Positions 1 to 64,000 of a DNA stretch of 64,000 nucleotides are shown here, in pieces. The stretch covers positions 744,001 to 808,000 of the forward strand of contig NZ_CP089414.1 in the NCBI RefSeq assembly GCF_022394535.1, in the 5' to 3' direction. Numbering within the stretch: position 1 is the first letter of the stretch; every line of letters begins with the position of its first letter. Position numbers and translations under genes: made by a program. Source of the stretch: Dyella terrae (GTDB taxonomy: Bacteria > Pseudomonadota > Gammaproteobacteria > Xanthomonadales > Rhodanobacteraceae). A model generated the notes under the pieces. That model did not search any database. It worked only from the letters and a program-made list of their open reading frames with translations, and was not told where the DNA came from.

Positions 1-1554
1 GCGGACTATGGCGAGGGCGATCTCTTCTCTACGCCGTCGGCGCGATTCGAGGAGGGCAAGACCCTCTCGTTGCGCGTGGCTGTACTCGGTAACAGCACAG
101 GGAATCCGGTTCGTTATCGTTACCGCCTGGAGGGCGTGGACAAGGATTGGCGGGAAACCAACGACAGCACCGTCAGTTACCTGCTGCCTAGTTCCGGTAC
201 GTTTCGTTTCGAGGTGCAGGCCATCGATTTGAATCGAGGGCGCATATCTGCCCCCGAGGCCTGGGCGTTTGTGTTGACGGCGCCCTGGTGGCAGTCCCCA
301 TGGACAGCACTGCTGGTACTTCCCATCGTGTTTATAGCCATCGTTCTGATGTGGCGCTGGCGAAGCAGTGCCCTGATTGCCAGGACCCGGCAACTTGAGC
401 AGATCGTGGAGCGCCGCACGGCTCAGCTCCGGGCCGCGCTTCATGCGCGCAATGATCTGCTGGCGAGGATCAGCCACGACCTGCGGTCGCCGCTCTCCAA
501 CATCATCGAATGCGTCAACCGGTGGCGTGCCGGTGACGCCAAGCGCGACTACCCCCGCATCATCGAACAAAGCGTATGGCAGCAAATCGCTTTGATCGAT
601 GACTTGCTGGAATTTGCGCAGGACGAGCATGCCGGTGCGGAGCTGGAGGAGACGGGAGGCTATTTGCATGCCTTCCTGACGGAAGTTGCGGCGCAGGCAT
701 GGTTGATGGCCGAACGAGGATCGAATCGGTTCGTCTATCGCTTTGATGAGCGCCTTCCCATCCTGATCAAGGTCGATTTTCGACGGTTGCGGCAGGTGCT
801 CACGAACCTGCTGGGCAATGCGGCCAAGTTCACTCACGAAGGGCTTGTCGAATTCGATGTCAGCGTGGATGCGCACGAAGAGGAGCGCGTGCGCGTGCGC
901 TTCACGGTTAGGGATAACGGCATCGGCCTTGCGTCTGAAGAGATCGACTCCCTGATGAAACCGTTTGTACGCGGCGCAAATGTCGAACATCGGGAAGGCA
1001 GCGGACTTGGCCTGTCGATCGTCGCGCAGTGGCTGGATCGCATGCGCTCCAGACTCGATGTGCGTCAATTGGCGACCGGCGGCAGCGAGTTCATCTTTGT
1101 GGTGACATTCGACCTGGCGGACGAGTCGGAAGCGACCTCCAATCTGCTGGATGACGACCCCATGGACGAGAGCCTCGATGGCCGCGGCCGGGTCATCGTC
1201 GTCGTGGATGACCAGCAGCAGAATCGCGACATGATCTGCGATCTGCTCGATAGCTACGGCTTTGCGAGCTTCCCGGCCGGTGACGGCAACGAAGCCCTGG
1301 CGATCATCGAGGAGCACCCGCCGGCCATGGTGATCACCGATCAGTACATGGATGGCATGAATGGATGGGTGCTGCTGGATGCACTGCGAAGGACGCAGCC
1401 GGATTTGCCCGTGGTGCTCTGTTCCGCTGCGCCGCCTCGTCGTCCTGCCGGCTGCGAGCCAGACCTGGATTTCGACGCCGTGCTCATCAAGCCCATCAGC
1501 GTTCGCCTGTTGTTGCAGGTTGTCGTGAGCCGGCTTGATGCGCTGCCTTCGTGA
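1..1554 (+). CDS. Hybrid sensor histidine kinase, 5' truncated by the window edge
   Basis: The frame is open from base 1, so the N-terminus (probably a periplasmic two-component-type propeller) lies outside the window. Visible in order, counting residues from the first codon: a Y_Y_Y-type beta-sandwich (about 1-85, with the typical YRLEGVDKDW pattern), one membrane segment (about 96-119), a HisKA dimerisation domain with the H-box ISHDLRSP (His159), a HATPase with N-box LTNLLGNAAKF (about 268) and DNGIGL (about 306), and a C-terminal receiver domain with phospho-acceptor Asp447 and conserved Lys in LIKPIS. The receiver keeps its key residues. The kinase should sense an extracytoplasmic signal and autophosphorylate; the nearby AraC-type response regulator is a possible partner, but a convergent LysR gene lies between them. 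The ligand is unknown. Confidence 0.93.
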   Translation, partial: ADYGEGDLFSTPSARFEEGKTLSLRVAVLGNSTGNPVRYRYRLEGVDKDWRETNDSTVSYLLPSSGTFRFEVQAIDLNRGRISAPEAWAFVLTAPWWQSPWTALLVLPIVFIAIVLMWRWRSSALIARTRQLEQIVERRTAQLRAALHARNDLLARISHDLRSPLSNIIECVNRWRAGDAKRDYPRIIEQSVWQQIALIDDLLEFAQDEHAGAELEETGGYLHAFLTEVAAQAWLMAERGSNRFVYRFDERLPILIKVDFRRLRQVLTNLLGNAAKFTHEGLVEFDVSVDAHEEERVRVRFTVRDNGIGLASEEIDSLMKPFVRGANVEHREGSGLGLSIVAQWLDRMRSRLDVRQLATGGSEFIFVVTFDLADESEATSNLLDDDPMDESLDGRGRVIVVVDDQQQNRDMICDLLDSYGFASFPAGDGNEALAIIEEHPPAMVITDQYMDGMNGWVLLDALRRTQPDLPVVLCSAAPPRRPAGCEPDLDFDAVLIKPISVRLLLQVVVSRLDALPS

Positions 1555-1599
1555 TGCCCGCTCACATCCAAGATATCGTGCGCCGTATCCTCGAAGGCG

Positions 1600-2511
1600 T
1601 CAGGCCATGATCGCGGCTGGCTCAACGCCCGCGATGGATGCCTTTTCAAGGTGCTTGCGGATAAATCGGATCATGTCGTGCGTGGCATGGCCTGCGGCTT
1701 CGCGCTGTCGCGTCAGTGCATATAAGGGCCGTATTGGCATGGCGTCGGTCGGGCAGGCGACCTGAAGTTGCCCTTGTCGAATATCGTCATGGCACAGATA
1801 GAGCGGCAGACAGGCAAAGCCCAGCCCGGCGCGTGCGGCGGCCATGAGCGAGCTCACCTGGTTGCTGGCAAAGCGTGGCGATGATCGGCGGCCGTGGGAT
1901 ACCGACAACTTTGCGGGCTCCCAACCAACCAACTCGATAAGCTGTTGATCGGGTATCGAGCCAGGGCTATCGGGTCGGCCTGCTTGCGCTAGCAGGCGAG
2001 GGCTGGCCACCACGACCTGCCGTAGAGCGCCCAGCGGGTGCGCCACGATATCGGCGCTGTCCGGAAGATCGGTGCCCGCATGGAGCGCCACGTCGGTGTG
2101 GTGGTTGAGCAACGCGTGCCAACCGTTTCCACTCAGCATCACGTTCAGGCGCGTATCGGGATGTTGGGTATTGAACGCGTCAAGCATGCCGCTCACCAGA
2201 CCAAGCAGCGCGTCGCTGGCATGGATACGGACATGTCCGCCCAGTGCGCCTTTGGCTGTTGCCGCCACAGCCTGGGCAGCGTCACGAAGGTGCAGGGCGT
2301 GACGGTAGACCTGTTCGCCCATGGGCGTCATGGAGAAGCGTCGGGCATCCCGATGCAGCAGGCGCGCACCCAGGCGTTTTTCCAGCTCGATGACGCGTCT
2401 GCTCAGACGCGACTTGGTGGTTCCGGACTGGCGCGCGGCCGCCGAGAAACCGCCTGCTTCGACGACTACCGTGTACAGGTAAAGATCCAGCAGATTGTCT
2501 GCTTCGTTCAT
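1600..2511 (-). CDS. LysR family transcriptional regulator
   Basis: A 303-residue protein of normal LysR length. The N-terminal winged HTH (about residues 5-65) is recognisable by the GGFSAAARQSGTTKSRLSRRV stretch and the following LEKRLGARLLHR; the C-terminal substrate-binding domain follows. I chose the ATG at 2511 because it gives the usual short lead before the HTH and has a GAAGGA-like ribosome site upstream; longer in-frame starts add a basic, unconserved extension. The gene is convergent with the sensor kinase and divergent from the response regulator at 2699, so it may control that gene or its own promoter in the shared 190 bp. The effector is unknown. Confidence 0.92.
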   Translation of the reverse strand: MNEADNLLDLYLYTVVVEAGGFSAAARQSGTTKSRLSRRVIELEKRLGARLLHRDARRFSMTPMGEQVYRHALHLRDAAQAVAATAKGALGGHVRIHASDALLGLVSGMLDAFNTQHPDTRLNVMLSGNGWHALLNHHTDVALHAGTDLPDSADIVAHPLGALRQVVVASPRLLAQAGRPDSPGSIPDQQLIELVGWEPAKLSVSHGRRSSPRFASNQVSSLMAAARAGLGFACLPLYLCHDDIRQGQLQVACPTDAMPIRPLYALTRQREAAGHATHDMIRFIRKHLEKASIAGVEPAAIMA

Positions 2512-2698
2512 TGCTGCGTCCTTCGCGGCGCGACCATGGCGCCGGAAATGCACCCCTTGGGCTAGGGTAGTCGCGCTGGGTGGGACGATCTTTTGCCGGA
2601 AGGTACGGCACCTTTGCCGGAGCGCCCGGAAGCGTCTATAACGTGCAGCGGGTCGTCCGTTGCCGGCGACGGGGCGGGTGTTCAAGGGGAATCGTGCG

Positions 2699-3475
2699 TT
2701 GGCGCAGAACCAGCCGTTTGTACTGATCATCGACGATCACCCGGAAGGCATTCGCGCGGTGACGGAGTTGCTGCGCGCGGAGTCGATACGCGTCAATCTC
2801 GCCACGGATCCGCAACAGGGTTATCAACGCGCGCAGGCGCTGCGGCCTGACCTCATCCTGCTGGACGTGCGCATGCCGGGCCAGGACGGCTTCGCGGTTT
2901 GCCGCATGCTGAAGGCGAACCCCCGCACGCAGGACATACCCGTCATTTTCCTCAGCTCGGCCAATGCCGACGGGGAACGTTTGGAAGGATTGGTCAACGG
3001 CGGAGTGGATTACATTCTCAAGCCGTGCCTGCCCATGGAAGTACTGGCGCGAGTACGCATCCACCTGAAGCTGAGTTCCCGTGCCGCCAGTGCCGAAGCG
3101 CCGACGGAGCCGGATGCCCTGTTATCACCGGACGAGGTGACGCTGCGGGCGGCCATGCGCTTCATTCATGCCAATCTCGCCGGGTTGCCTTCGCTGGCGG
3201 AGATCGCCGGCAAGGCGGGGACGCACGGCAAGCGGCTATCGGTGATTTTTCGCGAGCAGCTTGGGGTGACGGTGTTTCACTGGATCAGGGAAGAGCGGCT
3301 GCGTCGCGGCCGCGAGCTGCTTGCCGACTCGCGCATGAGCATGCAGGACATCGCCGAACAGGTCGGCTTTCGAAGTGCCTGCAACTTCACCACTGCGTTC
3401 CGTGAGCGCACAGGCGTGACGCCCACGATGTTCCGGTCGAGTGCACAGGCCGGTAGCGGTAGTGAAGAGGATTGA
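2699..3475 (+). CDS. Response regulator with AraC-type DNA-binding domain
   Basis: A 258-residue protein. The receiver domain (about 5-125) carries the acidic pair Asp12-Asp13, phospho-acceptor Asp56 in LLDVRMPGQDG and Lys108 in ILKPC. The C-terminal AraC/XylS double HTH (about 150-250) includes LRRGRELLADSRMSMQDIA and the classic GFRSACNFTTAFRERTGVTP signature. Start choice: TTG at 2699 follows AAGGGGA at 2684-2690 with good spacing; GTG at 2678 and TTG at 2660 are in-frame alternatives without such a site. Receiver-AraC proteins of this type act downstream of histidine kinases, and the hybrid kinase at the start of the window is the nearest candidate. The target genes are unknown; the large adhesin operon downstream is one possibility, with no direct evidence. 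Confidence 0.88.
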   Translation: MAQNQPFVLIIDDHPEGIRAVTELLRAESIRVNLATDPQQGYQRAQALRPDLILLDVRMPGQDGFAVCRMLKANPRTQDIPVIFLSSANADGERLEGLVNGGVDYILKPCLPMEVLARVRIHLKLSSRAASAEAPTEPDALLSPDEVTLRAAMRFIHANLAGLPSLAEIAGKAGTHGKRLSVIFREQLGVTVFHWIREERLRRGRELLADSRMSMQDIAEQVGFRSACNFTTAFRERTGVTPTMFRSSAQAGSGSEED

Positions 3476-4056
3476 TCGCCCTCGCGCGATAGAAGAGGCG
3501 CTCCCTCCGGCAAAGCATCGCGCACTGTCGCGCGCATGTCGGCAGCGATAAGGGCGGGGCGTTTCGCATCGTCATGACACTCGCGCCATTTGCCGACTCG
3601 CTTTGGACAAAGGCCCAGTCGTCGCGTCAGGCGTGACGTAGAGTCCTGCCCTTGGATCTTTTGTGTGACCTGAGTCTCACTTACCATGCTTGCCGTCGAC
3701 CGATACGTCTGATTGCCACCCTCGGCTCGATCTGCTGTCACGCGGAAGGATTTGCTGGCGATTGATGGCACCCCATAGCGGTGCGCATCGACGATTGGAA
3801 ACGGATTCACAGGGGCCTTAGACCCACCACCGAGAAACAGGGGAACACGGCAAACGACGACGTCGGTTGCCTTCGACATCGCATAGCGTATGCGGCAACG
3901 CCTTTCCGCTTTCAGTGGAATCGGGGCGACGGGCGTTGCACGTTTTTTCGCAGCAGGAGTTCTCCTTGACGACTGTTTCCTGACCATCTGCGATGGCCGG
4001 GCAGTGGCTCTGTGTGTCCGTATTTTTCTTTGTTGAAGAACAGGACGCGCTTCGCC
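3476..4056. other. Intergenic leader upstream of the giant adhesin
   Basis: About 580 bp with no convincing gene. The overlapping minus-strand reading frame has no domain-like sequence and looks like a codon shadow. The last 60 bp are AT-richer (a run of T around 4020-4033) and carry a possible sigma-70 promoter, listed separately. I saw no strong hairpin, although the length suits a regulated promoter region for the two-partner secretion operon. Confidence 0.5.
3966..3994 (+). promoter_or_regulatory. Possible sigma-70 promoter of the adhesin operon
   Basis: TTGACG at 3966-3971 matches the -35 consensus in five of six positions. After a 17-nt spacer, TGCGAT at 3989-3994 is only a weak -10 match. 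Transcription would start about 55 nt before the ATG at 4057. The prediction is weak because the -10 is poor. Confidence 0.25.
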
Positions 4057-7000
4057 ATGAACCATATCTATCGACTCTGTTGGAATCGCGCACTGCGCGC
4101 ATGGGTTCCGGCCTCCGAGCTGGCGAAGGGCAAGGCCGTCGGCGTCACTCGCCGCGGCGCGGCGGCACGCACGCCCCTCATGCTTTCGCTGCTGTCGGTA
4201 TCGCTGGGAATGACCGGTCTTGCCTGGGCAGGTGTCGCGCCCACGGGCGGGCAGGTCGTGGCGGGTTCGGGGCAGATCCAGCAGTCCGGCAACGTCACCA
4301 CCATTCAGCAGAACAGCCAGACGTTGTCGCTCAACTGGCAGAGTTTTGATGTGGGCGCGGGACAGACGGTGAATTTCCAGCAGCCCGGCACCAGCTCCAT
4401 TGCGGTCAACCGGATTCTTGGCAATACCGCCAGCGACATCGAAGGCCATCTCAATGCCAACGGGCAGGTATGGCTGATCAATCCCAACGGCGTCCTGTTC
4501 GGCAAGGGCGCTCAGGTGAATGTCGGTGGCATCGTGGCGTCCACGCTAGATCTGGACGACAGCACGCTGGGCACGGACAACGTGCGTTTCGCTGGCAACG
4601 GTCGCGGCAAGGTGGTGAACCAGGGAAGTATCTCTGCGGCGCCGGGCGGTTACGTGGCGCTGCTGGGCAATCAGGTCTCGAACCAGGGCGTTATCCGTGC
4701 GCAGTTGGGCACCGTGGCCCTGGGCGGCGGCACTGCCATGACGCTGACCTTCAAGGACAACCACCTGATGCATCTGGTGGTGAACGAGAACACGGTCCGC
4801 AGCCTGGTCGAAAACCGTCAGTTGATCGTCGCCGACGGCGGCAGTGTGCTGATGACGGCGGGCGCGCGTGCGTCACTGATCGACAGCGTAGTCAACAACA
4901 CGGGCACGGTGCAGGCGCACAGCGTGGCCGAACACGATGGCACCATCACACTGCTCGGCGGCATGGAGGCCGGCACTGTGCAGGTGGGCGGCACTCTGGA
5001 CGCCAGTGCTCCGCAAGGCGGCAATGGCGGCACCATCGAAACCTCCGCGGCGCATTTTGTTCTGGCGGGTGACGCGCATATCACGGCAGCTTCGGCTTAC
5101 GGCAAAGGGGGCACGTGGTTGGTCGATCCGGTCGACCTGACTATCGACGGCGCCGCTGCCACCACCATCTCCAATACGTTGAACGGTGGAACCAGCGTTA
5201 CCGAGCAGACCACGTCGACTGGTTCATCGGGCCTGGGCAATGCCGTTGCAGGCAGCGGCGACATCAACGTCAATGCGGCGATCAACTGGAATTCCGCCGC
5301 CACGCTCACGTTGGATGCTTACCGCAACATCAACGTCAACGCGGCCATCACCGGTTCGAATGGCGGCGTGGCACTCAACACGGGTTACGGCAACGGCGGC
5401 AACACCGGCAAGCTCACCATCGCCGGCACGGGCAGCGTGTCCGCGGGTAGCGGCGCCACGATCAACACGGGCGCCTTCGTCAACAACGGCTCGTCCTCGG
5501 CGCTGGGCGCCAAGTGGATGCTGTACACCGTCAATCCCGCGGCGAACACGTTGGGCGGCATTACCCCGAACTACATCCAATACAACGCCACGCAAGGCTC
5601 GACGCTGGCCGCGAGCGGCAACGGGCTGCTCTACAGCGTGGCGCCGACGCTGACGATCGGCGGGCTGACCGGCACGGTCAGCAAGGTGTACGACAACACC
5701 GCAGCGGCCAGCTTCGCGGGCGCCAACTTCAACGCCACCGGCCTGCTGGGCGGGGATGCGATCAGCTCGGCGACGGGCGGCAGCTACGCGTCGGTCAATG
5801 TCGGTAACGGCATCACCGTCACCTCGCCGGGAGCAATCGGCAGTTTCGTGATCACCAACGGCGGCATACCGGTGTACGGCTACGCGCTCGGCGGCTCGCC
5901 AATCTCGGCCGCCGTTGGTGCGATTACGCCTGCTCAGTTGACCGCGAAGATCATCGACACGCCGACCAAGATCTACGACGGCACCACGACGGCCACGCTG
6001 GGCTCGTCCAATTACGAGATCGATGGCTTCGTGAGTGGCCAGGGTGCGGCGGTATCGCAGCCAAGCTCGGTCGCCTATGCCGGTTCCAGCGCGGGATCGC
6101 AGCAGGTGAACGCCACCTTCTCGGTCACCAACTTCAACGCCAACAACGGCACCAGCCTTTCCAACTACATCCTGCCTACGGCGGCCACCGGGCTGGGCTA
6201 CATCAACCAGGCGCCGTTGCTGATCAGTGGACTGCTGGCGAGCAACAAGGTGTACAGCGGCACTGCGGATGCATCACTGGTCACCAGTGGCGCCTCGCTC
6301 TACGGCATCATTCAGCCGGACGTGGGGCAGGTATCGCTCAACTATGGTCTGCTGACCGGCGCTTTCGCGCAGTCCAACGTGGGCAATGGCATCGCCGTTA
6401 GTGTCGGCACCGGTGCCGCTCAGCTGACGGGCAACAAGGCCGGCAACTACTACCTGGTCGCGCCTAGCGGACTCACTGCCAATATCACGCCCAAGGCGTT
6501 GACCATCAGTCAGGTCACGGCGTCGAACAAGACCTACGACGGCACCACCACCGCGACGCTCAACACGGGCTCGGGATCGTTGTTCGGTGTGGTGGGCACC
6601 GATAACGTCACGCTCAGCAGCGCTGGCGCCACAGGGAACTTCAGCCAGTCGGACGTGGGCAACAACCTCGCGGTCAGCACCAGCGGTTTCGGCCTTGGCG
6701 GCACGGCCGCTGCCAACTACACGCTGATACAGCCGACGCTGTACGCCAACATCACGCCAGCGCTGCTGACCATCAGCATGACCGGGACGCCTGAGAAGAC
6801 CTATGACGGCACTCAGGCCGTGACGCTGGGGCAGGGGAATTTCAATATCACCGGCTTCGTCGGTTCGCAGCACGCGACGGTGTTCCAAAGCTCGGCGTCC
6901 TACGCTACGCCCAATGCCGGCTCGAATATCGATGTGACGGCAACGCTGCAGCCATCGGATTTCACGCCGGCTTCCGGCACGTCGATGTCCAACTACACCT

Positions 7001-10000
7001 TTGCCAGCACCGTCGTCGGCTCCGGTCTGGGCAAGATCGATCCGTTGCAGCTTATCGGCCAGATCGTCGGCAACCCGACCAAGACCTACGACGGCAACAC
7101 CAATGCATCGTTGAGCGCGTCCAACCTGCTGCTGCAGGGGCTGCTGCCCGGGCAGAGCATCACGGCCAGCTTCAGCGGCACCGAGTCGGGCACCTATGCG
7201 AATGCGAATGCAGGTGCCTGGAAGGTGACTGCCGGCAACCTGCCGGCGGGCGACTTCACCGCGGGCAACGGCACGTTGCTATCCAATTACATTCTTCCCG
7301 TCGCCTGGACCGGCTCGGGCACCATTGTCCCCGCGCCGCTTTCCGGGCAGGTAATCACGGCGGGCATCACCGGCGCCTCCAAGGTTTATGACGGCACCGT
7401 CTACATCACGCTGGGTGCAGCCAACTTCCTCTTGAGCGGCTTTGTCGGCGGCGACAACGCCACAGTGAACAGCGGCGCCAGCATCCAGGGCACGTTTGGC
7501 CAGTCGGATGTGGGCACCAACATTCCGCTGTCGGCCACGCTCCATATGAGCGACCTGTCCGGACAGGGCAGCACGAACCTCAACAACTACACGTTGGCTG
7601 CGCCGTCCCTCGGGGTGGGCAATATCACGCCCGCCCCGTTGATCGTCAGCATCATCGGCAACCCGACCAAGGTCTACAACGGCAGTATCGATGCGGCGCT
7701 GACCTCGTCCAATTTCAGTGTCACTGGCTGGGCGACGGCAACCGGCGAAGGTGGCTCGATCAATCCCACGGCGACAGCACAATACGACTCGATCAATGCT
7801 GGTGCGCGCACTGTCACGGCGGTACTGGCGCCGGGCAACTATGTGACGAACGCCAATACCAAGCTCAGCAACTACACGCTGGTCTACTCGGCCAGTGGCG
7901 CTGGCACCATCACCCAGGCGCCGCTGTATATCACTGGCGTATACGCGACCGGCAAGATCTACGACACCACCACCAAGGACACGCTCAATACCGCTGCGGC
8001 GGGCCTGGCGGGACTGGTCAGTGCGGACGTGGGTAACGTGTCGCTGGATGTGAGCGGTGCATCGGCCAACTTTGCGCAGAAGAACGTCGGCACGAGCCTG
8101 GCGGTGACCGCCAGCGGCTTCGCCCTCACCGGCGGTCAGGCATCGAACTATCTGTTGCAACCGCTTACGGGTCTGTTCGCCGATATCAACAAAGCCACCC
8201 TGACATTGTCGGGCGTGACCGCCAACAACAAGACCTACAACGGCAACAACGCCGCGACACTCACCGTCAGTGGATCGGCGGCACTCAACGGCGTGCTCGG
8301 CAGCGACACCGTTGGATTCGACACCAGCGGGCAGGGCGCCACGTTCGTTACCGCCAATGCCGGCACCAACCTGGCCGTGACCACGAGCGGCTTCACGCTG
8401 ACCGGTACGGACGCAGGCAATTACCAGTTGAACCAACCGGCCGGATTGACGGCGACGATCAATCCCGCACCGCTGACGGCCATCATCACTGGCAGCCCGA
8501 CCAAGGTGTACGACGGCACGAACTCGGCCACGTTGACCGCTGGCGACTATCAGCTTCAGGGCTTCGTGGGCACCGATGGTGCAAGCGTTCCGCAGTCGGC
8601 GACGGCGAGCTACGTGACCAAGAACGCGGGTACCGGGTTGGGCGTGGAGTCCACCTTGGTGACGTCGGATTTCGTCGCCAATGGCGGCACCAACTTGGCC
8701 AACTACATTCTTCCGACGACGGGTTTTGGCACGAATGGCGTCATCACGCCGCTGGTGCTCAACCTGACGGCTACGCGCATCTATGACGGCACATCCAACG
8801 CCAATGCATCGCTGTTTGGTCCGTTGCAGGGCGTCAATGGCGAAACGCTGGGGTTGAACGGCAGCGGCACCTTGTCCAGCAAGAACGTCGGCAGCAAGTG
8901 GAGCTTCAACAGCTTGGGCTCGCTGCAGCTCGCCGATGGTTCGAACGGTGGACTCGCCAGCAACTACACGCTGGTCGGCGGTACCGACTGGGTGACGATT
9001 ACACCGCGCCCGTTGACGGCCACCTTCGACGCGAGCAACAAGGTCTATGACGGCAATACCACCGACACGCTGAGCAATGCCGCGCTCGTGGCCGACAACG
9101 GCTCGACCAGCAGCGGCCTGGTCGCCGGGGACAGCGTCAACTTGACCAATCCGACGGCCGGCAATTTCAACAACAAGAACGCGGGCAACGGCAAGACGGT
9201 CACGGGCGCCATGGGCATCACCGGCACCGATGCGGGCAACTACATCTTCACCAATGGCACAGCCACCGCCAACATCACGCCCCTTGCCATCACCGTGTCG
9301 GCGACCGGCAAGAACAAGGTCTACGACGGCAACACCAATGATCCCGGCCTGACGCTGGCCGGCGCCGGCGTGCTCACCGGTGACACGATCAACTTCGCCA
9401 GCAATTCGGTGGCGTTCAGCGATGCGAATGTCGCCAACGGCAAGACCATCACCGTCAACAACATTACGGCCGGCGGTGCCGATGCGAACAACTACACGTT
9501 CAATACCAGTGCCACCACGACGGCGAACATCACGCCTTACCTGATCAATCTGACCGGTTCGCGCCTGTACGACGGCACCGTGGGCGCTGGCTATGCACTG
9601 TTCAGTAGCAACGGCGTGCTGTCGACGGGCGTCAACGGCGAAACACTGACGCTGTCGGGGATTGGTTCTGCGGCGGACAAGAACGTTGGCAACGGCAAGG
9701 GTGTTGCCTTCGGAACGCTGGCTTTGTCCAACGGCTCGAGCGGCGACCTGGCCAGCAACTATCAGTTGAACAGTGCCAAGCTCACCATCACGCCGCGTCC
9801 ATTGACGGCCACGTTTGACGCAAGCAACAAGGTCTACGACGGCAACACGGGCGACTCGCTCAGCAACGCCGCTCTCGTGGATGCCAATGGTTCGCTGACC
9901 AGTGGCCTGGTCGCGGGTGATGACGTCAGCCTGACCAATCCGGCGGCGGGCAACTTCGCCGACAAAAACGTTGGCACCGGCAAGACCGTGACGGGTGCCA

Positions 10001-13000
10001 TGGGCGTGTCCGGTGCGGACGCCGGCAACTACGTTTTCACCAATGGCACGTCCACCGCGGATATCACCAAGCGCGACCTTACGGTGGGCGCCGTCGGCAG
10101 CAACAAGGTCTACGACGGCAATACCTCCGCGTCCGTGACCCTGGGTAGCGATGGCGTGGCGGGCGACAACCTGACCTACGCCGATACCTCCGCAAGCTAC
10201 GGCGGCAAGGACGTGGGCTCGTACACGATCAATGTCCAGGGCATTTCGGTGGGTGGTACCGATGCGGGCAACTACAACCTCATCAACACCACGGCAACAG
10301 CCGGCGGCAACATCACCCCGGTGGTGCTGAACCTGAGTGGTTCGCGCGTCTATGACACCACCAATCAGGCAGGTGTCGGTACCTTCAATGGCGGCGGCAC
10401 CCTGGCAGGCGTCAATGGCGAAACGGTGACGCTCAATGGTCCTTACACGCTCGCCAGTTCGAATGCAGGCACGTACAACCATGCCTGGCAGGCCGGCGAC
10501 GGCCTCGGCCTTGGCAATGGCGGCAACGGCGGCATCGCCAGTAACTACGTCATCGGCAATGTTTCGTATACGGTGACGCCGTACGTGCTTGACCTCAACA
10601 GCACACGGGTCTACGACGGCACGGTGAATGCTGATGCCTCGCTGTTCGGCACAGGTGGTGTGCTTACCGGCCTGAATGGCCAGACGGTGAGCTTGGGCGG
10701 CACTGGCCACGTGGGCGACAAGAACGTGGGCAACAACAAGGCGTTCGCCGACTTAGGTTCACTGGCGTTGTCCGATGGCAGCAATGGCGGCCTCGGCAGC
10801 AACTACACGCTGATCGGTGGTACCGACACGCTCACCATCACGCCCAAGACCATCAGCGTGACCGCCACGGCGAACAATAAGGTGTATGACACCACGGATG
10901 CCGCAGCGGTGGCGTCTCTCACAGGCAACGGAACGATCGCGGGCGACACACTGACCTACGGTTCGGGTGCAGCAACTTTCGCCGATGCCAATGCAGCGAA
11001 CGGCAAGACGGTAACGGTCAATGGCCTGACGCTGGGCGGCGCAGACGCGGGTAACTATCAGCTCAGCGGCACGACGGCCACGACCACTGCCAACATCACC
11101 CCGTACGTGTTGAACCTCAACGGCACGCGTGTATACGACGGCACAGTGAACGCCGACGCCAGCCTGTTCGGTGCCAATGGCGTGTTGGCCGGTTTGAACG
11201 GCCAAACGGTGAATCTGGGTGGTGCCGGCCACGTAGGCGACAAGAACGTAGGCAACAACAAGGCGTTCGCTGATCTGGGTTCGTTGACGCTGTCCGATGG
11301 CAGCAATGGCGGCCTCGGCAGCAACTACACGCTGGTCGGCGGCACCGACACGCTCACCATCACGCCCAAGACCATCAACGTAACCGCCACGGCGAACAAC
11401 AAGGTGTACGACACCTCGGATGCGGCGACGATAGACACGCTGACGGGTAACGGCATCATCGCCGGTGACGCGCTGAGCTACGGTTCGGGCGCGGCAACCT
11501 TCGCCGATGCCAACGCGGCGAACGGCAAGACGGTGACGGTCAATGGGCTGACACTGGGCGGCACGGATGCGGGCAACTACACGCTTGCCAACACGACGAC
11601 CACGACCACCGCCAACATCACGCCGTACGTGCTTAACCTCAACGGTACGCGCGTCTACGACGGCACGGTGAATGCCGATGCCTCGCTGTTTGGCACCGCT
11701 GGCGTGCTGGCCGGCTTGAACGGCCAGACGGTGAGCTTGGGCGGCACTGGCCACGTAGGCGACAAGAACGTGGGCAACAACAAGGCGTTCGCCGACCTGG
11801 GTTCGCTGGCGTTGTCCAACGGCAGCAATGGCGGCTTGGGCAGCAACTACACGCTGGTTGGCGGTACCGATACGCTCACCATCACGCCCAAGATCATCAG
11901 CGTAACCGCCACGGCGAACAACAAGGTGTACGACACCACGGATGCGGCAACGGTGGCGTCTCTCACCGGCAACGGAACGATCGCGGGCGACACACTGACC
12001 TACGGTTCGGGTGCAGCAACTTTCGCCGATGCCAATGCAGCGAACGGCAAGACGGTAACGGTCAATGGCCTGACGCTGGGCGGCGCAGACGCGGGTAACT
12101 ATCAGCTCAGCGGCACGACGGCCACGACCACTGCCAACATCACCCCGTACGTGTTGAACCTCAACGGCACGCGTGTATACGACGGCACAGTGAACGCCGA
12201 CGCCAGCCTGTTCGGTGCCAATGGCGTGTTGGCCGGTTTGAACGGCCAAACGGTGAATCTGGGTGGTGCCGGCCACGTAGGCGACAAGAACGTGGGCAGC
12301 AACAAGGCGTTCGCCAACCTCGGATCGCTGGCGCTGTCGAATGGCAGCAATGGCGGCCTCGGTAGTAACTACACACTGGTCGGCGGCACCGACACGCTCA
12401 CCATCACGCCCAAGGCGCTGGGCGCGACGGCGACCGCAAATGATCGCGTGTACGACGGCACCGTGATCGCCGGCCTCACCGGTGCGAGCCTGGTGGGCTT
12501 GGTGGGCGGCGATCAGGTCGCGCTGAACAACGCGAGCCAAGGTACGTTCGCCGACAAGAATGTGGGCAACAGCAAGGCCGTGACCACGAACATGACCATC
12601 GGCGGCGCCGATGCAGGTAACTACGACTTCACCACGGCCACTGGCATCACCGCCAACGTGACACCCAAGTTGATCGACGTGACCGCGACTGCGGCGAACA
12701 AGGTGTACGACACCACGGCGGGCGCCACTGTGACCACACTCAGTGGCAATGGATTGATTGCCGGTGACGCGGTGAGCTTCGGTTTTGGCTCGGCAAATTT
12801 CTCCGACGCTAATGCCGCCAATGGCAAAACGGTGACGGTCGGCGGCCTTACCAAAGCCGGTGCTGACGCCGGTAACTACACGCTTGCCAACACGACGACC
12901 ACGACCACGGCCGACATCACACCTTATGTGCTTAGCCTCAATGGCACGCGTGTGTACGACGGCTCGGTGAACGCGGGTGCGGACTTGTTCGGTGCGAATG

Positions 13001-13689
13001 GCGTGCTGACGGGCCTGAACGGCCAGACGGTGAACCTGGGCGGCACGGGCCATGTGGGCGATAGGAGCGTGGGCAACAACAAGGCGTTCGCCGACCTAGG
13101 TTCGCTGGCATTGTCCAACGGCAGCAATGGCGGCTTGGGCAGCAACTACACACTGGTCGGTGGTACCGACACGCTTACCATCACGCCCAAGACCGTTGTC
13201 GTGAATGCCACGGGCACGGACAAAATGTTCGACGGCAATACGTACGACACGGTAACGCTTGGCAGTCAGGACATCCTCACGGGTGACCTGGTACAGATCG
13301 GGAAGCTGGCGGCGAACTTCTTTGATCCCAGCGTCGCCAACGGCAAGACTGTTTCGGTGACCGGCCTGCAATTGAGCGGAGCGGATGCGGGCAACTACGT
13401 GCTGTCCAGCACCGCAACAACGACCCGGGCCAGCATCACTGGTGCGCGCCCATCGGCCTTCGGTATCGACGATGGCCTTCTGGCGCAGCTATCCAGCGCG
13501 GTCGGTCCGGCCGAACTCCCAACGCCTTATGGCCTGGCCGCTCAGGACACCGTGGGGCCCTATACGGGCAACAAGAAGAAGCTGCATCACCCGGTGGAGC
13601 GCAATGTATCGCGTGACGATTTCACTTCCGGACTGTCCCTGAGGGTGATTGATGGTGGCCTGCGCGTGCCAGTGCAGGCGCTGCCATGA
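4057..13689 (+). CDS. Giant two-partner-secretion exoprotein (filamentous haemagglutinin-like) with YDG/MBG repeats
   Basis: A 3,210-residue secreted adhesin. Residues 1 to about 58 form an extended signal peptide (ESPR type: MNHIYRLCWNRALRAWVP, then a hydrophobic core ending GLAWA). The haemagglutination/TPS domain (about 60-170) carries the NPNGVLFG motif near residue 142, which the partner transporter recognises. A short beta-helix-like region follows, and from about residue 530 to 3130 there are roughly 29 repeats marked by K/R-x-YDG-T/N motifs alternating with N-I-TP-type linkers, the pattern of YDG and MBG stalk domains. Four tandem 522-bp units lie at 10.6-12.4 kb. The C-terminus is short and unusual (LHHPVERNVSRDD and on), with no toxin domain that I recognise. 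ATG 4057 was chosen because it gives the canonical ESPR. The transporter gene follows directly. The probable role is surface adhesion or biofilm formation. Confidence 0.95.
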   Translation: MNHIYRLCWNRALRAWVPASELAKGKAVGVTRRGAAARTPLMLSLLSVSLGMTGLAWAGVAPTGGQVVAGSGQIQQSGNVTTIQQNSQTLSLNWQSFDVGAGQTVNFQQPGTSSIAVNRILGNTASDIEGHLNANGQVWLINPNGVLFGKGAQVNVGGIVASTLDLDDSTLGTDNVRFAGNGRGKVVNQGSISAAPGGYVALLGNQVSNQGVIRAQLGTVALGGGTAMTLTFKDNHLMHLVVNENTVRSLVENRQLIVADGGSVLMTAGARASLIDSVVNNTGTVQAHSVAEHDGTITLLGGMEAGTVQVGGTLDASAPQGGNGGTIETSAAHFVLAGDAHITAASAYGKGGTWLVDPVDLTIDGAAATTISNTLNGGTSVTEQTTSTGSSGLGNAVAGSGDINVNAAINWNSAATLTLDAYRNINVNAAITGSNGGVALNTGYGNGGNTGKLTIAGTGSVSAGSGATINTGAFVNNGSSSALGAKWMLYTVNPAANTLGGITPNYIQYNATQGSTLAASGNGLLYSVAPTLTIGGLTGTVSKVYDNTAAASFAGANFNATGLLGGDAISSATGGSYASVNVGNGITVTSPGAIGSFVITNGGIPVYGYALGGSPISAAVGAITPAQLTAKIIDTPTKIYDGTTTATLGSSNYEIDGFVSGQGAAVSQPSSVAYAGSSAGSQQVNATFSVTNFNANNGTSLSNYILPTAATGLGYINQAPLLISGLLASNKVYSGTADASLVTSGASLYGIIQPDVGQVSLNYGLLTGAFAQSNVGNGIAVSVGTGAAQLTGNKAGNYYLVAPSGLTANITPKALTISQVTASNKTYDGTTTATLNTGSGSLFGVVGTDNVTLSSAGATGNFSQSDVGNNLAVSTSGFGLGGTAAANYTLIQPTLYANITPALLTISMTGTPEKTYDGTQAVTLGQGNFNITGFVGSQHATVFQSSASYATPNAGSNIDVTATLQPSDFTPASGTSMSNYTFASTVVGSGLGKIDPLQLIGQIVGNPTKTYDGNTNASLSASNLLLQGLLPGQSITASFSGTESGTYANANAGAWKVTAGNLPAGDFTAGNGTLLSNYILPVAWTGSGTIVPAPLSGQVITAGITGASKVYDGTVYITLGAANFLLSGFVGGDNATVNSGASIQGTFGQSDVGTNIPLSATLHMSDLSGQGSTNLNNYTLAAPSLGVGNITPAPLIVSIIGNPTKVYNGSIDAALTSSNFSVTGWATATGEGGSINPTATAQYDSINAGARTVTAVLAPGNYVTNANTKLSNYTLVYSASGAGTITQAPLYITGVYATGKIYDTTTKDTLNTAAAGLAGLVSADVGNVSLDVSGASANFAQKNVGTSLAVTASGFALTGGQASNYLLQPLTGLFADINKATLTLSGVTANNKTYNGNNAATLTVSGSAALNGVLGSDTVGFDTSGQGATFVTANAGTNLAVTTSGFTLTGTDAGNYQLNQPAGLTATINPAPLTAIITGSPTKVYDGTNSATLTAGDYQLQGFVGTDGASVPQSATASYVTKNAGTGLGVESTLVTSDFVANGGTNLANYILPTTGFGTNGVITPLVLNLTATRIYDGTSNANASLFGPLQGVNGETLGLNGSGTLSSKNVGSKWSFNSLGSLQLADGSNGGLASNYTLVGGTDWVTITPRPLTATFDASNKVYDGNTTDTLSNAALVADNGSTSSGLVAGDSVNLTNPTAGNFNNKNAGNGKTVTGAMGITGTDAGNYIFTNGTATANITPLAITVSATGKNKVYDGNTNDPGLTLAGAGVLTGDTINFASNSVAFSDANVANGKTITVNNITAGGADANNYTFNTSATTTANITPYLINLTGSRLYDGTVGAGYALFSSNGVLSTGVNGETLTLSGIGSAADKNVGNGKGVAFGTLALSNGSSGDLASNYQLNSAKLTITPRPLTATFDASNKVYDGNTGDSLSNAALVDANGSLTSGLVAGDDVSLTNPAAGNFADKNVGTGKTVTGAMGVSGADAGNYVFTNGTSTADITKRDLTVGAVGSNKVYDGNTSASVTLGSDGVAGDNLTYADTSASYGGKDVGSYTINVQGISVGGTDAGNYNLINTTATAGGNITPVVLNLSGSRVYDTTNQAGVGTFNGGGTLAGVNGETVTLNGPYTLASSNAGTYNHAWQAGDGLGLGNGGNGGIASNYVIGNVSYTVTPYVLDLNSTRVYDGTVNADASLFGTGGVLTGLNGQTVSLGGTGHVGDKNVGNNKAFADLGSLALSDGSNGGLGSNYTLIGGTDTLTITPKTISVTATANNKVYDTTDAAAVASLTGNGTIAGDTLTYGSGAATFADANAANGKTVTVNGLTLGGADAGNYQLSGTTATTTANITPYVLNLNGTRVYDGTVNADASLFGANGVLAGLNGQTVNLGGAGHVGDKNVGNNKAFADLGSLTLSDGSNGGLGSNYTLVGGTDTLTITPKTINVTATANNKVYDTSDAATIDTLTGNGIIAGDALSYGSGAATFADANAANGKTVTVNGLTLGGTDAGNYTLANTTTTTTANITPYVLNLNGTRVYDGTVNADASLFGTAGVLAGLNGQTVSLGGTGHVGDKNVGNNKAFADLGSLALSNGSNGGLGSNYTLVGGTDTLTITPKIISVTATANNKVYDTTDAATVASLTGNGTIAGDTLTYGSGAATFADANAANGKTVTVNGLTLGGADAGNYQLSGTTATTTANITPYVLNLNGTRVYDGTVNADASLFGANGVLAGLNGQTVNLGGAGHVGDKNVGSNKAFANLGSLALSNGSNGGLGSNYTLVGGTDTLTITPKALGATATANDRVYDGTVIAGLTGASLVGLVGGDQVALNNASQGTFADKNVGNSKAVTTNMTIGGADAGNYDFTTATGITANVTPKLIDVTATAANKVYDTTAGATVTTLSGNGLIAGDAVSFGFGSANFSDANAANGKTVTVGGLTKAGADAGNYTLANTTTTTTADITPYVLSLNGTRVYDGSVNAGADLFGANGVLTGLNGQTVNLGGTGHVGDRSVGNNKAFADLGSLALSNGSNGGLGSNYTLVGGTDTLTITPKTVVVNATGTDKMFDGNTYDTVTLGSQDILTGDLVQIGKLAANFFDPSVANGKTVSVTGLQLSGADAGNYVLSSTATTTRASITGARPSAFGIDDGLLAQLSSAVGPAELPTPYGLAAQDTVGPYTGNKKKLHHPVERNVSRDDFTSGLSLRVIDGGLRVPVQALP
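10924..11249 (+). repeat. 326-bp exact direct repeat, copy 1 (within adhesin)
   Basis: This stretch is identical, base for base as I read it, to 11968-12293, with an offset of 1,044 bp (348 codons, two 522-bp units). Flanking copies of the same unit are clearly related but diverged. Exact identity over this length at the DNA level suggests recent duplication or gene conversion. Confidence 0.9.
11968..12293 (+). repeat. 326-bp exact direct repeat, copy 2 (within adhesin)
   Basis: Second copy of the repeat at 10924-11249. The identity ends at 12294, where the second copy has GTG and the first has GTA. The offset is a whole number of codons, so recombination between the copies would delete or add 348 residues in frame. 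Confidence 0.9.
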
Positions 13690-13754
13690 AGGATGCAGGT
13701 GACCCTTCTTCGACACCGCGTCTTTCGTCAGTCAACTGTTTTCGAATGGAACTC

Positions 13755-15464
13755 ATGAATACCAAGTCTTATTCCGCACCGCGCCTGGGCGCGCTGGTCA
13801 CCATGATGTCGTTGGCGCTGTCCGGTGTAGCGAGCGCCCAGCAAGCATTTCCAGGCGCGCCGGTGCAGTTGCCCAACGCCGGGTTGCTGCTGCAGCAAGT
13901 GCCGCAGCAACCCGCGACGGTACCGCCATCGGATCTCGATCTGCGGATGCTGCGCTCGGAGCATCGGCCTGCGGGCGACTCGCATGCTTTCCTGGTCAAA
14001 GGCATCCAGATCGTGGGCAATAGCCTGCTGTCCACGGACAAGCTGCATGCACTCGTCGCCGATAGCGAAGGCAGGCAACTGACGCTGACGGATCTCGACG
14101 GCCTGGCTGATCGCATCAGCACCGCTTATTTGAAGGCGGGATACCCTCTGGTGCGCGTCTACGTGCCGGCCCAGACCCTGAGCGATGGCATAGTGAAGCT
14201 CGCGGTAGTCGAAGCTCGGTACGGCAAGATCGTGCTGCAGAACGACAGCGCAGTGAAGCAGGACACTCTCCAGGCGACTCTGGCCCCATTGCAGGCAGGG
14301 CAGCCGGTATCCAACTACGCGCTGGAACGTAGCCTGTTGTTGCTCTCGGACATTCCGGGTGCGCAGGCCAGTTCGGCGATCAGGCCGGGCGATGAGGCGG
14401 GCACCTCGGACCTTGTCGTCGACGTGACCTCGGCGCCCCGTTACACGGGCACCCTGGGCATGGACGACTTCGGCAACGCCTATACCGGCCGAGCACGCCT
14501 TACTGGCAACTTCGACGTGAATGGTCTGCTGCATCGTGGCGATCTGCTGGATGTCAGCGCAGTGAGCTCGGGCGGCGGCATGAACTACGTGCAAGGTGGC
14601 TATCGCTATCTGCTCAACGGCCAGGGCACCACCTTGCGCGTGGGTGTGTCGTCACTGCATTACCATCTGGGCGATGATCTTGCGCCGCTCGACGCGTACG
14701 GATCTGCGCTGGTCGGCAGCGTGACGTTGACGCAGCCCATCATCCGCAACACCGCGGGCAATCTGTATGGGCAGCTGGAGTTCGACCACAAGCTGCTGAA
14801 AGACGATATCGGCGTGGTGATGATCGACAACGATCGTCAGGCCAATGTGTGGGTAGCCACCCTTGCCGGCGATCAGCGCGACGACCATGGCGTGACCAAC
14901 TTCAACATCAGCGGTTCGCGGGGCAAGATCACCTATACCAACGACCTGGCCGAGCTCATCGACATGCTGACTTCGCGCACCCAGGGCTCGTATACCAAGT
15001 ACGGCCTGTCGGTGTCCCGCCTGCAGCAGTTGGGCGCCAATGACGCCATCTATGCCGGTTACACGCAGCAGTGGGCCAACAAGAACCTGGATACGTCGGA
15101 ACAGTTCTTTCTTGGTGGCTCCAATACGGTTCGTGGTTATGACACGGGCGTGCTCGCCGGCTCGCAGGGCAATCTGTTCACCGCAGAGTTCCGGCACGAC
15201 TTCAGTGTGACCGGCGTGCCGGGGCGGTGGCAGGCGTCACTGTTTGCCGATACTGGCCGCGTCGAGGTCTACAAGAACCCCTTCACCCAGGGCATCAACA
15301 GCGGTCGACTCAGCAGTGCGGGTATCGGCCTGCATTGGGCGGGAGCCAATGGCTGGATGGCCATGGCCTCGGTCGCCAAGCCCATCGGTAACACGCCGGA
15401 GATTCTGCGCAACGTCGACACGAAGTCCAGGCTGTGGGTTCAGGTGCAGAAGGGATTTGACTGA
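13755..15464 (+). CDS. FhaC/ShlB-type outer-membrane transporter of the two-partner pair
   Basis: A 569-residue Omp85-superfamily transporter. The signal peptide ends LSGVASA. A POTRA_2-like domain lies at about 78-155 (GIQIVGNSLL to VEARYGKIVL); from about 215 onward is the 16-stranded barrel domain, with the conserved VRGYDTG loop motif near residue 458 and FADTGRV behind it. The last residues (LWVQVQKGFD) form a typical terminal strand. It should export the adjacent adhesin across the outer membrane. A start at 13686 overlaps the adhesin stop as ATGA and would allow translational coupling, but ATG 13755 gives a canonical signal peptide and has GGA just upstream; 13746 is also possible. Confidence 0.94.
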   Translation: MNTKSYSAPRLGALVTMMSLALSGVASAQQAFPGAPVQLPNAGLLLQQVPQQPATVPPSDLDLRMLRSEHRPAGDSHAFLVKGIQIVGNSLLSTDKLHALVADSEGRQLTLTDLDGLADRISTAYLKAGYPLVRVYVPAQTLSDGIVKLAVVEARYGKIVLQNDSAVKQDTLQATLAPLQAGQPVSNYALERSLLLLSDIPGAQASSAIRPGDEAGTSDLVVDVTSAPRYTGTLGMDDFGNAYTGRARLTGNFDVNGLLHRGDLLDVSAVSSGGGMNYVQGGYRYLLNGQGTTLRVGVSSLHYHLGDDLAPLDAYGSALVGSVTLTQPIIRNTAGNLYGQLEFDHKLLKDDIGVVMIDNDRQANVWVATLAGDQRDDHGVTNFNISGSRGKITYTNDLAELIDMLTSRTQGSYTKYGLSVSRLQQLGANDAIYAGYTQQWANKNLDTSEQFFLGGSNTVRGYDTGVLAGSQGNLFTAEFRHDFSVTGVPGRWQASLFADTGRVEVYKNPFTQGINSGRLSSAGIGLHWAGANGWMAMASVAKPIGNTPEILRNVDTKSRLWVQVQKGFD

Positions 15465-15746
15465 TCCTTTCATCCAAGGTGACGTATTGGGGCGAATAAG
15501 AGCGGGGGTTTTTCCAGCGCTCCCGCGCTCACTCCTCACGCATGAGTTATCGTGGATATAGCGCGCTATGTGAGTAAAGGGCAGGGAGGCACTGTGAAGC
15601 CTCCGTCGGGCGGCTAGTCGATGTAGCCATCCATGGCCGGTGCAGTCATGTTGTTTCGCAATGACTGAAATACGTGTTCGATGGATTTATCGCCCCGGGA
15701 TGGCCGGCTACGCTCGGTCATTGCCTTACGTGCCCCGGCGACCGTC

Positions 15747-16331
15747 ATGCATCGATACCCATGGATTTCCGCGCTTTGTTTCCTGGGGCTGACGCTCTCG
15801 CACGGCGTTGTGGCCGGCGCGACGGATTTTGAGAAAGCGGTGCAACGCGCGGACACGGCGCCCACTCGCTCCGAGACACCCCTGGCCACACGCGACGGTG
15901 TGCCCGCGTGGCTGGTGGGAACGTGGGTCCTGGTGCGCTGTGACAGCGTCTATCCGGATGGCCGGCTCGCGGAACCGTACGGACCCAGCCCGGAAGGGTT
16001 GTGGATCATCGATGGCCAGGGGCATTACGTGATGCAGATCGTTCGGGATGAGCACGGACGCGCCGCTGCCAATGACACGTCCACGAGCATGTCCGCCGAC
16101 TATCGGGCGGCGTCCATGGATGTCAGCTCGAACTACGGCTGGATACGTGCTGATGGCGCACAACTGCACACGCACATCGCACGCGCGTCATCCCCGTATT
16201 GGGACGACAGGGATACCGATGCCGCTTATCAGCTTCAGGGCGACCAGCTGACCTACGCCTTGGATAAGCCGTCCGGTGGTACGTCGGCGGATGCGCGCGG
16301 CGTCATGGTGTGGCGTCGCCTGAGAAACTGA
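15747..16331 (+). CDS. Secreted lipocalin-like domain protein
   Basis: A 194-residue protein with an N-terminal signal peptide (MHRYPWISALCFLGLTLSHG, cleavage near VAGA). The mature part resembles the lipocalin-like domain of the LGTW.L type: VGTWVLVRCDSVYPDGR near residue 55 and the GLWIIDGQGHYVMQI strand pair, ending in a VMVWRRL strand. It has the same architecture as the protein at 18776, about 2.5 kb downstream, so the two look like paralogues. The ATG at 15747 was preferred over an upstream ATG at 15681 because it puts the hydrophobic segment at the N-terminus. The ligand and role are unknown. Confidence 0.75.
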   Translation: MHRYPWISALCFLGLTLSHGVVAGATDFEKAVQRADTAPTRSETPLATRDGVPAWLVGTWVLVRCDSVYPDGRLAEPYGPSPEGLWIIDGQGHYVMQIVRDEHGRAAANDTSTSMSADYRAASMDVSSNYGWIRADGAQLHTHIARASSPYWDDRDTDAAYQLQGDQLTYALDKPSGGTSADARGVMVWRRLRN

Positions 16332-16377
16332 TTCGGTGCAAACACTTCAACCCCACGCTTCCGGAGCGATACGATCC

Positions 16378-17160
16378 ATGAACAAGTTCTTGTTGTTCGG
16401 TTCCCTGTTGTTTGTCGCCACCACGCTGGCTCACGCCGACGCACCCACGCTGCCGGCGTATGTGTCCGCGGCGGTTGCCGATCATGCAAGGCCTGATGTC
16501 GATACAGCGCGGGATGGTGATCGCAAACCGGCTGAATTGGTCGCCTTGGCGGGGATCAAGCCCGGTGACAAAGTGGCTGACCTGCTTCCTGGTGGCGGCT
16601 ATTTCACGCGCATCTTCAGCAAGGTCGTTGGGCCGAAAGGGCATGTGTACGCCGTCATTCCGGCCAGCGTTGCCCAAGGCGCTGCAAAGAAGCTCGACAG
16701 TATCAAGGCGCTGGCTGCCGATCCGGCGTACAGCAATGTCACGCTTGCCATCCGACCCTATGATCAGATTGGCGGCGACGAACCGCTGGACGTGGTCTGG
16801 ACATCGCAGAATTACCATGACGTCTACGGCGCCGTCAGCGTTTTCGCCGTGCCCGGCACAACCGGCGCTCAGGAGGCGGCCATCATGGACGTTGCCGCTT
16901 TCAAGGCGTTGAAGCCCGGTGGCATCTACCTGGTGACGGACCATGTGGCCAAAGCGGGCTCAGGCGAGCCTGAAGCCAAGAGTCTGCACCGCATCGACCC
17001 GGCAGTCGTCATCGCCCAGGCAAGTGCGGCAGGTTTCGTGCTGGAGGCACGCAGCGACATCCTCGGCAATCCCATGGACAGCCACGAACAGATCATATTC
17101 GCGCCGGAGATCAAGGGTCATACGGACCAATTCGTGTTGAAGTTCCGCAAGCCCCGTTGA
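16378..17160 (+). CDS. Exported class I SAM-dependent methyltransferase-like protein
   Basis: A 260-residue protein. The first 20 residues form a signal peptide (LLFGSLLFVATTLAHA). The rest follows the predicted methyltransferase family COG4798: a KPAELVALAGIKPGDKVADL lead, then a glycine-rich motif I variant (LLPGGGYFTRIF), the MDVAAFKALKPGGIYLVTDH post-motif and a SLHRIDPAVV segment. SAM is not expected in the periplasm, so the exported location makes the catalytic role doubtful; it may bind another ligand. It lies 46 bp after the lipocalin-like gene, so the two may be co-transcribed. ATG 16378 was chosen for the signal peptide. Confidence 0.8.
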   Translation: MNKFLLFGSLLFVATTLAHADAPTLPAYVSAAVADHARPDVDTARDGDRKPAELVALAGIKPGDKVADLLPGGGYFTRIFSKVVGPKGHVYAVIPASVAQGAAKKLDSIKALAADPAYSNVTLAIRPYDQIGGDEPLDVVWTSQNYHDVYGAVSVFAVPGTTGAQEAAIMDVAAFKALKPGGIYLVTDHVAKAGSGEPEAKSLHRIDPAVVIAQASAAGFVLEARSDILGNPMDSHEQIIFAPEIKGHTDQFVLKFRKPR

Positions 17161-17416
17161 GTTGGTTGCCACTCCAACACGTCCAAGGTTGCTGAGTGGA
17201 AGTCGCACGCGGCACGATTGCGGCCCGTGCGTGCATGAGGTGGCGCGTTTTTCGTTGCGGCACGCGCCGCCCGTCGTCATGCCTTTGACCTTCAAGGCAT
17301 GACGGCAAGGTGCGGCACGTATATTCTGGGCGAAGGCTTAGGCGACTAGCACCGTCTGGCGCATACGAAGCCAGCTGAGTGCCATCCTGGGCCATCCGCC
17401 ACGCAACGGGTTCATC

Positions 17417-18271
17417 ATGAAAAAGCTCGATCTCGACGCCGTCAAGGCGTTCGTACTGACCGCTGAATTGCAGAGCTTTACGCGGGCCGCGCAAGCACTG
17501 GACAGTACGCAATCGGCTGTCAGCATCAAGCTACGGCGCCTGGAAGAACAATTGGGACGGCGCCTGTTGGAGCGAACGCCACGACAGGTGCGTCTTTCTT
17601 CCGAGGGCGCTGCCTTTCTTGAGGCGGCCCGTGACCTGGTTTGTGCGCATGATCGGGCGGTTGCCTCGTTCGATGTGGAAAAGCGCCGCATGGTCATTGG
17701 TATCAGCCACCAATTGGTGGGCAGCGAGTTGCCCGCGCTGCTGCGACACATGAATGATCATGACCCACACTTGGTAATCGAGCTTCGCGTGGCCGGTTCT
17801 CGCGAGATCAGCCAGGCCTACGAGGCGGGCGCGCTGGACGCGGCGCTGGTGCTGCAGGCGCGCGAACAGCGACGCAATGGCGAAGCGCTGTTTACCGAAT
17901 CGTTCGCCTGGATCGCCGCTGCAGACTGGCAGCCCCGTGCCGGCCAGCCGCTGCCGCTGTCCACACAGGGTGAGTCATGCAGTATTCGCGCGGGCGCCGT
18001 GCACGCGCTCGACCAGGCCGGCATTGCCTGGACGGAAGTGTTCGTGGGCAAGGGCGCTTCGGTGGTGGGCGCCGCCGCCGCGGCAGGGCTGGCCGTGGCA
18101 GTGCTGGCACGACGGAGTGCACCCAGCGGCACGATCGACATTGGCCCGACACTGTCGCTGCCGAACTTGCCCACGCAGGAAGCCGTGCTCTATACGGCGC
18201 TACATGACCGGCGTTCACGCAACGCGCTGCATACCCTTAGTGTGGCTTTCAAAGGCCTGACTCAGGCGTGA
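17417..18271 (+). CDS. LysR family transcriptional regulator
   Basis: A 284-residue regulator. The N-terminal HTH is clear (FTRAAQALDSTQSAVSIKLR, then LEEQLGRRLLERTPRQVRLS), followed by a typical periplasmic-binding-like effector domain with VVGAAAAAGLAVAVLARRS near residue 215. The preceding 256 bp hold no gene and probably carry its promoter. Possible targets include the lipocalin-like and methyltransferase genes on either side, which is inference from position only. Confidence 0.92.
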   Translation: MKKLDLDAVKAFVLTAELQSFTRAAQALDSTQSAVSIKLRRLEEQLGRRLLERTPRQVRLSSEGAAFLEAARDLVCAHDRAVASFDVEKRRMVIGISHQLVGSELPALLRHMNDHDPHLVIELRVAGSREISQAYEAGALDAALVLQAREQRRNGEALFTESFAWIAAADWQPRAGQPLPLSTQGESCSIRAGAVHALDQAGIAWTEVFVGKGASVVGAAAAAGLAVAVLARRSAPSGTIDIGPTLSLPNLPTQEAVLYTALHDRRSRNALHTLSVAFKGLTQA

Positions 18272-18462
18272 TGCTGGTGATCGGGTTCAGCGCGGGCCGT
18301 TGTCGATGCGCCAGGAGCTTTTCGTCGCGCATCGCGCAAAGCATCGATCAACCGCGTAAACAGGAGCAGGGATGCGTGAGCGGCAACCAGTGGCGAGGGT
18401 TCGGCCCACCACGGTGACATCTGGGGCGGTGCTTTGTTTGCTGGCGAGTCCTCTTGCTTCAT
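18262..18462 (-). CDS. Small hypothetical protein (doubtful)
   Basis: A 66-residue reading frame convergent with the LysR gene and overlapping its end by 10 nt. The start ATG at 18462 has an AAGAGAG stretch upstream. The sequence (KQEDSPANKAPPQ, then a short amphipathic LLLFTRLIDALRDARRK segment) has no domain that I recognise. It could be real or a chance frame in GC-rich DNA. Confidence 0.25.
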   Translation of the reverse strand: MKQEDSPANKAPPQMSPWWAEPSPLVAAHASLLLFTRLIDALRDARRKAPGASTTARAEPDHQHHA

Positions 18463-18775
18463 GCGCGCGGCTCTCTTTTCAGAATGGATGGCGTGGCCTA
18501 TAGCTGGCCGCCGTCGGCGCTCCCGCGCCTGGTTCCGCAAACCCCATCAGTACGCCGAGGAAGGTAAGTCGCCGCAGGATGGCGAAACAGGCCGTGTACG
18601 ATATTTCAGTCATCGCGGCGTGATATGTGAATGCATCACGGCTCGATCCGCACGCTGCGCGCCGTGCTGGTGTAGCGGTATTGATAAAGCGCATGGCAGA
18701 AATATTCCGCATCGCCTGTCAACCGGAAAAGAGGCTCCCTGAGGATGCGGACCATCTAACAACGGGGTATGTCAC
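18463..18775. other. Intergenic region without a supportable gene
   Basis: About 310 bp. Several short frames cross it on both strands, but none has protein-like composition, a good ribosome site or a recognisable domain. It should contain the promoter of the lipocalin-like gene at 18776. I saw no strong terminator. Confidence 0.4.
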
Positions 18776-19345
18776 ATGCGCGTCTTGTCCGGACTTTTGC
18801 TATCAACCCTGCTTGCAAGCTCCTCGGCGTTCGCCATGGAAAGCATGATGACCTCGCCCCTTGCCGGCACATGGACCCTGAAGTCGGCATACGACCTGCA
18901 CAAGGACGGCAGCAAGACGTTCGGCTTTGGATCCAAGCCCACGGGAATCCTGATCGTCGGTGCGCAGGGTGAATACTCCCTGCAGGTATTTCGCAGCAAC
19001 GAACCGACCTTCGCTGTGGATGAACACGGTGCGCGCAAGGAGTTCAAGCCTGCCGAGCTGGCCAGCACACACTACGGCCACGTGAAGCTGGATACCCAGG
19101 CGCACACGGTCACGTTTCAGATTGACCAGTCCTATATCCAGCGATGGAACAGTACCGCGCAGGTGCGCCCGTACACGTTGACCGGTGACGAGCTGAGCTA
19201 TCAGGTGCCGCCTCAGCCCGGTAGCGACAGCGTGGCCGTATCGGTATGGCAGCGTGTCGGCAACCCTCATGTGTCAGTATCGAAGGGTTCGATGGAGCAG
19301 GGCTTGGCCATGCGCCATTCCGGTACCGACGTGGGGACGCCTTGA
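18776..19345 (+). CDS. Secreted lipocalin-like domain protein
   Basis: A 189-residue protein with a clean signal peptide (MRVLSGLLLSTLLASSSAFA). The mature part shows the lipocalin-like LAGTWTLKSAYDLHKDGSK opening, GILIVGAQGEYSLQVFRS strands and a late VAVSVWQRVG strand. It resembles the protein at 15747 in order and spacing of these elements. The adjoining peptidase gene begins within 13-19 bp of its stop, so they probably share a transcript. The ligand is unknown. Confidence 0.78.
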   Translation: MRVLSGLLLSTLLASSSAFAMESMMTSPLAGTWTLKSAYDLHKDGSKTFGFGSKPTGILIVGAQGEYSLQVFRSNEPTFAVDEHGARKEFKPAELASTHYGHVKLDTQAHTVTFQIDQSYIQRWNSTAQVRPYTLTGDELSYQVPPQPGSDSVAVSVWQRVGNPHVSVSKGSMEQGLAMRHSGTDVGTP

Positions 19346-19357
19346 GTGGGGATTGGA

Positions 19358-21148
19358 ATGGGTATGAAACGTTGGCGGGTGATGGCGGGGCTGCTGGGTT
19401 GCGCCATTGGCATGTCGGCGCTGGGCAGTGATGTATCGCAACGCGTAAAGGCATTCGACGCGCTGCTGGCCGAGCAATGGCAGCATCAACTGGAAGCCAG
19501 TCCCGAGTCTGCGACGACGTTGGGTGACCTGCGTTACAACGATCGCTGGAGCGATGCCTCACTGGCGCATGTGCAGAGCGAGCGCACCATTAGCCTGGAT
19601 TTCCTGAAACGCTTCGAGGCGGTGGACACCCAGGGCTTTTCGGACGAGGAGAAGCTCAACCAGCAGCTCATGGTGCGGCAGCTGAAGCAGGATCTGCGCG
19701 CCATCGACCTGAAGCTGTACGAGATGCCCTTGGACTACCACCACGGCATACAGCTGCAGCTGCCTGGCTTGATCAGCTCCATTCCGTTCGACAACACCAA
19801 GGAATATGAGGACTACCTGGCTCGTCTGAAGGCGATTCCGCGGGTGCTGCAACAGACCACGGAAGTTGCCCGCCAGGGTATGCATGACGGCATGATGCCG
19901 CCGCGGTTCCTGCTGGAAAAGGTGGCCGTCCAGATTGACGGCATCGCCAAGCCGACAGGTGCCGATAATGCGTTTGCTTCGCCCTTGAAACATTTCCCGG
20001 CCAGCGTGTCGCCTGCAGATCAGGCACGCCTGCGGGCGGCGATTACCGCTGCCATCGACAACGACGTGCGTCCTGCGTATCGCAAACTCGGTCAGTTTGT
20101 GTCCACGGAATACGCGCCTCACGGGCGAAGCGAGCCCGGTATATGGCAGCTGCCAAGAGGGGACGAGATCTACCGTTTCGCCGTGGAGCAGATGACCACC
20201 ACCGAGCAAACGCCCGCGCATATCCATGCACTGGGACTGGCGGAGGTGACGCGCATCGAGGCGCAGATGACAGTAATCGCCAAGGCGCAGGGCTATTCCG
20301 ACCTGGCGAGCTTTCGCGCAGCGCTAAAAGACGATCCGAACGTGCATGCGCGATCGCGCGAGGACATTCTCGATCGCTATCGCGGCTTCATTGCACAAAT
20401 GCAGCCACAATTGCCCAAGTTGTTTGGACTGCTGCCCAAGACACCGCTGGAAGTGGTGCCGGTGGAAGCCTATCGCGAGAAGGGTTTCCAGATTGCCTCG
20501 TACCAGCAGGGCACGCCGGACGGCTCGCGTCCGGGGCAGCTCTACGTCAATACCGGTGACTATGCCAGTCGCACGACGGTGGACATGGAATCGGTGGCGT
20601 ATCACGAAGGTATTCCCGGCCATCACCTGCAACTTTCCATCGCGCAGACGCTGCCCGGCTTGCCGCCGTTCCGCCAACAGGCGGACTACACCGCCTATAT
20701 CGAAGGCTGGGCGCTCTACGCCGAGCAGTTGGGCAAAGACATCGGTTTCTACAAGGACCCGCTGTCGGACTACGGCCGCCTCACAGGAGAGCTGTGGCGC
20801 GCCGATCGCCTCGTGCTGGATACGGGGGTGCACTACAAGCATTGGACGCGACAGCAGATGGTGGATTACTTTCGCGCCCACTCCAGCGTGGCCGAAGCGG
20901 ATATTCAGACCGAAACTGATCGCTACATAACCTGGCCAGGTCAGGCATTGGCGTACAAGGTTGGCCAGCTGAAGATGTTGGAGCTGCGTGAGCGCGCAAA
21001 GAAGGCGCTCGGCAGTCGTTTCGATATCCGCGCCTTCCACGACGAGATCCTCGGGGGCGGGGCGTTGCCACTGGACGTGCTGGACGCGCGCATCAATGCC
21101 TGGATCGATACCGTCAACAGCGGCACGGCTTCCGTTTCCCGATCATGA
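19358..21148 (+). CDS. DUF885 family zinc-dependent peptidase-like protein
   Basis: A 596-residue protein with an N-terminal hydrophobic signal (MAGLLGCAIGMSALGS). It matches the DUF885 family, distantly related to M3/M32-type metallopeptidases: the HEGIPGHH zinc motif lies near residue 415 and the conserved YIEGWALYAEQLG, with the likely third ligand Glu, about 35 residues later. The C-terminal WPGQALAYKVGQLKM motif is also typical. It is predicted to be periplasmic. ATG 19358 was taken as the start because GTGGGGATTGGA precedes it; ATG 19364 is as good. Its substrates are not evident. Confidence 0.9.
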   Translation: MGMKRWRVMAGLLGCAIGMSALGSDVSQRVKAFDALLAEQWQHQLEASPESATTLGDLRYNDRWSDASLAHVQSERTISLDFLKRFEAVDTQGFSDEEKLNQQLMVRQLKQDLRAIDLKLYEMPLDYHHGIQLQLPGLISSIPFDNTKEYEDYLARLKAIPRVLQQTTEVARQGMHDGMMPPRFLLEKVAVQIDGIAKPTGADNAFASPLKHFPASVSPADQARLRAAITAAIDNDVRPAYRKLGQFVSTEYAPHGRSEPGIWQLPRGDEIYRFAVEQMTTTEQTPAHIHALGLAEVTRIEAQMTVIAKAQGYSDLASFRAALKDDPNVHARSREDILDRYRGFIAQMQPQLPKLFGLLPKTPLEVVPVEAYREKGFQIASYQQGTPDGSRPGQLYVNTGDYASRTTVDMESVAYHEGIPGHHLQLSIAQTLPGLPPFRQQADYTAYIEGWALYAEQLGKDIGFYKDPLSDYGRLTGELWRADRLVLDTGVHYKHWTRQQMVDYFRAHSSVAEADIQTETDRYITWPGQALAYKVGQLKMLELRERAKKALGSRFDIRAFHDEILGGGALPLDVLDARINAWIDTVNSGTASVSRS

Positions 21149-21230
21149 TGTCATCGTGGAAATTGAAAGTCGCTGTCGCTGGTTGGTGCTGGCTATACGG
21201 CACACACTCGCGTTGAGAGGCCTTGGCAGG

Positions 21231-22172
21231 CTATTGGCGTTGCGGTAGTGAAACTTCCTGCTCTTTTCTCGCGTACGCAACTGCGTTGTGCGCATGAAGA
21301 CTTTCCTGGTGCACGATGCGTACGTGAAAGTCCGCAATGCTGCAGTCCGTGTCTAGCGCCCGCTGGATTCGTCGCGCCGCATCCTCGCAGAACATCAGGT
21401 TGCCGCCATTGGCCAGCGCGAAGGCTTGCTCGTCCTGACGTTTGACGATCGTCTGCACAGGCGTGCCAAGCGAGGCCTCGACACGATCGACGAGCGCAGC
21501 GACATCCCATGCTGTGCCCTGAGCTAGCCGGGTCCAGACGTGGGCGATGCTGCGCTGTGCATGCGGTGTGGCGGGTACGCCCTGTTCGCTGCCCAGCCAC
21601 GCAGACGCCACGTTGCAGGGCACTAGGGGTTGCGAAGAGAAACGCTGCTCGAAGTGCTGCTGAATCACTTGCCGTGCCAGCGCTGCAGACGCGGGGCAGG
21701 TTGAGGAGTAGGCGATCTCGGTGGCTACTGTGATGTCCAGGCCACGTTCGTCCAGTGTGCCTTCGATGGTGACGGGATAGACGCGCCACCCGTGGAGATC
21801 GCTCCGCAGTGCCTTGCGGCGTAGTGCCTGATCAAAATGCAGGCGAATACGAGCGCGGTCGGCAAGTTCCTCGTGCGATTGCAGGAAGGCGCGCAACAGC
21901 TGCTCCAGCGTGCGGGCATCGAGCGGTGTATCGCCAAGGTGTTGGTCGATAAGACGGTACAGACGCGACATGTGGATGCCGCGCTGATCGCTCCGGACAA
22001 GATTGACAAAGGCGTCGACACGGCCGATGACCTGCTGTGTGGAATCAGGGCCGGTAGCGATGCGCATGGGCATGAGGATGTCCTCCATGCCCACCCACGC
22101 CAGTGGCCCGCTGGATACGGGTTCGGCATGGACGTCGGGCATGAGGGAGAGCGGTTCGGGGATCTGCTTCAC
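21231..22172 (-). CDS. folE2: GTP cyclohydrolase FolE2
   Basis: A 313-residue protein of the type IB GTP cyclohydrolase family (FolE2), which makes 7,8-dihydroneopterin triphosphate for folate or queuosine synthesis in the cytoplasm. Diagnostic stretches are WVGMEDILMP near the N-terminus, DQRGIHMSRLYRL, the STCPAS metal-ligand region and the late NGGNLMFCEDAARRI. Many members read STCPCS where this one has STCPAS; the first Cys, the expected ligand, is retained. FolE2 can use metals other than zinc and is often induced by zinc limitation, but I see no clear Zur site upstream. The start is GTG at 22172; an internal ATG (MPDVHAE) is the alternative. It ends about 80 bp from the convergent peptidase gene. 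Confidence 0.93.
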   Translation of the reverse strand: MKQIPEPLSLMPDVHAEPVSSGPLAWVGMEDILMPMRIATGPDSTQQVIGRVDAFVNLVRSDQRGIHMSRLYRLIDQHLGDTPLDARTLEQLLRAFLQSHEELADRARIRLHFDQALRRKALRSDLHGWRVYPVTIEGTLDERGLDITVATEIAYSSTCPASAALARQVIQQHFEQRFSSQPLVPCNVASAWLGSEQGVPATPHAQRSIAHVWTRLAQGTAWDVAALVDRVEASLGTPVQTIVKRQDEQAFALANGGNLMFCEDAARRIQRALDTDCSIADFHVRIVHQESLHAHNAVAYARKEQEVSLPQRQ

Positions 22173-22200
22173 GTTGGCCCTGATGGCATGGGGTTATGCA

Positions 22201-23508
22201 TCAGTGATGCGGAGCGGCGCGGCTTTGGCCAAGCGCACTGACCGCCGCTGCGGCATCGACCTGTTGTGCGCCACCCACCATCCTGCTGCTGTGCAAAAGC
22301 AGATCGTGGACGTCGTGGGCATCCAGGTTCGGGGAAAGCGAGAGCAATAACGCAACGATGCCGCTCACGTGTGCAGCAGCCATGGACGAGCCGGATGTGA
22401 AGTCGTATCCCCCGCCTGGCTGGGTCGTCAGGATGTCGTTGCCTGGCGCGCTGAGCACGCCGGCTGGCGCGCTAGAGGCGTTGCTGACGCGTACCACGAG
22501 CACGCCGGGTGCGCTGTCGGGGAACCCTGCATGGCTTCCATCGGGTGGCATGGCGGCAACGATAATGCGTTGTTGCCCCAGCAACTGCTTCAGCAGTCTG
22601 TCCAGCAAGGGGTCGGATGGACCGCCCAGGCTGAGGTTGATGATGCGTGCATCGGTGTCGAGGATCGCAGCCAGGGCCTTGGCGAGCGTAAACGAGTTGC
22701 AGTGCGCGCCGTCGGGGCTGTTGGCGGGATACCAGCAGGCCTTGTAGACACTGATGATGGAGTGAGGAGCGATGCCGACGATGCCGACGTGGTTGTCGCC
22801 GACGGCACCGATAATGCCGGCAACCTCAGTGCCATGCGGATCGCGATTGAAGGCTGGGGCATTGTCATCGACTTCGTTGCTGGTGTCGTGAATGCGCCCC
22901 TGCAGGTCCGGGTGCGAGGTATCAACGCCCGTGTCGACAATGGCGATATGCACGCGATCGCCCTGGCTGACGTTGTGCGCCAAGGCGGCATCCGTTTCGA
23001 CAAAGCCGCGTTGCAGATTGGCGTAGGGGTCGTTGTATTCGTGCGCGTTGTTCTGCGCCTGCGAATACACGCTGTAATCCTGCAGTGGTTGCGCCAGTGC
23101 GACGCGGTCGTCCTTGGCCAGCACGGCGAGCAGCTCGTCGCGGGTCATGCCGGGCGGCGGCTCGAGCACGATGCAGTACAGGTTCAACGCCTTGATGGGC
23201 CAGCCGACAACTTCGTGCCAGCCGTAGTGCTGCCGCATGGCCTGCAGCTCCGAGATGGCGCGCTGCCCGGCACCGTAGTTTGCGGTAGGGACATAGCCGA
23301 GCATGGTGGAGCCCGCGTGCGTGGGTGGCGGGTCCTGGGGATTGGCGACGGCGAGCACGATGTCGCGCTCGCTGTTCATCGCAGTGATGGCATGGCTATT
23401 GGCAGTGGTTTGATCGACTGCTGCGCCCGTCGGCTGATCCGGGCGCAAAGGCGCACAGGCCCCCAGCAGGCTGGCGGCGAACAGGAGCAGCAGTGCAGCG
23501 TACTTCAT
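22201..23508 (-). CDS. Subtilisin-like (S8) serine protease, lipoprotein
   Basis: A 435-residue protein. The signal peptide has a lipobox (LLGAC, Cys18), so it is probably membrane-anchored. A propeptide-like segment lies at about 65-145. The S8 catalytic domain carries Asp192 (IAIVDTGVD), His225 (DPHGTEVAGI) and Ser375 (TSGSSMAAAHVSG). The usual oxyanion Asn in an AAGN context is not visible; the corresponding region reads VAAMPPDGSH, so the oxyanion residue is altered or displaced. The gene is last in an operon with an ECF sigma factor and its anti-sigma factor, overlapping the latter by ATGA, which suggests that the protease acts with that signalling system, perhaps by cleaving the anti-sigma factor. 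Confidence 0.9.
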   Translation of the reverse strand: MKYAALLLLFAASLLGACAPLRPDQPTGAAVDQTTANSHAITAMNSERDIVLAVANPQDPPPTHAGSTMLGYVPTANYGAGQRAISELQAMRQHYGWHEVVGWPIKALNLYCIVLEPPPGMTRDELLAVLAKDDRVALAQPLQDYSVYSQAQNNAHEYNDPYANLQRGFVETDAALAHNVSQGDRVHIAIVDTGVDTSHPDLQGRIHDTSNEVDDNAPAFNRDPHGTEVAGIIGAVGDNHVGIVGIAPHSIISVYKACWYPANSPDGAHCNSFTLAKALAAILDTDARIINLSLGGPSDPLLDRLLKQLLGQQRIIVAAMPPDGSHAGFPDSAPGVLVVRVSNASSAPAGVLSAPGNDILTTQPGGGYDFTSGSSMAAAHVSGIVALLLSLSPNLDAHDVHDLLLHSSRMVGGAQQVDAAAAVSALGQSRAAPHH

Positions 23509-24140
23509 GGGCTGGCGGCGACGGGCTCGGCGAGGCGGATACCGTGCGTGGTGCGTAATTGCTGAAGGGCTACCTCTACCGTGGACGTATGCGTAGGCAT
23601 CACGGTGTAGGCGCCGACGTCATTGGGGCCATTGATCACCTCGAGCTGCAGTGAGTGCAGCAACGTATTCCAGTCGGCGAGCTTCATGTTCGTATCGGGA
23701 ACCACGCGAATCGCGCCCGGCGCGACCGGTTGAGCAGGGCTGCTCAATGTGCGGTAAGGCGAGTGTCCGCTGTCAGACGACCAGAGTTCCACGCCGAGGA
23801 TGCCTATACCCACCGCCTGTACCAGCACGGCGGCCACCAGTGCGCGGGTGAGCCAGGTGCCAACGCGCGCCCGAGGCGTCGCTTCATTGGCTTCACTCGC
23901 GTCGATGCGGCCCATCAGACGCTTGAGGCCGGCCTCGGGATCAAGCTGGGTGCCGGTGGGCAGGGCCAGCGCAAGGCGCAGCCGACTCTGTTGAGCGAAC
24001 TCCTCGCGGCAGGCTTCGCAGCGCGCAAGGTGGTCGGTGAGCCAGGCGCTTTGCTCCTGAGGGGCACTGTCCTGCAAAACCCAGGGCATGGCGTCCCACG
24101 CCCGGGCACAGTCCTGGTCAGTATCTTTCGTCGACTTCAT
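23505..24140 (-). CDS. Anti-sigma factor, membrane-bound, zinc-finger type
   Basis: A 211-residue protein. The N-terminal cytoplasmic part has a putative zf-HC2 zinc finger (HLARCEACREEF; H-x3-C-x2-C). One membrane segment lies at about residues 105-128 (ALVAAVLVQAVGIGILGVEL). The periplasmic tail ends with a small domain (LQLEVINGPNDVGAYTV to HGIRLAEPV) of beta-alpha-beta pattern, similar in outline to the propeptide region of the adjoining protease. It overlaps both the sigma factor (start) and the protease (stop) by 4 nt. It should hold the sigma factor inactive at the membrane. ATG 24140 was chosen because of that overlap; longer frames read back into the sigma gene. Confidence 0.88.
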   Translation of the reverse strand: MKSTKDTDQDCARAWDAMPWVLQDSAPQEQSAWLTDHLARCEACREEFAQQSRLRLALALPTGTQLDPEAGLKRLMGRIDASEANEATPRARVGTWLTRALVAAVLVQAVGIGILGVELWSSDSGHSPYRTLSSPAQPVAPGAIRVVPDTNMKLADWNTLLHSLQLEVINGPNDVGAYTVMPTHTSTVEVALQQLRTTHGIRLAEPVAASP

Positions 24141-24724
24141 GGCACGCGGTTCTCTTTGGGCGTGATCGGGTCGCCAGCCAGTGCCGGCAAGATATTGCGC
24201 AACTTCACCCTGGCGTGGAACAGCCGCGCCTTCACGGTGCCAACCGGGCACTGCATGATGGTCGCGACGTCGTCCAGCGTGTGGCCCACGCCATAAACCA
24301 GTTCCACCACCACGCGTTGATCAGCCGACAGGCGCTCCATGGCCTTGCCCAGCCAGTCACGCAGTTCGCGGTCCTCGCCAGGGTCGAAGGCCGGGGTGCG
24401 ATCTTCGGGCAGGCCTTCATCGTCCACTGGTTCATCGCCGCGCTGGCGTAGCGCTTTCAGGCCACAGCGATAGGTGATGCCGATGATCCAGGTCGATACC
24501 CGAGAGTCACCGTTGAAGGCGCCGGCCTTCTGCCACACGATCCAGAAGCAGTCGTTGATGACCTCTTCGATGACGTCGTTCCGGCGGGTAAGGCGAGTCA
24601 GGAACCTGCATAACCGACCGTGATAGGCGCGGTACAGCGTAGCCAGTGCCGCGCGGTCTCCCGCCGCCGTGCGCTGGAGCAGCAGGCGATCTGTCTCGTC
24701 GGCATCGATATCGGCATCTTTCAT
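24137..24724 (-). CDS. ECF RNA polymerase sigma factor
   Basis: A 195-residue sigma-70 family factor with only regions 2 and 4. Region 2 (about 25-95) includes ALYRAYHGRLCRFLTRLTRR and STWIIGITYRCGLKALR; region 4 (about 125-180) includes LSADQRVVVELVYGVGHTLDD and the HTH with GTVKARLFHARVKLR. It is first in a three-gene operon with its anti-sigma factor and a subtilase, each coupled by ATGA overlap. Autoregulation is usual for such operons; the upstream 64 bp are short and I could not assign an ECF promoter. Confidence 0.94.
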   Translation of the reverse strand: MKDADIDADETDRLLLQRTAAGDRAALATLYRAYHGRLCRFLTRLTRRNDVIEEVINDCFWIVWQKAGAFNGDSRVSTWIIGITYRCGLKALRQRGDEPVDDEGLPEDRTPAFDPGEDRELRDWLGKAMERLSADQRVVVELVYGVGHTLDDVATIMQCPVGTVKARLFHARVKLRNILPALAGDPITPKENRVP

Positions 24725-24788
24725 GGCTGAGGCGAAGGCAGGGTGTTACCCGGTAGGTGCCCGAAAAGACCGAAATGGTTGCACTGAA

Positions 24789-25577
24789 CTAAAACGACCA
24801 CGTGATCGTCGCGACCCAGGGCGAGGCGGCTAGGTTGTCCTGGCGCAGGGTCGCGTCGACGAGGACACGGTCCACTTCCACGCGCCACGGCCCCTGGCCC
24901 CAGATAAGCCCGAGGTGTCCGTACCCATAGGAGTTTACGCGGTCGCCGTTGCGATAGCGGTGAGCGCCGTATTCATCGTTGTAGACGCGGTAGTAAGGCA
25001 CCTGGGCCTGGGCATAGCCGGCACCCGCGGAAACGGAGAAATGGAAGGGCAGTGGCCAGTGGAAATCCACGTCGGCGGCGCCGCGCAACCGGTGGTCGTC
25101 GCCGCCTGTGGGGGCCAGGGCGGTGACCCCCAGGGTGAGTACGTCGCGATAGATCCAGTTGGCGCTGCCTTCGGCGCGGTTGAAGGCGCCATTGCCCCGG
25201 CCCGGGTAATCGTAATAGGCAAGGCCGGCGATGAACTGCCAGTCCGGCGCGATCTGCCAGGCGCGGGAAGCCTGGGCGAACGCTTCAGCGAGCGGCGTCG
25301 CGTTGCGCACTTCCGTGCTGGCGGCGACGCCGAATGACCAGCCCGACGGGAGTGCCCAGGACGCCGCCCCCTGCAGAACCGCAGTGTCAGGGGTGACCGC
25401 CAGGCCACGGTCCACGAGCTGTGAGCTCAGTGCGACTGTGCCGCTGACATTTCCCGACTGCGCGTGCGCCGCCCATGGCATGCAGGCGCATGCGAGCAAG
25501 GTCGACAGCACGATGGCGAGCTGATGTCGCCGGTGTGTGTCGGCACGGGCAGGTGGCTGGTCGGTGCCTTGTTTCAT
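24789..25577 (-). CDS. Outer-membrane beta-barrel protein (TIGR02001/Gcw_chp-like)
   Basis: A 262-residue protein with an N-terminal signal (LAIVLSTLLACACMPWAAHA). The mature part opens with GNVSGTVALSSQLVDRG, and QGAASWALPSGWSFGV follows, the pattern of the TIGR02001 putative porin family; alternating aromatic strands continue to a C-terminal ATITWSF ending in Phe, typical of outer-membrane barrels. ATG 25577 gives a charged lead before the hydrophobic core; a longer frame to 25637 is less likely. It lies just upstream of the ECF operon on the same strand, so it may be read through into it. Confidence 0.8.
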   Translation of the reverse strand: MKQGTDQPPARADTHRRHQLAIVLSTLLACACMPWAAHAQSGNVSGTVALSSQLVDRGLAVTPDTAVLQGAASWALPSGWSFGVAASTEVRNATPLAEAFAQASRAWQIAPDWQFIAGLAYYDYPGRGNGAFNRAEGSANWIYRDVLTLGVTALAPTGGDDHRLRGAADVDFHWPLPFHFSVSAGAGYAQAQVPYYRVYNDEYGAHRYRNGDRVNSYGYGHLGLIWGQGPWRVEVDRVLVDATLRQDNLAASPWVATITWSF

Positions 25578-25758
25578 CGGCGCCTCGATAGGGAGGCATC
25601 CACGCGAAGCGGCGTGGAAAACGCCGCGGGCGGACATGGCCGGTTACTGCTGGCAGGAGCCTCGCCGTGCAACATCGGTCCCAGGATTGATCCGCGTCGG
25701 TGCCGCCCTAGGTTAGTGGGCGGAAAGAGCCGTGTATACGTGGACGCCCCTCCGCGCA

Positions 25759-26157
25759 TCAGTGGTTCGACTGCAGATAGGCGATCAGGTCATCGAGTTG
25801 CCCGGCATCGTCGAGCCCCGAGTACTTCATCTTGGTTCCGGGGTTGGCTTTCTTGGCCGGCTGCGACAGGTACCAGTGCAGCTTGTCCTCGGTCCATGCC
25901 CAGTCGGCGTTCTTCAGCGCATCCGAATAGCTGTAATCGGCGATGCTGCCCGCGTGGCGGCCCACGATGCCGAACAGGCTGGGGCCCTTCTTGTTGTGCC
26001 CTTGCTTCGTGGTGTGGCACTCGGCGCATTCCTGCTTGAATACGCTCGCTCCGGCGCTGGCGTCGCCAGCCAGTGCGGGCAGGGCGCCTGCGCCGTAGAA
26101 CAGCATCATCGTCATCAAGGCGCTGCGCGCCATTCTCCCCAGCTTGGGTATCGTCAC
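25759..26157 (-). CDS. Class I cytochrome c
   Basis: A 132-residue periplasmic cytochrome with a signal peptide ending ALPALA. The haem-binding motif is CAECH, and the axial Met is in GTKMKYSGL. The size and the LFGIVGRHAG segment resemble mitochondrial-type cytochrome c. GTG 26157 is preferred because TGGAG lies 8 nt upstream; ATG 26133 is the alternative. It is last of three minus-strand redox genes (b561, outer-membrane haem protein, cytochrome c) with gaps of 19 and 47 bp, so all three probably function together. Confidence 0.9.
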   Translation of the reverse strand: MTIPKLGRMARSALMTMMLFYGAGALPALAGDASAGASVFKQECAECHTTKQGHNKKGPSLFGIVGRHAGSIADYSYSDALKNADWAWTEDKLHWYLSQPAKKANPGTKMKYSGLDDAGQLDDLIAYLQSNH

Positions 26158-26176
26158 GTCCAGGCTCCAGCAGGTG

Positions 26177-27505
26177 TCAGAACGCAACGCTTGCGCTCAA
26201 GGTAAAAGCATCGAGGTCTTTGGCTTGGGTCATGGGCACGCCGGGTGGCGCACCGAAGATGTTGTCGCTCACGCCGTTGAAGCGCGTGAAGCGGAACCAG
26301 GTGGCGGCAATCTTCAGGTTCGCTTTCGATGTGAACGAGTCATCCTTGCCAAACGGTGTCCAGTACAGACTGATCAGGTTGGCGGTGCTGTCCGGTGTGC
26401 CAAACGGCGGATAGCGCGCGGGATCCTCCGTGCCAGTGCTTGCCAGGTGGGCCACCTGTAGGGCATAGCTCTGCAAGAAGGTATAGGTCACGCTGAGTGT
26501 GCGGTCGTGTGCATCCCCGTGCGATTTGGCCGCTAGCCCGTTGATGGTCGGCGTGCTGCCATAGTTCCGTTGTTCCAGGATGTTCACAAAGCTCGCCTGC
26601 ACAATGTGATCGCGATTGCCAAGGAACTGGTACGTCAGGTCGTAGCCGAGGTCGGTGATGTCGTCGCTCTGCGCATTGCGCGGTAGTTGACGCTTCGTCG
26701 TGAGTGCCACGACGCCGGCGGAAAAGAACTGCCGCTTCATATCTTTCATATACGCAAAGCGGAAGTAACCCGTGTCGCTGAGCCGGCCGGGATCACCGGA
26801 GGTGTTGTAGCCCAGGTGGTCTTGCGTCGAGGTTGGCATCGCGTTGTAGGTGCCGATCTCGCCGTACCAGTTGTCGTCGTACAGCGCATACACGCCGCCA
26901 CCGATCACGCGGTTGTTGAGCGAGTTGGGGCTGGACAAGTTGAGCAGCGTGCCGGATATCGCCGGCGGCCCGAGCGTCGATGCGTTGGGCAGGGCGCCGA
27001 TAGGGTCGTCGAACCCGGGACTGTTGTTGATACTTACGCCGACGATGGTGTCTTTGCCCGCGATCTTCAGATCTTTGGCGACGAAGCGCAGGTCCAGGTT
27101 GCTGAGCTTGGTGCTGAATTGATCCTTGCCGTTATTGTCCGTTTCCACCTTGACGAAGCCGCCGAGGTGATCGCTGATGCGGCCCGCCAGATAGATATCC
27201 GCTTCCGTGAGCTGTGTGGTGTTGTCGCCACGCTCCGGTATGGTGCGTGTGCCGATGAGCTGTGCAGCCACCGGGATCTTGGTGCCCTGTCCATCCGTGT
27301 CGGTGTATCCGTTGAGTTTGAAGCGCATGCCATAAGGCGTCAGTGCGGGGCCATACGCACCTGCGTGGCAATCCGCGCAGGCGGACCCCGTCTGGCGTGC
27401 GTAGGCGGGCACCGCATGCGCGCTGTTGCCGGCCAGCATGGATAGCACGACAACGACGGCATAAGCGGCGCACAAGCGCCAATGGCGGATTAGGGCAGGC
27501 GGCAT
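26177..27505 (-). CDS. Haem-binding outer-membrane protein (cytochrome c family)
   Basis: A 442-residue protein with a signal peptide ending NSAHA and a single haem motif, CADCH, about 15 residues into the mature protein. The remainder is rich in alternating strand patterns and ends LDAFTLSASVAF with a terminal Phe, suggesting an outer-membrane barrel. An AGGAGAT ribosome site precedes ATG 27505 closely. It lies between a cytochrome b561 gene and a cytochrome c gene. I infer an electron conduit at the outer membrane, but I do not know the family's function; the motif count is only one haem. Confidence 0.78.
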   Translation of the reverse strand: MPPALIRHWRLCAAYAVVVVLSMLAGNSAHAVPAYARQTGSACADCHAGAYGPALTPYGMRFKLNGYTDTDGQGTKIPVAAQLIGTRTIPERGDNTTQLTEADIYLAGRISDHLGGFVKVETDNNGKDQFSTKLSNLDLRFVAKDLKIAGKDTIVGVSINNSPGFDDPIGALPNASTLGPPAISGTLLNLSSPNSLNNRVIGGGVYALYDDNWYGEIGTYNAMPTSTQDHLGYNTSGDPGRLSDTGYFRFAYMKDMKRQFFSAGVVALTTKRQLPRNAQSDDITDLGYDLTYQFLGNRDHIVQASFVNILEQRNYGSTPTINGLAAKSHGDAHDRTLSVTYTFLQSYALQVAHLASTGTEDPARYPPFGTPDSTANLISLYWTPFGKDDSFTSKANLKIAATWFRFTRFNGVSDNIFGAPPGVPMTQAKDLDAFTLSASVAF

Positions 27506-27552
27506 GAGATCTCCTGGTCTCGACGGGGCTTGCGCGGGGAAGTGGGCGTTGT

Positions 27553-28164
27553 TCATGAGCGCCGCCGCCCGGGCAGCATCAGGCGAAGTGTGCGATCGCG
27601 CAGCATGAAGTGGTGCCAGAGCGCAGCGGCCACATGCAGCGTGATCAGTGCGAGCAATAGCCAGGCGACGCCCTGGTGCCAATCGGTAAGGCTGTCGGCA
27701 AGATCCTCGTCACTGGCGACGATGGCGGGCAGCGTGAGGCCGAAGAAGTGCACCGGTTTGCCCTGCGCATTGCTGAGCACCCAGCCAAGCAAGGGCTGAA
27801 TCAACAGCAGCACATACAGAGCCAAATGGGTCGAGCCAGCGGCGAAGCGGATCAACAGTGACGTGTCGCCCTCGGCCGGCCATTTGCCCAGCCGAAAACG
27901 AAGCGCCGCGCGCACAACGAACGGCAGCAGCACCAGTAGCCCAAAGTGACGATGGCCTTCCAGTAGCCACATGCGCAACGCGCGGCCGTCTACTTCGTCG
28001 CGTACCACGATGAGGGCGGCTGCTATGGCGAGGAACAGCGCCGTCAGCCAGTGCAAGGCCACCAGCGCGCGCGGTCGTGCCGGCGGATCATCGGCATGGG
28101 CGTCACCGGATGCATGCGCCTGGTTGTCGTCTGTCGTCGACGGAGTCTTGTTCTGCCATTCCAT
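27553..28164 (-). CDS. Cytochrome b561 family protein
   Basis: A 203-residue integral membrane protein with four hydrophobic segments after a hydrophilic lead of about 35 residues. Candidate haem-ligand His residues sit in ALVALHWLTALFLA, LLEGHRHFGLLVL, LTDWHQGVAWLLL and ALITLHVAAALWHHF, the arrangement of bacterial b561 di-haem proteins. It should pass electrons between quinol and periplasmic carriers. It is the first gene of the redox operon ending at 25759. The start at ATG 28164 was chosen because longer frames run into non-conserved sequence. It is divergent from the polysaccharide locus. Confidence 0.9.
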   Translation of the reverse strand: MEWQNKTPSTTDDNQAHASGDAHADDPPARPRALVALHWLTALFLAIAAALIVVRDEVDGRALRMWLLEGHRHFGLLVLLPFVVRAALRFRLGKWPAEGDTSLLIRFAAGSTHLALYVLLLIQPLLGWVLSNAQGKPVHFFGLTLPAIVASDEDLADSLTDWHQGVAWLLLALITLHVAAALWHHFMLRDRTLRLMLPGRRRS

Positions 28165-28327
28165 GTACGAACCTCTGTGCCTCGCCTCGATGGTTCGCGC
28201 GGTCCATGCGTCCATCCGTCCCGGTGAAACGGAAAGGATGGCCGCAAGGGGCGAGCCTGCGTTGTGGCGTGAGTGCCCGGTCCGAACGGAAAGGTTGTGC
28301 CGGTGTGCCGCCACCGCGGAAGAGGTG

Positions 28328-28347
28328 CCACGCAACCTTGTGCGTGG
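28328..28347 (+). repeat. 7-bp inverted repeat in the leader of the polysaccharide operon
   Basis: CCACGCA at 28328-28334 pairs perfectly with TGCGTGG at 28341-28347 across a 6-nt loop. There is no T-run, so it is not a simple terminator. It lies about 60 bp upstream of the first gene of the glycan operon and could be an mRNA hairpin or an operator. No JUMPstart-like element was seen. Confidence 0.3.
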
Positions 28348-28406
28348 AGGATGGCACTCAGTCCCTGAGAGTCCCCGATGACGACTCCACACGCCGGGCC
28401 GGGAGC

Positions 28407-29495
28407 ATGGAAATCGAACGCGTTCAATTGCAGAAGCATGGTGATCACGGCGGCATGCTCATTGCCCTCGAACAGGACATCAATGTGCCTTTCGTGATCC
28501 GCCGCGTGTACTACATTTTTTCGACACAGCACGATGTGCATCGTGGCAAGCACGCCCACCGGCAATTGCATCAGTTGGCCGTGGCCGTGCGCGGGTCGGT
28601 GACCATGCTGCTCGATGATGGTACGGGGCCGGTCGAGGTGGTGCTCAACGATCCATCCCAGGGTTTACTGCTCGGCTGCATGGTATGGCGGGAACTGTAC
28701 GACTTCAGCGACGACTGCGTGCTGATGGTGCTGGCGGACCATCTCTATGATCCAGCCGACTACATCACCGATTACGACGTCTTCTTGAGCGAGGTGAAAG
28801 ACCTTGCTTATCCGAACGGGCGGGTGGCATGCCAAAGCGTCTCAGTCCTGATCGGTGCGGGCGAACTGGCGCAGATCGCCTGTGAGTATTTCGAGCACGA
28901 CAGCGACTATGAGGTTGCGGCCTTCAGCGTGGAGAGTCCGTACCTGACTGAGCCGGAGTTGGCGGGGCGGCCGGTGGTCCCGTACGAAGTGCTGGACTCG
29001 CTCTATCCTCCGGCTGAGTTTGAGGCTTTCGTGGCGGTGCCGGCGAGCCAACTCAACCGCCTGCGCGCGCGCCTCTATTTGGACGCAAAAAGCCGCGGCT
29101 ATCGCTTCGCGACCTACGTGAGCTCGCACGCCTTCGTATGGCGCAACGTCGAGGTGGGCGAGAACAGCTTCATCTTCGAGAACAACGTGATTCAGCCGTT
29201 TGTGCGCATCGGCAACAACTGCATCCTGTGGAGTGGTAACTATATCGGGCATCGCACGGTGATTCGCGACCATGTCTTCGTGGCATCGCACGCGGTTATC
29301 TCGGGCTACTGCGATGTCGGCGAAAGCAGTTTCATTGGCGTCAACACCACGTTCAACGACCACGTGAAGGTGGCGGCGGACAACGTGATCGGCTCCGGCG
29401 CGCTGGTTCATCGGGATACGGAACCGGGGAAGGTCTACGTCGGGTCGCCGGCCAAGGCGGTGCCTGGTCGGTCCAGTTTTGACGTGAAGCTCTGA
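28407..29495 (+). CDS. Fusion of FdtA/WxcM-type cupin and NeuD/PglD-like acetyltransferase
   Basis: A 362-residue two-domain protein. Residues 1 to about 135 are a sugar 3,4-ketoisomerase-type cupin (RGKHAHRQLHQLAVAVRGS with the conserved His pair). From about 145 a PglD/NeuD-type N-terminal nucleotide-binding-like domain follows (SVLIGAGELAQIA), then a left-handed beta helix of hexapeptide repeats (about 235-345) and GKVYVGSPAKAVPG. The predicted role is isomerisation of dTDP-4-keto-6-deoxyglucose to the 3-keto sugar, then N-acylation of the 3-amino sugar made by the DegT aminotransferase at 31374. The Xanthomonas WxcM fusion has the domains in the opposite order, as I recall. First gene of the glycan operon. 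Confidence 0.85.
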   Translation: MEIERVQLQKHGDHGGMLIALEQDINVPFVIRRVYYIFSTQHDVHRGKHAHRQLHQLAVAVRGSVTMLLDDGTGPVEVVLNDPSQGLLLGCMVWRELYDFSDDCVLMVLADHLYDPADYITDYDVFLSEVKDLAYPNGRVACQSVSVLIGAGELAQIACEYFEHDSDYEVAAFSVESPYLTEPELAGRPVVPYEVLDSLYPPAEFEAFVAVPASQLNRLRARLYLDAKSRGYRFATYVSSHAFVWRNVEVGENSFIFENNVIQPFVRIGNNCILWSGNYIGHRTVIRDHVFVASHAVISGYCDVGESSFIGVNTTFNDHVKVAADNVIGSGALVHRDTEPGKVYVGSPAKAVPGRSSFDVKL

Positions 29496-29501
29496 TTGCC
29501 C

Positions 29502-30449
29502 ATGACCATCTGGCGCAAGCAGGGGTTGGTCTTCGACACCGCGCGGCAGGGCGTGGGCGGGTGGATGCGTCACTCGGCGCTCACCCCGACGCCATGGCCT
29601 ATCGACGAGTCTACGATCCGCGTTTACGCGGGTTTTCGTGACGACGATGGCGTGAGTCGCATCGGCTACGTCGATGTGCTTGCGAAAGAACCATCCATCA
29701 TTCTTCGCGTCAGCAAGCAACCTGTGCTTGATGTGGGTCGCGCTGGTTGCTTTGACGACAACGGCATGATCCTGGGCGATGTGATTGATGCGCCCGGCGG
29801 CCTCCACCTGTTCTATGTGGGCTTCCAGCAAGTGGCCCGCGCGAAGTTCCTGGCCTTCACCGGGCTCGCCATCTCCAGCGATGGCGGCGAGCATTTCGAG
29901 CGAGTGCAGGAAACCCCCATCCTCGATCGCGCCCCCGGCCGAAGCACCATCGGGGCCGTACACACTGCGATGTTCGATGGGATGCAATGGCGCCTCTGGT
30001 ATGCGGTGGGCGACGACTGGGAGTGGATCGGCGGACGCCCCTTTCCGCGCTATCACATCCGCTGTGTCACAACGCGCGATCTCACGGATATTCCTCGCGA
30101 CGATCACGTCTGCCTGCTGCCGCGGGACAGCGAGTACCGCATCGGACGTCCGCGTGTGTATCAGGTAGGTGATCGTTACGCGATGCTTTTTACGCGCGGC
30201 AACATCACCGGCGAGTACTTGCCCGGGATGGCCTTCAGCGATGACGGGCGCGACTGGGCGCGCCGCGACGAGGCGCTCGGCATCGGGCTTTCCGACAGCG
30301 GCTGGGATTCACGGACGCTTTGCTATCCGGCGCTGATTCCTCGTGGCGATGACGTCCTGATGTTCTACAACGGCAATGACATGGGCCAGGACGGCTTTGG
30401 CGTGGCGGTAGCGCGCCAGTCCCTTTTTGGTGAGGCCATCCATGCTTAA
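29502..30449 (+). CDS. GH43-like five-bladed propeller protein
   Basis: A 315-residue protein with the repeated strand pattern of five-bladed beta-propeller glycosidases (GH43/GH68/GH130-like): RVYAGFRDDDGVSRIGYVD, HLFYVGFQQ, WRLWYAVGDDW, YAMLFTRGN and VLMFYNGND mark successive blades. I cannot assign the catalytic acids with confidence. No signal peptide is visible, so it acts in the cytoplasm if it is an enzyme. It begins 6 bp after the cupin fusion and overlaps the acyltransferase by 8 nt. In such loci these proteins are usually annotated as glycosylhydrolase-like with an unknown role. Confidence 0.75.
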   Translation: MTIWRKQGLVFDTARQGVGGWMRHSALTPTPWPIDESTIRVYAGFRDDDGVSRIGYVDVLAKEPSIILRVSKQPVLDVGRAGCFDDNGMILGDVIDAPGGLHLFYVGFQQVARAKFLAFTGLAISSDGGEHFERVQETPILDRAPGRSTIGAVHTAMFDGMQWRLWYAVGDDWEWIGGRPFPRYHIRCVTTRDLTDIPRDDHVCLLPRDSEYRIGRPRVYQVGDRYAMLFTRGNITGEYLPGMAFSDDGRDWARRDEALGIGLSDSGWDSRTLCYPALIPRGDDVLMFYNGNDMGQDGFGVAVARQSLFGEAIHA

Positions 30450-31374
30450 GGTGCGCCCCTACCAGCCGTCGGACGCCGATGCCTGGGATGCCGTCGTGGC
30501 GCGGTCGCGGAACGGCAACTTCCTGCACCGACGTGGCTATATGGATTATCACGCAGACCGCTTTGCCGATTGCTCGTTACTGGTGGAGCGGGGGCAGGAG
30601 ATCGTCGCAGTCTTTCCGGCCAATCTCCGCGCCAACGTGGTCAGCAGCCATGGAGGACTCACCTATGCGGGCGTTATCGCAACGCATGAGTTGCGTGCCG
30701 AGTCCACCCTGCACACCTTCGAGCTGATCGGCGAGTACTACCGGCGCAACGGCGTGGAACGTGTGGTCTACAAACCGGTGCCGCATGTCTTTCATGCATA
30801 CCCGACCGAAGAGGATCTCTACGCCCTGCAGCGCGTGGGCGCACGCTTGAGTCGACGTGATATCTCTTCAGTGATCTCGCTGCGTCATGCCGCAGGGTTC
30901 TCCGACATGCGTCGAAGAGCCATTCGGCGGGCCGAAAGCGCGAGCGTGGAAATAGGACAGGGCACGGACCTGCTGGCCTATCATGGCTTGCTCAATGAGG
31001 TGCTGCGTCGACACGAAGCCGTGCCAACGCACAGTGCCGCCGAACTTGCCCTGCTTCAATCCCGGTTTCCGGGGCAGATCGTGCTGCATGAGGCGCGCCA
31101 GGCCGGCAAGTTGCTGGCTGGGGTGTTGGTCTACGACTTCGGGCGCACCGTGCACGCCCAGTACATCGCCGCGTCGGAGGATGGCCGGCGCGTCGACGCA
31201 CTCAGTCTGCTGCTTGGTTCGTTAGTAGGCAGCGTGTACGCCGATCGCAGCTACTTTAGTTTGGGCATCTCTACCGAGCGGAACGGCACCGTGCTCAACA
31301 GTGGTCTGGTCGCGCAGAAGGAGTCCTTCGGTGCGCGCGGCGTCGTGCACGACTTTTACGAGTGGGTGCTGTGA
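30442..31374 (+). CDS. GNAT/FemAB-like acyltransferase
   Basis: A 310-residue protein with a GNAT-type opening ([18 protein letters not shown]) and a C-terminal GNAT half ([23 protein letters not shown], then a helix and [10 protein letters not shown]). The [11 protein letters not shown] segment near residue 30 resembles those seen in FemAB-like sugar acyltransferases of glycan loci. It may transfer an acyl group to a sugar nucleotide or lipid-linked glycan. It overlaps the previous gene by 8 nt and shares TGATG with the aminotransferase that follows. Confidence 0.72.
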
Positions 31375-32486
31375 TGGATGTGCCGTTCCTTTCACTGCGC
31401 GACGTTAACGCCCCTTACATCGACGAGCTCAAGGCTGCGGCGGCGAGGGTAATCGATTCCGGCTGGTACGTGATGGGTGACGAACTGGCGGCATTCGAGC
31501 GCGAGTTTGCCGCCTACTGCGGTACTGCGCATGCCGTCGGTGTGGGCAATGGGCTGGATGCGCTCTCGCTGATCCTGCGTGGCTACAAGGAGATGGGTCG
31601 GTTGCGCGATGGTGACGAGGTCATCGTTCCGGCGAACACTTTCATCGCCTCGTTCCTTGCCATCACCGCCAATCAGTTGGTGCCGGTTCCCGTCGAGCCG
31701 GATCCTGCGACCTACAACATTGATCCGGTGCGAGTCGAGGCTGCGCTGGGTGTGCGGACACGCGCGATCATGCCGGTGCATCTCTACGGCCAGCTGGCGG
31801 ACATGGGCGCGTTGGCGGATATCGCCCGTCGGCGCGGACTGCTGCTGATCGAGGATGCAGCCCAGGCGCATGGCGCAAGCAGCGAAGGCCGCCGCGCCGG
31901 TGCCTTTGGCGATGCCGCAGGGTTCAGTTTCTTTCCAGCCAAGAATCTCGGCGCGTTGGGGGATGGCGGCGCCGTGGTCACCGCTGATGACGAGCTCGCC
32001 AAGCGCGTGGCGGCTCTGCGGAATTACGGCTCGGAAGTGAAGTACCACCATGTGTACCAAGGCGTCAATTCGCGACTGGACGAAATGCAGGCGGCCCTGT
32101 TGCGGGTCAAGCTTCGCCACCTCGACAACGAGGTCGCGCGTCGCCGGTGGGTGGCGCAACGTTATCGGGAAGCCATACGTCATCCGCACATCGAGCTGCC
32201 GCAGGTGCAGGCGGAGGACGCGCACGCTTGGCATTTGTTCGTGGTTCGCTCCGGCCGGCGCGACGCGCTGAAAGCGCATCTGGCGGCCCATGGCGTACAG
32301 AGCCAGGTGCACTATCCGGTGCCGGCGCATCGCCAGCCGGCTTACCCGTCGCTGCATGGCATGAAGCTTCCGCTGACCGAGCGATTGCATCGCGAAGTGT
32401 TGAGCTTGCCGATCAGTCCGGTCATGAGCAATGAGGCTATCGTGCGCGTCATCGATGCGTGCAACGCCTTTGAGTACGCGCCATGA
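31374..32486 (+). CDS. DegT/DnrJ/EryC1/StrS family sugar aminotransferase
   Basis: A 370-residue PLP enzyme. It opens [10 protein letters not shown]; the [19 protein letters not shown] and GVGNGLDAL motifs match FdtB/QdtB-type aminotransferases, and EDAAQAHGA and [17 protein letters not shown] hold the expected PLP contacts, with the Schiff-base Lys in AKNLG. With the cupin fusion at 28407 it should make a dTDP-3-amino-3,6-dideoxyhexose (Fuc3N or Qui3N type). The dTDP-glucose synthesis genes are not in the window. It begins within the stop of the acyltransferase (TGATG) and overlaps wzx by ATGA. Confidence 0.93.
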
Positions 32487-33733
32487 ACATGGCGCGCGCA
32501 AGCATCTACGCCTCGGTGGCCACGGCGGCCAAGCTGCTCGCTGGGCTGGTGATCATCAAGCTGGTGGCCTGGATGGCGGGGCCCGAGGGCGTGGGCCGCC
32601 TCGGCCAATTCATGAGCCTGATGTCGGTGCTGGCGGTGTTGGCCGGCGGCGGCATTAGTGCAGGTGTGGTGAAGTACGTCGCCGAGTATCGCGACGATCC
32701 GCAGAAGTTGTCCCGCTTGCTGGCCGCCGCACTGTGGTATGCACTTTGCGCGTCATGCCTGATCGGTGCCGGCGGGCTGTTGCTCAGCCGGGAGATTGCC
32801 GGCTGGCTGCTGGGTGACGTCCGTTATCAAAGCCTTATTGCCGTGCTGGCCGCCGTGCAACTGGGTATTGCCCTGGTGAACTACATCCTCGCCGTCATCA
32901 ACGGCTTCATGGATGTGAAGCGGCTTGCCTGCATCCAGGTGTTGGGGTCGCTGCTCAGTATTGCGCTGGCGTTGTGCCTGTCGCGCTGGTTGCATCTGTA
33001 CGGTGCGTTGCTGGCGCTGGTGGTCGGCCAGTTGTTGGTGCTCGCCGTGGGTCTTCCCGCATGGTGGCGAAGCCCGTACTTCAATCGGCGCATGTTACGC
33101 ATGCGCTTCGATCGCGAGATGACGTTGCGGCTGGCCGCATTCTCGGTAATGACGTTGACCTCGGCATTGCTACCGCCGCTGGTGAATATCGCTGTGCGAG
33201 ACCATCTGGCCGCCCACTTCGGCTGGGAGCATGTGGGCTATTGGCAGGCGGTGGGTAAGGTGTCTGATGCCTACCTGTTGTTCCTGACCACGGCGATCAA
33301 CGTGTACTACCTGCCCAAGCTGGCATCGACGCATGCGCGCGAATCGCTGGTGGCGGAACTCCGCCTTGCCTATCGCTACGTCATGCCGGCCGTGGTGCTG
33401 CTTGCTGCGGCGGTCTACCTGTGTCGGGGCTGGGTGACGTCACTTCTATTCAGTGACGGCTTTGCGGCGGCCAATGCGCTTTACGCGCCGCAATTGATTG
33501 GGGACGTCGTGAAGATCGCTTCCTTCGTGCTGTCGTACGTGATGCTGGCGAAGGCCATGACGGGATGGTTCGTGGCTTCCGAGATCGTCTTTGCCATCAG
33601 CTATGTCGCGCTGGTGTTTCTGTTCACAGGGCGTTTCGGGTTGGTGGGCGCGATGTACGCATTCGCTGTGAATTATGTGCTTTACCTGGTTTTCAACGTC
33701 ATCGTCGTGCGTCGCTACCTGGGGGAACTATGA
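32483..33733 (+). CDS. wzx: Wzx-like O-antigen/lipid-III flippase
   Basis: A 416-residue polytopic membrane protein with about 12 hydrophobic segments, including a [16 protein letters not shown] loop after the first segment, a signature of WzxE-type polysaccharide flippases (MOP superfamily). Charged loops such as [17 protein letters not shown] are typical of the family. It would flip undecaprenyl-linked repeat units across the inner membrane, ahead of Wzy and Wzz encoded downstream. It is coupled to its neighbours by ATGA overlaps on both sides. Confidence 0.92.
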
Positions 33734-34684
33734 CGAGGGACGGAGATGTGCCCGAAGTCGTGCGATGCCAGCCGCTGGTTTCCGTGCTGGTGCCTGCGTA
33801 CAACCACGAAGACTTCGTGGAGCGTTGCCTGGACAGTGTGCTGGAGGAACCGTATCCGGCGAAGGAAGTCGTCATCATCGATGACGGATCGACGGATGCC
33901 ACGGGTCAACGCATTGCCGCCTGGATCGCCCGGCACGGTGATGAGGTACCCGTCGAGTATGTGCGGAGGGAGAACAAGGGCATTGCGGCCACGCTCAACG
34001 AGCTAGCGGCGCGTGCGCGCGGAGACTTCCTGCGTCTCAGGCGCCAGTGACGACTACCTCTTGCCGGGCGGCATCGAGGCCCAGGTGGGCTATCTGCTGG
34101 CGCATCCTGGCAAGTGGGCGGTGATTGGTGATTCGCTGGTGGTGGATCGACATGGCCGGCACCTGCACGACAGCGGCATGCGTGACCTGCACCACGCGGA
34201 CATGAGGCTCTACCAGACAGGCGATGGCATCCGTCGTGCGGTGATCACGCAATGGGCCGTCGGTGGCCCGGTGACACTGGTGCGTCGCCGCGCGTTGGAG
34301 CGGGTGGCGGGTTGGAACGAAGGGCTACGATTCGACGACTGGGATTTCTTCCTGCGCCTCTCCGCGCACGATGCCATTGGCTTTATCGACCGACCTGTGT
34401 GCGCCTATCGCATTCACGACACCAACGTGAGTCGCACGCGCGACACCCGCGCGCGTATCCACAATCTCATCGAAGCCCGTGACGTGGCGATTCGGCGGAT
34501 GGGTATGTTCGATGAGCCGTATCGCACGCTGCTGCTCGCCCAGTCCCACCATATCGGCGCCAAGATCGCCTTTTTGCAGCGACGCCTGTCAGCCGTCGCC
34601 GCGCACATGGCCGCGTACGCATGGCTGACGCAGGTGTCTCGAATGAAGAGTGGGCCACCCCATCGACTGGCGGCACGCACATGA
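33730..34684 (+). pseudogene. Family 2 glycosyltransferase split by a frameshift
   Basis: From ATG 33730 the frame encodes a GT-A fold start (PLVSVLVPAYNHEDFVERCL, VVIIDDGSTDATGQRIAAW) but stops at 34048-34050 after RGDFLRLRRQ. In the next frame the protein resumes with GASDDYLLPGGIEAQVGYLL, the expected SDD acceptor-side motif, then WAVGGPVTLVRRRAL, GLRFDDWDFFLRLS and on to 34684. Joining the frames after codon CTC (34036-34038) and dropping one base near 34039 gives RGDFLRLGASDDYLLPG, a normal GT2 sequence. So one extra base (or a loss of two) interrupts an otherwise intact gene of about 317 codons. It overlaps wzx and wzy by ATGA. It is a real mutation, a sequencing error or, less likely, programmed frameshifting. 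Confidence 0.85.
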
Positions 34685-35856
34685 AGCAGCTCCTTCGCTT
34701 GCCTGCGTTCTACCTGAGTGCGCCGCTGCTGGTGGCCTGCGGCTTGACGTTGCTCACCTATGACCTGCCATCCGACTACATGGAAGGCCTGCTGCTGCTT
34801 GCGGCGGCGGCCATGGCGATTCTGGCTCTGGACACCTTCGTTGGCATTCGCTTGCCGCGTAGCGAGGCATTCCTTGCGCGCGACTACACGGGAACGCGCG
34901 ACGCCTTCGTGGCCTTGGTCTTCGCCGCCGTGATTGTGTTGTTTTGCCTGTTGGACCTGCTGCTGTTCCCGGTGCCCTTGTTTGCGTCTCCAACCTCCTA
35001 CGCGAACATGGAAGGTGGCCGTGACCATATCCGGCACGTGTCGGACATGTGTTGGGTACTGCCGCCGATCGGCCTGTTGTGCGCACGCCAGCGATGGCTG
35101 CGTGCCGCGCTCGTGCTGGCGGGCCTTGTCTTTCCGGTGCTGGTGATTGACCGAAACCGGATCTTTGCGGCGTTGTTCTCCGTGGCGCTCGTCGTGCTGC
35201 TGCGGCGTCACGAGGCAAAGGCCTTGCCGTGGAAACGGGTGCTGCTGTTGGCCGTGGGTGGCACGACAGTGTTCTCGGTGCTCGGCATCCTGCGCTCGGG
35301 CACGCTGGATTACGTGACACTCCCTTTCAGCGACATGTATCGGGGCGCGCCACAAGGCGTGAAGTGGCTACTCCTGTATGCCAGCGCCGGGCCGTACAAC
35401 TTCGCCTCCATCCTGGCCAAGCAGTACAACGACACCCATTTCCTGATCAATCAGTTGGTGCCGATGGCCGGATCGATCGCCACGGCGGACACCGGCATTC
35501 CGCTGGATGCGGCCAACATCAACGTGGGCACGGAGTTTTTCCCCTTCCTTATGGCGCTGGGGCCGGGCGGCGCCATCGCCTCCATGGTCGGCCTGTATCT
35601 GATGCTGCTGTGGAGCGTGCGACGCGTGCAGCCGACGGTGCCGCTGTTCGGTCTGCTCATCTTCCTGCGTGTGTCCTACACGGCCGTGATGGCGCCGTTC
35701 GCACCGCAGGCGTTCACCTGGACCAGCTTCGGCTTCATTGCGTTATGCCTGTTGCTGCAACTGGTCTCCTCGCTGCTACCTGATCGCCGTACTCAGGGGC
35801 CGCCTGTCGAACACGGTATGCCCGCCGGCCACGGCGCATCCCCCTCCACCCATTGA
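34681..35856 (+). CDS. wzy: Wzy-like O-antigen/oligosaccharide repeat-unit polymerase
   Basis: A 391-residue membrane protein with about ten hydrophobic segments and one larger periplasmic loop (about 225-290, with SAGPYNFASILAKQYN and a DTGIPLDAANINVGTEFF stretch) typical of O-antigen polymerases of the repeat-unit polymerase family. It has little primary conservation, as usual for Wzy; the assignment rests on topology and on its position between wzx/GT and wzz. It starts by ATGA overlap with the glycosyltransferase. Confidence 0.85.
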   Translation: MKQLLRLPAFYLSAPLLVACGLTLLTYDLPSDYMEGLLLLAAAAMAILALDTFVGIRLPRSEAFLARDYTGTRDAFVALVFAAVIVLFCLLDLLLFPVPLFASPTSYANMEGGRDHIRHVSDMCWVLPPIGLLCARQRWLRAALVLAGLVFPVLVIDRNRIFAALFSVALVVLLRRHEAKALPWKRVLLLAVGGTTVFSVLGILRSGTLDYVTLPFSDMYRGAPQGVKWLLLYASAGPYNFASILAKQYNDTHFLINQLVPMAGSIATADTGIPLDAANINVGTEFFPFLMALGPGGAIASMVGLYLMLLWSVRRVQPTVPLFGLLIFLRVSYTAVMAPFAPQAFTWTSFGFIALCLLLQLVSSLLPDRRTQGPPVEHGMPAGHGASPSTH

Positions 35857-35868
35857 CGAGTCAGGATC

Positions 35869-36819
35869 ATGCAACGAGATGAAGTTTACGTAGGAGACAT
35901 GTCGCGGATCCTGATCCGCGAGTGGCCATGGTTTGTCGCAGGACTACTGGTGGTGATCGCGGCGGTCTTTGCCTTTGCTCAGTCGGCACGGCCGCAGTGG
36001 GAGGCCACAGGCTACCTCCAGATCGGTCAGGTCGCGGGTGTTCTGCAGGGACAGGATCCGAAGGTCGAACCGCTGGCACGGGTACTTGAACGCCTGAAGT
36101 TTGTGCCGTTCCAGAATCAGGTGATGGCGCGCATGGGCATCGGCGAAGGCGCACCGGAGGCGAGGCTGTATCGCAAGAGCCTGAAGCTTGAGCCGCTGCC
36201 GTATGCCGGCCCGCTGGTGAAGTTCACCGTGAGGGGCTGGTCACCCCAGCAGGCCAGTCAATTTGCCGAGGCTACCGTGGCGCAGCTGCAAACGCTGCAT
36301 CAGCAGTTGCAGGCCGGGCCGCTGGCGTTGACTCAGGCGCGACTGGGTGAGGTGCAGGCCGATCTCGACATCGCCCAGAACCAGCGCAGGCAGTTGATTC
36401 TGGCTGCTACGCCGGATGATGCGCGCGATAAGAACGCGCAGACCGCCGGAGTCGCCTCCATGCTGTTGGCCACCACGAACACGGAGATTCACACCTTGCA
36501 GCAGACCCGGGGTGAACTCGCGGTACGACTCAGCCCGAACTATACGTACGACACCTCGTTGATGTGGCCCGTCTATGTACCCCGTGGGCCGGCGTTTCCG
36601 AATCTCCCGTTGCTATGGGGCGTCGGCGTGTTGTTCGGTTTGGCGCTGGGCGCGTTTGCCGCGATCGCGCGGCACGCTGTTCGACGTGCACATGCAGTCA
36701 CCGTCACGTTCAACCAAACAACCGACACAAGGCACCTACCGACACATGGCGGTCGTGGCGCAGCAGCAGGGCGCGACGCCGCAACATCCAATCCGCATGC
36801 AGGTGTGAGAAATCCATGA
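35869..36819 (+). CDS. wzz: Wzz-like chain-length determinant protein
   Basis: A 316-residue polysaccharide co-polymerase. N-terminal membrane segment at about 23-43 (WFVAGLLVVIAAVFAFAQ), a periplasmic domain with a predicted coiled-coil stretch (about 120-215), a PVYVPRGPAFPNLP proline-rich motif and a second membrane segment at about 243-265 (LLWGVGVLFGLALGAFAAI). There is no cytoplasmic tyrosine kinase domain, so it is a Wzz type, not Wzc. It regulates the chain length of the Wzy product. CAGGA precedes the ATG. The C-terminal tail of about 45 residues is low-complexity and overlaps the next gene by ATGA. Confidence 0.88.
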   Translation: MQRDEVYVGDMSRILIREWPWFVAGLLVVIAAVFAFAQSARPQWEATGYLQIGQVAGVLQGQDPKVEPLARVLERLKFVPFQNQVMARMGIGEGAPEARLYRKSLKLEPLPYAGPLVKFTVRGWSPQQASQFAEATVAQLQTLHQQLQAGPLALTQARLGEVQADLDIAQNQRRQLILAATPDDARDKNAQTAGVASMLLATTNTEIHTLQQTRGELAVRLSPNYTYDTSLMWPVYVPRGPAFPNLPLLWGVGVLFGLALGAFAAIARHAVRRAHAVTVTFNQTTDTRHLPTHGGRGAAAGRDAATSNPHAGVRNP

Positions 36820-37658
36820 TGGGGCAGGCAAGCCGACGTCCGCCGGAGGCATCCTTGAACGATGCGCAGTTACTCGACACGCAGCGGGCTTTCGACAGTG
36901 TTGCCGAGGATTACGACGGTCCGCGTGGCAACAACGAGTTGATCCAGCGTATGCGTACCACGCTGTGGGACACCGTCTGCCGGGAGGTGTCGCCAGGATC
37001 GCAATTACTGGACATTGGCTGCGGCACTGGCCTGGATGCCATCGAGTTCGCGCGGCGCGGCCATCAGGTGATCGCCACGGATTGGTCGCCGGCCATGATT
37101 GGACGAACGCGCTCGCGCGCCGCCGTGGCTGGATTGGAATCCCATGTGGTCGCCATGCATTTGGGCGTGCAGCAGCTGGATCAGTTGCATGAAGAGTTCG
37201 ACGGTATCTATTCCAACTTCGGGCCGCTCAATTGCGCGCCGGACCTGCGTGGGGTGGCGGAAGAATGCGCGCGCCTGCTGAAACCGGGCGGCAAGCTGGT
37301 GTTCTCTGTGATCGGTCGTATCTGCCCTTGGGAACTGGGGCACTACGCGCTACGCGGACGCTTCCGTCGCGCCAGCGTGCGTGGCACGCGAGGGCCGGCG
37401 GCAGTGGGGATGAACAAACACACCATATGGACGTACTACTACCTGCCGCGCGAGTTCTACCGCGCATTTGCTCCCTTGTTCTCGCTGGAAAGCTACCGCG
37501 CATTGAGCCTGTTCATGCCGCCGCCCTATTTGGTGGATTACTACCGCAAGCGGCGGCCTTGGTATGAGCGGCTCGGTCGCCTCGATGATCGCATGGGGGC
37601 GCTGCCCTTGCTGCGTGACATGGGCGACCACTTCCTGATTGTCATGCGCAGGCGGTGA
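36816..37658 (+). CDS. Class I SAM-dependent methyltransferase
   Basis: A 280-residue protein with the classical motif I (LLDIGCGTGLDAIEFARRG near residue 65), then VIATDWSPAMI and LLKPGGKLVFSVIG. The C-terminal third contains an insertion (ELGHYALRGRFRRASVRG) and YYYLPREFYRAFAPLF, as in glycan-locus methyltransferases of uncertain acceptor. It probably methylates a sugar hydroxyl or amino group of the repeat unit. It overlaps wzz by ATGA; a second ATG at 36819 is an alternative start. Confidence 0.88.
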   Translation: MMGQASRRPPEASLNDAQLLDTQRAFDSVAEDYDGPRGNNELIQRMRTTLWDTVCREVSPGSQLLDIGCGTGLDAIEFARRGHQVIATDWSPAMIGRTRSRAAVAGLESHVVAMHLGVQQLDQLHEEFDGIYSNFGPLNCAPDLRGVAEECARLLKPGGKLVFSVIGRICPWELGHYALRGRFRRASVRGTRGPAAVGMNKHTIWTYYYLPREFYRAFAPLFSLESYRALSLFMPPPYLVDYYRKRRPWYERLGRLDDRMGALPLLRDMGDHFLIVMRRR

Positions 37659-37662
37659 CGTG

Positions 37663-38886
37663 ATGGCTGCGCCATCTGCACGCATCCACGCCAGCCTGTG
37701 CGGCGCGGCCTGTGTGCTGCCCGAAGGGCTGTCGCGTGCACCATTGCTGATGCGCGGTGGCTACATCGCCGACTCCGTGCCGGCGTGGGCCTGCCGGGTC
37801 GATCTGCGCGACCACCTGATCTTCCCCGGGCTGATCAACGCACACGATCACCTGCATGTGAATGCCGTGCCGCCGCTCGCTACGACCGATGTGTTCGCCA
37901 ACAGCTACGCCTGGATCAACGCGTTCCAGGCGCACTTCGCCGATCCTGCCGTCGAGGCCGCGCTACAGGTGCCCAAGGCAGTGCGCCTGCGTCATGGTGG
38001 TTTGAAGAATCTGCTGGCTGGGACCACATGCGTTGCCCACCATGATCCCTGGCACGAGGTGCTCGATGCCAGCGATTTTCCCGTGGCATTGTTGCGCGAT
38101 TACGGCTGGAGTTATGCACTGGGCTGGCGTGCCTACGGTCCGCCGGTGCAGCAGAGCTTTACGCGGACATCGATGGATCGGCCCTGGCTTATCCATTTGG
38201 CCGAAGGGATCGATGCGACGGCGCAGGCCGAGTTGGCACAGCTGGATGAACTCGGTTGCCTCGCGTCACGCAGCGTGCTGATTCACGGCGTGGGGATGCG
38301 AGAGCGGGACATCGATCGAATCATCGCCGTTGGAGCTGGTGTGGTGTGGTGCCCGAGCAGCAACCAGCGGTTACTGGGCCGCACGCTGGATCCCCGGCGT
38401 TTGGCCGGCACAGGACAGTTGGCCTTGGGTACGGACTCGCGCCTGAGCGGATCGCGTGACCTGTTGGAGGAGCTGCGCGAAGTCGCCGCCTGCGGTGCGC
38501 TCGCGCCGAGGCAATGGCTGGGACTGGTGACGACCGACGCGGCGCGGATGTTGCGCATGCCATCGCGCGGCGCGTTACACGTGGGTGCGCATGCCGACCT
38601 CGTCGTGGTCGAGGATCGCGGTGGCGATCCGGTGCAGAGTCTGGCCGGTATCGGCCGGGCGCAACTGCGCGCGGTGGTGCGTGATGGCCTGCCGCGCATC
38701 GCCGATCCGGATCTCGCGAACTGGTTCGACGCGGCTGGCGTGGAAACGGTTCCTGTCGTGCTGGATGGCTGCCCCAAGCTGCTCGCCAAATCGTTGGCGG
38801 ATCCAGACGTGATCGCACTGGAGCCCGGTCTTGAGCTGCTGCCCGCGTACAGCGGCGCGGCGCTTTCCCTTGAGGCATGTCACTGA
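37663..38886 (+). CDS. Amidohydrolase superfamily protein
   Basis: A 407-residue protein of the TRZ/ATZ-type metal-dependent amidohydrolases. The metal motif appears as INAHDHLHV near residue 55; later candidate ligands are in LIHLAEGID, SVLIHGVGM and ALGTDSRLSGSRDLLEE (conserved Asp). These place it with deaminases/hydrolases of ring or amide substrates. An amidohydrolase is unusual inside a Wzx/Wzy operon; deamidation or deacylation of a modified residue or small-molecule substituent is possible. ATG 37663 was chosen; GTG 37660 is adjacent. It overlaps the next methyltransferase by 10 nt. Confidence 0.87.
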   Translation: MAAPSARIHASLCGAACVLPEGLSRAPLLMRGGYIADSVPAWACRVDLRDHLIFPGLINAHDHLHVNAVPPLATTDVFANSYAWINAFQAHFADPAVEAALQVPKAVRLRHGGLKNLLAGTTCVAHHDPWHEVLDASDFPVALLRDYGWSYALGWRAYGPPVQQSFTRTSMDRPWLIHLAEGIDATAQAELAQLDELGCLASRSVLIHGVGMRERDIDRIIAVGAGVVWCPSSNQRLLGRTLDPRRLAGTGQLALGTDSRLSGSRDLLEELREVAACGALAPRQWLGLVTTDAARMLRMPSRGALHVGAHADLVVVEDRGGDPVQSLAGIGRAQLRAVVRDGLPRIADPDLANWFDAAGVETVPVVLDGCPKLLAKSLADPDVIALEPGLELLPAYSGAALSLEACH

Positions 38887-39584
38887 TGTTGCACACACCG
38901 ATTCTCGATCCCGCTGAAGCCTATGCGCTGTGGGCGCCCAGCTATCCGCCACACGCGCACAATCCTGTGATGCAGGCGGAAGAGCGGGCCATGCTCGCTC
39001 TGCTGCCGCAGGACCTGAGCGGCCGCAACGTATTGGACGCCGGCTGTGGTACGGGGCGCTATATGCGCTACGCCTTGCAACGCGGCGCTGCTCGACTGCT
39101 AGGGGTGGATCTATCGCGCGACATGTTGCTGCGCGCCGACACCGAGTTGCACAACGAACGCAGGCGCGTGCCTGTGGAGCTTATGCAGGGCGGCCTGGAT
39201 GCGTTGCCCGTGGCCGACGCCTGGGCTGATCTCACCGTCTGTGGATTGGCCGTCGGGCATGCCGAGCAGCTCGAGCCGGTACTGGCGGAGCTCAGTCGTG
39301 TCACACAACCCGGCGGCATGGTGTTGTGCAGCGACGTGCATCCCATCGGTCACGCACTGGGTTGGTTGCGCGACTTCAAGGCCGAAGGTCGTCGTTATGC
39401 CGTGCGCCATACCGCGCATCTCTACAGCCACTGGCATGCCGCGTGCGCGGCGTTGGATCTGGAGATCGGCTGCGTGCTGGAGCCCATGATCGATCCCGCG
39501 GATATCCCGGCCGGGGCGCACTTTGATCCCGCGGCACTGCATGTGCCGGTGGCTCTTGTTTTCCAGTTGTGGCGAAGGCCATGA
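38877..39584 (+). CDS. Class I SAM-dependent methyltransferase (UbiE/type 11-like)
   Basis: A 235-residue protein with motif I VLDAGCGTGRYMRYAL near residue 52, VDLSRDML and VTQPGGMVLCSDVHP. It resembles type 11 small-molecule methyltransferases. The second methyltransferase of the operon, it is tightly coupled to the amidohydrolase (10-nt overlap) and the radical SAM gene (ATGA). The acceptor cannot be deduced; coupling suggests that the three enzymes act on the same intermediate. Confidence 0.87.
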   Translation: MSLMLHTPILDPAEAYALWAPSYPPHAHNPVMQAEERAMLALLPQDLSGRNVLDAGCGTGRYMRYALQRGAARLLGVDLSRDMLLRADTELHNERRRVPVELMQGGLDALPVADAWADLTVCGLAVGHAEQLEPVLAELSRVTQPGGMVLCSDVHPIGHALGWLRDFKAEGRRYAVRHTAHLYSHWHAACAALDLEIGCVLEPMIDPADIPAGAHFDPAALHVPVALVFQLWRRP

Positions 39585-41119
39585 GTTTGCCTATTCACGT
39601 TCCCATGAGTCGGGGGCCGCATACGCTGCTGGTCAACCCCACGATTACATCGCAGTCGAGCGCGCGCTTCCCGCTGTCGCTGCTCCATCTGTCCACTTCG
39701 CTCGATCGCACCGGCAGCAGCCGCATCATCGATGGAAACATGGATCGCGACTTCATCGAGCGCACGCTGCACGCATTAGACGAACGCGCGTGCAGCGCAG
39801 TGGGCGTCAGCGTGATGGGTGGCCCGCAGATAGAGCCGGCCATCGCCGTGTCACGCGCCATTCGCGCACACCGTCCGGATGTGCCCATCGTGTGGGGTGG
39901 CTACTTCCCCACGCTCTATACGGACACGGCGCTGTCTGCGCCCTATGTGGATTACGCCATTCGCGGGCAAGGCGAAGACAGCCTGCCGGAGCTGGTGACT
40001 GCATTGCATGCCGGCGATGCGGCCGGGTTGGCGTCGATTCATGGCTTGTCATGGAAAGGCGAGGGTGGCCCGATCCACAACCCGGGCCGTCCGTTCTCAC
40101 GCAACGGCCCACCGGTGGTTTTGCCGTACGACAAGCTGGGTGATCCACGCCGCTATCTGGCGCGCACGTTTCTCGGTCGCCGTACGGCAGCGCATCAGGC
40201 ATCGGTGGGTTGCCGCTTCCGTTGCACGTTCTGCGGTGTGGCGGCAATGTTCGGTGGTGCCACGGCCTTGCCGCCGATGGCACGGCTGGAGCGGGATCTG
40301 GCTTATCTCAAGCATGAGCTCGGCGCGGATTCCATCCAGTACTTCGACCACAATTTCTTCGATCGCGAGGAGGACATGATTCCGCTGCTGGAAATCATGG
40401 CGCGTTACGAGCTGCCATGGTGGTGCTATGCGCGCGCGGATGCCTTGCTCAACTTGTCCGAAAGCACATGGAAGCTGGTTCGCAAGAGTCGGCTGCGCAT
40501 GGCCTATATCGGCGCAGAATCGGCGAGCCCGACCATGCTGAAGGAGATCCGCAAGGGTACGCGACCGGATCAGACGCTGGCCGTGGCGGAGCTATGCCGG
40601 CGCCACGGGGTGATTCCGGAACTGTCCTTCATGGTGGCGCCGCCGGAGAACACTCAAGAAGAAACCGAACACACGTTCGAGTTCATTCGCGAACTCAAGC
40701 GTATCAATCCGCAGTCCGAGATCATTGTCTACATCTACACGCCGCTACCCGAAAGCAGTCGCCACGAGAAGGATCGCAGTCGACGCCCCTCCACGCCGCT
40801 GCTCGATCTCAATGGTGAGCCCGTGGTGTTTCCTGCCACACCGGAGGAGTGGACGCAGAAGCAATGGGTGGATTACGCCTGCCATGCGGATGCGCCATGG
40901 CTGAGTGATCGGTTACGCCAACGTATCCATGATTTCGTTACCGTGCTGCGTTGCCGTTACCCCACCGTGCAGGACCTGCGCTCACCGCCGTGGGCAAAAC
41001 GCACGCTGGCCGCGGCGGCCTCGTGGCGTTACCGGCTGCGCCGGTACGACCGTCCGTGGGAGCTGAATCTGGCGAGCCGATTAGTGCGTTTGCGTGTACC
41101 GCAGGTTTCGGGGCTTTAA
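39581..41119 (+). CDS. Radical SAM enzyme with N-terminal B12-binding-like domain
   Basis: A 512-residue protein. The N-terminal part (about 15-155) has the layout of a cobalamin-binding domain (TLLVNPTITSQ, GVSVMGGPQIEPAIAVSRA, WGGYFPTLYTD) but I see no DxHxxG motif for base-off binding. The radical SAM core starts near residue 205 with CRFRCTFC (C-x3-C-x2-C), followed by FDHNFFDREEDMIP and ARADALLNLS. The C-terminal part (about 420-512) is basic and unassigned. Such enzymes methylate unactivated carbons or phosphinates, or do other radical chemistry. It is coupled to the methyltransferase by ATGA and followed 3 bp later by a glycosyltransferase. Confidence 0.9.
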   Translation: MSLPIHVPMSRGPHTLLVNPTITSQSSARFPLSLLHLSTSLDRTGSSRIIDGNMDRDFIERTLHALDERACSAVGVSVMGGPQIEPAIAVSRAIRAHRPDVPIVWGGYFPTLYTDTALSAPYVDYAIRGQGEDSLPELVTALHAGDAAGLASIHGLSWKGEGGPIHNPGRPFSRNGPPVVLPYDKLGDPRRYLARTFLGRRTAAHQASVGCRFRCTFCGVAAMFGGATALPPMARLERDLAYLKHELGADSIQYFDHNFFDREEDMIPLLEIMARYELPWWCYARADALLNLSESTWKLVRKSRLRMAYIGAESASPTMLKEIRKGTRPDQTLAVAELCRRHGVIPELSFMVAPPENTQEETEHTFEFIRELKRINPQSEIIVYIYTPLPESSRHEKDRSRRPSTPLLDLNGEPVVFPATPEEWTQKQWVDYACHADAPWLSDRLRQRIHDFVTVLRCRYPTVQDLRSPPWAKRTLAAAASWRYRLRRYDRPWELNLASRLVRLRVPQVSGL

Positions 41120-41122
41120 TCC

Positions 41123-42247
41123 GTGTCGCCACTCCATGTCGCGCAGATCAACTTTCATCCCACGCCGGCAGGTCAGGGCCTGACTGACACCTTGACGCGA
41201 TGGCCATCGCTGGTCGACATCGCGGAGGCGGCAGCCGGCGCAGGGGCGAGGATTACGGTGATCCAGCGGGCGGCGCACTCGGAGCACCTGCATCGGAATG
41301 GCGTGGACTATCACTTTGTGGTGGCGAACGATCATGATGATGGTGGTGCCCGCACCATCGCGAATCTGCTGGCCGACTTGCGAGCGGACGTGCTGCATGT
41401 CCATAGCCTGAGCGCCGCCGCCCAGGCCCATGCACTCGCGCGAGCACTGCCAGGCGTTCCAATGCTTCTGCAGGATCATGCGGACCGCGTGCCGACATGG
41501 TGGCGGCGCTCGCGCTGGAGGCACTGGTATGCGTCGGCCCGTGGCGTGGTGTTCACAGCGAACGAACTGGCGCGGCCCTACATGTCCGCGAAGCTGTTCG
41601 GTGCATCGACGCGCTTGTTTGCCATTCCCGAATCCACCAGCCGCTTCACCCCGGGGAGCCGCGCACATGCATGGTCCGAAACGGGCCTGTACGGCAATCC
41701 CTGTGTGGTTTGGGTCGGACATTTGCAGTCCGGCAAGGACCCGTTGACGGTGTTAGCCGGTGCGGCGGAGGCCGCTCAGGCCTTGCCGGACATGCAACTG
41801 TGGTGTGCTTTCGGTAACGCCCCTCTGCTGTCGCAGGTCCAGCAACGTATCGCGAGTGATCCTCGCCTGAGGGCGCGCGTTCATCTGCTCGGCAAGGTGC
41901 CGCATGAGCGCGTGCAATCGCTGATGCGGGCGGCCGATATCTTTGTTTCTGGAAGTCGTGCGGAGAGTTGTGGCTACGCGTTGCTGGAAGCCATGGCGTG
42001 TGGCGTGACGCCGGTGGTGACCCGTATTCCTTCATTCCGAGCGCTGACAGGCGAGATTGGCCGTTTGTGGTCGCCCGGTGACAGTAACGAGTTTGCGCAA
42101 GCGCTGATCCAGGCAGCGGCGTTTCCCTCGTCCCCGCAAGCAGTGCGAGCCCACTTCGAGCGCCATCTGTCGCTGGATGCAGTGGGACAGCGCTGGGTTG
42201 ATGCCTATGAGCAACTGGTCAGCGATCGCCAGGGAGATGCATCGTGA
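41123..42247 (+). CDS. Family 4 glycosyltransferase
   Basis: A 374-residue GT-B fold enzyme. The N-terminal half has DVLHVHSLSAAAQAHA; the C-terminal GT4 domain has VVWVGHLQSGKDPLTVL, VHLLGKVPHERVQSLM, and the conserved E-x7-E-like ESCGYALLEAMACGVTPVV motif. It probably adds a sugar to the lipid-linked repeat unit. The GTG start lies 3 bp after the radical SAM stop, and it overlaps the next glycosyltransferase by GTGA. Confidence 0.9.
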   Translation: MSPLHVAQINFHPTPAGQGLTDTLTRWPSLVDIAEAAAGAGARITVIQRAAHSEHLHRNGVDYHFVVANDHDDGGARTIANLLADLRADVLHVHSLSAAAQAHALARALPGVPMLLQDHADRVPTWWRRSRWRHWYASARGVVFTANELARPYMSAKLFGASTRLFAIPESTSRFTPGSRAHAWSETGLYGNPCVVWVGHLQSGKDPLTVLAGAAEAAQALPDMQLWCAFGNAPLLSQVQQRIASDPRLRARVHLLGKVPHERVQSLMRAADIFVSGSRAESCGYALLEAMACGVTPVVTRIPSFRALTGEIGRLWSPGDSNEFAQALIQAAAFPSSPQAVRAHFERHLSLDAVGQRWVDAYEQLVSDRQGDAS

Positions 42248-43356
42248 AGCTCGCGCTGGTGGTGCCAGGGGGCGTCGACCGCACCGGGGAGTTCCGTGTG
42301 ATTCCCGTGCTGCTGGCATTGATCCGGCGACTGGCCTGCGAGCATGAAGTGCACGTGTATGCGTTGCGACAGGAGGCCGCCGCGGATGGTTGGCGGCTCG
42401 CCGGTGCGCATATCCACAATATCGGTGATGGCTGGCCGCGCCTGCGTGCCATCGGCGCCATCCGCGACGAGCACCAACGGGCGCCATTCGATCTGGTGCA
42501 TGCCATCTTCTCGGGTTCGTGCAGCCTCGTTGCGGTGGTGGCTGCTGTATGGCTCGGCGTGCCGAGTCTGGTGCATATCGCGGGCGGCGAACTGGTCGCC
42601 ATGCATGAGATCGACTATGGCGGCCGCCGTTTCCTGAAGGGGCGGTTGCGCGAAGCACTTGTGTTGCGCGGAGCCGACGCGGTGACCGCGGCGAGCGCGC
42701 CCATCATCGATTCCCTGCGGACACTAGGGCTGCGGGCGCGCCGGGTGCCATTGGGCGTGGATCTTCGTTGCTGGCCACCTAAGCCACCAAAATGCCGGCG
42801 CGAGAGTCGTGCGCGGCTTATTCATGTGGGCAGCCTCAACCGTGTGAAGGATCAACCGACGCTGTTGCGTGCGCTTGCCGTGCTGGTCGAACAGGGCGTG
42901 GACTTCGAGATGGATATCGTTGGGCAGGACACCCTCGATGGCGAGATGCAGCAGCTGGCTCATGCTCTGGAGCTCGATGAGCATGTGCATTTCCACGGCT
43001 TCAAGACGCAGCGCGAGTTGCGTCCCATGATGGAGGCGGCTGATCTGTTGGTGATGTCGTCCTTTCACGAGGCAGGGCCGCTCGTGGCGCTGGAGGCTGC
43101 CGTGGTGGGTGTACCTACGGTTGGCACGGCCGTGGGGCATATTGCCGAGTGGTCGCCATCTGCCGCGATGGCCGTGCCTGTAGGCGACTGGTCGGCGTTG
43201 GCAGAAGCCATTCGACGTGTGCTGGAGGATGACGCGCTGCGCCTGCGACTCGCGGTATCAGCGCATCGCCGCGCCGTGACGGAGGACGCCGACCACACGG
43301 CGCGAGCCTTCCAGGCGCTCTATCTTCAAGTAGTGACGGCGGGCCCGGGGCGCTGA
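42244..43356 (+). CDS. Family 4 glycosyltransferase
   Basis: A 370-residue GT-B enzyme with the GT4 signatures LIHVGSLNRVKDQPTLLRAL, VHFHGFKTQRELRPMM and SSFHEAGPLVALEAAVVGVP (E-x7-E region). The N-terminal half starts KLALVVPGGVDRTGEF. The GTG start overlaps the previous stop. It is the last plus-strand gene of the long glycan operon and overlaps the convergent nucleotidyltransferase gene by 31 nt. Confidence 0.9.
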   Translation: MKLALVVPGGVDRTGEFRVIPVLLALIRRLACEHEVHVYALRQEAAADGWRLAGAHIHNIGDGWPRLRAIGAIRDEHQRAPFDLVHAIFSGSCSLVAVVAAVWLGVPSLVHIAGGELVAMHEIDYGGRRFLKGRLREALVLRGADAVTAASAPIIDSLRTLGLRARRVPLGVDLRCWPPKPPKCRRESRARLIHVGSLNRVKDQPTLLRALAVLVEQGVDFEMDIVGQDTLDGEMQQLAHALELDEHVHFHGFKTQRELRPMMEAADLLVMSSFHEAGPLVALEAAVVGVPTVGTAVGHIAEWSPSAAMAVPVGDWSALAEAIRRVLEDDALRLRLAVSAHRRAVTEDADHTARAFQALYLQVVTAGPGR

Positions 43357-44600
43357 GTCCACGCGGGCGATGTCTGCTCAAGCGCAGCACGCACCACGTA
43401 CATGGTGTCCATGCGGGTTACCGGGTGCTTGAGCCAGGCGAGTGCGCGACGCCACAGCGTGGCCGTTACCCATGGTGACGCCTGCAGCCAGAGTTGTGTG
43501 CGCACCATGTCGGCCCGTTCCTGTCGTGCTTGCGCCGATGGACGTACGCGGTTCAGGGCGAATTGTCCGGCTTCGCGGACCGAGCGCGACCATTCGATGC
43601 CGGACCACGCATGCAGCCATAGTTCGGAGCAGGAGGCCTTGGTCAGGGTGAGGTGCCTGGATGCGAAGCGAAGTGGGCCACGGCATTCGGACTCAAGCTC
43701 GTAGAGCAGCGAGGGCGGAACGGCGCCGGTGTAGTAGCGCGACACCAGCAACAGCGGAGGCAGAGCCCACCAGGGAGATTCCGTGGTGCCGTCACCCCAG
43801 AGCGCCAGCCACTCGCTACGCACCATACGGGCGGCCAGCAGCGAAATATCGTTCAGATGAATGAGCCGCATCGTGCGATTGCAGATGTTACCCGCCGCGT
43901 GCAGCAGCAAATGGCTCATCAGCGCGCCATGCGACGGATACGAGTTGATGCCTGGCGCCGGCGAGCGCGGGTAGATGCAGCTCGTGATATCCACGGTGGC
44001 TACTGGAAGCCGTTCCTGGATGCGCGTATGCAGTTCGATGTTGATCGGTGTGTCGCGGTGTTCGCCAAGACAGACGACGTTTGCGTTGTCCGCCGGCTTG
44101 TAGACCCGGTGCTTCCAGCCGGCGAACGAAAGCACATAGCCCATGCTTTCGAGCATGGCGCCGGCGTACTCCTGATTTTCCTCGCTCACCAATAGGTCGA
44201 TGTCCGCCATGGGACGCTCGCCCGGCGCATAAATGCCGATGGCGTGGAGTGCCGTTCCCTTGAGTGCCACCAATGGCACGCCTATGCCGCGTGCCTGTGT
44301 GTCGATACGCTGCAGTAAGGTATCGATGCGCTCGTGGCGCCGCGCCACATGGTCGTGCTGACTTTCGAGGAACCGCGTCCACTCGGGATTGCTCCAATGG
44401 ACGTAGGTGTGTAGTTGCCCGGCGACACCATGAGCCACTGCAGCCGCAGTGGCCAGTCGCCATTCCAGCGCATTCCAGTCGGGCGTGTCGCCCGTGGGAT
44501 GTGCGAGCTCGATGGCGAGCGTTTCGGTGGTGCGCAGCAGGCCAGCCTTGATACGTTCAAGCGAGGGCTGGGCGCGTGGCGTGGTGCGTCCGTCAGGCAT
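43326..44600 (-). CDS. Nucleotidyltransferase family protein (NTP_transf_5-like)
   Basis: A 424-residue protein with the NTP_transf_5 hallmark PLVALKGTALHAIGIY followed by GERPMADIDLLV (metal-binding Asp pair) near residues 110-145. Members are often encoded in glycan loci and beside HprK-like kinases and PqqD proteins, and related proteins tailor some lasso peptides; their exact reaction is usually unknown. It overlaps the upstream radical SAM gene by 8 nt, so the two are coupled. ATG 44600 is the chosen start; ATG 44630 would overlap the neighbour more. Confidence 0.85.
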   Translation of the reverse strand: MPDGRTTPRAQPSLERIKAGLLRTTETLAIELAHPTGDTPDWNALEWRLATAAAVAHGVAGQLHTYVHWSNPEWTRFLESQHDHVARRHERIDTLLQRIDTQARGIGVPLVALKGTALHAIGIYAPGERPMADIDLLVSEENQEYAGAMLESMGYVLSFAGWKHRVYKPADNANVVCLGEHRDTPINIELHTRIQERLPVATVDITSCIYPRSPAPGINSYPSHGALMSHLLLHAAGNICNRTMRLIHLNDISLLAARMVRSEWLALWGDGTTESPWWALPPLLLVSRYYTGAVPPSLLYELESECRGPLRFASRHLTLTKASCSELWLHAWSGIEWSRSVREAGQFALNRVRPSAQARQERADMVRTQLWLQASPWVTATLWRRALAWLKHPVTRMDTMYVVRAALEQTSPAWTQRPGPAVTT

Positions 44601-46071
44601 GTTGTGACGTTCCTGCGCGCAGTGGCGCATCCAGGGGAGTCGTGCGATGCGAGACCTCTGTCTCGATCAGTGAGCGCCAACGGCCATCCAGGGTGCGGGA
44701 GGCTTGACGGTGCCGGTCGGGCAGGTCGACCACCTTCCATTGCTGCACAATGACCTGTTCGTGCAGCAGATCGCGCACGCGGCGATAGAACTCCGAGTCG
44801 TAGGCACCCTGGAACATCATGGCGAGGTCGTCGCTGTCCCGCCAATGCGTCTTCTCACCAAGTTGCGCCTTCACCTGTTCGTAGAAGCGCGTGCCGGGCA
44901 ACGGATAGGAGACGCTGACGCCAATATCATCCGGCGCGGCGCGTGCAATGAGATCACGCGTAGCCAGAATATCCTCGAGCTGCTCACCTAGATAACCAAG
45001 CTGGATGAAGAAGCCCACGCGGATGCCCAGCGCACCCAATCGCTCGCGAGCGGTGATCAGATCAGCGACCTTGGTGCCCTTGTTCATATGGTCCAGTACG
45101 CGCTGGCTTCCACTTTCTGCGCCGATCCAGGCTTCCGTGCAGCCCGCGTGGCTCAGTGCCGTCGCCATGCGGTCGCTGATAAGGTCGGCGCGGGTCTGGA
45201 TGGTGAAGGGGATGGCGCCGCCGATCTGGTTGACGTGCGCGGCAAACGCCTCGACCCAGTCCACGTGGAATCCAAAGATGTCATCGGCGAGCCAGATATG
45301 GTCCGCGTGGAAAGTGTGTTTGAGGTACGCCATCTCCGCCGCGACATCCTCGGCGGATCGACGGTTGTAATGGTTACCCCAGATGGGCTTGGCGCACCAG
45401 TTGCAACGAAACGGACAGCCGCGCGATGCCGCCATATTGAGGCTGAAATGGCCGTGCCGCTCCACCCAGAAGGTACGGTAGCGTTCCACGTCGATAAGAT
45501 CCCACGCGGGATGGCCGACGATGCGTGGATCGGGTGGTGCGGCGCCGATGCGTTTCAGTTGCAGCGTGTCGCGTTCCATCGACGCCACACCGGCGAGACC
45601 AGCTACCCATTCATGAGCGTCGATGGATGGATTCTGGTCAAGCCGACGGATCAGTTCGACCAAGGGCGCAATGCCTTCGCCGATCAATACGGCATCCGCA
45701 CCCGCGGCCAGGAAGGCGTCTGGCTGGTCGGAGGCGTCGGAGCCCGCGACGATCACGCGCGCACCCGATGCGCGGGCCATGGCGATCATCTCGCAGGCCG
45801 CATCGCGCATGCGGGCCAGGCACATCTTGGTCAGGTAATTGAAGTTGTCCTCGTAGATGAGGACAACGTCGGGCCTGGATGTCGGCAAGGTCGCGGCATA
45901 GTCTTCGACGCCTTCGGCAAGCATGGCGTCGAACAGGGAAACCTGGTGGCCTACGCGACGTAACAGCGCGGCCACATGGATGGTCGCGAGAGGCGGATAG
46001 GGTTTGCCGCGTTCCCATTGCTTGCGGTCGAACCTCAGGAAGTAGGAGTGACCGACCTGAATGGTTAGCAT
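44593..46071 (-). CDS. Radical SAM enzyme with B12-binding-like domain
   Basis: A 492-residue protein. N-terminal cobalamin-domain-like region (about 5-150: TIQVGHSYFL, YPPLATIHVAALLRRVGHQVSLFDAM, DAVLIGEGIAPLVELI). The radical SAM core has CPFRCNWC near residue 205 and WLADDIFGF, TRADLI, EAWIGAESGSQRVL after it. No clear DxHxxG is seen. ATG 46071 gives the usual short lead before the first strand; in-frame starts at 46119 and TTG 46140 would add a hydrophilic extension whose codon use also looks coding. It is coupled to the nucleotidyltransferase by an 8-nt overlap and divergent from the HprK-like kinase. Confidence 0.88.
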   Translation of the reverse strand: MLTIQVGHSYFLRFDRKQWERGKPYPPLATIHVAALLRRVGHQVSLFDAMLAEGVEDYAATLPTSRPDVVLIYEDNFNYLTKMCLARMRDAACEMIAMARASGARVIVAGSDASDQPDAFLAAGADAVLIGEGIAPLVELIRRLDQNPSIDAHEWVAGLAGVASMERDTLQLKRIGAAPPDPRIVGHPAWDLIDVERYRTFWVERHGHFSLNMAASRGCPFRCNWCAKPIWGNHYNRRSAEDVAAEMAYLKHTFHADHIWLADDIFGFHVDWVEAFAAHVNQIGGAIPFTIQTRADLISDRMATALSHAGCTEAWIGAESGSQRVLDHMNKGTKVADLITARERLGALGIRVGFFIQLGYLGEQLEDILATRDLIARAAPDDIGVSVSYPLPGTRFYEQVKAQLGEKTHWRDSDDLAMMFQGAYDSEFYRRVRDLLHEQVIVQQWKVVDLPDRHRQASRTLDGRWRSLIETEVSHRTTPLDAPLRAGTSQHA

Positions 46072-46136
46072 CTTGGAAGGATCTCCGTCATTGCCGTTGG
46101 GCGAGCTGCTCCGGCGCATCCACGGCAGGTCGGCGA

Positions 46137-46280
46137 TCAAGCCTCCAGCGTTTTACGCTCGTCAGGCGTGAGTGCCGCGAAGGGGTTCAGCGGTTGCGTT
46201 GCCTTGCTGAAATATTTGGATGTCCATTCGTGTTGGCGTGTGCTATCACATAGCCGCCTGACATCATCGATACGTGCCAT
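46137..46280 (-). CDS. Possible 47-residue small protein upstream of the radical SAM gene
   Basis: A small frame beginning with an ATG at 46280 that shares a CATG with the oppositely oriented start of the HprK-like gene (46279). It ends NPFAALTPDERKTLEA, a protein-like tail whose codons have higher third-position GC than its first half. The stop overlaps a potential TTG start of the radical SAM gene at 46140. It could be a small accessory or substrate peptide, or simply the chance reading of a promoter region. No family is recognised. Confidence 0.25.
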   Translation of the reverse strand: MARIDDVRRLCDSTRQHEWTSKYFSKATQPLNPFAALTPDERKTLEA

Positions 46281-47289
46281 GACATCCGAGCCCGAGACGA
46301 GCGACCTGCTCGCCGATCCCTTCCTCGAGCGACCTGCACGCGGGCGATCGGTCGAGCACTGGATCCTGGGGCGTCGCTTTCGCTTCACCAGTGAGAGTGA
46401 GGCGCTGCTTGCTTTGGTGGATGCCACGTATGCAGGACTGCCTCCGCATGCGCTTTCGGCAGACCCGACGCCGCTTCAGATCGAACTGCGCGTGGCGTCG
46501 CTTCGCAGCGAGTGGGCGGGCGAGCCGCCGCCGGTGCACATGCAGTCCGGGGCTGGCTTGTTGTGCGGGGTCGTGGATGCAGCCAACTATGTCGTGATTT
46601 CCCCTGCGACCGGCCATGCACTCATCGTGGCATCCGCGGACATGCTGGCCTTCCCTTATCACCTGCGCTACGAACTCATCGAGTTCGCGGTGTTCACCTT
46701 GGCTACGCGCGTGCAGGGCTTAATCCCCCTGCATGGGGCCTGTCTTGGCCTGAATGGCCGTGGGCTTCTGATCATGGGTGGCAGTGGGGCAGGTAAGTCG
46801 ACACTGGCGTTGCACGGTATGTTGGAGGGGCTGGAACTTCTCGCCGAGGATGCGGTGTTTGTGCACGCGGAAAGCTTGCGTGCCACCGGCGTTCCCAACT
46901 ATCTCCATGTGCGTCAGGATGGGTTGGCCTGGGTGGACGACGCGCAATATCGCCAATGGATCAGCAGCTCGCCGACGATAACGCGCCGTAGTGGGGTGGA
47001 GAAATTCGAGATCGATCTTCGCCATGGGCCAGCGCGACTGGCTGCGCCACTCGCGCTCGCGGGTATCGTGTTTGTTGCTTCACCCGGTCCGGCGACAACC
47101 ACGGCGCAGCTTCGCCCGGTCGGCAGGGAGGGCGTGGCTGCTCGCCTTGCCGTCGAGCAACCGTATGCCGCCAGTCAGCAGGGATGGGTGACCTTTATGC
47201 ATGAAGTGGCACGACTGAAGACATTCGAGCTGATTCGCGGGCGTCATCCGCTGGAATCAGTCCGCATGCTCCGGCAGTTGCTGGACTGA
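46279..47289 (+). CDS. HPr kinase-like (HprK-related) protein
   Basis: A 336-residue protein whose second half has an HprK C-terminal-like P-loop: LHGACLGLNGRGLLIMGGSG with GAGKST (Walker A near residue 175) and LLAEDAVFVH after it. The first half (about 30-150) is unlike the HprK N-terminal domain and resembles the lead of HprK-related kinases encoded in glycan and RiPP-like loci. It is predicted to phosphorylate a protein or peptide Ser, or a small molecule. No PqqD-like gene is next to it. It is followed 149 bp later by an ABC exporter. Confidence 0.85.
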   Translation: MTSEPETSDLLADPFLERPARGRSVEHWILGRRFRFTSESEALLALVDATYAGLPPHALSADPTPLQIELRVASLRSEWAGEPPPVHMQSGAGLLCGVVDAANYVVISPATGHALIVASADMLAFPYHLRYELIEFAVFTLATRVQGLIPLHGACLGLNGRGLLIMGGSGAGKSTLALHGMLEGLELLAEDAVFVHAESLRATGVPNYLHVRQDGLAWVDDAQYRQWISSSPTITRRSGVEKFEIDLRHGPARLAAPLALAGIVFVASPGPATTTAQLRPVGREGVAARLAVEQPYAASQQGWVTFMHEVARLKTFELIRGRHPLESVRMLRQLLD

Positions 47290-47438
47290 CCGCTTTCCAC
47301 CCACGCGGTGAGCAACCCTTTTCCCTCCGGGCCGCACTCATCGACAGGAGCGGCTGAATCGGGTGGGGTCTTGCACAGTCATCAGGTGCCAACTGAACCG
47401 CGGCAGGCGCGGTCGCGCAGCAGCATGGAAGCCTGAGC

Positions 47439-49376
47439 ATGCCGAGTGCATGGCGGGGTCTGTTGCGTGAGCGGGCGAATGGCCTGCCGCGGTCCTTTTT
47501 TGGGACGTTGCGGCCCCTGGGGCTGTGGCGGATCGCAGCGTACGTAGCGTTGTCGCTAGGCAGTGCATTGACTGGCGGCATCGCAGCCCTGCTGGTGGCG
47601 TCGATGATTCAACCCGGTTCCGTGGGCTGGCTCGGTAGCCGGTGGCAAGTGCCCAGCGCCAGCATGGAGATGCACGCACTGCTCTTTGTGATGGCGTCCG
47701 CGGTGTTTGCGCTGATGCGTTGGCAGGCAGCGCGCTTGGCCGCAGGGCTCGCCAGCAGTTATGGCATGCAGCTCCGTGGCCGCGTGCACGAAAGCCTGAT
47801 CGAGGCACCACTCGCATCGTTGGCGGATGCCACCTCGGCTGAGCTGGCCAACGTGCTGACACACAACGTCGAGATCGTGACGCAGGGCTTCAATGCCCTG
47901 ATGCAATTATTGGTCGCGGGAATCACCACCCTGGTCAGCCTGGCGTTTGCGCTCTGGGTATCGCCACCGCTCGTGTTGGCGGTGCCGGTCCTCGTGGCGT
48001 GTTCGTTGATTGCCGCGCACTTCAGCAGTCTCGAACACGCAGCGGTGAGTCGGCGCTATGTGGCGGATATGACACGGCTGTTCTGGATGAGCGAAGACTT
48101 TCCGCGACGCTGGCGACATATCAAGTCGTTTGGACAGGAGCAAGCGGAGAAGGAGCACCATGCAGCGGCGTCAGGGCAACTGGGCGAGGGATATCGTCGG
48201 CAACTGGAGTTGATCGCATCCGGGCGCCTGGTGATTGAAGTGCTTGCAGCCGTGGGTATCGCTGCGATTCTCGTGGTAGCGCATCGATGGCACGGCGTCG
48301 ACCAGGCGTCACTGATCGCGGTGTGCTTGCTGCTGGGGCGTTTGCTTCCGTATCTTGTCTCCACTCGGCAAAGCGTTCACCAGCTTGCATCCGCCATACC
48401 GGCTTTCGCGCTGTGGTGCAGGTATGCAAGTACGACGCCCTCCGCAACTACGGAGACGATGGCAGCTCCAGCTGCGCAGCCTCTGCGCATCGAGTTGTTG
48501 TCGATCGCCGATCCCATGACGTTCTGCGTAAACGATCTATGGCTCTACCCGGGCAAACTGCTTCTGATCCGTGGCGACTCAGGTATCGGCAAGACCAGCC
48601 TGGCGGATGTGCTCGCGGGCATGATTCGTCCCGCGGCATTTACAGCATGGCTGGGCGCACGCCGCATGGACTTTGACGCCTACCGCGCATGGGTCCGCAA
48701 TGGGGCCTATATCAGCCAGAGCGTACGACCTTGGCAACGGACGGTACGCGATTGCCTGCGCTGGGCTGCGAAGGACGCCAGTGAAGAAGCCATGCACGAA
48801 GCCCTGGTGGACGTAGGGCTCGATAAGCGCCTCGCGTCTTCGAGAGACGGACTCGACGCCACCCTGGATGGTTCATCGGGCCGGTTGTCGGGAGGCGAGA
48901 TCCAGCGGTTGCTATTGGCCCAGGTATTGTTGCGGCGACCGACCCTGGCCATTCTTGACGAGGCGACCAGCGCACTGGATGCGGCAGCCGAGGCGCGGGT
49001 GCTGACGATAGTCAGGCAACGATTGCCGGATACGATCCTTATCGTCATCTCACATCGCGCCGGCGTTGCCAGCCTGGCGGACCGGAGCCTGACAATCGGC
49101 GCCGATCTGGTTGCAACCATCAAGGAGTCGATCGAATCTGGCGACAGCACGAACACGTTATCGCAGCTTTCCGAGCTGAGATCGTGCGGGAATGACCTCG
49201 CACTAAGCCTCGGCGAACGGCATTTCCTGCCGGCGACGATAGGTCTGATAGTAGCCTGGCGTGTGATGGAGCTGATCGCCGTGCGCGAGCGGTTCGTCAG
49301 AGAAGATCCGGCCGAGAAAGAAAGTATGGGAGCCGATTTCCTGACTGTGCAGCAGGGTCAGCTCATGCACGCATAG
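47439..49376 (+). CDS. ABC transporter, fused permease and ATP-binding domains
   Basis: A 645-residue exporter half-transporter. Five to six membrane segments lie within about 30-310; the ATPase has Walker A GDSGIGKTSL (about 385), signature LSGGEIQ (about 483), Walker B LAILDEATSALD (about 505) and H-loop VISHR. There is no C39 peptidase domain. GGAAG precedes ATG 47439. The last 58 residues or so (GERHFLPATIGL onward) are read from the complement of the convergent flavin-reductase-like gene, a 174-nt overlap, so the natural end may be a recent extension. With the HprK-like kinase it suggests export of a modified product. Confidence 0.9.
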   Translation: MPSAWRGLLRERANGLPRSFFGTLRPLGLWRIAAYVALSLGSALTGGIAALLVASMIQPGSVGWLGSRWQVPSASMEMHALLFVMASAVFALMRWQAARLAAGLASSYGMQLRGRVHESLIEAPLASLADATSAELANVLTHNVEIVTQGFNALMQLLVAGITTLVSLAFALWVSPPLVLAVPVLVACSLIAAHFSSLEHAAVSRRYVADMTRLFWMSEDFPRRWRHIKSFGQEQAEKEHHAAASGQLGEGYRRQLELIASGRLVIEVLAAVGIAAILVVAHRWHGVDQASLIAVCLLLGRLLPYLVSTRQSVHQLASAIPAFALWCRYASTTPSATTETMAAPAAQPLRIELLSIADPMTFCVNDLWLYPGKLLLIRGDSGIGKTSLADVLAGMIRPAAFTAWLGARRMDFDAYRAWVRNGAYISQSVRPWQRTVRDCLRWAAKDASEEAMHEALVDVGLDKRLASSRDGLDATLDGSSGRLSGGEIQRLLLAQVLLRRPTLAILDEATSALDAAAEARVLTIVRQRLPDTILIVISHRAGVASLADRSLTIGADLVATIKESIESGDSTNTLSQLSELRSCGNDLALSLGERHFLPATIGLIVAWRVMELIAVRERFVREDPAEKESMGADFLTVQQGQLMHA

Positions 49377-50129
49377 CGCCGAAGCCACCGCCGGAATGCC
49401 CAGTTCCAGCGAGAGGCGCACGGGAAACGGCAGGGCGTCCCAGTCCTTCAGCGGCACTTTATGGTGCTCGCTGAGTTTGTAGGCCATGGGTTTCATGTCA
49501 GCGGGAATACAGGACAGCGCAACGCGGCCCGTTTCACGCATGATCTGCGCGGAGACGTTGGTACTGCGCAAGGCGAGTGAATACAGTCCGCTCCGCGATA
49601 GCGGACCGATCAGGTCCATCGGGAACATGTTCCGGTGATGAGGTGTGTCGATAGAGACGAGTACGACCGGTCGTGGGCACAGGTACGCGACCATCAGTTG
49701 CTGTACCGCAACGGGAGCCATCAACGCATGATGTGCGGAGGGTTGCCGCTGCATCAGGCGATTTTGCAACCAGCGGTTCCAGGCGCTTCTCGGCCAGCCG
49801 AGGCAATGATGCTCGCCCGCTGTGACGCGATAGAGCGTGGGTGAACCATGCTCAGCGATGCCCAGTGAAACCATCCGTGTCAGCCGCAGGCTTCCCACCC
49901 GCTTGCCCGTGAGCTTGTCGCAATACTCGATGGCCGTTCGTTGACCTGCATCGATGCTGGTCGCGATGACCAGCGGCTTGAGCGAAGCCACGGTGTGATC
50001 CGCAGTGACATCGGTCACGCCGTCATCCCCGTGCAGATACGCAGCAACCGCGTGTTGCGGAGCGGCGATGGCTACCGTCGACCATTGCGGGAGCGGACGC
50101 ACCAGGGGACGTATCCAGTCTTTCCACAT
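49203..50129 (-). CDS. Flavin reductase-like (FMN-binding split barrel) protein
   Basis: A 308-residue protein. The C-terminal half fits a flavin-reductase-like split barrel: HRNMFPMDLIG, SGLYSLALRSTNVSAQIM, GRVALSCIPADMK, and near the end IGSHTFFLGRIFSDEP and GYYQTYRRR. The N-terminal half (WSTVAIAAPQHAVAAYLHGD and on) is unassigned. It starts one base after the methyltransferase stop, so the two are translationally coupled. The 3' end overlaps the ABC transporter by 174 nt. It may be a flavin-dependent oxidoreductase rather than a reductase. Confidence 0.62.
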   Translation of the reverse strand: MWKDWIRPLVRPLPQWSTVAIAAPQHAVAAYLHGDDGVTDVTADHTVASLKPLVIATSIDAGQRTAIEYCDKLTGKRVGSLRLTRMVSLGIAEHGSPTLYRVTAGEHHCLGWPRSAWNRWLQNRLMQRQPSAHHALMAPVAVQQLMVAYLCPRPVVLVSIDTPHHRNMFPMDLIGPLSRSGLYSLALRSTNVSAQIMRETGRVALSCIPADMKPMAYKLSEHHKVPLKDWDALPFPVRLSLELGIPAVASALCVHELTLLHSQEIGSHTFFLGRIFSDEPLAHGDQLHHTPGYYQTYRRRQEMPFAEA

Positions 50130-50130
50130 G

Positions 50131-50760
50131 TCAGATGCGCCGGAACAACAGGAACATGTAGAGCTGGGTCGCCATGCCGAGGCCGCCAGGTTCGATCCGC
50201 TCCAGGCGGAAGTGCGGCGCTGCTGACCGAGCCACGACGCGCGGCGCAAAACGATGGATGCGGCTTTCGCTTGGGATGGCGTAATGGCCGCGGCGAAGTA
50301 GATGGAAAGCGTTGGCCAGCCACCAGCCGTAGCGCGCATCGCCCAGGTAATAGGGGTTGAGCATGCTCGTCAGCACAAAGCCGCCCTTGCGGACCGTGCG
50401 AGATAGCTCATCGAAGAGTTGGGTGTGATCCGCGAAATGGTTGAAGACCGCGAAATTCGCCGTCACAGCGAACACCCTGCATTCGTTGGATTCATCGATA
50501 CTGATGATGGTTCGCTGATCGAGTTCTTCGCGGCAGTACATCAACAGGTGATCGCGCATGGCGGATGAAGGTTCATAGACAAACGTGCGGTGCCCATGAG
50601 CCGCGTAGGTCCTGGCATCAATGCCCGTTCCCGCCCCAAAATCGAGTATGTCTGCCCCATGCGGTAGCAGCTCCATCGCCATCCGCTGGAACCGGCTGCG
50701 CACCGCTACGTCCCGGCGGGAGGTCAGAAAGAATTGGTGGTACTGCTCTCCGGTATGCAT
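50131..50760 (-). CDS. Class I SAM-dependent methyltransferase
   Basis: A 209-residue protein with motif I DILDFGAGTGIDARTYAAHG near residue 38, FVYEPSSAM and VRKGGFVLTSMLNPYYLGD. It resembles small-molecule methyltransferases. ATG 50760 is the chosen start; a TTG at 50808 would add 16 residues. It is coupled to the flavin-reductase-like gene and probably belongs to the modification part of the glycan/secondary-product locus, of which it marks the end. Confidence 0.83.
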   Translation of the reverse strand: MHTGEQYHQFFLTSRRDVAVRSRFQRMAMELLPHGADILDFGAGTGIDARTYAAHGHRTFVYEPSSAMRDHLLMYCREELDQRTIISIDESNECRVFAVTANFAVFNHFADHTQLFDELSRTVRKGGFVLTSMLNPYYLGDARYGWWLANAFHLLRRGHYAIPSESRIHRFAPRVVARSAAPHFRLERIEPGGLGMATQLYMFLLFRRI

Positions 50761-51130
50761 GCCGCTGACCACCTTCTTCGCGATTGTCGCCTCAACTCGC
50801 GCCAGCAAAAGAAAGCGCAGGAATGGCCATCAGATCGAACCTCTTTGGCACCCCGTGAGTGCCATGCTGGCCAATGAAAGTTGCGATGATGGGGCCGGGG
50901 TATCGCGGTCCGGAGGCAGGGTGCGCCGTGTCAGGCTTGGTGAACATGTCCTAAACACCAGGCGACACCTGATGAACCGTTTCGCGCGGAGAGAGCAATC
51001 ACATGCGGCGGTGCACGTCTTTGCCGTGCAACCAGTCTGAAAGGCCACGCAAGTATGCGCCGCTCATCAGGACCACACTGTGCAGGGGAGTGGAGAGGTC
51101 CTGGCGTTCCTAGTGAAGCAGGAGCTAGCC
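50761..51130. other. Intergenic region between the glycan locus and the first propeller gene
   Basis: About 370 bp with no supportable gene. It should hold the divergent promoters of the methyltransferase pair and of the secreted propeller gene. A short inverted repeat (GGCAC 50847-50851 / GTGCC 50859-50863) is the only structure noted, and it is too short to call. Confidence 0.4.
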
Positions 51131-52264
51131 ATGAGCACGAGTATGCAAAGGATGACTCGCCTGTCCGCCATCGGGCTGGCGTTTCTGACCCTCCATTCCT
51201 TCGGCGGCACGCAGACGGCCAGTGCACAGGATGCCTTCCTTCCGCGCAGCATCACGTCATCGACGATACCGACGAACGGCGACCTGAATCCCTATGGCGT
51301 GGCTTTCGTGCCGCAGAACTTCCCGCGAGGTGGGGCCATCGCTCCCGGCGACGTGCTGGTATCGAATTTCAACAACATCAGCAATCTTCAGGGCACGGGT
51401 ACAACGATTATCAAGTTGACGCCCACAGGTCAGCTAGCCCCAGGTGTCGCCGCAGGCACCGGCGGCAACGCGACGACTTTCTTCCAAAGCCATCTCGGTG
51501 GCCTTACGACTGCGCTTGGTGTTCTCAGCCGCGGTTTCGTCGTTGTCGGGAACGTACCTACAACGGACGGCACGGTAACCACGATTTCACAGGGTGCTCT
51601 TCAAGTTATCGATGGCCGCGGCAAGCTGGTCGCGACGTTGTCGGATAGCAGATTCCTGGATAGTCCCTGGGATCTGGCCATCAACGACCAGGGCTACCGC
51701 GCGCAGATATTCGTCTCCAATGTGCTTAGTGGCACTGTGTCGCGACTGGACGTGACCATGGGTACGGCGGGTTTCGTGGTGACCAAGCGGGTTCAGATCG
51801 CTGTGGGGTATTCCCATCTACCCAACTCCGCAGCGCTTGTGCTGGGGCCAACGGGGCTGGCTTACGACGAGGGCTCGGATACATTGTTCGTTGCGTCTAC
51901 CGCGGACAATGCGATCTTCGCCGTGCCAAGTGCGGGTGGACGTAGTGCGGCCGTGAACAAGGGTCGTGTCGTTTTCGTAAGCCCCCATTTGCGCGGCCCC
52001 CTGGCGCTGGCATTCGCCCCTAATGGACATTTACTGACGGCCAATGGCGACGCGGTCAATGCAGACCCTCTGCATCCAAGCGAGATCGTGGAGTTCACGC
52101 GCACCGGTGGCTATGTCACCGAATCCAACGTGGATGCTTCACAAGGTGGCGCATTCGGTGTTGCCACCGTGCTTTCGGTGCAAAACGTGGCATTCAACTA
52201 TGCAGCGATCGACGATGTCGCTAATGACCTCATCGTAACCTTGGTCCCAGCCGCCGAACAGTAG
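51131..52264 (+). CDS. Secreted beta-propeller-like protein (NHL/SMP-30 style)
   Basis: A 377-residue protein with a signal peptide (LSAIGLAFLTLHSFGG, cleavage near TASA). The mature part repeats blades such as NPYGVAFVPQNF, GDVLVSNFNNISNLQGTGTT, SPWDLAINDQGYRAQIFVSNV, GPTGLAYDEGSDTLFVAST and GPLALAFAPNGHLLTANGD, typical of NHL-type propellers. AGGAG lies 7 nt before ATG 51131. No catalytic residues are identifiable. The protein at 60743 has a similar plan. Confidence 0.8.
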   Translation: MSTSMQRMTRLSAIGLAFLTLHSFGGTQTASAQDAFLPRSITSSTIPTNGDLNPYGVAFVPQNFPRGGAIAPGDVLVSNFNNISNLQGTGTTIIKLTPTGQLAPGVAAGTGGNATTFFQSHLGGLTTALGVLSRGFVVVGNVPTTDGTVTTISQGALQVIDGRGKLVATLSDSRFLDSPWDLAINDQGYRAQIFVSNVLSGTVSRLDVTMGTAGFVVTKRVQIAVGYSHLPNSAALVLGPTGLAYDEGSDTLFVASTADNAIFAVPSAGGRSAAVNKGRVVFVSPHLRGPLALAFAPNGHLLTANGDAVNADPLHPSEIVEFTRTGGYVTESNVDASQGGAFGVATVLSVQNVAFNYAAIDDVANDLIVTLVPAAEQ

Positions 52265-52546
52265 CGTCGGGCGTGCTGATAGCGTTGTGTCCGGACCTTG
52301 TGCCGGGCACGACGGCTTGCGTTCCTGGCATACGAAATTTGTACTTTGATGGCAAGGCTGCGAACTTTCGAATGACGCGGATCGAACGTCGCATCGGGCG
52401 ATGCAGCAGAACGCGACGCCATCCGGCACACATGACCGAGTCAACACAACCCCTTTTTCAGAGGCTGAGAAACAGGGCGCGGTCCCTGTTGGACGATAGG
52501 GGGAACTGACAGGCAAAGTGTGCGCTGGAGCGACCATTGCCACTGA

Positions 52547-52876
52547 CTAGCCACGTTCACCATCTCGAACAGAGCGAAGAAATAGGATGATGTCTTCTGC
52601 CCGTCCCATGGATACAAGCTGCTTAGCAGTCAGGTGACCAAGCTCGGAGATGGTCACGTAAAGGTACCACTCGACAAGTTCGGCCGGATCCGCTTCGATT
52701 TCCGCCGCAACCCTCAGGACTGCAAGTGAAGTAGGAATGAGGCCGAGTACGGTGCTGTAGCGGCCTTCTGTTACTGGACATATAAGTCGATCTCTGGGAT
52801 CGGTCACGTACACAGACAAAAGCAGCGACAGCAGTGCGGATCCGTCAGCCCTCAGATTCGATTGCGTCTTGGTCAT
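52547..52876 (-). CDS. Hypothetical protein (109 residues)
   Basis: Composition and codon use look coding: three helices can be proposed (ADGSALLSLLLSVYV, TSLAVLRVAAEIEADPAELVEW, GHLTAKQLVSMGRAEDIILFL). No membrane segment, signal peptide or domain is recognised. ATG 52876 is preceded by an AT-rich promoter-like region holding a 7-bp inverted repeat (CTTTGAT 52956-52962 / ATCAAAG 52977-52983). It stands alone between a secreted propeller gene and an alpha/beta hydrolase gene. Confidence 0.6.
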   Translation of the reverse strand: MTKTQSNLRADGSALLSLLLSVYVTDPRDRLICPVTEGRYSTVLGLIPTSLAVLRVAAEIEADPAELVEWYLYVTISELGHLTAKQLVSMGRAEDIILFLRSVRDGERG

Positions 52877-52955
52877 GACTCGCTGCTCATTTAAAATGGC
52901 TTGAGCTTGGTCCGAGATCCTTGCTCGGTCTTGATCGCGCTGTCTTAACTTTTAT

Positions 52956-52983
52956 CTTTGATGGACTAAGCTAAAGATCAAAG
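52956..52983. promoter_or_regulatory. Possible operator: AT-rich inverted repeat
   Basis: CTTTGAT and ATCAAAG form a perfect 7-bp inverted repeat with a 14-nt spacer, about 80 bp upstream of the hypothetical gene at 52547-52876. It may be a regulator site or a chance event in an AT-rich stretch. Confidence 0.25.
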
Positions 52984-53047
52984 CCGAAACGCGTGGCGAT
53001 CGCTCACATCTGACTGTTGATTCGCTGGTTGACGCTTCTGTTAGCGC

Positions 53048-53092
53048 AACCTCAGGGACGCTTGGCAAGCCCTGACAAAGCTCCCTGAGGTT
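53048..53092. repeat. 11-bp perfect inverted repeat
   Basis: AACCTCAGGGA at 53048-53058 pairs with TCCCTGAGGTT at 53082-53092 around a 23-nt loop that contains its own small hairpin (GCTT-GGC-AAGC, 53060-53070). It lies downstream of the minus-strand alpha/beta hydrolase gene. No T-run follows on either strand, so a simple Rho-independent terminator is unlikely. Confidence 0.6.
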
Positions 53093-53137
53093 GACCACCA
53101 CAACTGCATCGGCAATGCGAAGATTACCGGGGGCCGA

Positions 53138-54061
53138 TCATTTGCCCGGATCTTCTTGTTCGATGAAATTGCGAACTGCTGTGATCGTGGCATCCGGGGC
53201 TTCTTCCATCAGCCAATGGCCAGCATTGGGAATCACCAACTCGGTCACATTGTTCGCCGCGTTGCGCATGACCACCGCTTCGTTCGATCCAAACGACTTC
53301 TCGCCGCCAATGGCCAGCACGGGCATCGTGAGTTTGCTGGCCATCGACGCTTTGTTGTCCTCGGCGTCCTGCCGGATTGAATTGAACTGAGCAAAGGCCG
53401 ATCGCATCGCGCCTGGTTTCGCATAGATGGCGGCGTAGTGCTCCCTGGTGGCCTCGTCGATCTTGGCTGGATTACCGGCAAATTCATTCCAGAAGCGGTC
53501 TAGATAAATGCGCTCGCGGCCAGCTACGAGGCGCTCTTCATCCGGCCCACCGAAATCGAAATGCCACAGCTTGGGCGAACGAACGATCTGATCCCACGGT
53601 GGAATGCCAGGGACCGGCGCATCCATGACGACCAAGCGATCTGTCTTGTCCGGGTATCGTGCGGCATAGGCATAGGCAACCATGGTGCCAATGTCATGAC
53701 CAACGACCACCGAGTGATCAATATGCAGTTGCGTTAGGATCGCCCGGATGTCCGCCGCCTGGGTTCTTTTGTCGTAGCCGCCAGCCGGATGTGATGACAG
53801 ACCCATACCACGCAAGTCGGGAACGACGACGGTGTGGTCGCGAGCGAGATTCTCCGCCAATGGCTCCCACATATCGCCGGTGTCACCAAAGCCATGAACA
53901 AGCACGACGGCAGGTCCCTTGCCGCCCACTCGTACGTGGAGTGTGGCGCCATCCGCTTGGATCTCCTCGTTGTGAAAGTTAGTGGGATAAGGCCTTACCT
54001 CAGCGGCGACGGAGTGACATATCGCCAGGGCGCCAAACAAGGTCAAAAGTAAGCGGGTCAT
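53138..54061 (-). CDS. Exported alpha/beta hydrolase, epoxide-hydrolase-like
   Basis: A 307-residue protein with a signal peptide ending SVAA. Landmarks of the fold are VVLVHGFGDTGDMW, DLRGMGLSSHP, the nucleophile elbow VVVGHDIGTMVAYAYA with Asp instead of Ser (as in epoxide hydrolases and haloalkane dehalogenases), and the catalytic His in NAGHWLMEEAP. AAGGAG lies about 8 nt upstream of the ATG at 54061. It is predicted to be periplasmic, and its substrates are unknown. Confidence 0.9.
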   Translation of the reverse strand: MTRLLLTLFGALAICHSVAAEVRPYPTNFHNEEIQADGATLHVRVGGKGPAVVLVHGFGDTGDMWEPLAENLARDHTVVVPDLRGMGLSSHPAGGYDKRTQAADIRAILTQLHIDHSVVVGHDIGTMVAYAYAARYPDKTDRLVVMDAPVPGIPPWDQIVRSPKLWHFDFGGPDEERLVAGRERIYLDRFWNEFAGNPAKIDEATREHYAAIYAKPGAMRSAFAQFNSIRQDAEDNKASMASKLTMPVLAIGGEKSFGSNEAVVMRNAANNVTELVIPNAGHWLMEEAPDATITAVRNFIEQEDPGK

Positions 54062-54268
54062 ATCGCGATCTCCTTGAATTCCGCGGCACATGCAGTGGCA
54101 TGGCTTGGGTGTTGAGCTCGCGGCATATGCACGTGCCGCGACCAGATTCGGCCGGTATTCAATCAACTTCGGGGCCGTTGCATCTCAAACGGTTGGCTAC
54201 TTTCGATAACTCGATAAAGGGAAATTACGTTGGCCGCCCGGAAGCGATCCGTCCCAGATCACGGCGTA

Positions 54269-55036
54269 CTACGTCGCCCGAAACTCAATCACGATCTCAT
54301 CGTCGCAGCGGAGCTGGCTAGCCGCAATGGTTTCGAATGATCCACACGGCCTATTTCCTTCCGGGTCCTCAAGCTCGGGGCGGACAACGATGGCGTACGG
54401 GCCTATTCGCCACGATTGGCTTGGCTTGAAGAGCCAAACGGTTTCGTTGTTCTCAAGCGCAGCGGTACCGGAGAAAGCATTTCCTGCAGGATCACGAACG
54501 GCCACCATATGCGCGGAAGCTTCGCTAATAGGGGAGTTCAAACGGAGAGTTAGAGGGTCCTTGCTTCCCACGCGCGGGTGCGTGAGCGACCAAAGGACAG
54601 GAAGAGGCGATTCCGCATTGAAAGGAGAGACCTTCCATGACTTACGGATGGTTCTAGATAACCTCGGGTCATCGACTACTAACGTTACCGTCGTTCCTGC
54701 ATGCAAAGCACGCCCCGCTACCAGATTCGCTGCAACACCTGATTTCACGCGTGCGGGATCAAGGAGGACGGTAACCCGCTGACCATCCGAACTCAACAAT
54801 AGCTCGTCGAGAAAAGCATTCTTGATCTCTCGATCCTGACTGTCATAGAGCCTGACATGGTTGATTTCAGGAGGCGATCCCAGCGGGGACGAGAGTTGGA
54901 CTTCGATGTGCAAGAGGTTTTCAGGGACGCTGTCGCCTGAAGGGAAGATCGCCCCAGAAGGACGAGCTTCGTAAGTCCAAGCCGCCTGCGATCCAAAGAG
55001 CAGCATCGCCACCAACGAGAGTAAAAGCGGTCTCAT
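54269..55036 (-). CDS. Secreted protein with Ig-like domains, unknown function
   Basis: A 255-residue protein with a signal peptide (LLLSLVAMLLFGSQAAW). The rest has beta-rich, Ig-like strand patterns (ENLLHIEVQLSSPLG, RVTVLLDPARVKSG, DPLTLRLNSPISE and an EDPEGNRPCGSFETI end). ATG 55036 overlaps the stop of the upstream fragment (ATGA), so it belonged to the operon of that now truncated gene. GC content is visibly lower than in the neighbours. No catalytic motif is seen. Confidence 0.72.
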   Translation of the reverse strand: MRPLLLSLVAMLLFGSQAAWTYEARPSGAIFPSGDSVPENLLHIEVQLSSPLGSPPEINHVRLYDSQDREIKNAFLDELLLSSDGQRVTVLLDPARVKSGVAANLVAGRALHAGTTVTLVVDDPRLSRTIRKSWKVSPFNAESPLPVLWSLTHPRVGSKDPLTLRLNSPISEASAHMVAVRDPAGNAFSGTAALENNETVWLFKPSQSWRIGPYAIVVRPELEDPEGNRPCGSFETIAASQLRCDDEIVIEFRAT

Positions 55037-55563
55037 GGCTTGGCACGAGCGGCTAGGTCCGGATAGCCCTCGTCCGTACGTAGCAAGTGGTGGATGCCGA
55101 TCCATGGATCATGGGGGCCATATTTAAAATCTGCGAAGTCGTACTCGTTCACGAAGTCGCTTAGCCGTAGGAAAGCGACCTTGCGTATCGACACTAACTC
55201 CATAGCACCGGTTTCATCGTTCCGGCGAAGCGCACCAAAGAAATCACTATCTTGAGAGCCTATCTGTGCGACACCGGCCAAAGGAATGTAGGTTGATTTC
55301 AGCCCCTCGAAGGGATCACTCGGGACTTTTATCGGGGTACTGAGCCCTGGCTTGGCCGAGGCCGACGCGATCGAATCGACGGACATCAGGTCAGCAGACT
55401 TGTGGGAGTTCGTGAGCAGGACCATCGGCCCGTGCCCTGCATCGAATGTAAGCATGTCTACGGGTGCACTTCCCCAGCCAAGCTCTGCGATGGTCTTGCC
55501 AACGATATGAGCGCCGTCCTTTAGATCCTTGATCGGAATTCCGTGCCCGCGAAAAGATACCAA
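55033..55563 (-). pseudogene. 3' remnant of an unidentified gene
   Basis: Only the C-terminal part of a larger protein seems to be present: from about KDLKDGAHIVGKTIAELGW the sequence is protein-like (MLTFDAGHGPMVLLTNSHKS, YIPLAGVAQIGSQD, DFVNEYDFADFKYG) to the stop. The region before 55540 is the shadow of a truncated LysR gene in another frame, so the native 5' end is missing. The VLLTNSHKSADLM-type strand hints at a propeller protein, as a guess. The translation starts (TTG 55563 or an internal ATG) are not convincing. Confidence 0.6.
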
Positions 55564-56054
55564 GGTGCCGGTGCCAAGGTGCGCTGTACGAGATTGGAGT
55601 CGGGGAGGGGGCCTGAATGCGCGCGGATAGCCAGGTCAAAATTTTCACTGACAATATCGACGGTGCGATCCAGCGCGTGCGCCTCAATGCTGACCTTGGG
55701 GAATTGCGCCAAGAAACCTGCAATGGCCTCTGCGAGCGCGAACTGCATGGTTGCGACGCCTGCCGTGCATCGAATGGTTCCGCTCGGCTCCCCCAGACGT
55801 TGCCGGATCACGCTTTCAGCCAGTTCGGCTTCGCGAAGCATCACGACGGCGTGCCGGTAGAAGTCTTGGCCGGCGTCAGTCACGCCAAAATGCCGTGATG
55901 TCCGGTTGAGGAGTCGTACCCCCAGATGGGCCTCCAACGCCTGCATGCGGTGGCTGATCGTTGACTTGGGCATGCGTAGCGTCCTGCCGGCCGACGTGAT
56001 GCCCCCGCGGTCGACCACCTGCACGAACAAGAAGAAGTCGTTGAGATCGAGCAT
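55521..56054 (-). CDS. LysR family regulator, C-terminally truncated
   Basis: A 177-residue protein with a normal LysR N-terminus (FFLFVQVVDRGGITSAGR, then a HTH and LEAHLGVRLLNRTSRHFG) and the first part of the effector domain up to LVQRTLAPAPWYLFAG. The remaining 110-120 residues expected of a LysR protein are gone: the frame ends after TEFRSRI where the unrelated remnant gene begins. A 10-bp palindrome CGGAATTCCG (55534-55543) sits at the junction. Effector sensing is probably lost, although the DNA-binding part could still dimerise. It is divergent from the isochorismatase-family gene, its likely former target. Confidence 0.8.
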   Translation of the reverse strand: MLDLNDFFLFVQVVDRGGITSAGRTLRMPKSTISHRMQALEAHLGVRLLNRTSRHFGVTDAGQDFYRHAVVMLREAELAESVIRQRLGEPSGTIRCTAGVATMQFALAEAIAGFLAQFPKVSIEAHALDRTVDIVSENFDLAIRAHSGPLPDSNLVQRTLAPAPWYLFAGTEFRSRI

Positions 56055-56214
56055 GGCCTCACCCGCATCGTCCAACCAGTGGGACGCTGGGTTCGCAGTC
56101 TGGCGACTTCTGGGCGGATGATCCAGTGCGTAGCTTTGTCTCCACCACGACACCTGATCGTGATCCGGGATTTCCCCGGTTACCTAGGCACCACCAACGC
56201 CATTGGAGACTGTT

Positions 56215-56832
56215 ATGACGCAGCGCACCTACGAGCCGCTCACCCGCGACAACGCCGCCCTTGTCCTGGTCGACCACCAGGTTGGCCTTCTGTCGGGCGT
56301 TCGCGACTATTCGATCGCGGAACTCAAGCACAACGTTGTCGCACTGGCCAAGGCCGCCAAGGCGCTCGGCCTGCCGATTGTCGTGACGACCACCGCACGC
56401 GACAGCATGTGGGGTCCGACGTTCCCCGAGCTGGTTGAAGCACTGCCGGGGGTGCAGATCATTGATCGCATGTCCGTCAATGCGTACGACGACGACAAGG
56501 TCGCCAAGGCTATCGACGCTACGGGCCGCAAGAAGCTGATCTTCGCTGGCGTGTCGCTGGAAGTCTGTGCCGCTCTTCCGGCCATGACGGCGGCGGCGCG
56601 TGGATACGACGCCTACGTCGCCGTTGACGCTTCGGGCACCTTCAACAAGACCAAACACGATGTGAACCTTCTGCGCATGCAGCAGGCCGGCGTCATTCTG
56701 TCGGACTACAGCACCTTGATGGTCGAGATTCTGAAGTTCAACAGCAGCCCGGAAGCGGGTGCGGTTTATGGTGCGCTCGACATGGATTGGGCGACGCTCG
56801 TCGGTCAAATCGCGGCCAGCTACAAGAAGTAG
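56215..56832 (+). CDS. Isochorismatase-family cysteine hydrolase (YcaC-like)
   Basis: A 205-residue cytoplasmic hydrolase. The catalytic triad of the family is visible as Asp in ALVLVDHQVGLLSG, a Lys in the ATGRKKLIFAGV region and Cys in GVSLEVCAALPAM. GGAG lies about 6 nt before ATG 56215. YcaC-like members hydrolyse unknown amide or ester substrates. It is divergent from the truncated LysR gene and followed by a possible terminator at 56842-56879. Confidence 0.9.
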   Translation: MTQRTYEPLTRDNAALVLVDHQVGLLSGVRDYSIAELKHNVVALAKAAKALGLPIVVTTTARDSMWGPTFPELVEALPGVQIIDRMSVNAYDDDKVAKAIDATGRKKLIFAGVSLEVCAALPAMTAAARGYDAYVAVDASGTFNKTKHDVNLLRMQQAGVILSDYSTLMVEILKFNSSPEAGAVYGALDMDWATLVGQIAASYKK

Positions 56833-56841
56833 GCGTAGGTG

Positions 56842-56879
56842 GGGCGGCCTGACTTCTCGCGAACCGTCGGGCCGCCTTT
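56842..56879 (+). terminator. Possible terminator after the isochorismatase-family gene
   Basis: GGCGGCC (56843-56849) and GGCCGCC (56870-56876) form a 7-bp GC stem with a 20-nt loop, followed by TTT. The long loop and short T-run make it a moderate candidate. Confidence 0.4.
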
Positions 56880-57016
56880 GCAGACGCTGCGCCAGCCTGA
56901 CGGTTGGCGATGTCGGTCGACCGATCCTGTTGTCATGGCTCTCTCACGAGTGACAGAGCCGTTGTTGTAGCGGGCGCAATACCGCGCGCCTCCATCATCC
57001 ATTTGGGGAAGCCACC

Positions 57017-57520
57017 ATGTTGTCGCCGCGCTTCAAGAGCCTCGGACGAACGGACCCGATATGGGTCGACGCCATACTGGATTGGCGTTGGACATGGTTG
57101 ATCGCCCGACTCGCGTTGACCGCACCGTTTATCGTCGGCGCACTGATGAAGCTGAGTAACTTGCCAGCGGCAATTCTTGAGCAAGAGCATTTCGGACTTC
57201 ATCCAGGCCTTCCGTGGGCGCTGGCCACGATCGTCGTGGAGGTTGTCGGCCCTGTGATGATTCTCACTGGGCGATTCATTTGGCTGGGGGCCGGAGCGCT
57301 GGCCGTGTTCACCTTTATCGCCAACCTCCTGGCTAATAGGTTCTGGGAGATGTCAGGCGCAGAACGCTTCATGGCAACGAATGGATTCTTCGAGCATATT
57401 GCCCTGATCGGTGGTTTTGTCCTCGCTGCGCTGGCGGCAGAGTTTGAGCAACGAAAGTACAGCGCCAAGCGTGAAGTATCGGAAGGCGAGCGCGTAAACG
57501 ATCCGAAGTGGTGGCATTGA
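57017..57520 (+). CDS. DoxX family membrane protein
   Basis: A 167-residue protein with four hydrophobic segments (ALTAPFIVGALMKLSN, WALATIVVEVVGPVMILTG, WLGAGALAVFTFIANLLA, HIALIGGFVLAALAAEF), as in DoxX/DoxD-like proteins. These are small inner-membrane proteins linked to thiol and redox metabolism. GGGGAAG precedes the ATG. It may be co-transcribed with the isochorismatase-family gene if the hairpin between them is leaky, and it is closed by a good terminator at 57653-57678. Confidence 0.9.
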   Translation: MLSPRFKSLGRTDPIWVDAILDWRWTWLIARLALTAPFIVGALMKLSNLPAAILEQEHFGLHPGLPWALATIVVEVVGPVMILTGRFIWLGAGALAVFTFIANLLANRFWEMSGAERFMATNGFFEHIALIGGFVLAALAAEFEQRKYSAKREVSEGERVNDPKWWH

Positions 57521-57652
57521 TGGGTAAGGGCGGAGATTCCCTTTCTCTTGCCTTCTGAGTACGTGTCAAACTCGAAGGTGGAGGCCTCGATTATCGAACA
57601 AGCGGCCAAGAGCGTGGAAACGTCTTCCAAGTGATTGAGGCGCTCAGCGCTG

Positions 57653-57678
57653 GAAGGCCCCTGTCGGGGCCTTCTTTT
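57653..57678 (+). terminator. Rho-independent terminator
   Basis: A perfect 9-bp stem GAAGGCCCC (57653-57661) / GGGGCCTTC (57666-57674) with a TGTC tetraloop and TTTT at 57675-57678. It terminates the DoxX transcript. The reverse complement lacks a T-run, so it is not clearly bidirectional for the aldehyde dehydrogenase gene. Confidence 0.85.
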
Positions 57679-57728
57679 CACGACTCGCTACCTGGTAGTC
57701 AGAGGGTTGGCTGGATCCCGACCCAGAC

Positions 57729-59147
57729 TTAAAGGCCAATAATGGTTTTCGGTTCCAGGTAGGCCTCCAGGCCGAAGACGCCATATTCGCGACCGATGCC
57801 GGATTGCTTGAAGCCGCCGAACGGCGCCTTGGGCTCATGAGTGAGCGTATTGACCATGACCCGGCCGGCATCGATGCGGGCAGCCACGCGCGCGCCACGT
57901 TCAGCGCTTGTCGTAGCTACGTAGGCTGACAAACCATAGGACGTATCGTTCGCAATGGCGATGGCTTCGTCTTCGTCGTCATACGCGATGATCGACAGTA
58001 CCGGCCCGAAGATTTCCTCGCGGGCGATAGTCATGTCGTTACGCACGCCCGTGAACAAGGTGGGGCGTACTAGCCACCCACGCGTGTAGCCATCTGGACG
58101 GCCCTCGCCACCAGCCAGCAGCCGGGCGCCTTCGTCGATGCCTTTGCGGATATAACCCTGCACGCGCTCCCACTGTTTGCGGCTGACCATGGGGCCGACG
58201 CTGGTGTCGGCATTCGCCGGATCACCGGCCACCGTGGTTTCGACGACAGCCTGCGCAAGCGCTTCGAACTCCGCTAGGCGAGCCCGCGGCACCAGGATGC
58301 GCGTGCCGGCGATGCACGCCTGTCCGCTGTTCATGAAGCCCGCCTGGATCGCCATGGGTACGGCAGTGGCGAAGTCGGCATCGTCCAGGATGATGGTGGG
58401 CGATTTGCCGCCGAGTTCCAGCGTCACACGCTTCACGTCATTGCTGGCGGCGCGCAGGATGCCCTTGCCCACGGCGGTGGAGCCGGTGAAAGAGATCTTG
58501 CGCACGTCCGGGCTTTCCACAATGGCCGCGCCCACGACCTCGCCACGCCCGGTCACGATATTGAACACACCAGCAGGAGCGTTGGCCTCGTGCAGGGCCT
58601 CCGTCACGATGCGCGTCTGCAGCGCGCTCATCTCGCTGGGCTTGATCACCGCCGTGCATCCGGCGGCCAGCGCCATGGAGAGTTTGCTGCCGATAAAGCC
58701 GGCATTGCTGTTCCACGGCGTGATCATCCCCACGACGCCTACCGGCTGCATCACCACGCGCGCTGTCCCAAGTTGGCGCTTGAAGTCGTGCGCCTCCATG
58801 GCGTCGATGGCGTCGAGAAACACCTGGGCCGCATATCGGGACGTCCAGCGCGCAAAAGCGACGGGAGCACCGTATTCCTGTACCACGGCGGCAAATAGCT
58901 CATCCTCTCGGGCAGCCATGGCTGCATGCATTCGACGCAACAGGGCGGCCCGTTCGGCCAGCGTAGTGCGCGACCAGGCGGGCAAGGCGCGCTTGGCCGC
59001 CGCGATGGCGCGGCGTGCGTCGTCGGCGTCGGCAAGGCGGACGGTTCCGATCACGTTTTCGGTGGTCGGATTGAACAGTTCAAAGCGCTCCTCGCCGTGC
59101 GGGGTAACGAAGGCGCCGTCGATATAGATCTGGTCGATGCTGAACAT
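57729..59147 (-). CDS. NAD(P)-dependent aldehyde dehydrogenase
   Basis: A 472-residue ALDH superfamily enzyme of normal length. Catalytic Glu lies in TLELGGKSP and the nucleophile Cys in NSGQACIAGTR; the cofactor-site markers TPWNSNAGF and SFTGSTAVGKGI are present, and the C-terminal PFGGFKQSGIGREYG is typical. AGGAG lies just upstream of ATG 59147. It oxidises aldehydes to acids; the substrate is unknown. It is divergent from a LysR gene with 98 bp between the starts, a classic regulator-target pair. Confidence 0.95.
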   Translation of the reverse strand: MFSIDQIYIDGAFVTPHGEERFELFNPTTENVIGTVRLADADDARRAIAAAKRALPAWSRTTLAERAALLRRMHAAMAAREDELFAAVVQEYGAPVAFARWTSRYAAQVFLDAIDAMEAHDFKRQLGTARVVMQPVGVVGMITPWNSNAGFIGSKLSMALAAGCTAVIKPSEMSALQTRIVTEALHEANAPAGVFNIVTGRGEVVGAAIVESPDVRKISFTGSTAVGKGILRAASNDVKRVTLELGGKSPTIILDDADFATAVPMAIQAGFMNSGQACIAGTRILVPRARLAEFEALAQAVVETTVAGDPANADTSVGPMVSRKQWERVQGYIRKGIDEGARLLAGGEGRPDGYTRGWLVRPTLFTGVRNDMTIAREEIFGPVLSIIAYDDEDEAIAIANDTSYGLSAYVATTSAERGARVAARIDAGRVMVNTLTHEPKAPFGGFKQSGIGREYGVFGLEAYLEPKTIIGL

Positions 59148-59245
59148 GGCAGTTCTCCTGAAAGGGTGGCCTTCCAAGGATGCGGGCTGCCCATTGCCTT
59201 GATAAGCTGCACAAAAGGGGATGAGTTATTAAGCAGGAGCGGATA

Positions 59246-60133
59246 ATGCGTAGTGGCCTCACTGAACTCGAGGCGGTGCTGGCGGTGGCCCAGCGCGGCA
59301 GTTTTCGTGCCGCCGCAGCCGAGCTGGAGATGTCCACATCCGCGCTGAGCCAATCGGTGGCAGCGCTGGAAGCCCGACTCGGCACGCGATTGTTCCATCG
59401 CACCACCCGCAGCGTGCGCCTGACCGAGGCAGGGGAGCGTTTCGTGGCCGAGGTGGCTCCGGCGATTGCTGGCATCCGCGGCGCGATGGAGCGGGCTGGC
59501 GAATCGGCCGGCGCGCCTACCGGCACCCTGCGCTTGAACACATCGGTCGGCGCAGCTAGGCGTCTGATGAAGCCGCTGTTGATCCCTTACATGCAGCGCT
59601 ATCCCCAAGTGCAACTGGAGCTGGCCACCGAAGCTCGCCTGATTGATATTGTGCGGGACGGCTACGACGCCGGCTTCCGCACGCTGGATATCGTGCCGGG
59701 CGATATGGTGGCCGTACCTGTCGGGCCGCCCATTCGCCATGCGGTGGTCGGGTCTCCCGCTTACTTCGCAAAGCACGGCCGACCCAGTCATCCCGGTGAT
59801 CTGGCTCGCCATGTCGCGATCCGTGCGCGCTTGCCCTCGGGCCATATCTACCATTGGGAGTTCGAGCGCCGGGGAGAAACTCTGGCTGTTGACGTGCCCG
59901 GCGTCGTTACGTTGGACGAGCCTCACTTGTTGCGCGAGGCAGCGCTGGCCGGACTGGGCCTGATTTACGTAAGCGAATACGACGCTGAAGCCGACCTCGC
60001 AGCAGGACGACTGGAGCGGGTGCTGGACGATTGGACACCGCCTTTCGACCGACTGGCGCTGTACTACCCCGGGCGCCTGCATTTGCCTGCGCCGCTGCGG
60101 GCGTTGGTCAACTTGATCAAGGAAGCCGGCTAA
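59246..60133 (+). CDS. LysR family transcriptional regulator
   Basis: A 295-residue regulator. The HTH is GSFRAAAAELEMSTSALSQSV with LEARLGTRLFHRTTRSVRLT, then an effector domain (LIPYMQRYPQVQLEL, GYDAGFR, FERRGETLAVDVPGVVT). AGGAG precedes ATG 59246. It probably controls the divergent aldehyde dehydrogenase. It resembles the LysR proteins with short C-terminal YYPGRLHLPAPLRALV tails that regulate small catabolic operons. Confidence 0.93.
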   Translation: MRSGLTELEAVLAVAQRGSFRAAAAELEMSTSALSQSVAALEARLGTRLFHRTTRSVRLTEAGERFVAEVAPAIAGIRGAMERAGESAGAPTGTLRLNTSVGAARRLMKPLLIPYMQRYPQVQLELATEARLIDIVRDGYDAGFRTLDIVPGDMVAVPVGPPIRHAVVGSPAYFAKHGRPSHPGDLARHVAIRARLPSGHIYHWEFERRGETLAVDVPGVVTLDEPHLLREAALAGLGLIYVSEYDAEADLAAGRLERVLDDWTPPFDRLALYYPGRLHLPAPLRALVNLIKEAG

Positions 60134-60364
60134 ACGGTGACTCGATGTCTCCCGTGAATCTCTGTCGCAAGCGACGTAACGACGTCACTTCATACACACC
60201 GTTGCTTTTTCTGGAAAGGCAATGGCTTGAACCTTCAGTTGAGCCAGGGGCGTCACGTAGGGCGGCGCAGATGGTGAACGGCTCGGCGGTGACGTGAAAA
60301 TTTCACATGCGATGCCCGCAGAGCGAGTAGCGTCGAGATCCACCACGCCCGGGATTTCGTAGCC

Positions 60365-60586
60365 ATGACCGACTGCGTCGGAACTACTAGCAATGGCTTC
60401 AATTACACCGCGCAATACGAGCTGGCGGTGATGAGTAGCGTGACTTGGGCTGCAACGTTTCGAAAAGATGGGATCTATCGGGGCATGCGTCATGGACGCG
60501 TGTTCGCCATTAGTGAACTGTCTGATCCGGACTTGAAGCGGGCCGTGATGGATGACATCGAGGAAACGTGGGTCGGAATGCATTGA
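60365..60586 (+). CDS. Small hypothetical protein (73 residues)
   Basis: A 73-residue frame starting at ATG 60365. The tail GRVFAISELSDPDLKRAVMDDIEETW looks like genuine protein. The first half (NGFNYTAQYELAVMSSVTWAATF) is less clear. No family is recognised, and the complementary strand also has an open frame, so confidence is limited. Confidence 0.4.
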   Translation: MTDCVGTTSNGFNYTAQYELAVMSSVTWAATFRKDGIYRGMRHGRVFAISELSDPDLKRAVMDDIEETWVGMH

Positions 60587-60742
60587 GGTAGCCATCAGTC
60601 CGCCTCATGCGGAATGGGATTCTGCATGGCGCGTTGACTGGTAGCGGTGCCACTAGCTGCTGCGAGACACCATGGCCACCTTCATTCGTTTGAAGAACTC
60701 CGCGCCGGAATGTGGCGATGATCTCCGGCGCGGGAGCCTCAA

Positions 60743-61792
60743 TCAGTCGTCGACATCATCTCCTGCATGCAGGATTGCAATGCCGTTCGTGGTGCCACTA
60801 TTGAGGGTGACGCTGCTCTTCAGGTCGAAATTTCCGTCGCCATCGACATGGAAGATGGATACATGGGATGCCGATCCGTTGCCATCCACCACGGCGGCGA
60901 GGTTGTCGCGGTACGTTATGTCGGTTGGATTGCTGTTGAATGTGGCGACGACGGCCGCGTCCTGGACAATCTTGCGGTTGTAGACGGAGTAACGCGATAC
61001 GGAGTGGCTCGGTGAATTCGCCGAGAATAAGAACGAGCCATCGAGCGCGACCCAGCAGGGCGCCATCTGTGTGCCGGAGCCGGTCACCGTCAACACGGCA
61101 TTATCCCGTACCAGGCTGATCTCGTTGGCATGGGCGATGGTGACGTAGGCATCGCGACCACGCGTGGCCAGCCCGAAGGGCGCGTTGACGTTGGCAGGGA
61201 TGTTGGCCACCAGCCTGGTTTGGCCCGTGATGGCGCCTTGGTCTGTCAGATGCACGGTTTCGATGGCGTTGCTCTTCTCGGTGACGACGAGTTCTCCATC
61301 GATCACGCCTACCTGGGCGGCGGAGCCATCAGCAATCACCAGCTGCGCCGAGCCATCAGCCGTAGGCTCCACGCCGTAGCGGTCAATCGGATGCGATTCG
61401 ATATGTGTGGTCGTGAGGATATAGAGGTGGCCGCGACCGAAGGCGACGCTGACGGGATTGGTGATGGCGGGCACGACCTTCATCCGTTGCAACGGAACGC
61501 CGCCATCGAGCTTTCGAAAGATCGACACGTTGCCGGATCCGAAATTCACCACAGCAAGCAGGCGACGGTTTTGAGCAATGCCACCGGCATTGCCGGCCAC
61601 TCCGCCTGTTCCTCCGGTTTCGGATTGTTCCACCAGCACGCCGCGTGTGTTGTAGACAAGTAGCTCGTTGCTGGCAGTGTTTGATGAGGTGACAACAAGA
61701 TCGCCGTCGTTCCATGCCGGGTCGGTTTGGGCATAAGCCGTTCCGACGACCATCAATCCCAATAGCGCTGACCCACAGATAGTTCTTTTCAT
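60743..61792 (-). CDS. Secreted beta-propeller-like protein
   Basis: A 349-residue protein with a signal peptide (SALLGLMVVGTAYAQ). Repeated strand blocks (ELLVYNTRGVLVEQSE, LLAVVNFGSGNVSIFR, AFGRGHLYILTTTHIESH, APFGLATRGRDAYVTIAHANE, LDGSFLFSANSPSHSVSRY) suggest a lactonase-like propeller of the YncE/7-bladed type. AAGGATT precedes ATG 61792. It has the same general plan as the protein at 51131. The function is not evident; it is divergent from the cytochrome b/molybdoenzyme operon. Confidence 0.82.
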   Translation of the reverse strand: MKRTICGSALLGLMVVGTAYAQTDPAWNDGDLVVTSSNTASNELLVYNTRGVLVEQSETGGTGGVAGNAGGIAQNRRLLAVVNFGSGNVSIFRKLDGGVPLQRMKVVPAITNPVSVAFGRGHLYILTTTHIESHPIDRYGVEPTADGSAQLVIADGSAAQVGVIDGELVVTEKSNAIETVHLTDQGAITGQTRLVANIPANVNAPFGLATRGRDAYVTIAHANEISLVRDNAVLTVTGSGTQMAPCWVALDGSFLFSANSPSHSVSRYSVYNRKIVQDAAVVATFNSNPTDITYRDNLAAVVDGNGSASHVSIFHVDGDGNFDLKSSVTLNSGTTNGIAILHAGDDVDD

Positions 61793-62170
61793 GACCAATC
61801 CTTGATGTGATCGTAGGTAATTGCGGCATCGTGTGTTGCCACGACGCGCTCCCAACAGCGACCGTGCGCATCGGTCTTTAGGTATTCGAACGTTGCGTTC
61901 GCGGGGTTACATCGCTCGTCTCCCGGAAAGGAGGCGCGGCTGTCGCGATGTAACCGGCGTACGAGCAGGCACGAAGTAGTCAGTAGCTTCGACGCGAAGC
62001 ATCAGCATCGAAGCAGACACGTTGGGTTGAAACGCAAATCTTGCCCGGCTGGTTTTAAGCGCTATCCGGGTTCTTTCCAGCGATCGTGTGTGGTCAGCTC
62101 GCCAGCACCGGTGCGCGAGTAAACTAATCGCCAAACCGTTCAGTTCGCCTTGCTTCCCTGGAGTATGGCC
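61793..62170. other. Divergent regulatory region with inverted repeats
   Basis: About 380 bp between the divergent propeller and cytochrome b genes, without a supportable gene. It contains the 11-bp inverted repeat at 61905-61955 and smaller hairpins (CGAAC 61887-61891 / GTTCG 61897-61901, and GCTTCG 61986-61991 / CGAAGC 61995-62000). It probably contains promoters and operators for both directions. Confidence 0.45.
61905..61955. repeat. 11-bp perfect inverted repeat in a divergent promoter region
   Basis: GGTTACATCGC at 61905-61915 pairs with GCGATGTAACC at 61945-61955 across 29 nt. The arms and the position between divergent genes suggest a paired operator or a DNA-bend site. No T-run follows, which argues against a terminator. 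Confidence 0.55.
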
Positions 62171-63103
62171 ATGAGTACGGAAAGCCTCGATGCTGGCGCA
62201 TCTCCTCCGGTTACCTTGGTGGTTCCGGAACCGCGCAGGCTCGTCTATCGGCACCCGCTGCCGATCCGGATCATGCACTGGATCAATGTAGTTGCGCTGA
62301 CGCTGATGTTCTTCAGCGGGTTGCAGATATTCAACGCGCATCCGCGTCTTTACTGGGGCAATCGATCCGACGAAGGCACGGCCATCTTTGCGTTGGGCGC
62401 TCACCAGGATCCGGCAGGCAACCTGCAAGGCATCACGCGCATCGGAACGCGTGAGTTCAACACGACCGGCGTCCTTGGCGTATCGAACGGGAAGGATGGC
62501 AGTCCCCAGGTACGCGGGTTCCCGTCATGGCTCACGGTGCCAGGCTCGCAGTGGCTGTCGATGGGACGTCGCTGGCATTTCTTCTTCGCGTGGGTGTTTG
62601 TGCTCAACGGGCTGTGCTACGTCGGCTACGCACTGGTCACCCGGCACCTGCAACGGGACTTGTGGCCTACGCGTGCGGACTGGCGCGGCATCGGGCGATC
62701 CGTCATCGATCATCTGCGCTTCAAGCACCCGCACGGTGAAGCGGCGCTGCGCTACAACATTCTGCAACGGTTGGCGTACTTGACTGTCATCTTCGTGTTC
62801 GGTGTGGGCATCGTGCTTATGGGGCTGGCCATGTCACCACGCATGGACGCGGTGCTTTCGCCCATGGTCGAAGCTGTCGGCGGCCGGCAATCGGCGCGGA
62901 CTATTCATTTCATCATCGCCTGGGGCTTCGTGGCCTTTGTGCTGATTCACCTGTTCGAAGTGTTGATCACCGGCGTGTTCAACCAGCTTCGGGGCATGAT
63001 CACCGGCTATTACGCGATCGACGCCACGCCAGTTAAGACACAGCCACAGGTCGAGGAAGCACCGAGTGATTCCGAGCCATCGGAGGACCGCTCTCATGAG
63101 TAA
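62171..63103 (+). CDS. Membrane cytochrome b (b/b6 domain-containing)
   Basis: A 310-residue membrane protein. The IRIMHWINVVALTLMFFSG segment opens the first helix; further helices include WHFFFAWVFVLNGLCYVGY, LAYLTVIFVFGVGIVLMG and IHFIIAWGFVAFVLIHLFEV, with His residues placed for two haems as in hydrogenase/formate-dehydrogenase-type cytochrome b subunits. A soluble insertion of about 75 residues lies between helices 1 and 2. GGAG lies 7 nt before ATG 62171; ATG 62165 is too close to it. It overlaps the molybdoenzyme gene by 8 nt and should pass its electrons to or from the quinone pool. Confidence 0.87.
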   Translation: MSTESLDAGASPPVTLVVPEPRRLVYRHPLPIRIMHWINVVALTLMFFSGLQIFNAHPRLYWGNRSDEGTAIFALGAHQDPAGNLQGITRIGTREFNTTGVLGVSNGKDGSPQVRGFPSWLTVPGSQWLSMGRRWHFFFAWVFVLNGLCYVGYALVTRHLQRDLWPTRADWRGIGRSVIDHLRFKHPHGEAALRYNILQRLAYLTVIFVFGVGIVLMGLAMSPRMDAVLSPMVEAVGGRQSARTIHFIIAWGFVAFVLIHLFEVLITGVFNQLRGMITGYYAIDATPVKTQPQVEEAPSDSEPSEDRSHE

Positions 63104-63851
63104 TCGCAGATCGTTCCTGCGCATAACGATGGTGGGGGCGGCGGGAGTGCTCGTCGCCGGTTGTGACCGCATCTCGCAGACGCTGTGGGGGCCCAATGTG
63201 TTGAGCAAAGCGGAGGGTTTGAATCGCCGCGTGCAGGCCTTGTTGTCGCCATCGAGCAGCATGGCGAAGGAGTATGCCGAAGCTGATATATCGCCGGTAT
63301 TCCATCCCAATGGCACCACCATGCCCACCACGCCTGCCTATCAGACCCTGATGGCTGACAACTTTCGTGGCTACAAACTGCAAGTGGATGGGTTGGTGAC
63401 CCGCCCGGCGATGCTCTCCATTGATGACCTGAAACACCTGGACCTGCGCACGCAGATTACTAGGCACGATTGTGTGGAGGGTTGGAGCGCCATTGGGAAA
63501 TGGCAGGGAACGTTACTGTCTGCCGTACTCGATTATGTCGGCGTCGATCCGAGGGCGCGGTTTGTCGTGTTCCACTGCTTTGACGACATGGAAGAAGACA
63601 CGCCTTACTACGAGAGCATTGATCTTGCGGAGGCCAGGCATCCGCAGACGCTCTTGGCTTTCGCCTTGAACGACCAGCCGCTTCCCGTGCCGAACGGTGC
63701 GCCCTTGCGCGTGCGGATTGGGCGTCAGCTCGGCTATAAGCAGGCGAAATACCTGGCACGCATCGAACTGGTCAGCTCGTTCGAGGATATCGGTGATGGC
63801 CAGGGCGGCTACTGGGAGGATCAAGGCTACGAATGGTACGCCGGCATCTAG
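63096..63851 (+). CDS. Tat-exported molybdopterin-dependent oxidoreductase (sulfite oxidase/MsrP-like)
   Basis: A 251-residue protein. The N-terminus has a twin-arginine motif (NRRSFLRIT) and a hydrophobic segment that ends VAGC, a lipobox, so it may be a Tat-exported lipoprotein. The molybdopterin domain shows RHDCVEGWSAIGKWQG with the Mo-ligand Cys, then FHCFDDMEEDTPYYESI and GAPLRVRIGRQLGYKQAK. It resembles oxidoreductases of the sulfite-oxidase/YedY fold. GGAGGA precedes ATG 63096. The cytochrome b gene immediately upstream is its probable redox partner. The substrate is not known. Confidence 0.9.
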   Translation: MSNRRSFLRITMVGAAGVLVAGCDRISQTLWGPNVLSKAEGLNRRVQALLSPSSSMAKEYAEADISPVFHPNGTTMPTTPAYQTLMADNFRGYKLQVDGLVTRPAMLSIDDLKHLDLRTQITRHDCVEGWSAIGKWQGTLLSAVLDYVGVDPRARFVVFHCFDDMEEDTPYYESIDLAEARHPQTLLAFALNDQPLPVPNGAPLRVRIGRQLGYKQAKYLARIELVSSFEDIGDGQGGYWEDQGYEWYAGI

Positions 63852-64000
63852 TGTCAGGAGTCCGTCGCGCCGCCTGCAGTCGTGAGAATGGAGTCGATCG
63901 CCGCACGTAAGGCGCCCAGGATGATCAGGGAAGGCTATCGGGGGTAGGGCAGCGATCTATTCGCTAAGGTGTCTAATGTTCGCTCCGACCCTAAGCAGAC

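Follow-up and report, generated by a model that had tools for sequence, protein, structure and literature searches.

The 64,000 nucleotide stretch of the Dyella terrae genome analysed here (the window) carries a surface-glycan locus at 28407..50760, and the question that it raises is whether the right half of this locus (43.3–50.8 kb) takes part in glycan biosynthesis or serves another product. The first-pass annotation offered two options, a separate small product made or decorated and exported by the right half, and an unusual substituent added to the glycan. The reading favoured here, to which a probability of about one half is given, fits the second option. On sequence evidence, the locus would encode a Wzx/Wzy-type pathway for a surface glycan of fixed structure, with a substituent that B12-radical-SAM chemistry produces and a kinase/nucleotidyltransferase step attaches. 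That the locus is one pathway is well supported.

Putative glycan assembly genes

All of the genes listed in the earlier annotation are present within 28407..50760, Wzy and Wzz being recognised by position and hydrophobic segments. The two limits are the inferred start codons of FdtA and MT3. Genes are on the forward strand unless the reverse strand is given; counts out of 35 refer to loci of related genomes and are lower bounds because open reading frames (ORFs) were picked mechanically, some starts being wrong.

The first gene (28407..29495; ORF from 28077) encodes the sugar ketoisomerase FdtA (PF05523, 146.9 bits, cut-off 23) fused to a NeuD/PglB/VioB-type acetyltransferase (TIGR03570, 182.2 against a cut-off of 160.8). 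It is followed by a 317-aa protein with no family match in Pfam or the curated models (29496..30449; ORF picked in 31/35 loci), a GNAT/FemAB-like acyltransferase (30427..31374; PF13480, 30.2, cut-off 22; 30/35) and a DegT/DnrJ/EryC1 aminotransferase (31362..32486; PF01041, 375.8, cut-off 19.8; 31/35). Judged by their families, FdtA, the aminotransferase and the acetyltransferase would produce a nucleotide-linked 3-acylamino-3,6-dideoxyhexose.

The flippase (32483..33733; Polysacc_synt PF01943, 49.1, cut-off 28.2; 34/35) is WzxE-like, matching model NF011679 with 284.5 bits over positions 1–412 of 416, short of the equivalog cut-off of 325. Next to it is a family-2 glycosyltransferase gene, GT2 (33730..34684), present as two frames in the window, where a frame change at 33.7–34.7 kb splits the copy; its C-terminal piece aligns at 52–90% in 34/35 loci. 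The Wzy-like membrane protein (34621..35856; 37/148 genomes) matches no Pfam family and is assigned by its position and by the topology of hydrophobic segments in its translation. The Wzz-like protein (35869..36819; 27/35) has a transmembrane segment at both ends, no match above a Pfam cut-off and a weak match to EpsV (24.6 of 800 bits), and no kinase domain was found in it by Pfam and curated model scans. Two further glycosyltransferases, GT4a (41123..42247; PF13692, 74.4; 25/35) and GT4b (42244..43356; PF00534, 98.1; 35/35), lie to the right. From these families, a lipid-linked oligosaccharide would be built by GT2, GT4a and GT4b, flipped by the WzxE-like protein, polymerised by Wzy and sized by the kinase-less Wzz.

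Wzx/Wzy O-antigen and enterobacterial common antigen loci share with this locus the dideoxy-amino-sugar genes, a WzxE-like flippase, Wzy- and Wzz-like proteins and glycosyltransferases, and likewise have no exporter gene of their own for the polymer. The present locus differs in that its flippase misses the WzxE cut-off, in that its gene set is constant across genera, and in the addition of two B12 radical SAM enzymes, an amidohydrolase, a kinase, a nucleotidyltransferase and an ABC exporter. An outer-membrane exporter is absent from the locus, with its sole match in the genome approximately 0.34 Mb away, as is an initiating transferase, for which a search with the Bac_transf family gave one match, approximately 0.30 Mb away. 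These absences, together with the Wzy-like protein's lack of a family match, would agree with a product that is not a polymer, for instance a glycoside that is lipid-linked or secreted, with the radical SAM enzymes acting on a lipid-linked sugar. There is a precedent in HpnI/HpnK/HpnJ (PMC12583986), where lipid-linked glucosamine is converted by a radical SAM enzyme whose family is related. The Wzz-like protein in 27/35 loci and the WzxE-like flippase in 34/35 instead suggest a polymer or repeat-unit system. O-antigen-type polymers are not known to require a dedicated exporter, and a non-polymeric product is considered unlikely.

Further upstream on the reverse strand are possible companion genes, encoding a subtilase, an anti-sigma factor, an ECF sigma factor and a Gcw_chp-like protein (22201..25637; upstream in 30, 31, 32 and 32 of 35 loci) and a cytochrome c, a 501-aa CxxCH-motif protein and a cytochrome b561 (25759..28392; 21, 22 and 21 of 35). 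These counts are also lower bounds, some of the relatives' sequence stretches stopping short of the upstream genes.

Inheritance as one unit among relatives

Of 148 related genomes searched, a number that counts the Dyella terrae genome itself, the same 38 have strong matches to both the HprK-like kinase and the nucleotidyltransferase-fold protein NTP5; the Wzy-like protein is found in 37 of these 38 and is missing from all of the remaining 110. The carrier without a Wzy match is G059. From the 37 other carriers 35 joined loci were obtained, leaving out G081, where the HprK and NTP5 matches are on separate contigs, and G085, where the Wzy match is on another contig. Scattered gaps aside, the order FdtA-DegT-Wzx-Wzy-MT1-amidohydrolase-MT2-rSAM1-GT4-NTP5-rSAM2-HprK-ABC is collinear in all 35, far beyond chance. 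FdtA through the ABC exporter (47439..49376; a half-transporter with membrane and ATPase domains, PF00005 69.8, cut-off 25, and PF00664 29.3; 34/35) is shown to be inherited as a single unit, with its order kept, among these bacteria. The gene set listed in the first-pass annotation does occur together elsewhere.

Wzx and Wzy are 57–93% identical across the 35 genomes, which come from many genera, and because both are well conserved the locus looks like one glycan of fixed structure rather than a variable O-antigen. A variable O-antigen or capsule locus of the ordinary kind that had acquired unrelated genes would have the same Wzx/Wzy/glycosyltransferase architecture, and could account for the one part that moves. 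The kept gene order and the conservation of Wzx and Wzy argue against this reading, which is already disfavoured and extremely improbable. The part that moves is the flavin-reductase-like protein (49203..50339, reverse; inferred start 50129; PF01613, 41.8, cut-off 27) and the methyltransferase MT3 (50131..50760, reverse; ORF from 50808; PF13489, 50.7), both accessory. The former is in 10/35 loci and MT3 in 9/35 by ORF picking, plus a tenth in L067, and they are the sole part behaving as a movable pair.

In the relatives' loci the radical SAM enzyme rSAM2 is 66–93% identical to the window copy, and its distances correlate with those of Wzx (r 0.84), Wzy (0.84) and the ABC exporter (0.82). The distances of NTP5, HprK and ABC correlate mutually at r 0.78–0.85 and with Wzx and Wzy at 0.55–0.72, in a comparison whose means include FdtA and rSAM1 rows made noisy by mechanical ORF picking. 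This tighter grouping leaves some room for looseness of the right half. In four genomes (G019, G063, G059, G051) approximately 8–12 kb separates GT4b from NTP5 or rSAM2.

The grouping would also suit a right half that works apart from the adjoining glycan genes, as a module tailoring and exporting a small molecule or a lasso/RiPP-like peptide. So would the presence of a radical SAM enzyme and an ABC exporter, and the use of HprK-type kinases and nucleotidyltransferases in lasso-peptide tailoring. The sharing of Wzy by 37 of the 38 HprK/NTP5 genomes and the order kept in 35 loci speak against such a module, which is very unlikely. Independent mobility of the right half as a whole is rejected on the shared genomes, the collinearity and the rSAM2 distances that track those of Wzx and Wzy. 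There was no match to rSAM2 at 1e-60 in 72,556 plasmid records. In class-wide profile scans of 369 genomes (HprK at 1e-20, rSAM2 at 1e-100) the own genome was the sole match among the matches listed, which, in a sample spread over the class, indicates no more than a rarity of close relatives beyond the group.

The kinase, NTP5 and the lasso-peptide parallel

The HprK-like protein (46168..47289; inferred start 46279; 38/148 genomes) scores 31.1 bits with PF07475, just below the gathering score of 33.3, and many of its homologues carry a precomputed PF07475 label. The P-loop lysine and an ED pair are invariant in 12 aligned sequences, and on this P-loop evidence it is a putative kinase. NTP5 (43326..44630, reverse) belongs to NTP_transf_5 (PF14907, 90.7 bits, cut-off 31.2); the motif KG...D[IVL]D is kept in 46/46 related sequences, and its nearest relative is the aminoglycoside-modifying ANT(2'')-Ia.

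In the HPr-rel-A system an HprK-related kinase is associated with an NTP_transf_5 protein, and HprK_rel_A (TIGR04352) is presumably the kinase of that system. The locus shares this partnership and differs in having no PqqD protein and in the score of its kinase with this model, 35.6 where the curated cut-off is 200. HprK-type kinases and nucleotidyltransferases are also known as lasso-peptide tailoring enzymes, and in the PsmK/PsmN and PadeK clusters the kinase lies beside an ABC exporter and a gene annotated as a nucleotidyltransferase, as it does here. The parallel drawn earlier with lasso peptides holds for this pair of enzymes and goes no further. In place of PqqD, a nearby Transglut_core3 protein or a precursor there are glycan genes. 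PqqD (PF05402) has zero matches in the whole own genome, and the single genome match to Transglut_core3 (PF13471), at C1:5212392 in contig coordinates, is approximately 4.4 Mb from the window. No asparagine-synthetase-like cyclase domain is present among the 20 locus ORFs scanned, and in a rough test no conserved small ORF of at least 60 aa was found in 36 loci; the small gap ORFs tested matched in few loci or overlap the coding sequence of neighbouring genes. On domain content, the missing PqqD, the distant Transglut_core3 and the lack of a conserved small ORF in this rough test a lasso/RiPP cluster is rejected, and the last three points also count against a separate module.

Radical SAM enzymes and the predicted decoration

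Both rSAM1 (39569..41119; PF04055 58.6, PF02310 53.1; 34/35) and rSAM2 (44593..46140, reverse; inferred start 46071; PF04055 62.4; 35/35) have B12-binding and radical SAM domains above the Pfam cut-offs, the B12 domain of rSAM2 being borderline (PF02310, 32.2 against 32.1). The CxxxCxxC motif is present in both, in 87/87 rSAM2-type relatives and in 40/42 rSAM1-type relatives. The solved structures nearest to them are AprD4 and 9ccb. They have the domain order and family of the B12-binding radical SAM group of HpnJ, AprD4, BchE and PhpK, and differ in scoring far below the cut-offs of these families; because all matches to named families are so far under cut-off, no reaction can be assigned to either enzyme.

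Loci with relatives of rSAM2 were taken from the best 80 of 523 confirmed. In 41 distant loci, the methyltransferase MT1 (36816..37658; ORF from 36564; PF13649, 68.4; 33/35) recurs in 27 and is missing from 14, rSAM1 recurs in 14 and is missing from 27, and a nucleotidyltransferase of either of two kinds is present in 25. The methyltransferase MT2 (38877..39584; PF08241, 69.8; 26/35) and the amidohydrolase are each present in 8/41. Since the profiles were built from clusters in the loci they count, these figures show recurrence and do not amount to an independent test. Among 34 loci belonging to other classes and phyla, an HprK-like protein (at least 100 bits) occurs in 3 and NTP5 in 1, which places the kinase step outside the shared core. 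Parts of the decoration set recur in distant bacterial phyla.

HprK-like and NTP5 might instead be regulators, acting on the glycan machinery by protein phosphorylation and nucleotidylation and not as tailoring enzymes. They adjoin rSAM2, not Wzz; the enzyme nearest to NTP5 modifies aminoglycosides; and another nucleotidyltransferase-fold family stands in NTP5's place in 18/41 distant loci, all of which make a regulatory role rather improbable.

The ATZ/TRZ-type amidohydrolase (37663..38886; ORF from 37639; PF01979, 51.5, cut-off 25; 35/35) keeps the metal-site motif of ATZ/TRZ-type purine deaminases (HxH, HxxE, H, D), with HxH in 37/38 sequences (one gap) and the other four residues in 38/38. 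Its best model is 8-oxoguanine deaminase (59.6 of 532 bits), with 5'-deoxyadenosine deaminase at 26.1 of 522. The amidohydrolase and a PNP-type enzyme are each present in 8 of the 41 distant loci and together in none, and for each of them the closest model is a purine-processing enzyme. One neighbourhood otherwise of the PNP type, L153 (Anaerolineales), contains the amidohydrolase.

In the futalosine pathway MqnE acts with a deaminase and MqnB. The radical SAM enzymes of this and the hopanoid pathway adenosylate and are not known to be B12-dependent, and their likeness to those of the locus is one of analogy, not of evident homology. HpnH and HpnG of the hopanoid pathway (PMC12583986) are a radical SAM step and a PNP-family enzyme. 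Both pathways thus tie a radical SAM step to a purine deaminase or PNP, as the alternation of amidohydrolase and PNP does at rSAM2 loci. By this analogy a cross-phyla pathway could be imagined, although it is quite doubtful, where a branch derived from a nucleoside is built on the surface glycan by radical SAM enzymes, an intermediate is trimmed, and the residue is phosphorylated and capped by HprK and the nucleotidyltransferase. The intermediate would be a 5'-deoxyadenosyl or other purine nucleoside, and the trimmer the amidohydrolase or, in Anaerolineae, the PNP-family enzyme.

In the favoured pathway of a decorated, fixed-structure glycan, the decoration steps are the least certain. The two radical SAM enzymes, with MT1 and MT2, would produce, or rearrange, an unusual residue that is probably carbon-modified. 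A purine nucleoside or base, being either a radical SAM by-product or part of a nucleoside-bearing intermediate, may be the substrate of the amidohydrolase. The residue might then be phosphorylated by the HprK-like kinase and receive a nucleotidyl or sugar-phosphate group from NTP5, giving a phosphodiester-linked decoration, and the ABC exporter may transport the precursor once it is decorated, or the precursor's lipid carrier. In some strains the flavin reductase and MT3 would add one more, optional, modification.

A description of this gene set was not found in the open-licence literature, for a known product or otherwise, and the enzyme set decorating the surface glycan is apparently undescribed. 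Most known examples of B12-dependent radical SAM enzymes concern antibiotics, peptides and lipids. If the favoured reading is true, some bacterial envelopes bear residues made by radical chemistry that glycan analysis has not been seeking, and the fixed set in Dyella, Rhodanobacter and relatives, with a core recurring elsewhere, would make this chemistry testable in cultivable environmental strains.

Gene content of the locus

The source genome is a single contig of 5.36 Mb. Between 28.4 and 50.8 kb of the window there are 20 genes, and family scans of the locus ORFs agree with the gene list of the first-pass annotation. The left half lies on the plus strand, in the order FdtA/acetyltransferase, a 317-aa protein without a family, GNAT/FemAB-like protein, DegT aminotransferase, WzxE-like flippase, GT2, Wzy-like and Wzz-like proteins, methyltransferase MT1, amidohydrolase, MT2, the B12-binding radical SAM enzyme rSAM1, GT4a, and GT4b. 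In the right half, the NTP_transf_5 nucleotidyltransferase-fold protein (NTP5) and a second B12-binding radical SAM enzyme (rSAM2) are on the minus strand, the HprK-like P-loop kinase and ABC exporter are on the plus strand, and a flavin reductase and MT3 are at the right end on the minus strand. The ABC and flavin reductase ORFs overlap tail-to-tail by 174 bases (49203–49376), and the ABC protein is shorter in most relatives than here.

GT2 is split at 33565–34684, with the N-terminal motifs in ORF 33565–34050 and the remainder in another frame, ORF 34013–34684. The frames fit one intact gene in all 20 relatives where both pieces align, and the split in the window is either a mutation or an assembly error.

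Upstream, at 22201–28392, the genes for a subtilase, an anti-sigma factor, an ECF sigma factor, and a Gcw_chp-like protein accompany the locus in 30–32 of 35 loci, and the cytochrome c / 501-aa protein / cytochrome b561 group does so in 21–22. Among four congeners without the locus, the subtilase has no match in three and a 40% match in one, while for the 501-aa protein two give no match and two give matches at 31–33%. These companions may be part of the system. Further upstream, an ORF of 3225 aa and, after it, the gene for a ShlB/FhaC-type transporter (4012–15464) look like a two-partner secretion pair.

One unit or two

It had been proposed that the right half (43.3–50.8 kb) is a separate module. 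When the HprK-like, NTP5, and Wzy-like proteins were used as queries against 148 genomes, including this one, strong matches to HprK-like (E <1e-60) and NTP5 (E <1e-100) fell in an identical set of 38; matches elsewhere were weaker, being short P-loop or partial. The Wzy-like protein is present in 37 of these carriers and absent from all 110 non-carriers, which argues against a separate module. In the remaining carrier, G059, the FdtA-to-Wzy genes were not found within its 40-kb stretch. Five genera hold both carriers and non-carriers, therefore the carrier pattern is not that of one clade.

Stretches of 20 kb were fetched around 36 loci, and left extensions were joined for 35; counts over these are lower bounds, owing to ORF picking. 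The amidohydrolase, GT4b, and rSAM2 are in all 35, Wzx, Wzy, rSAM1, and ABC each in at least 34, MT1 in at least 33, FdtA in at least 32, DegT and the 317-aa protein each in at least 31, GNAT in at least 30, Wzz-like in at least 27, MT2 in at least 26, and GT4a in at least 25. ORF picking gives at least 33 for NTP5 and 32 for HprK-like, and direct protein search finds both in all 35. GT2 was picked in at least 12, and its C-terminal piece aligns at 52–90% identity in 34.

Pairwise protein distances correlate between the halves with a mean r of 0.65, compared with 0.66 within the left half and 0.78 within the right. Those of rSAM2 correlate with Wzx and Wzy at 0.84 each, while NTP5, HprK, and ABC correlate more closely with one another (0.78–0.85) than with Wzx and Wzy (0.55–0.72). 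That the two halves are one unit, not two, is well supported. They are approximately 8–12 kb apart in G019, G063, G059, and G051. In G019 (L064, L198), a second, C-terminal NTP5 fragment (137 residues, 72% identical) lies approximately 10 kb away from the complete gene, which would fit a partial duplication through insertion.

Of the right-half genes, only the flavin reductase and MT3, picked in at least 10 and 9 of the 35 loci, respectively, behave as if they moved independently. The two are found together in 10. They follow ABC in minus orientation in four and in plus orientation in three, and lie between GT4b and NTP5 in the other three.

Relatives of rSAM2 in other bacteria

The nearest named relatives of NTP5 are from Dyella. 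Among the matches listed in a species-genome scan with an rSAM2 profile, the best-named relatives are from Dyella, Rhodanobacter, Frateuria, Luteibacter, Xanthomonas, and Luteimonas. The best 80 of at least 523 confirmed relatives were taken, 39 treated as near and 41 as distant. The latter are 7 proteobacterial MAGs at 56–61% identity and 34 loci at 46–52% from other classes and phyla, including Chloroflexota, Acidobacteriota, Planctomycetota, Alpha- and Betaproteobacteria, and Chitinophagaceae.

At a score of at least 100 bits, MT1 is present in 27 of the 41 distant loci and a nucleotidyltransferase-fold protein in 25, with 7 loci carrying NTP5, 18 carrying a different family, d2, and none carrying the two together; three further loci have weak NTP5 scores (40–84 bits). 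A second rSAM2-like enzyme is present in 16, rSAM1 in 14, HprK-like in 9 (3 of the 34 from other classes and phyla), MT2 and the amidohydrolase in 8 each (together in 7), a PNP-type enzyme in 8, never with the amidohydrolase, and a SPASM radical SAM enzyme in 7. Absences mean little here, because several loci are short contigs. In the Chloroflexi locus L143 a flippase, Wzy_C, and GT2 lie next to the rSAM2 relative. The d2 family, which has an N-terminal winged helix, adjoins rSAM2 relatives in L143, L144, L146, L152, L157, L159, and others; the L143 copy has no Pfam or NCBIfam match.

Possible product

A search of open-licence literature found no description of the gene set. The radical SAM enzymes, the methyltransferases, the amidohydrolase, NTP5, and the HprK-like protein all stay below the cut-off of every NCBIfam model. 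The locus is best classed as a Wzx/Wzy-type glycan locus, a known type, carrying an apparently undescribed radical SAM, kinase, and nucleotidyltransferase set.

The gene families point to synthesis of the sugar, its assembly on a lipid carrier, flipping, and polymerisation. Less certainly, the glycan would be decorated, the radical SAM enzymes and methyltransferases producing or altering a residue. By analogy with the lasso-peptide tailoring pair PsmK/PsmN, the kinase and nucleotidyltransferase might link this residue via phosphate. In the reports on that pair, the kinase phosphorylates a serine and PsmN adds one or two hexoses to it, its nature as a glycosyltransferase or nucleotidyltransferase being left open (PMC9266682, PMC8498205).

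The locus has no OPX exporter and no Bac_transf initiating transferase, the sole matches in the genome being approximately 0.34 and 0.30 Mb away, respectively; the product may therefore be LPS- or lipid-attached, or reliant on shared machinery.
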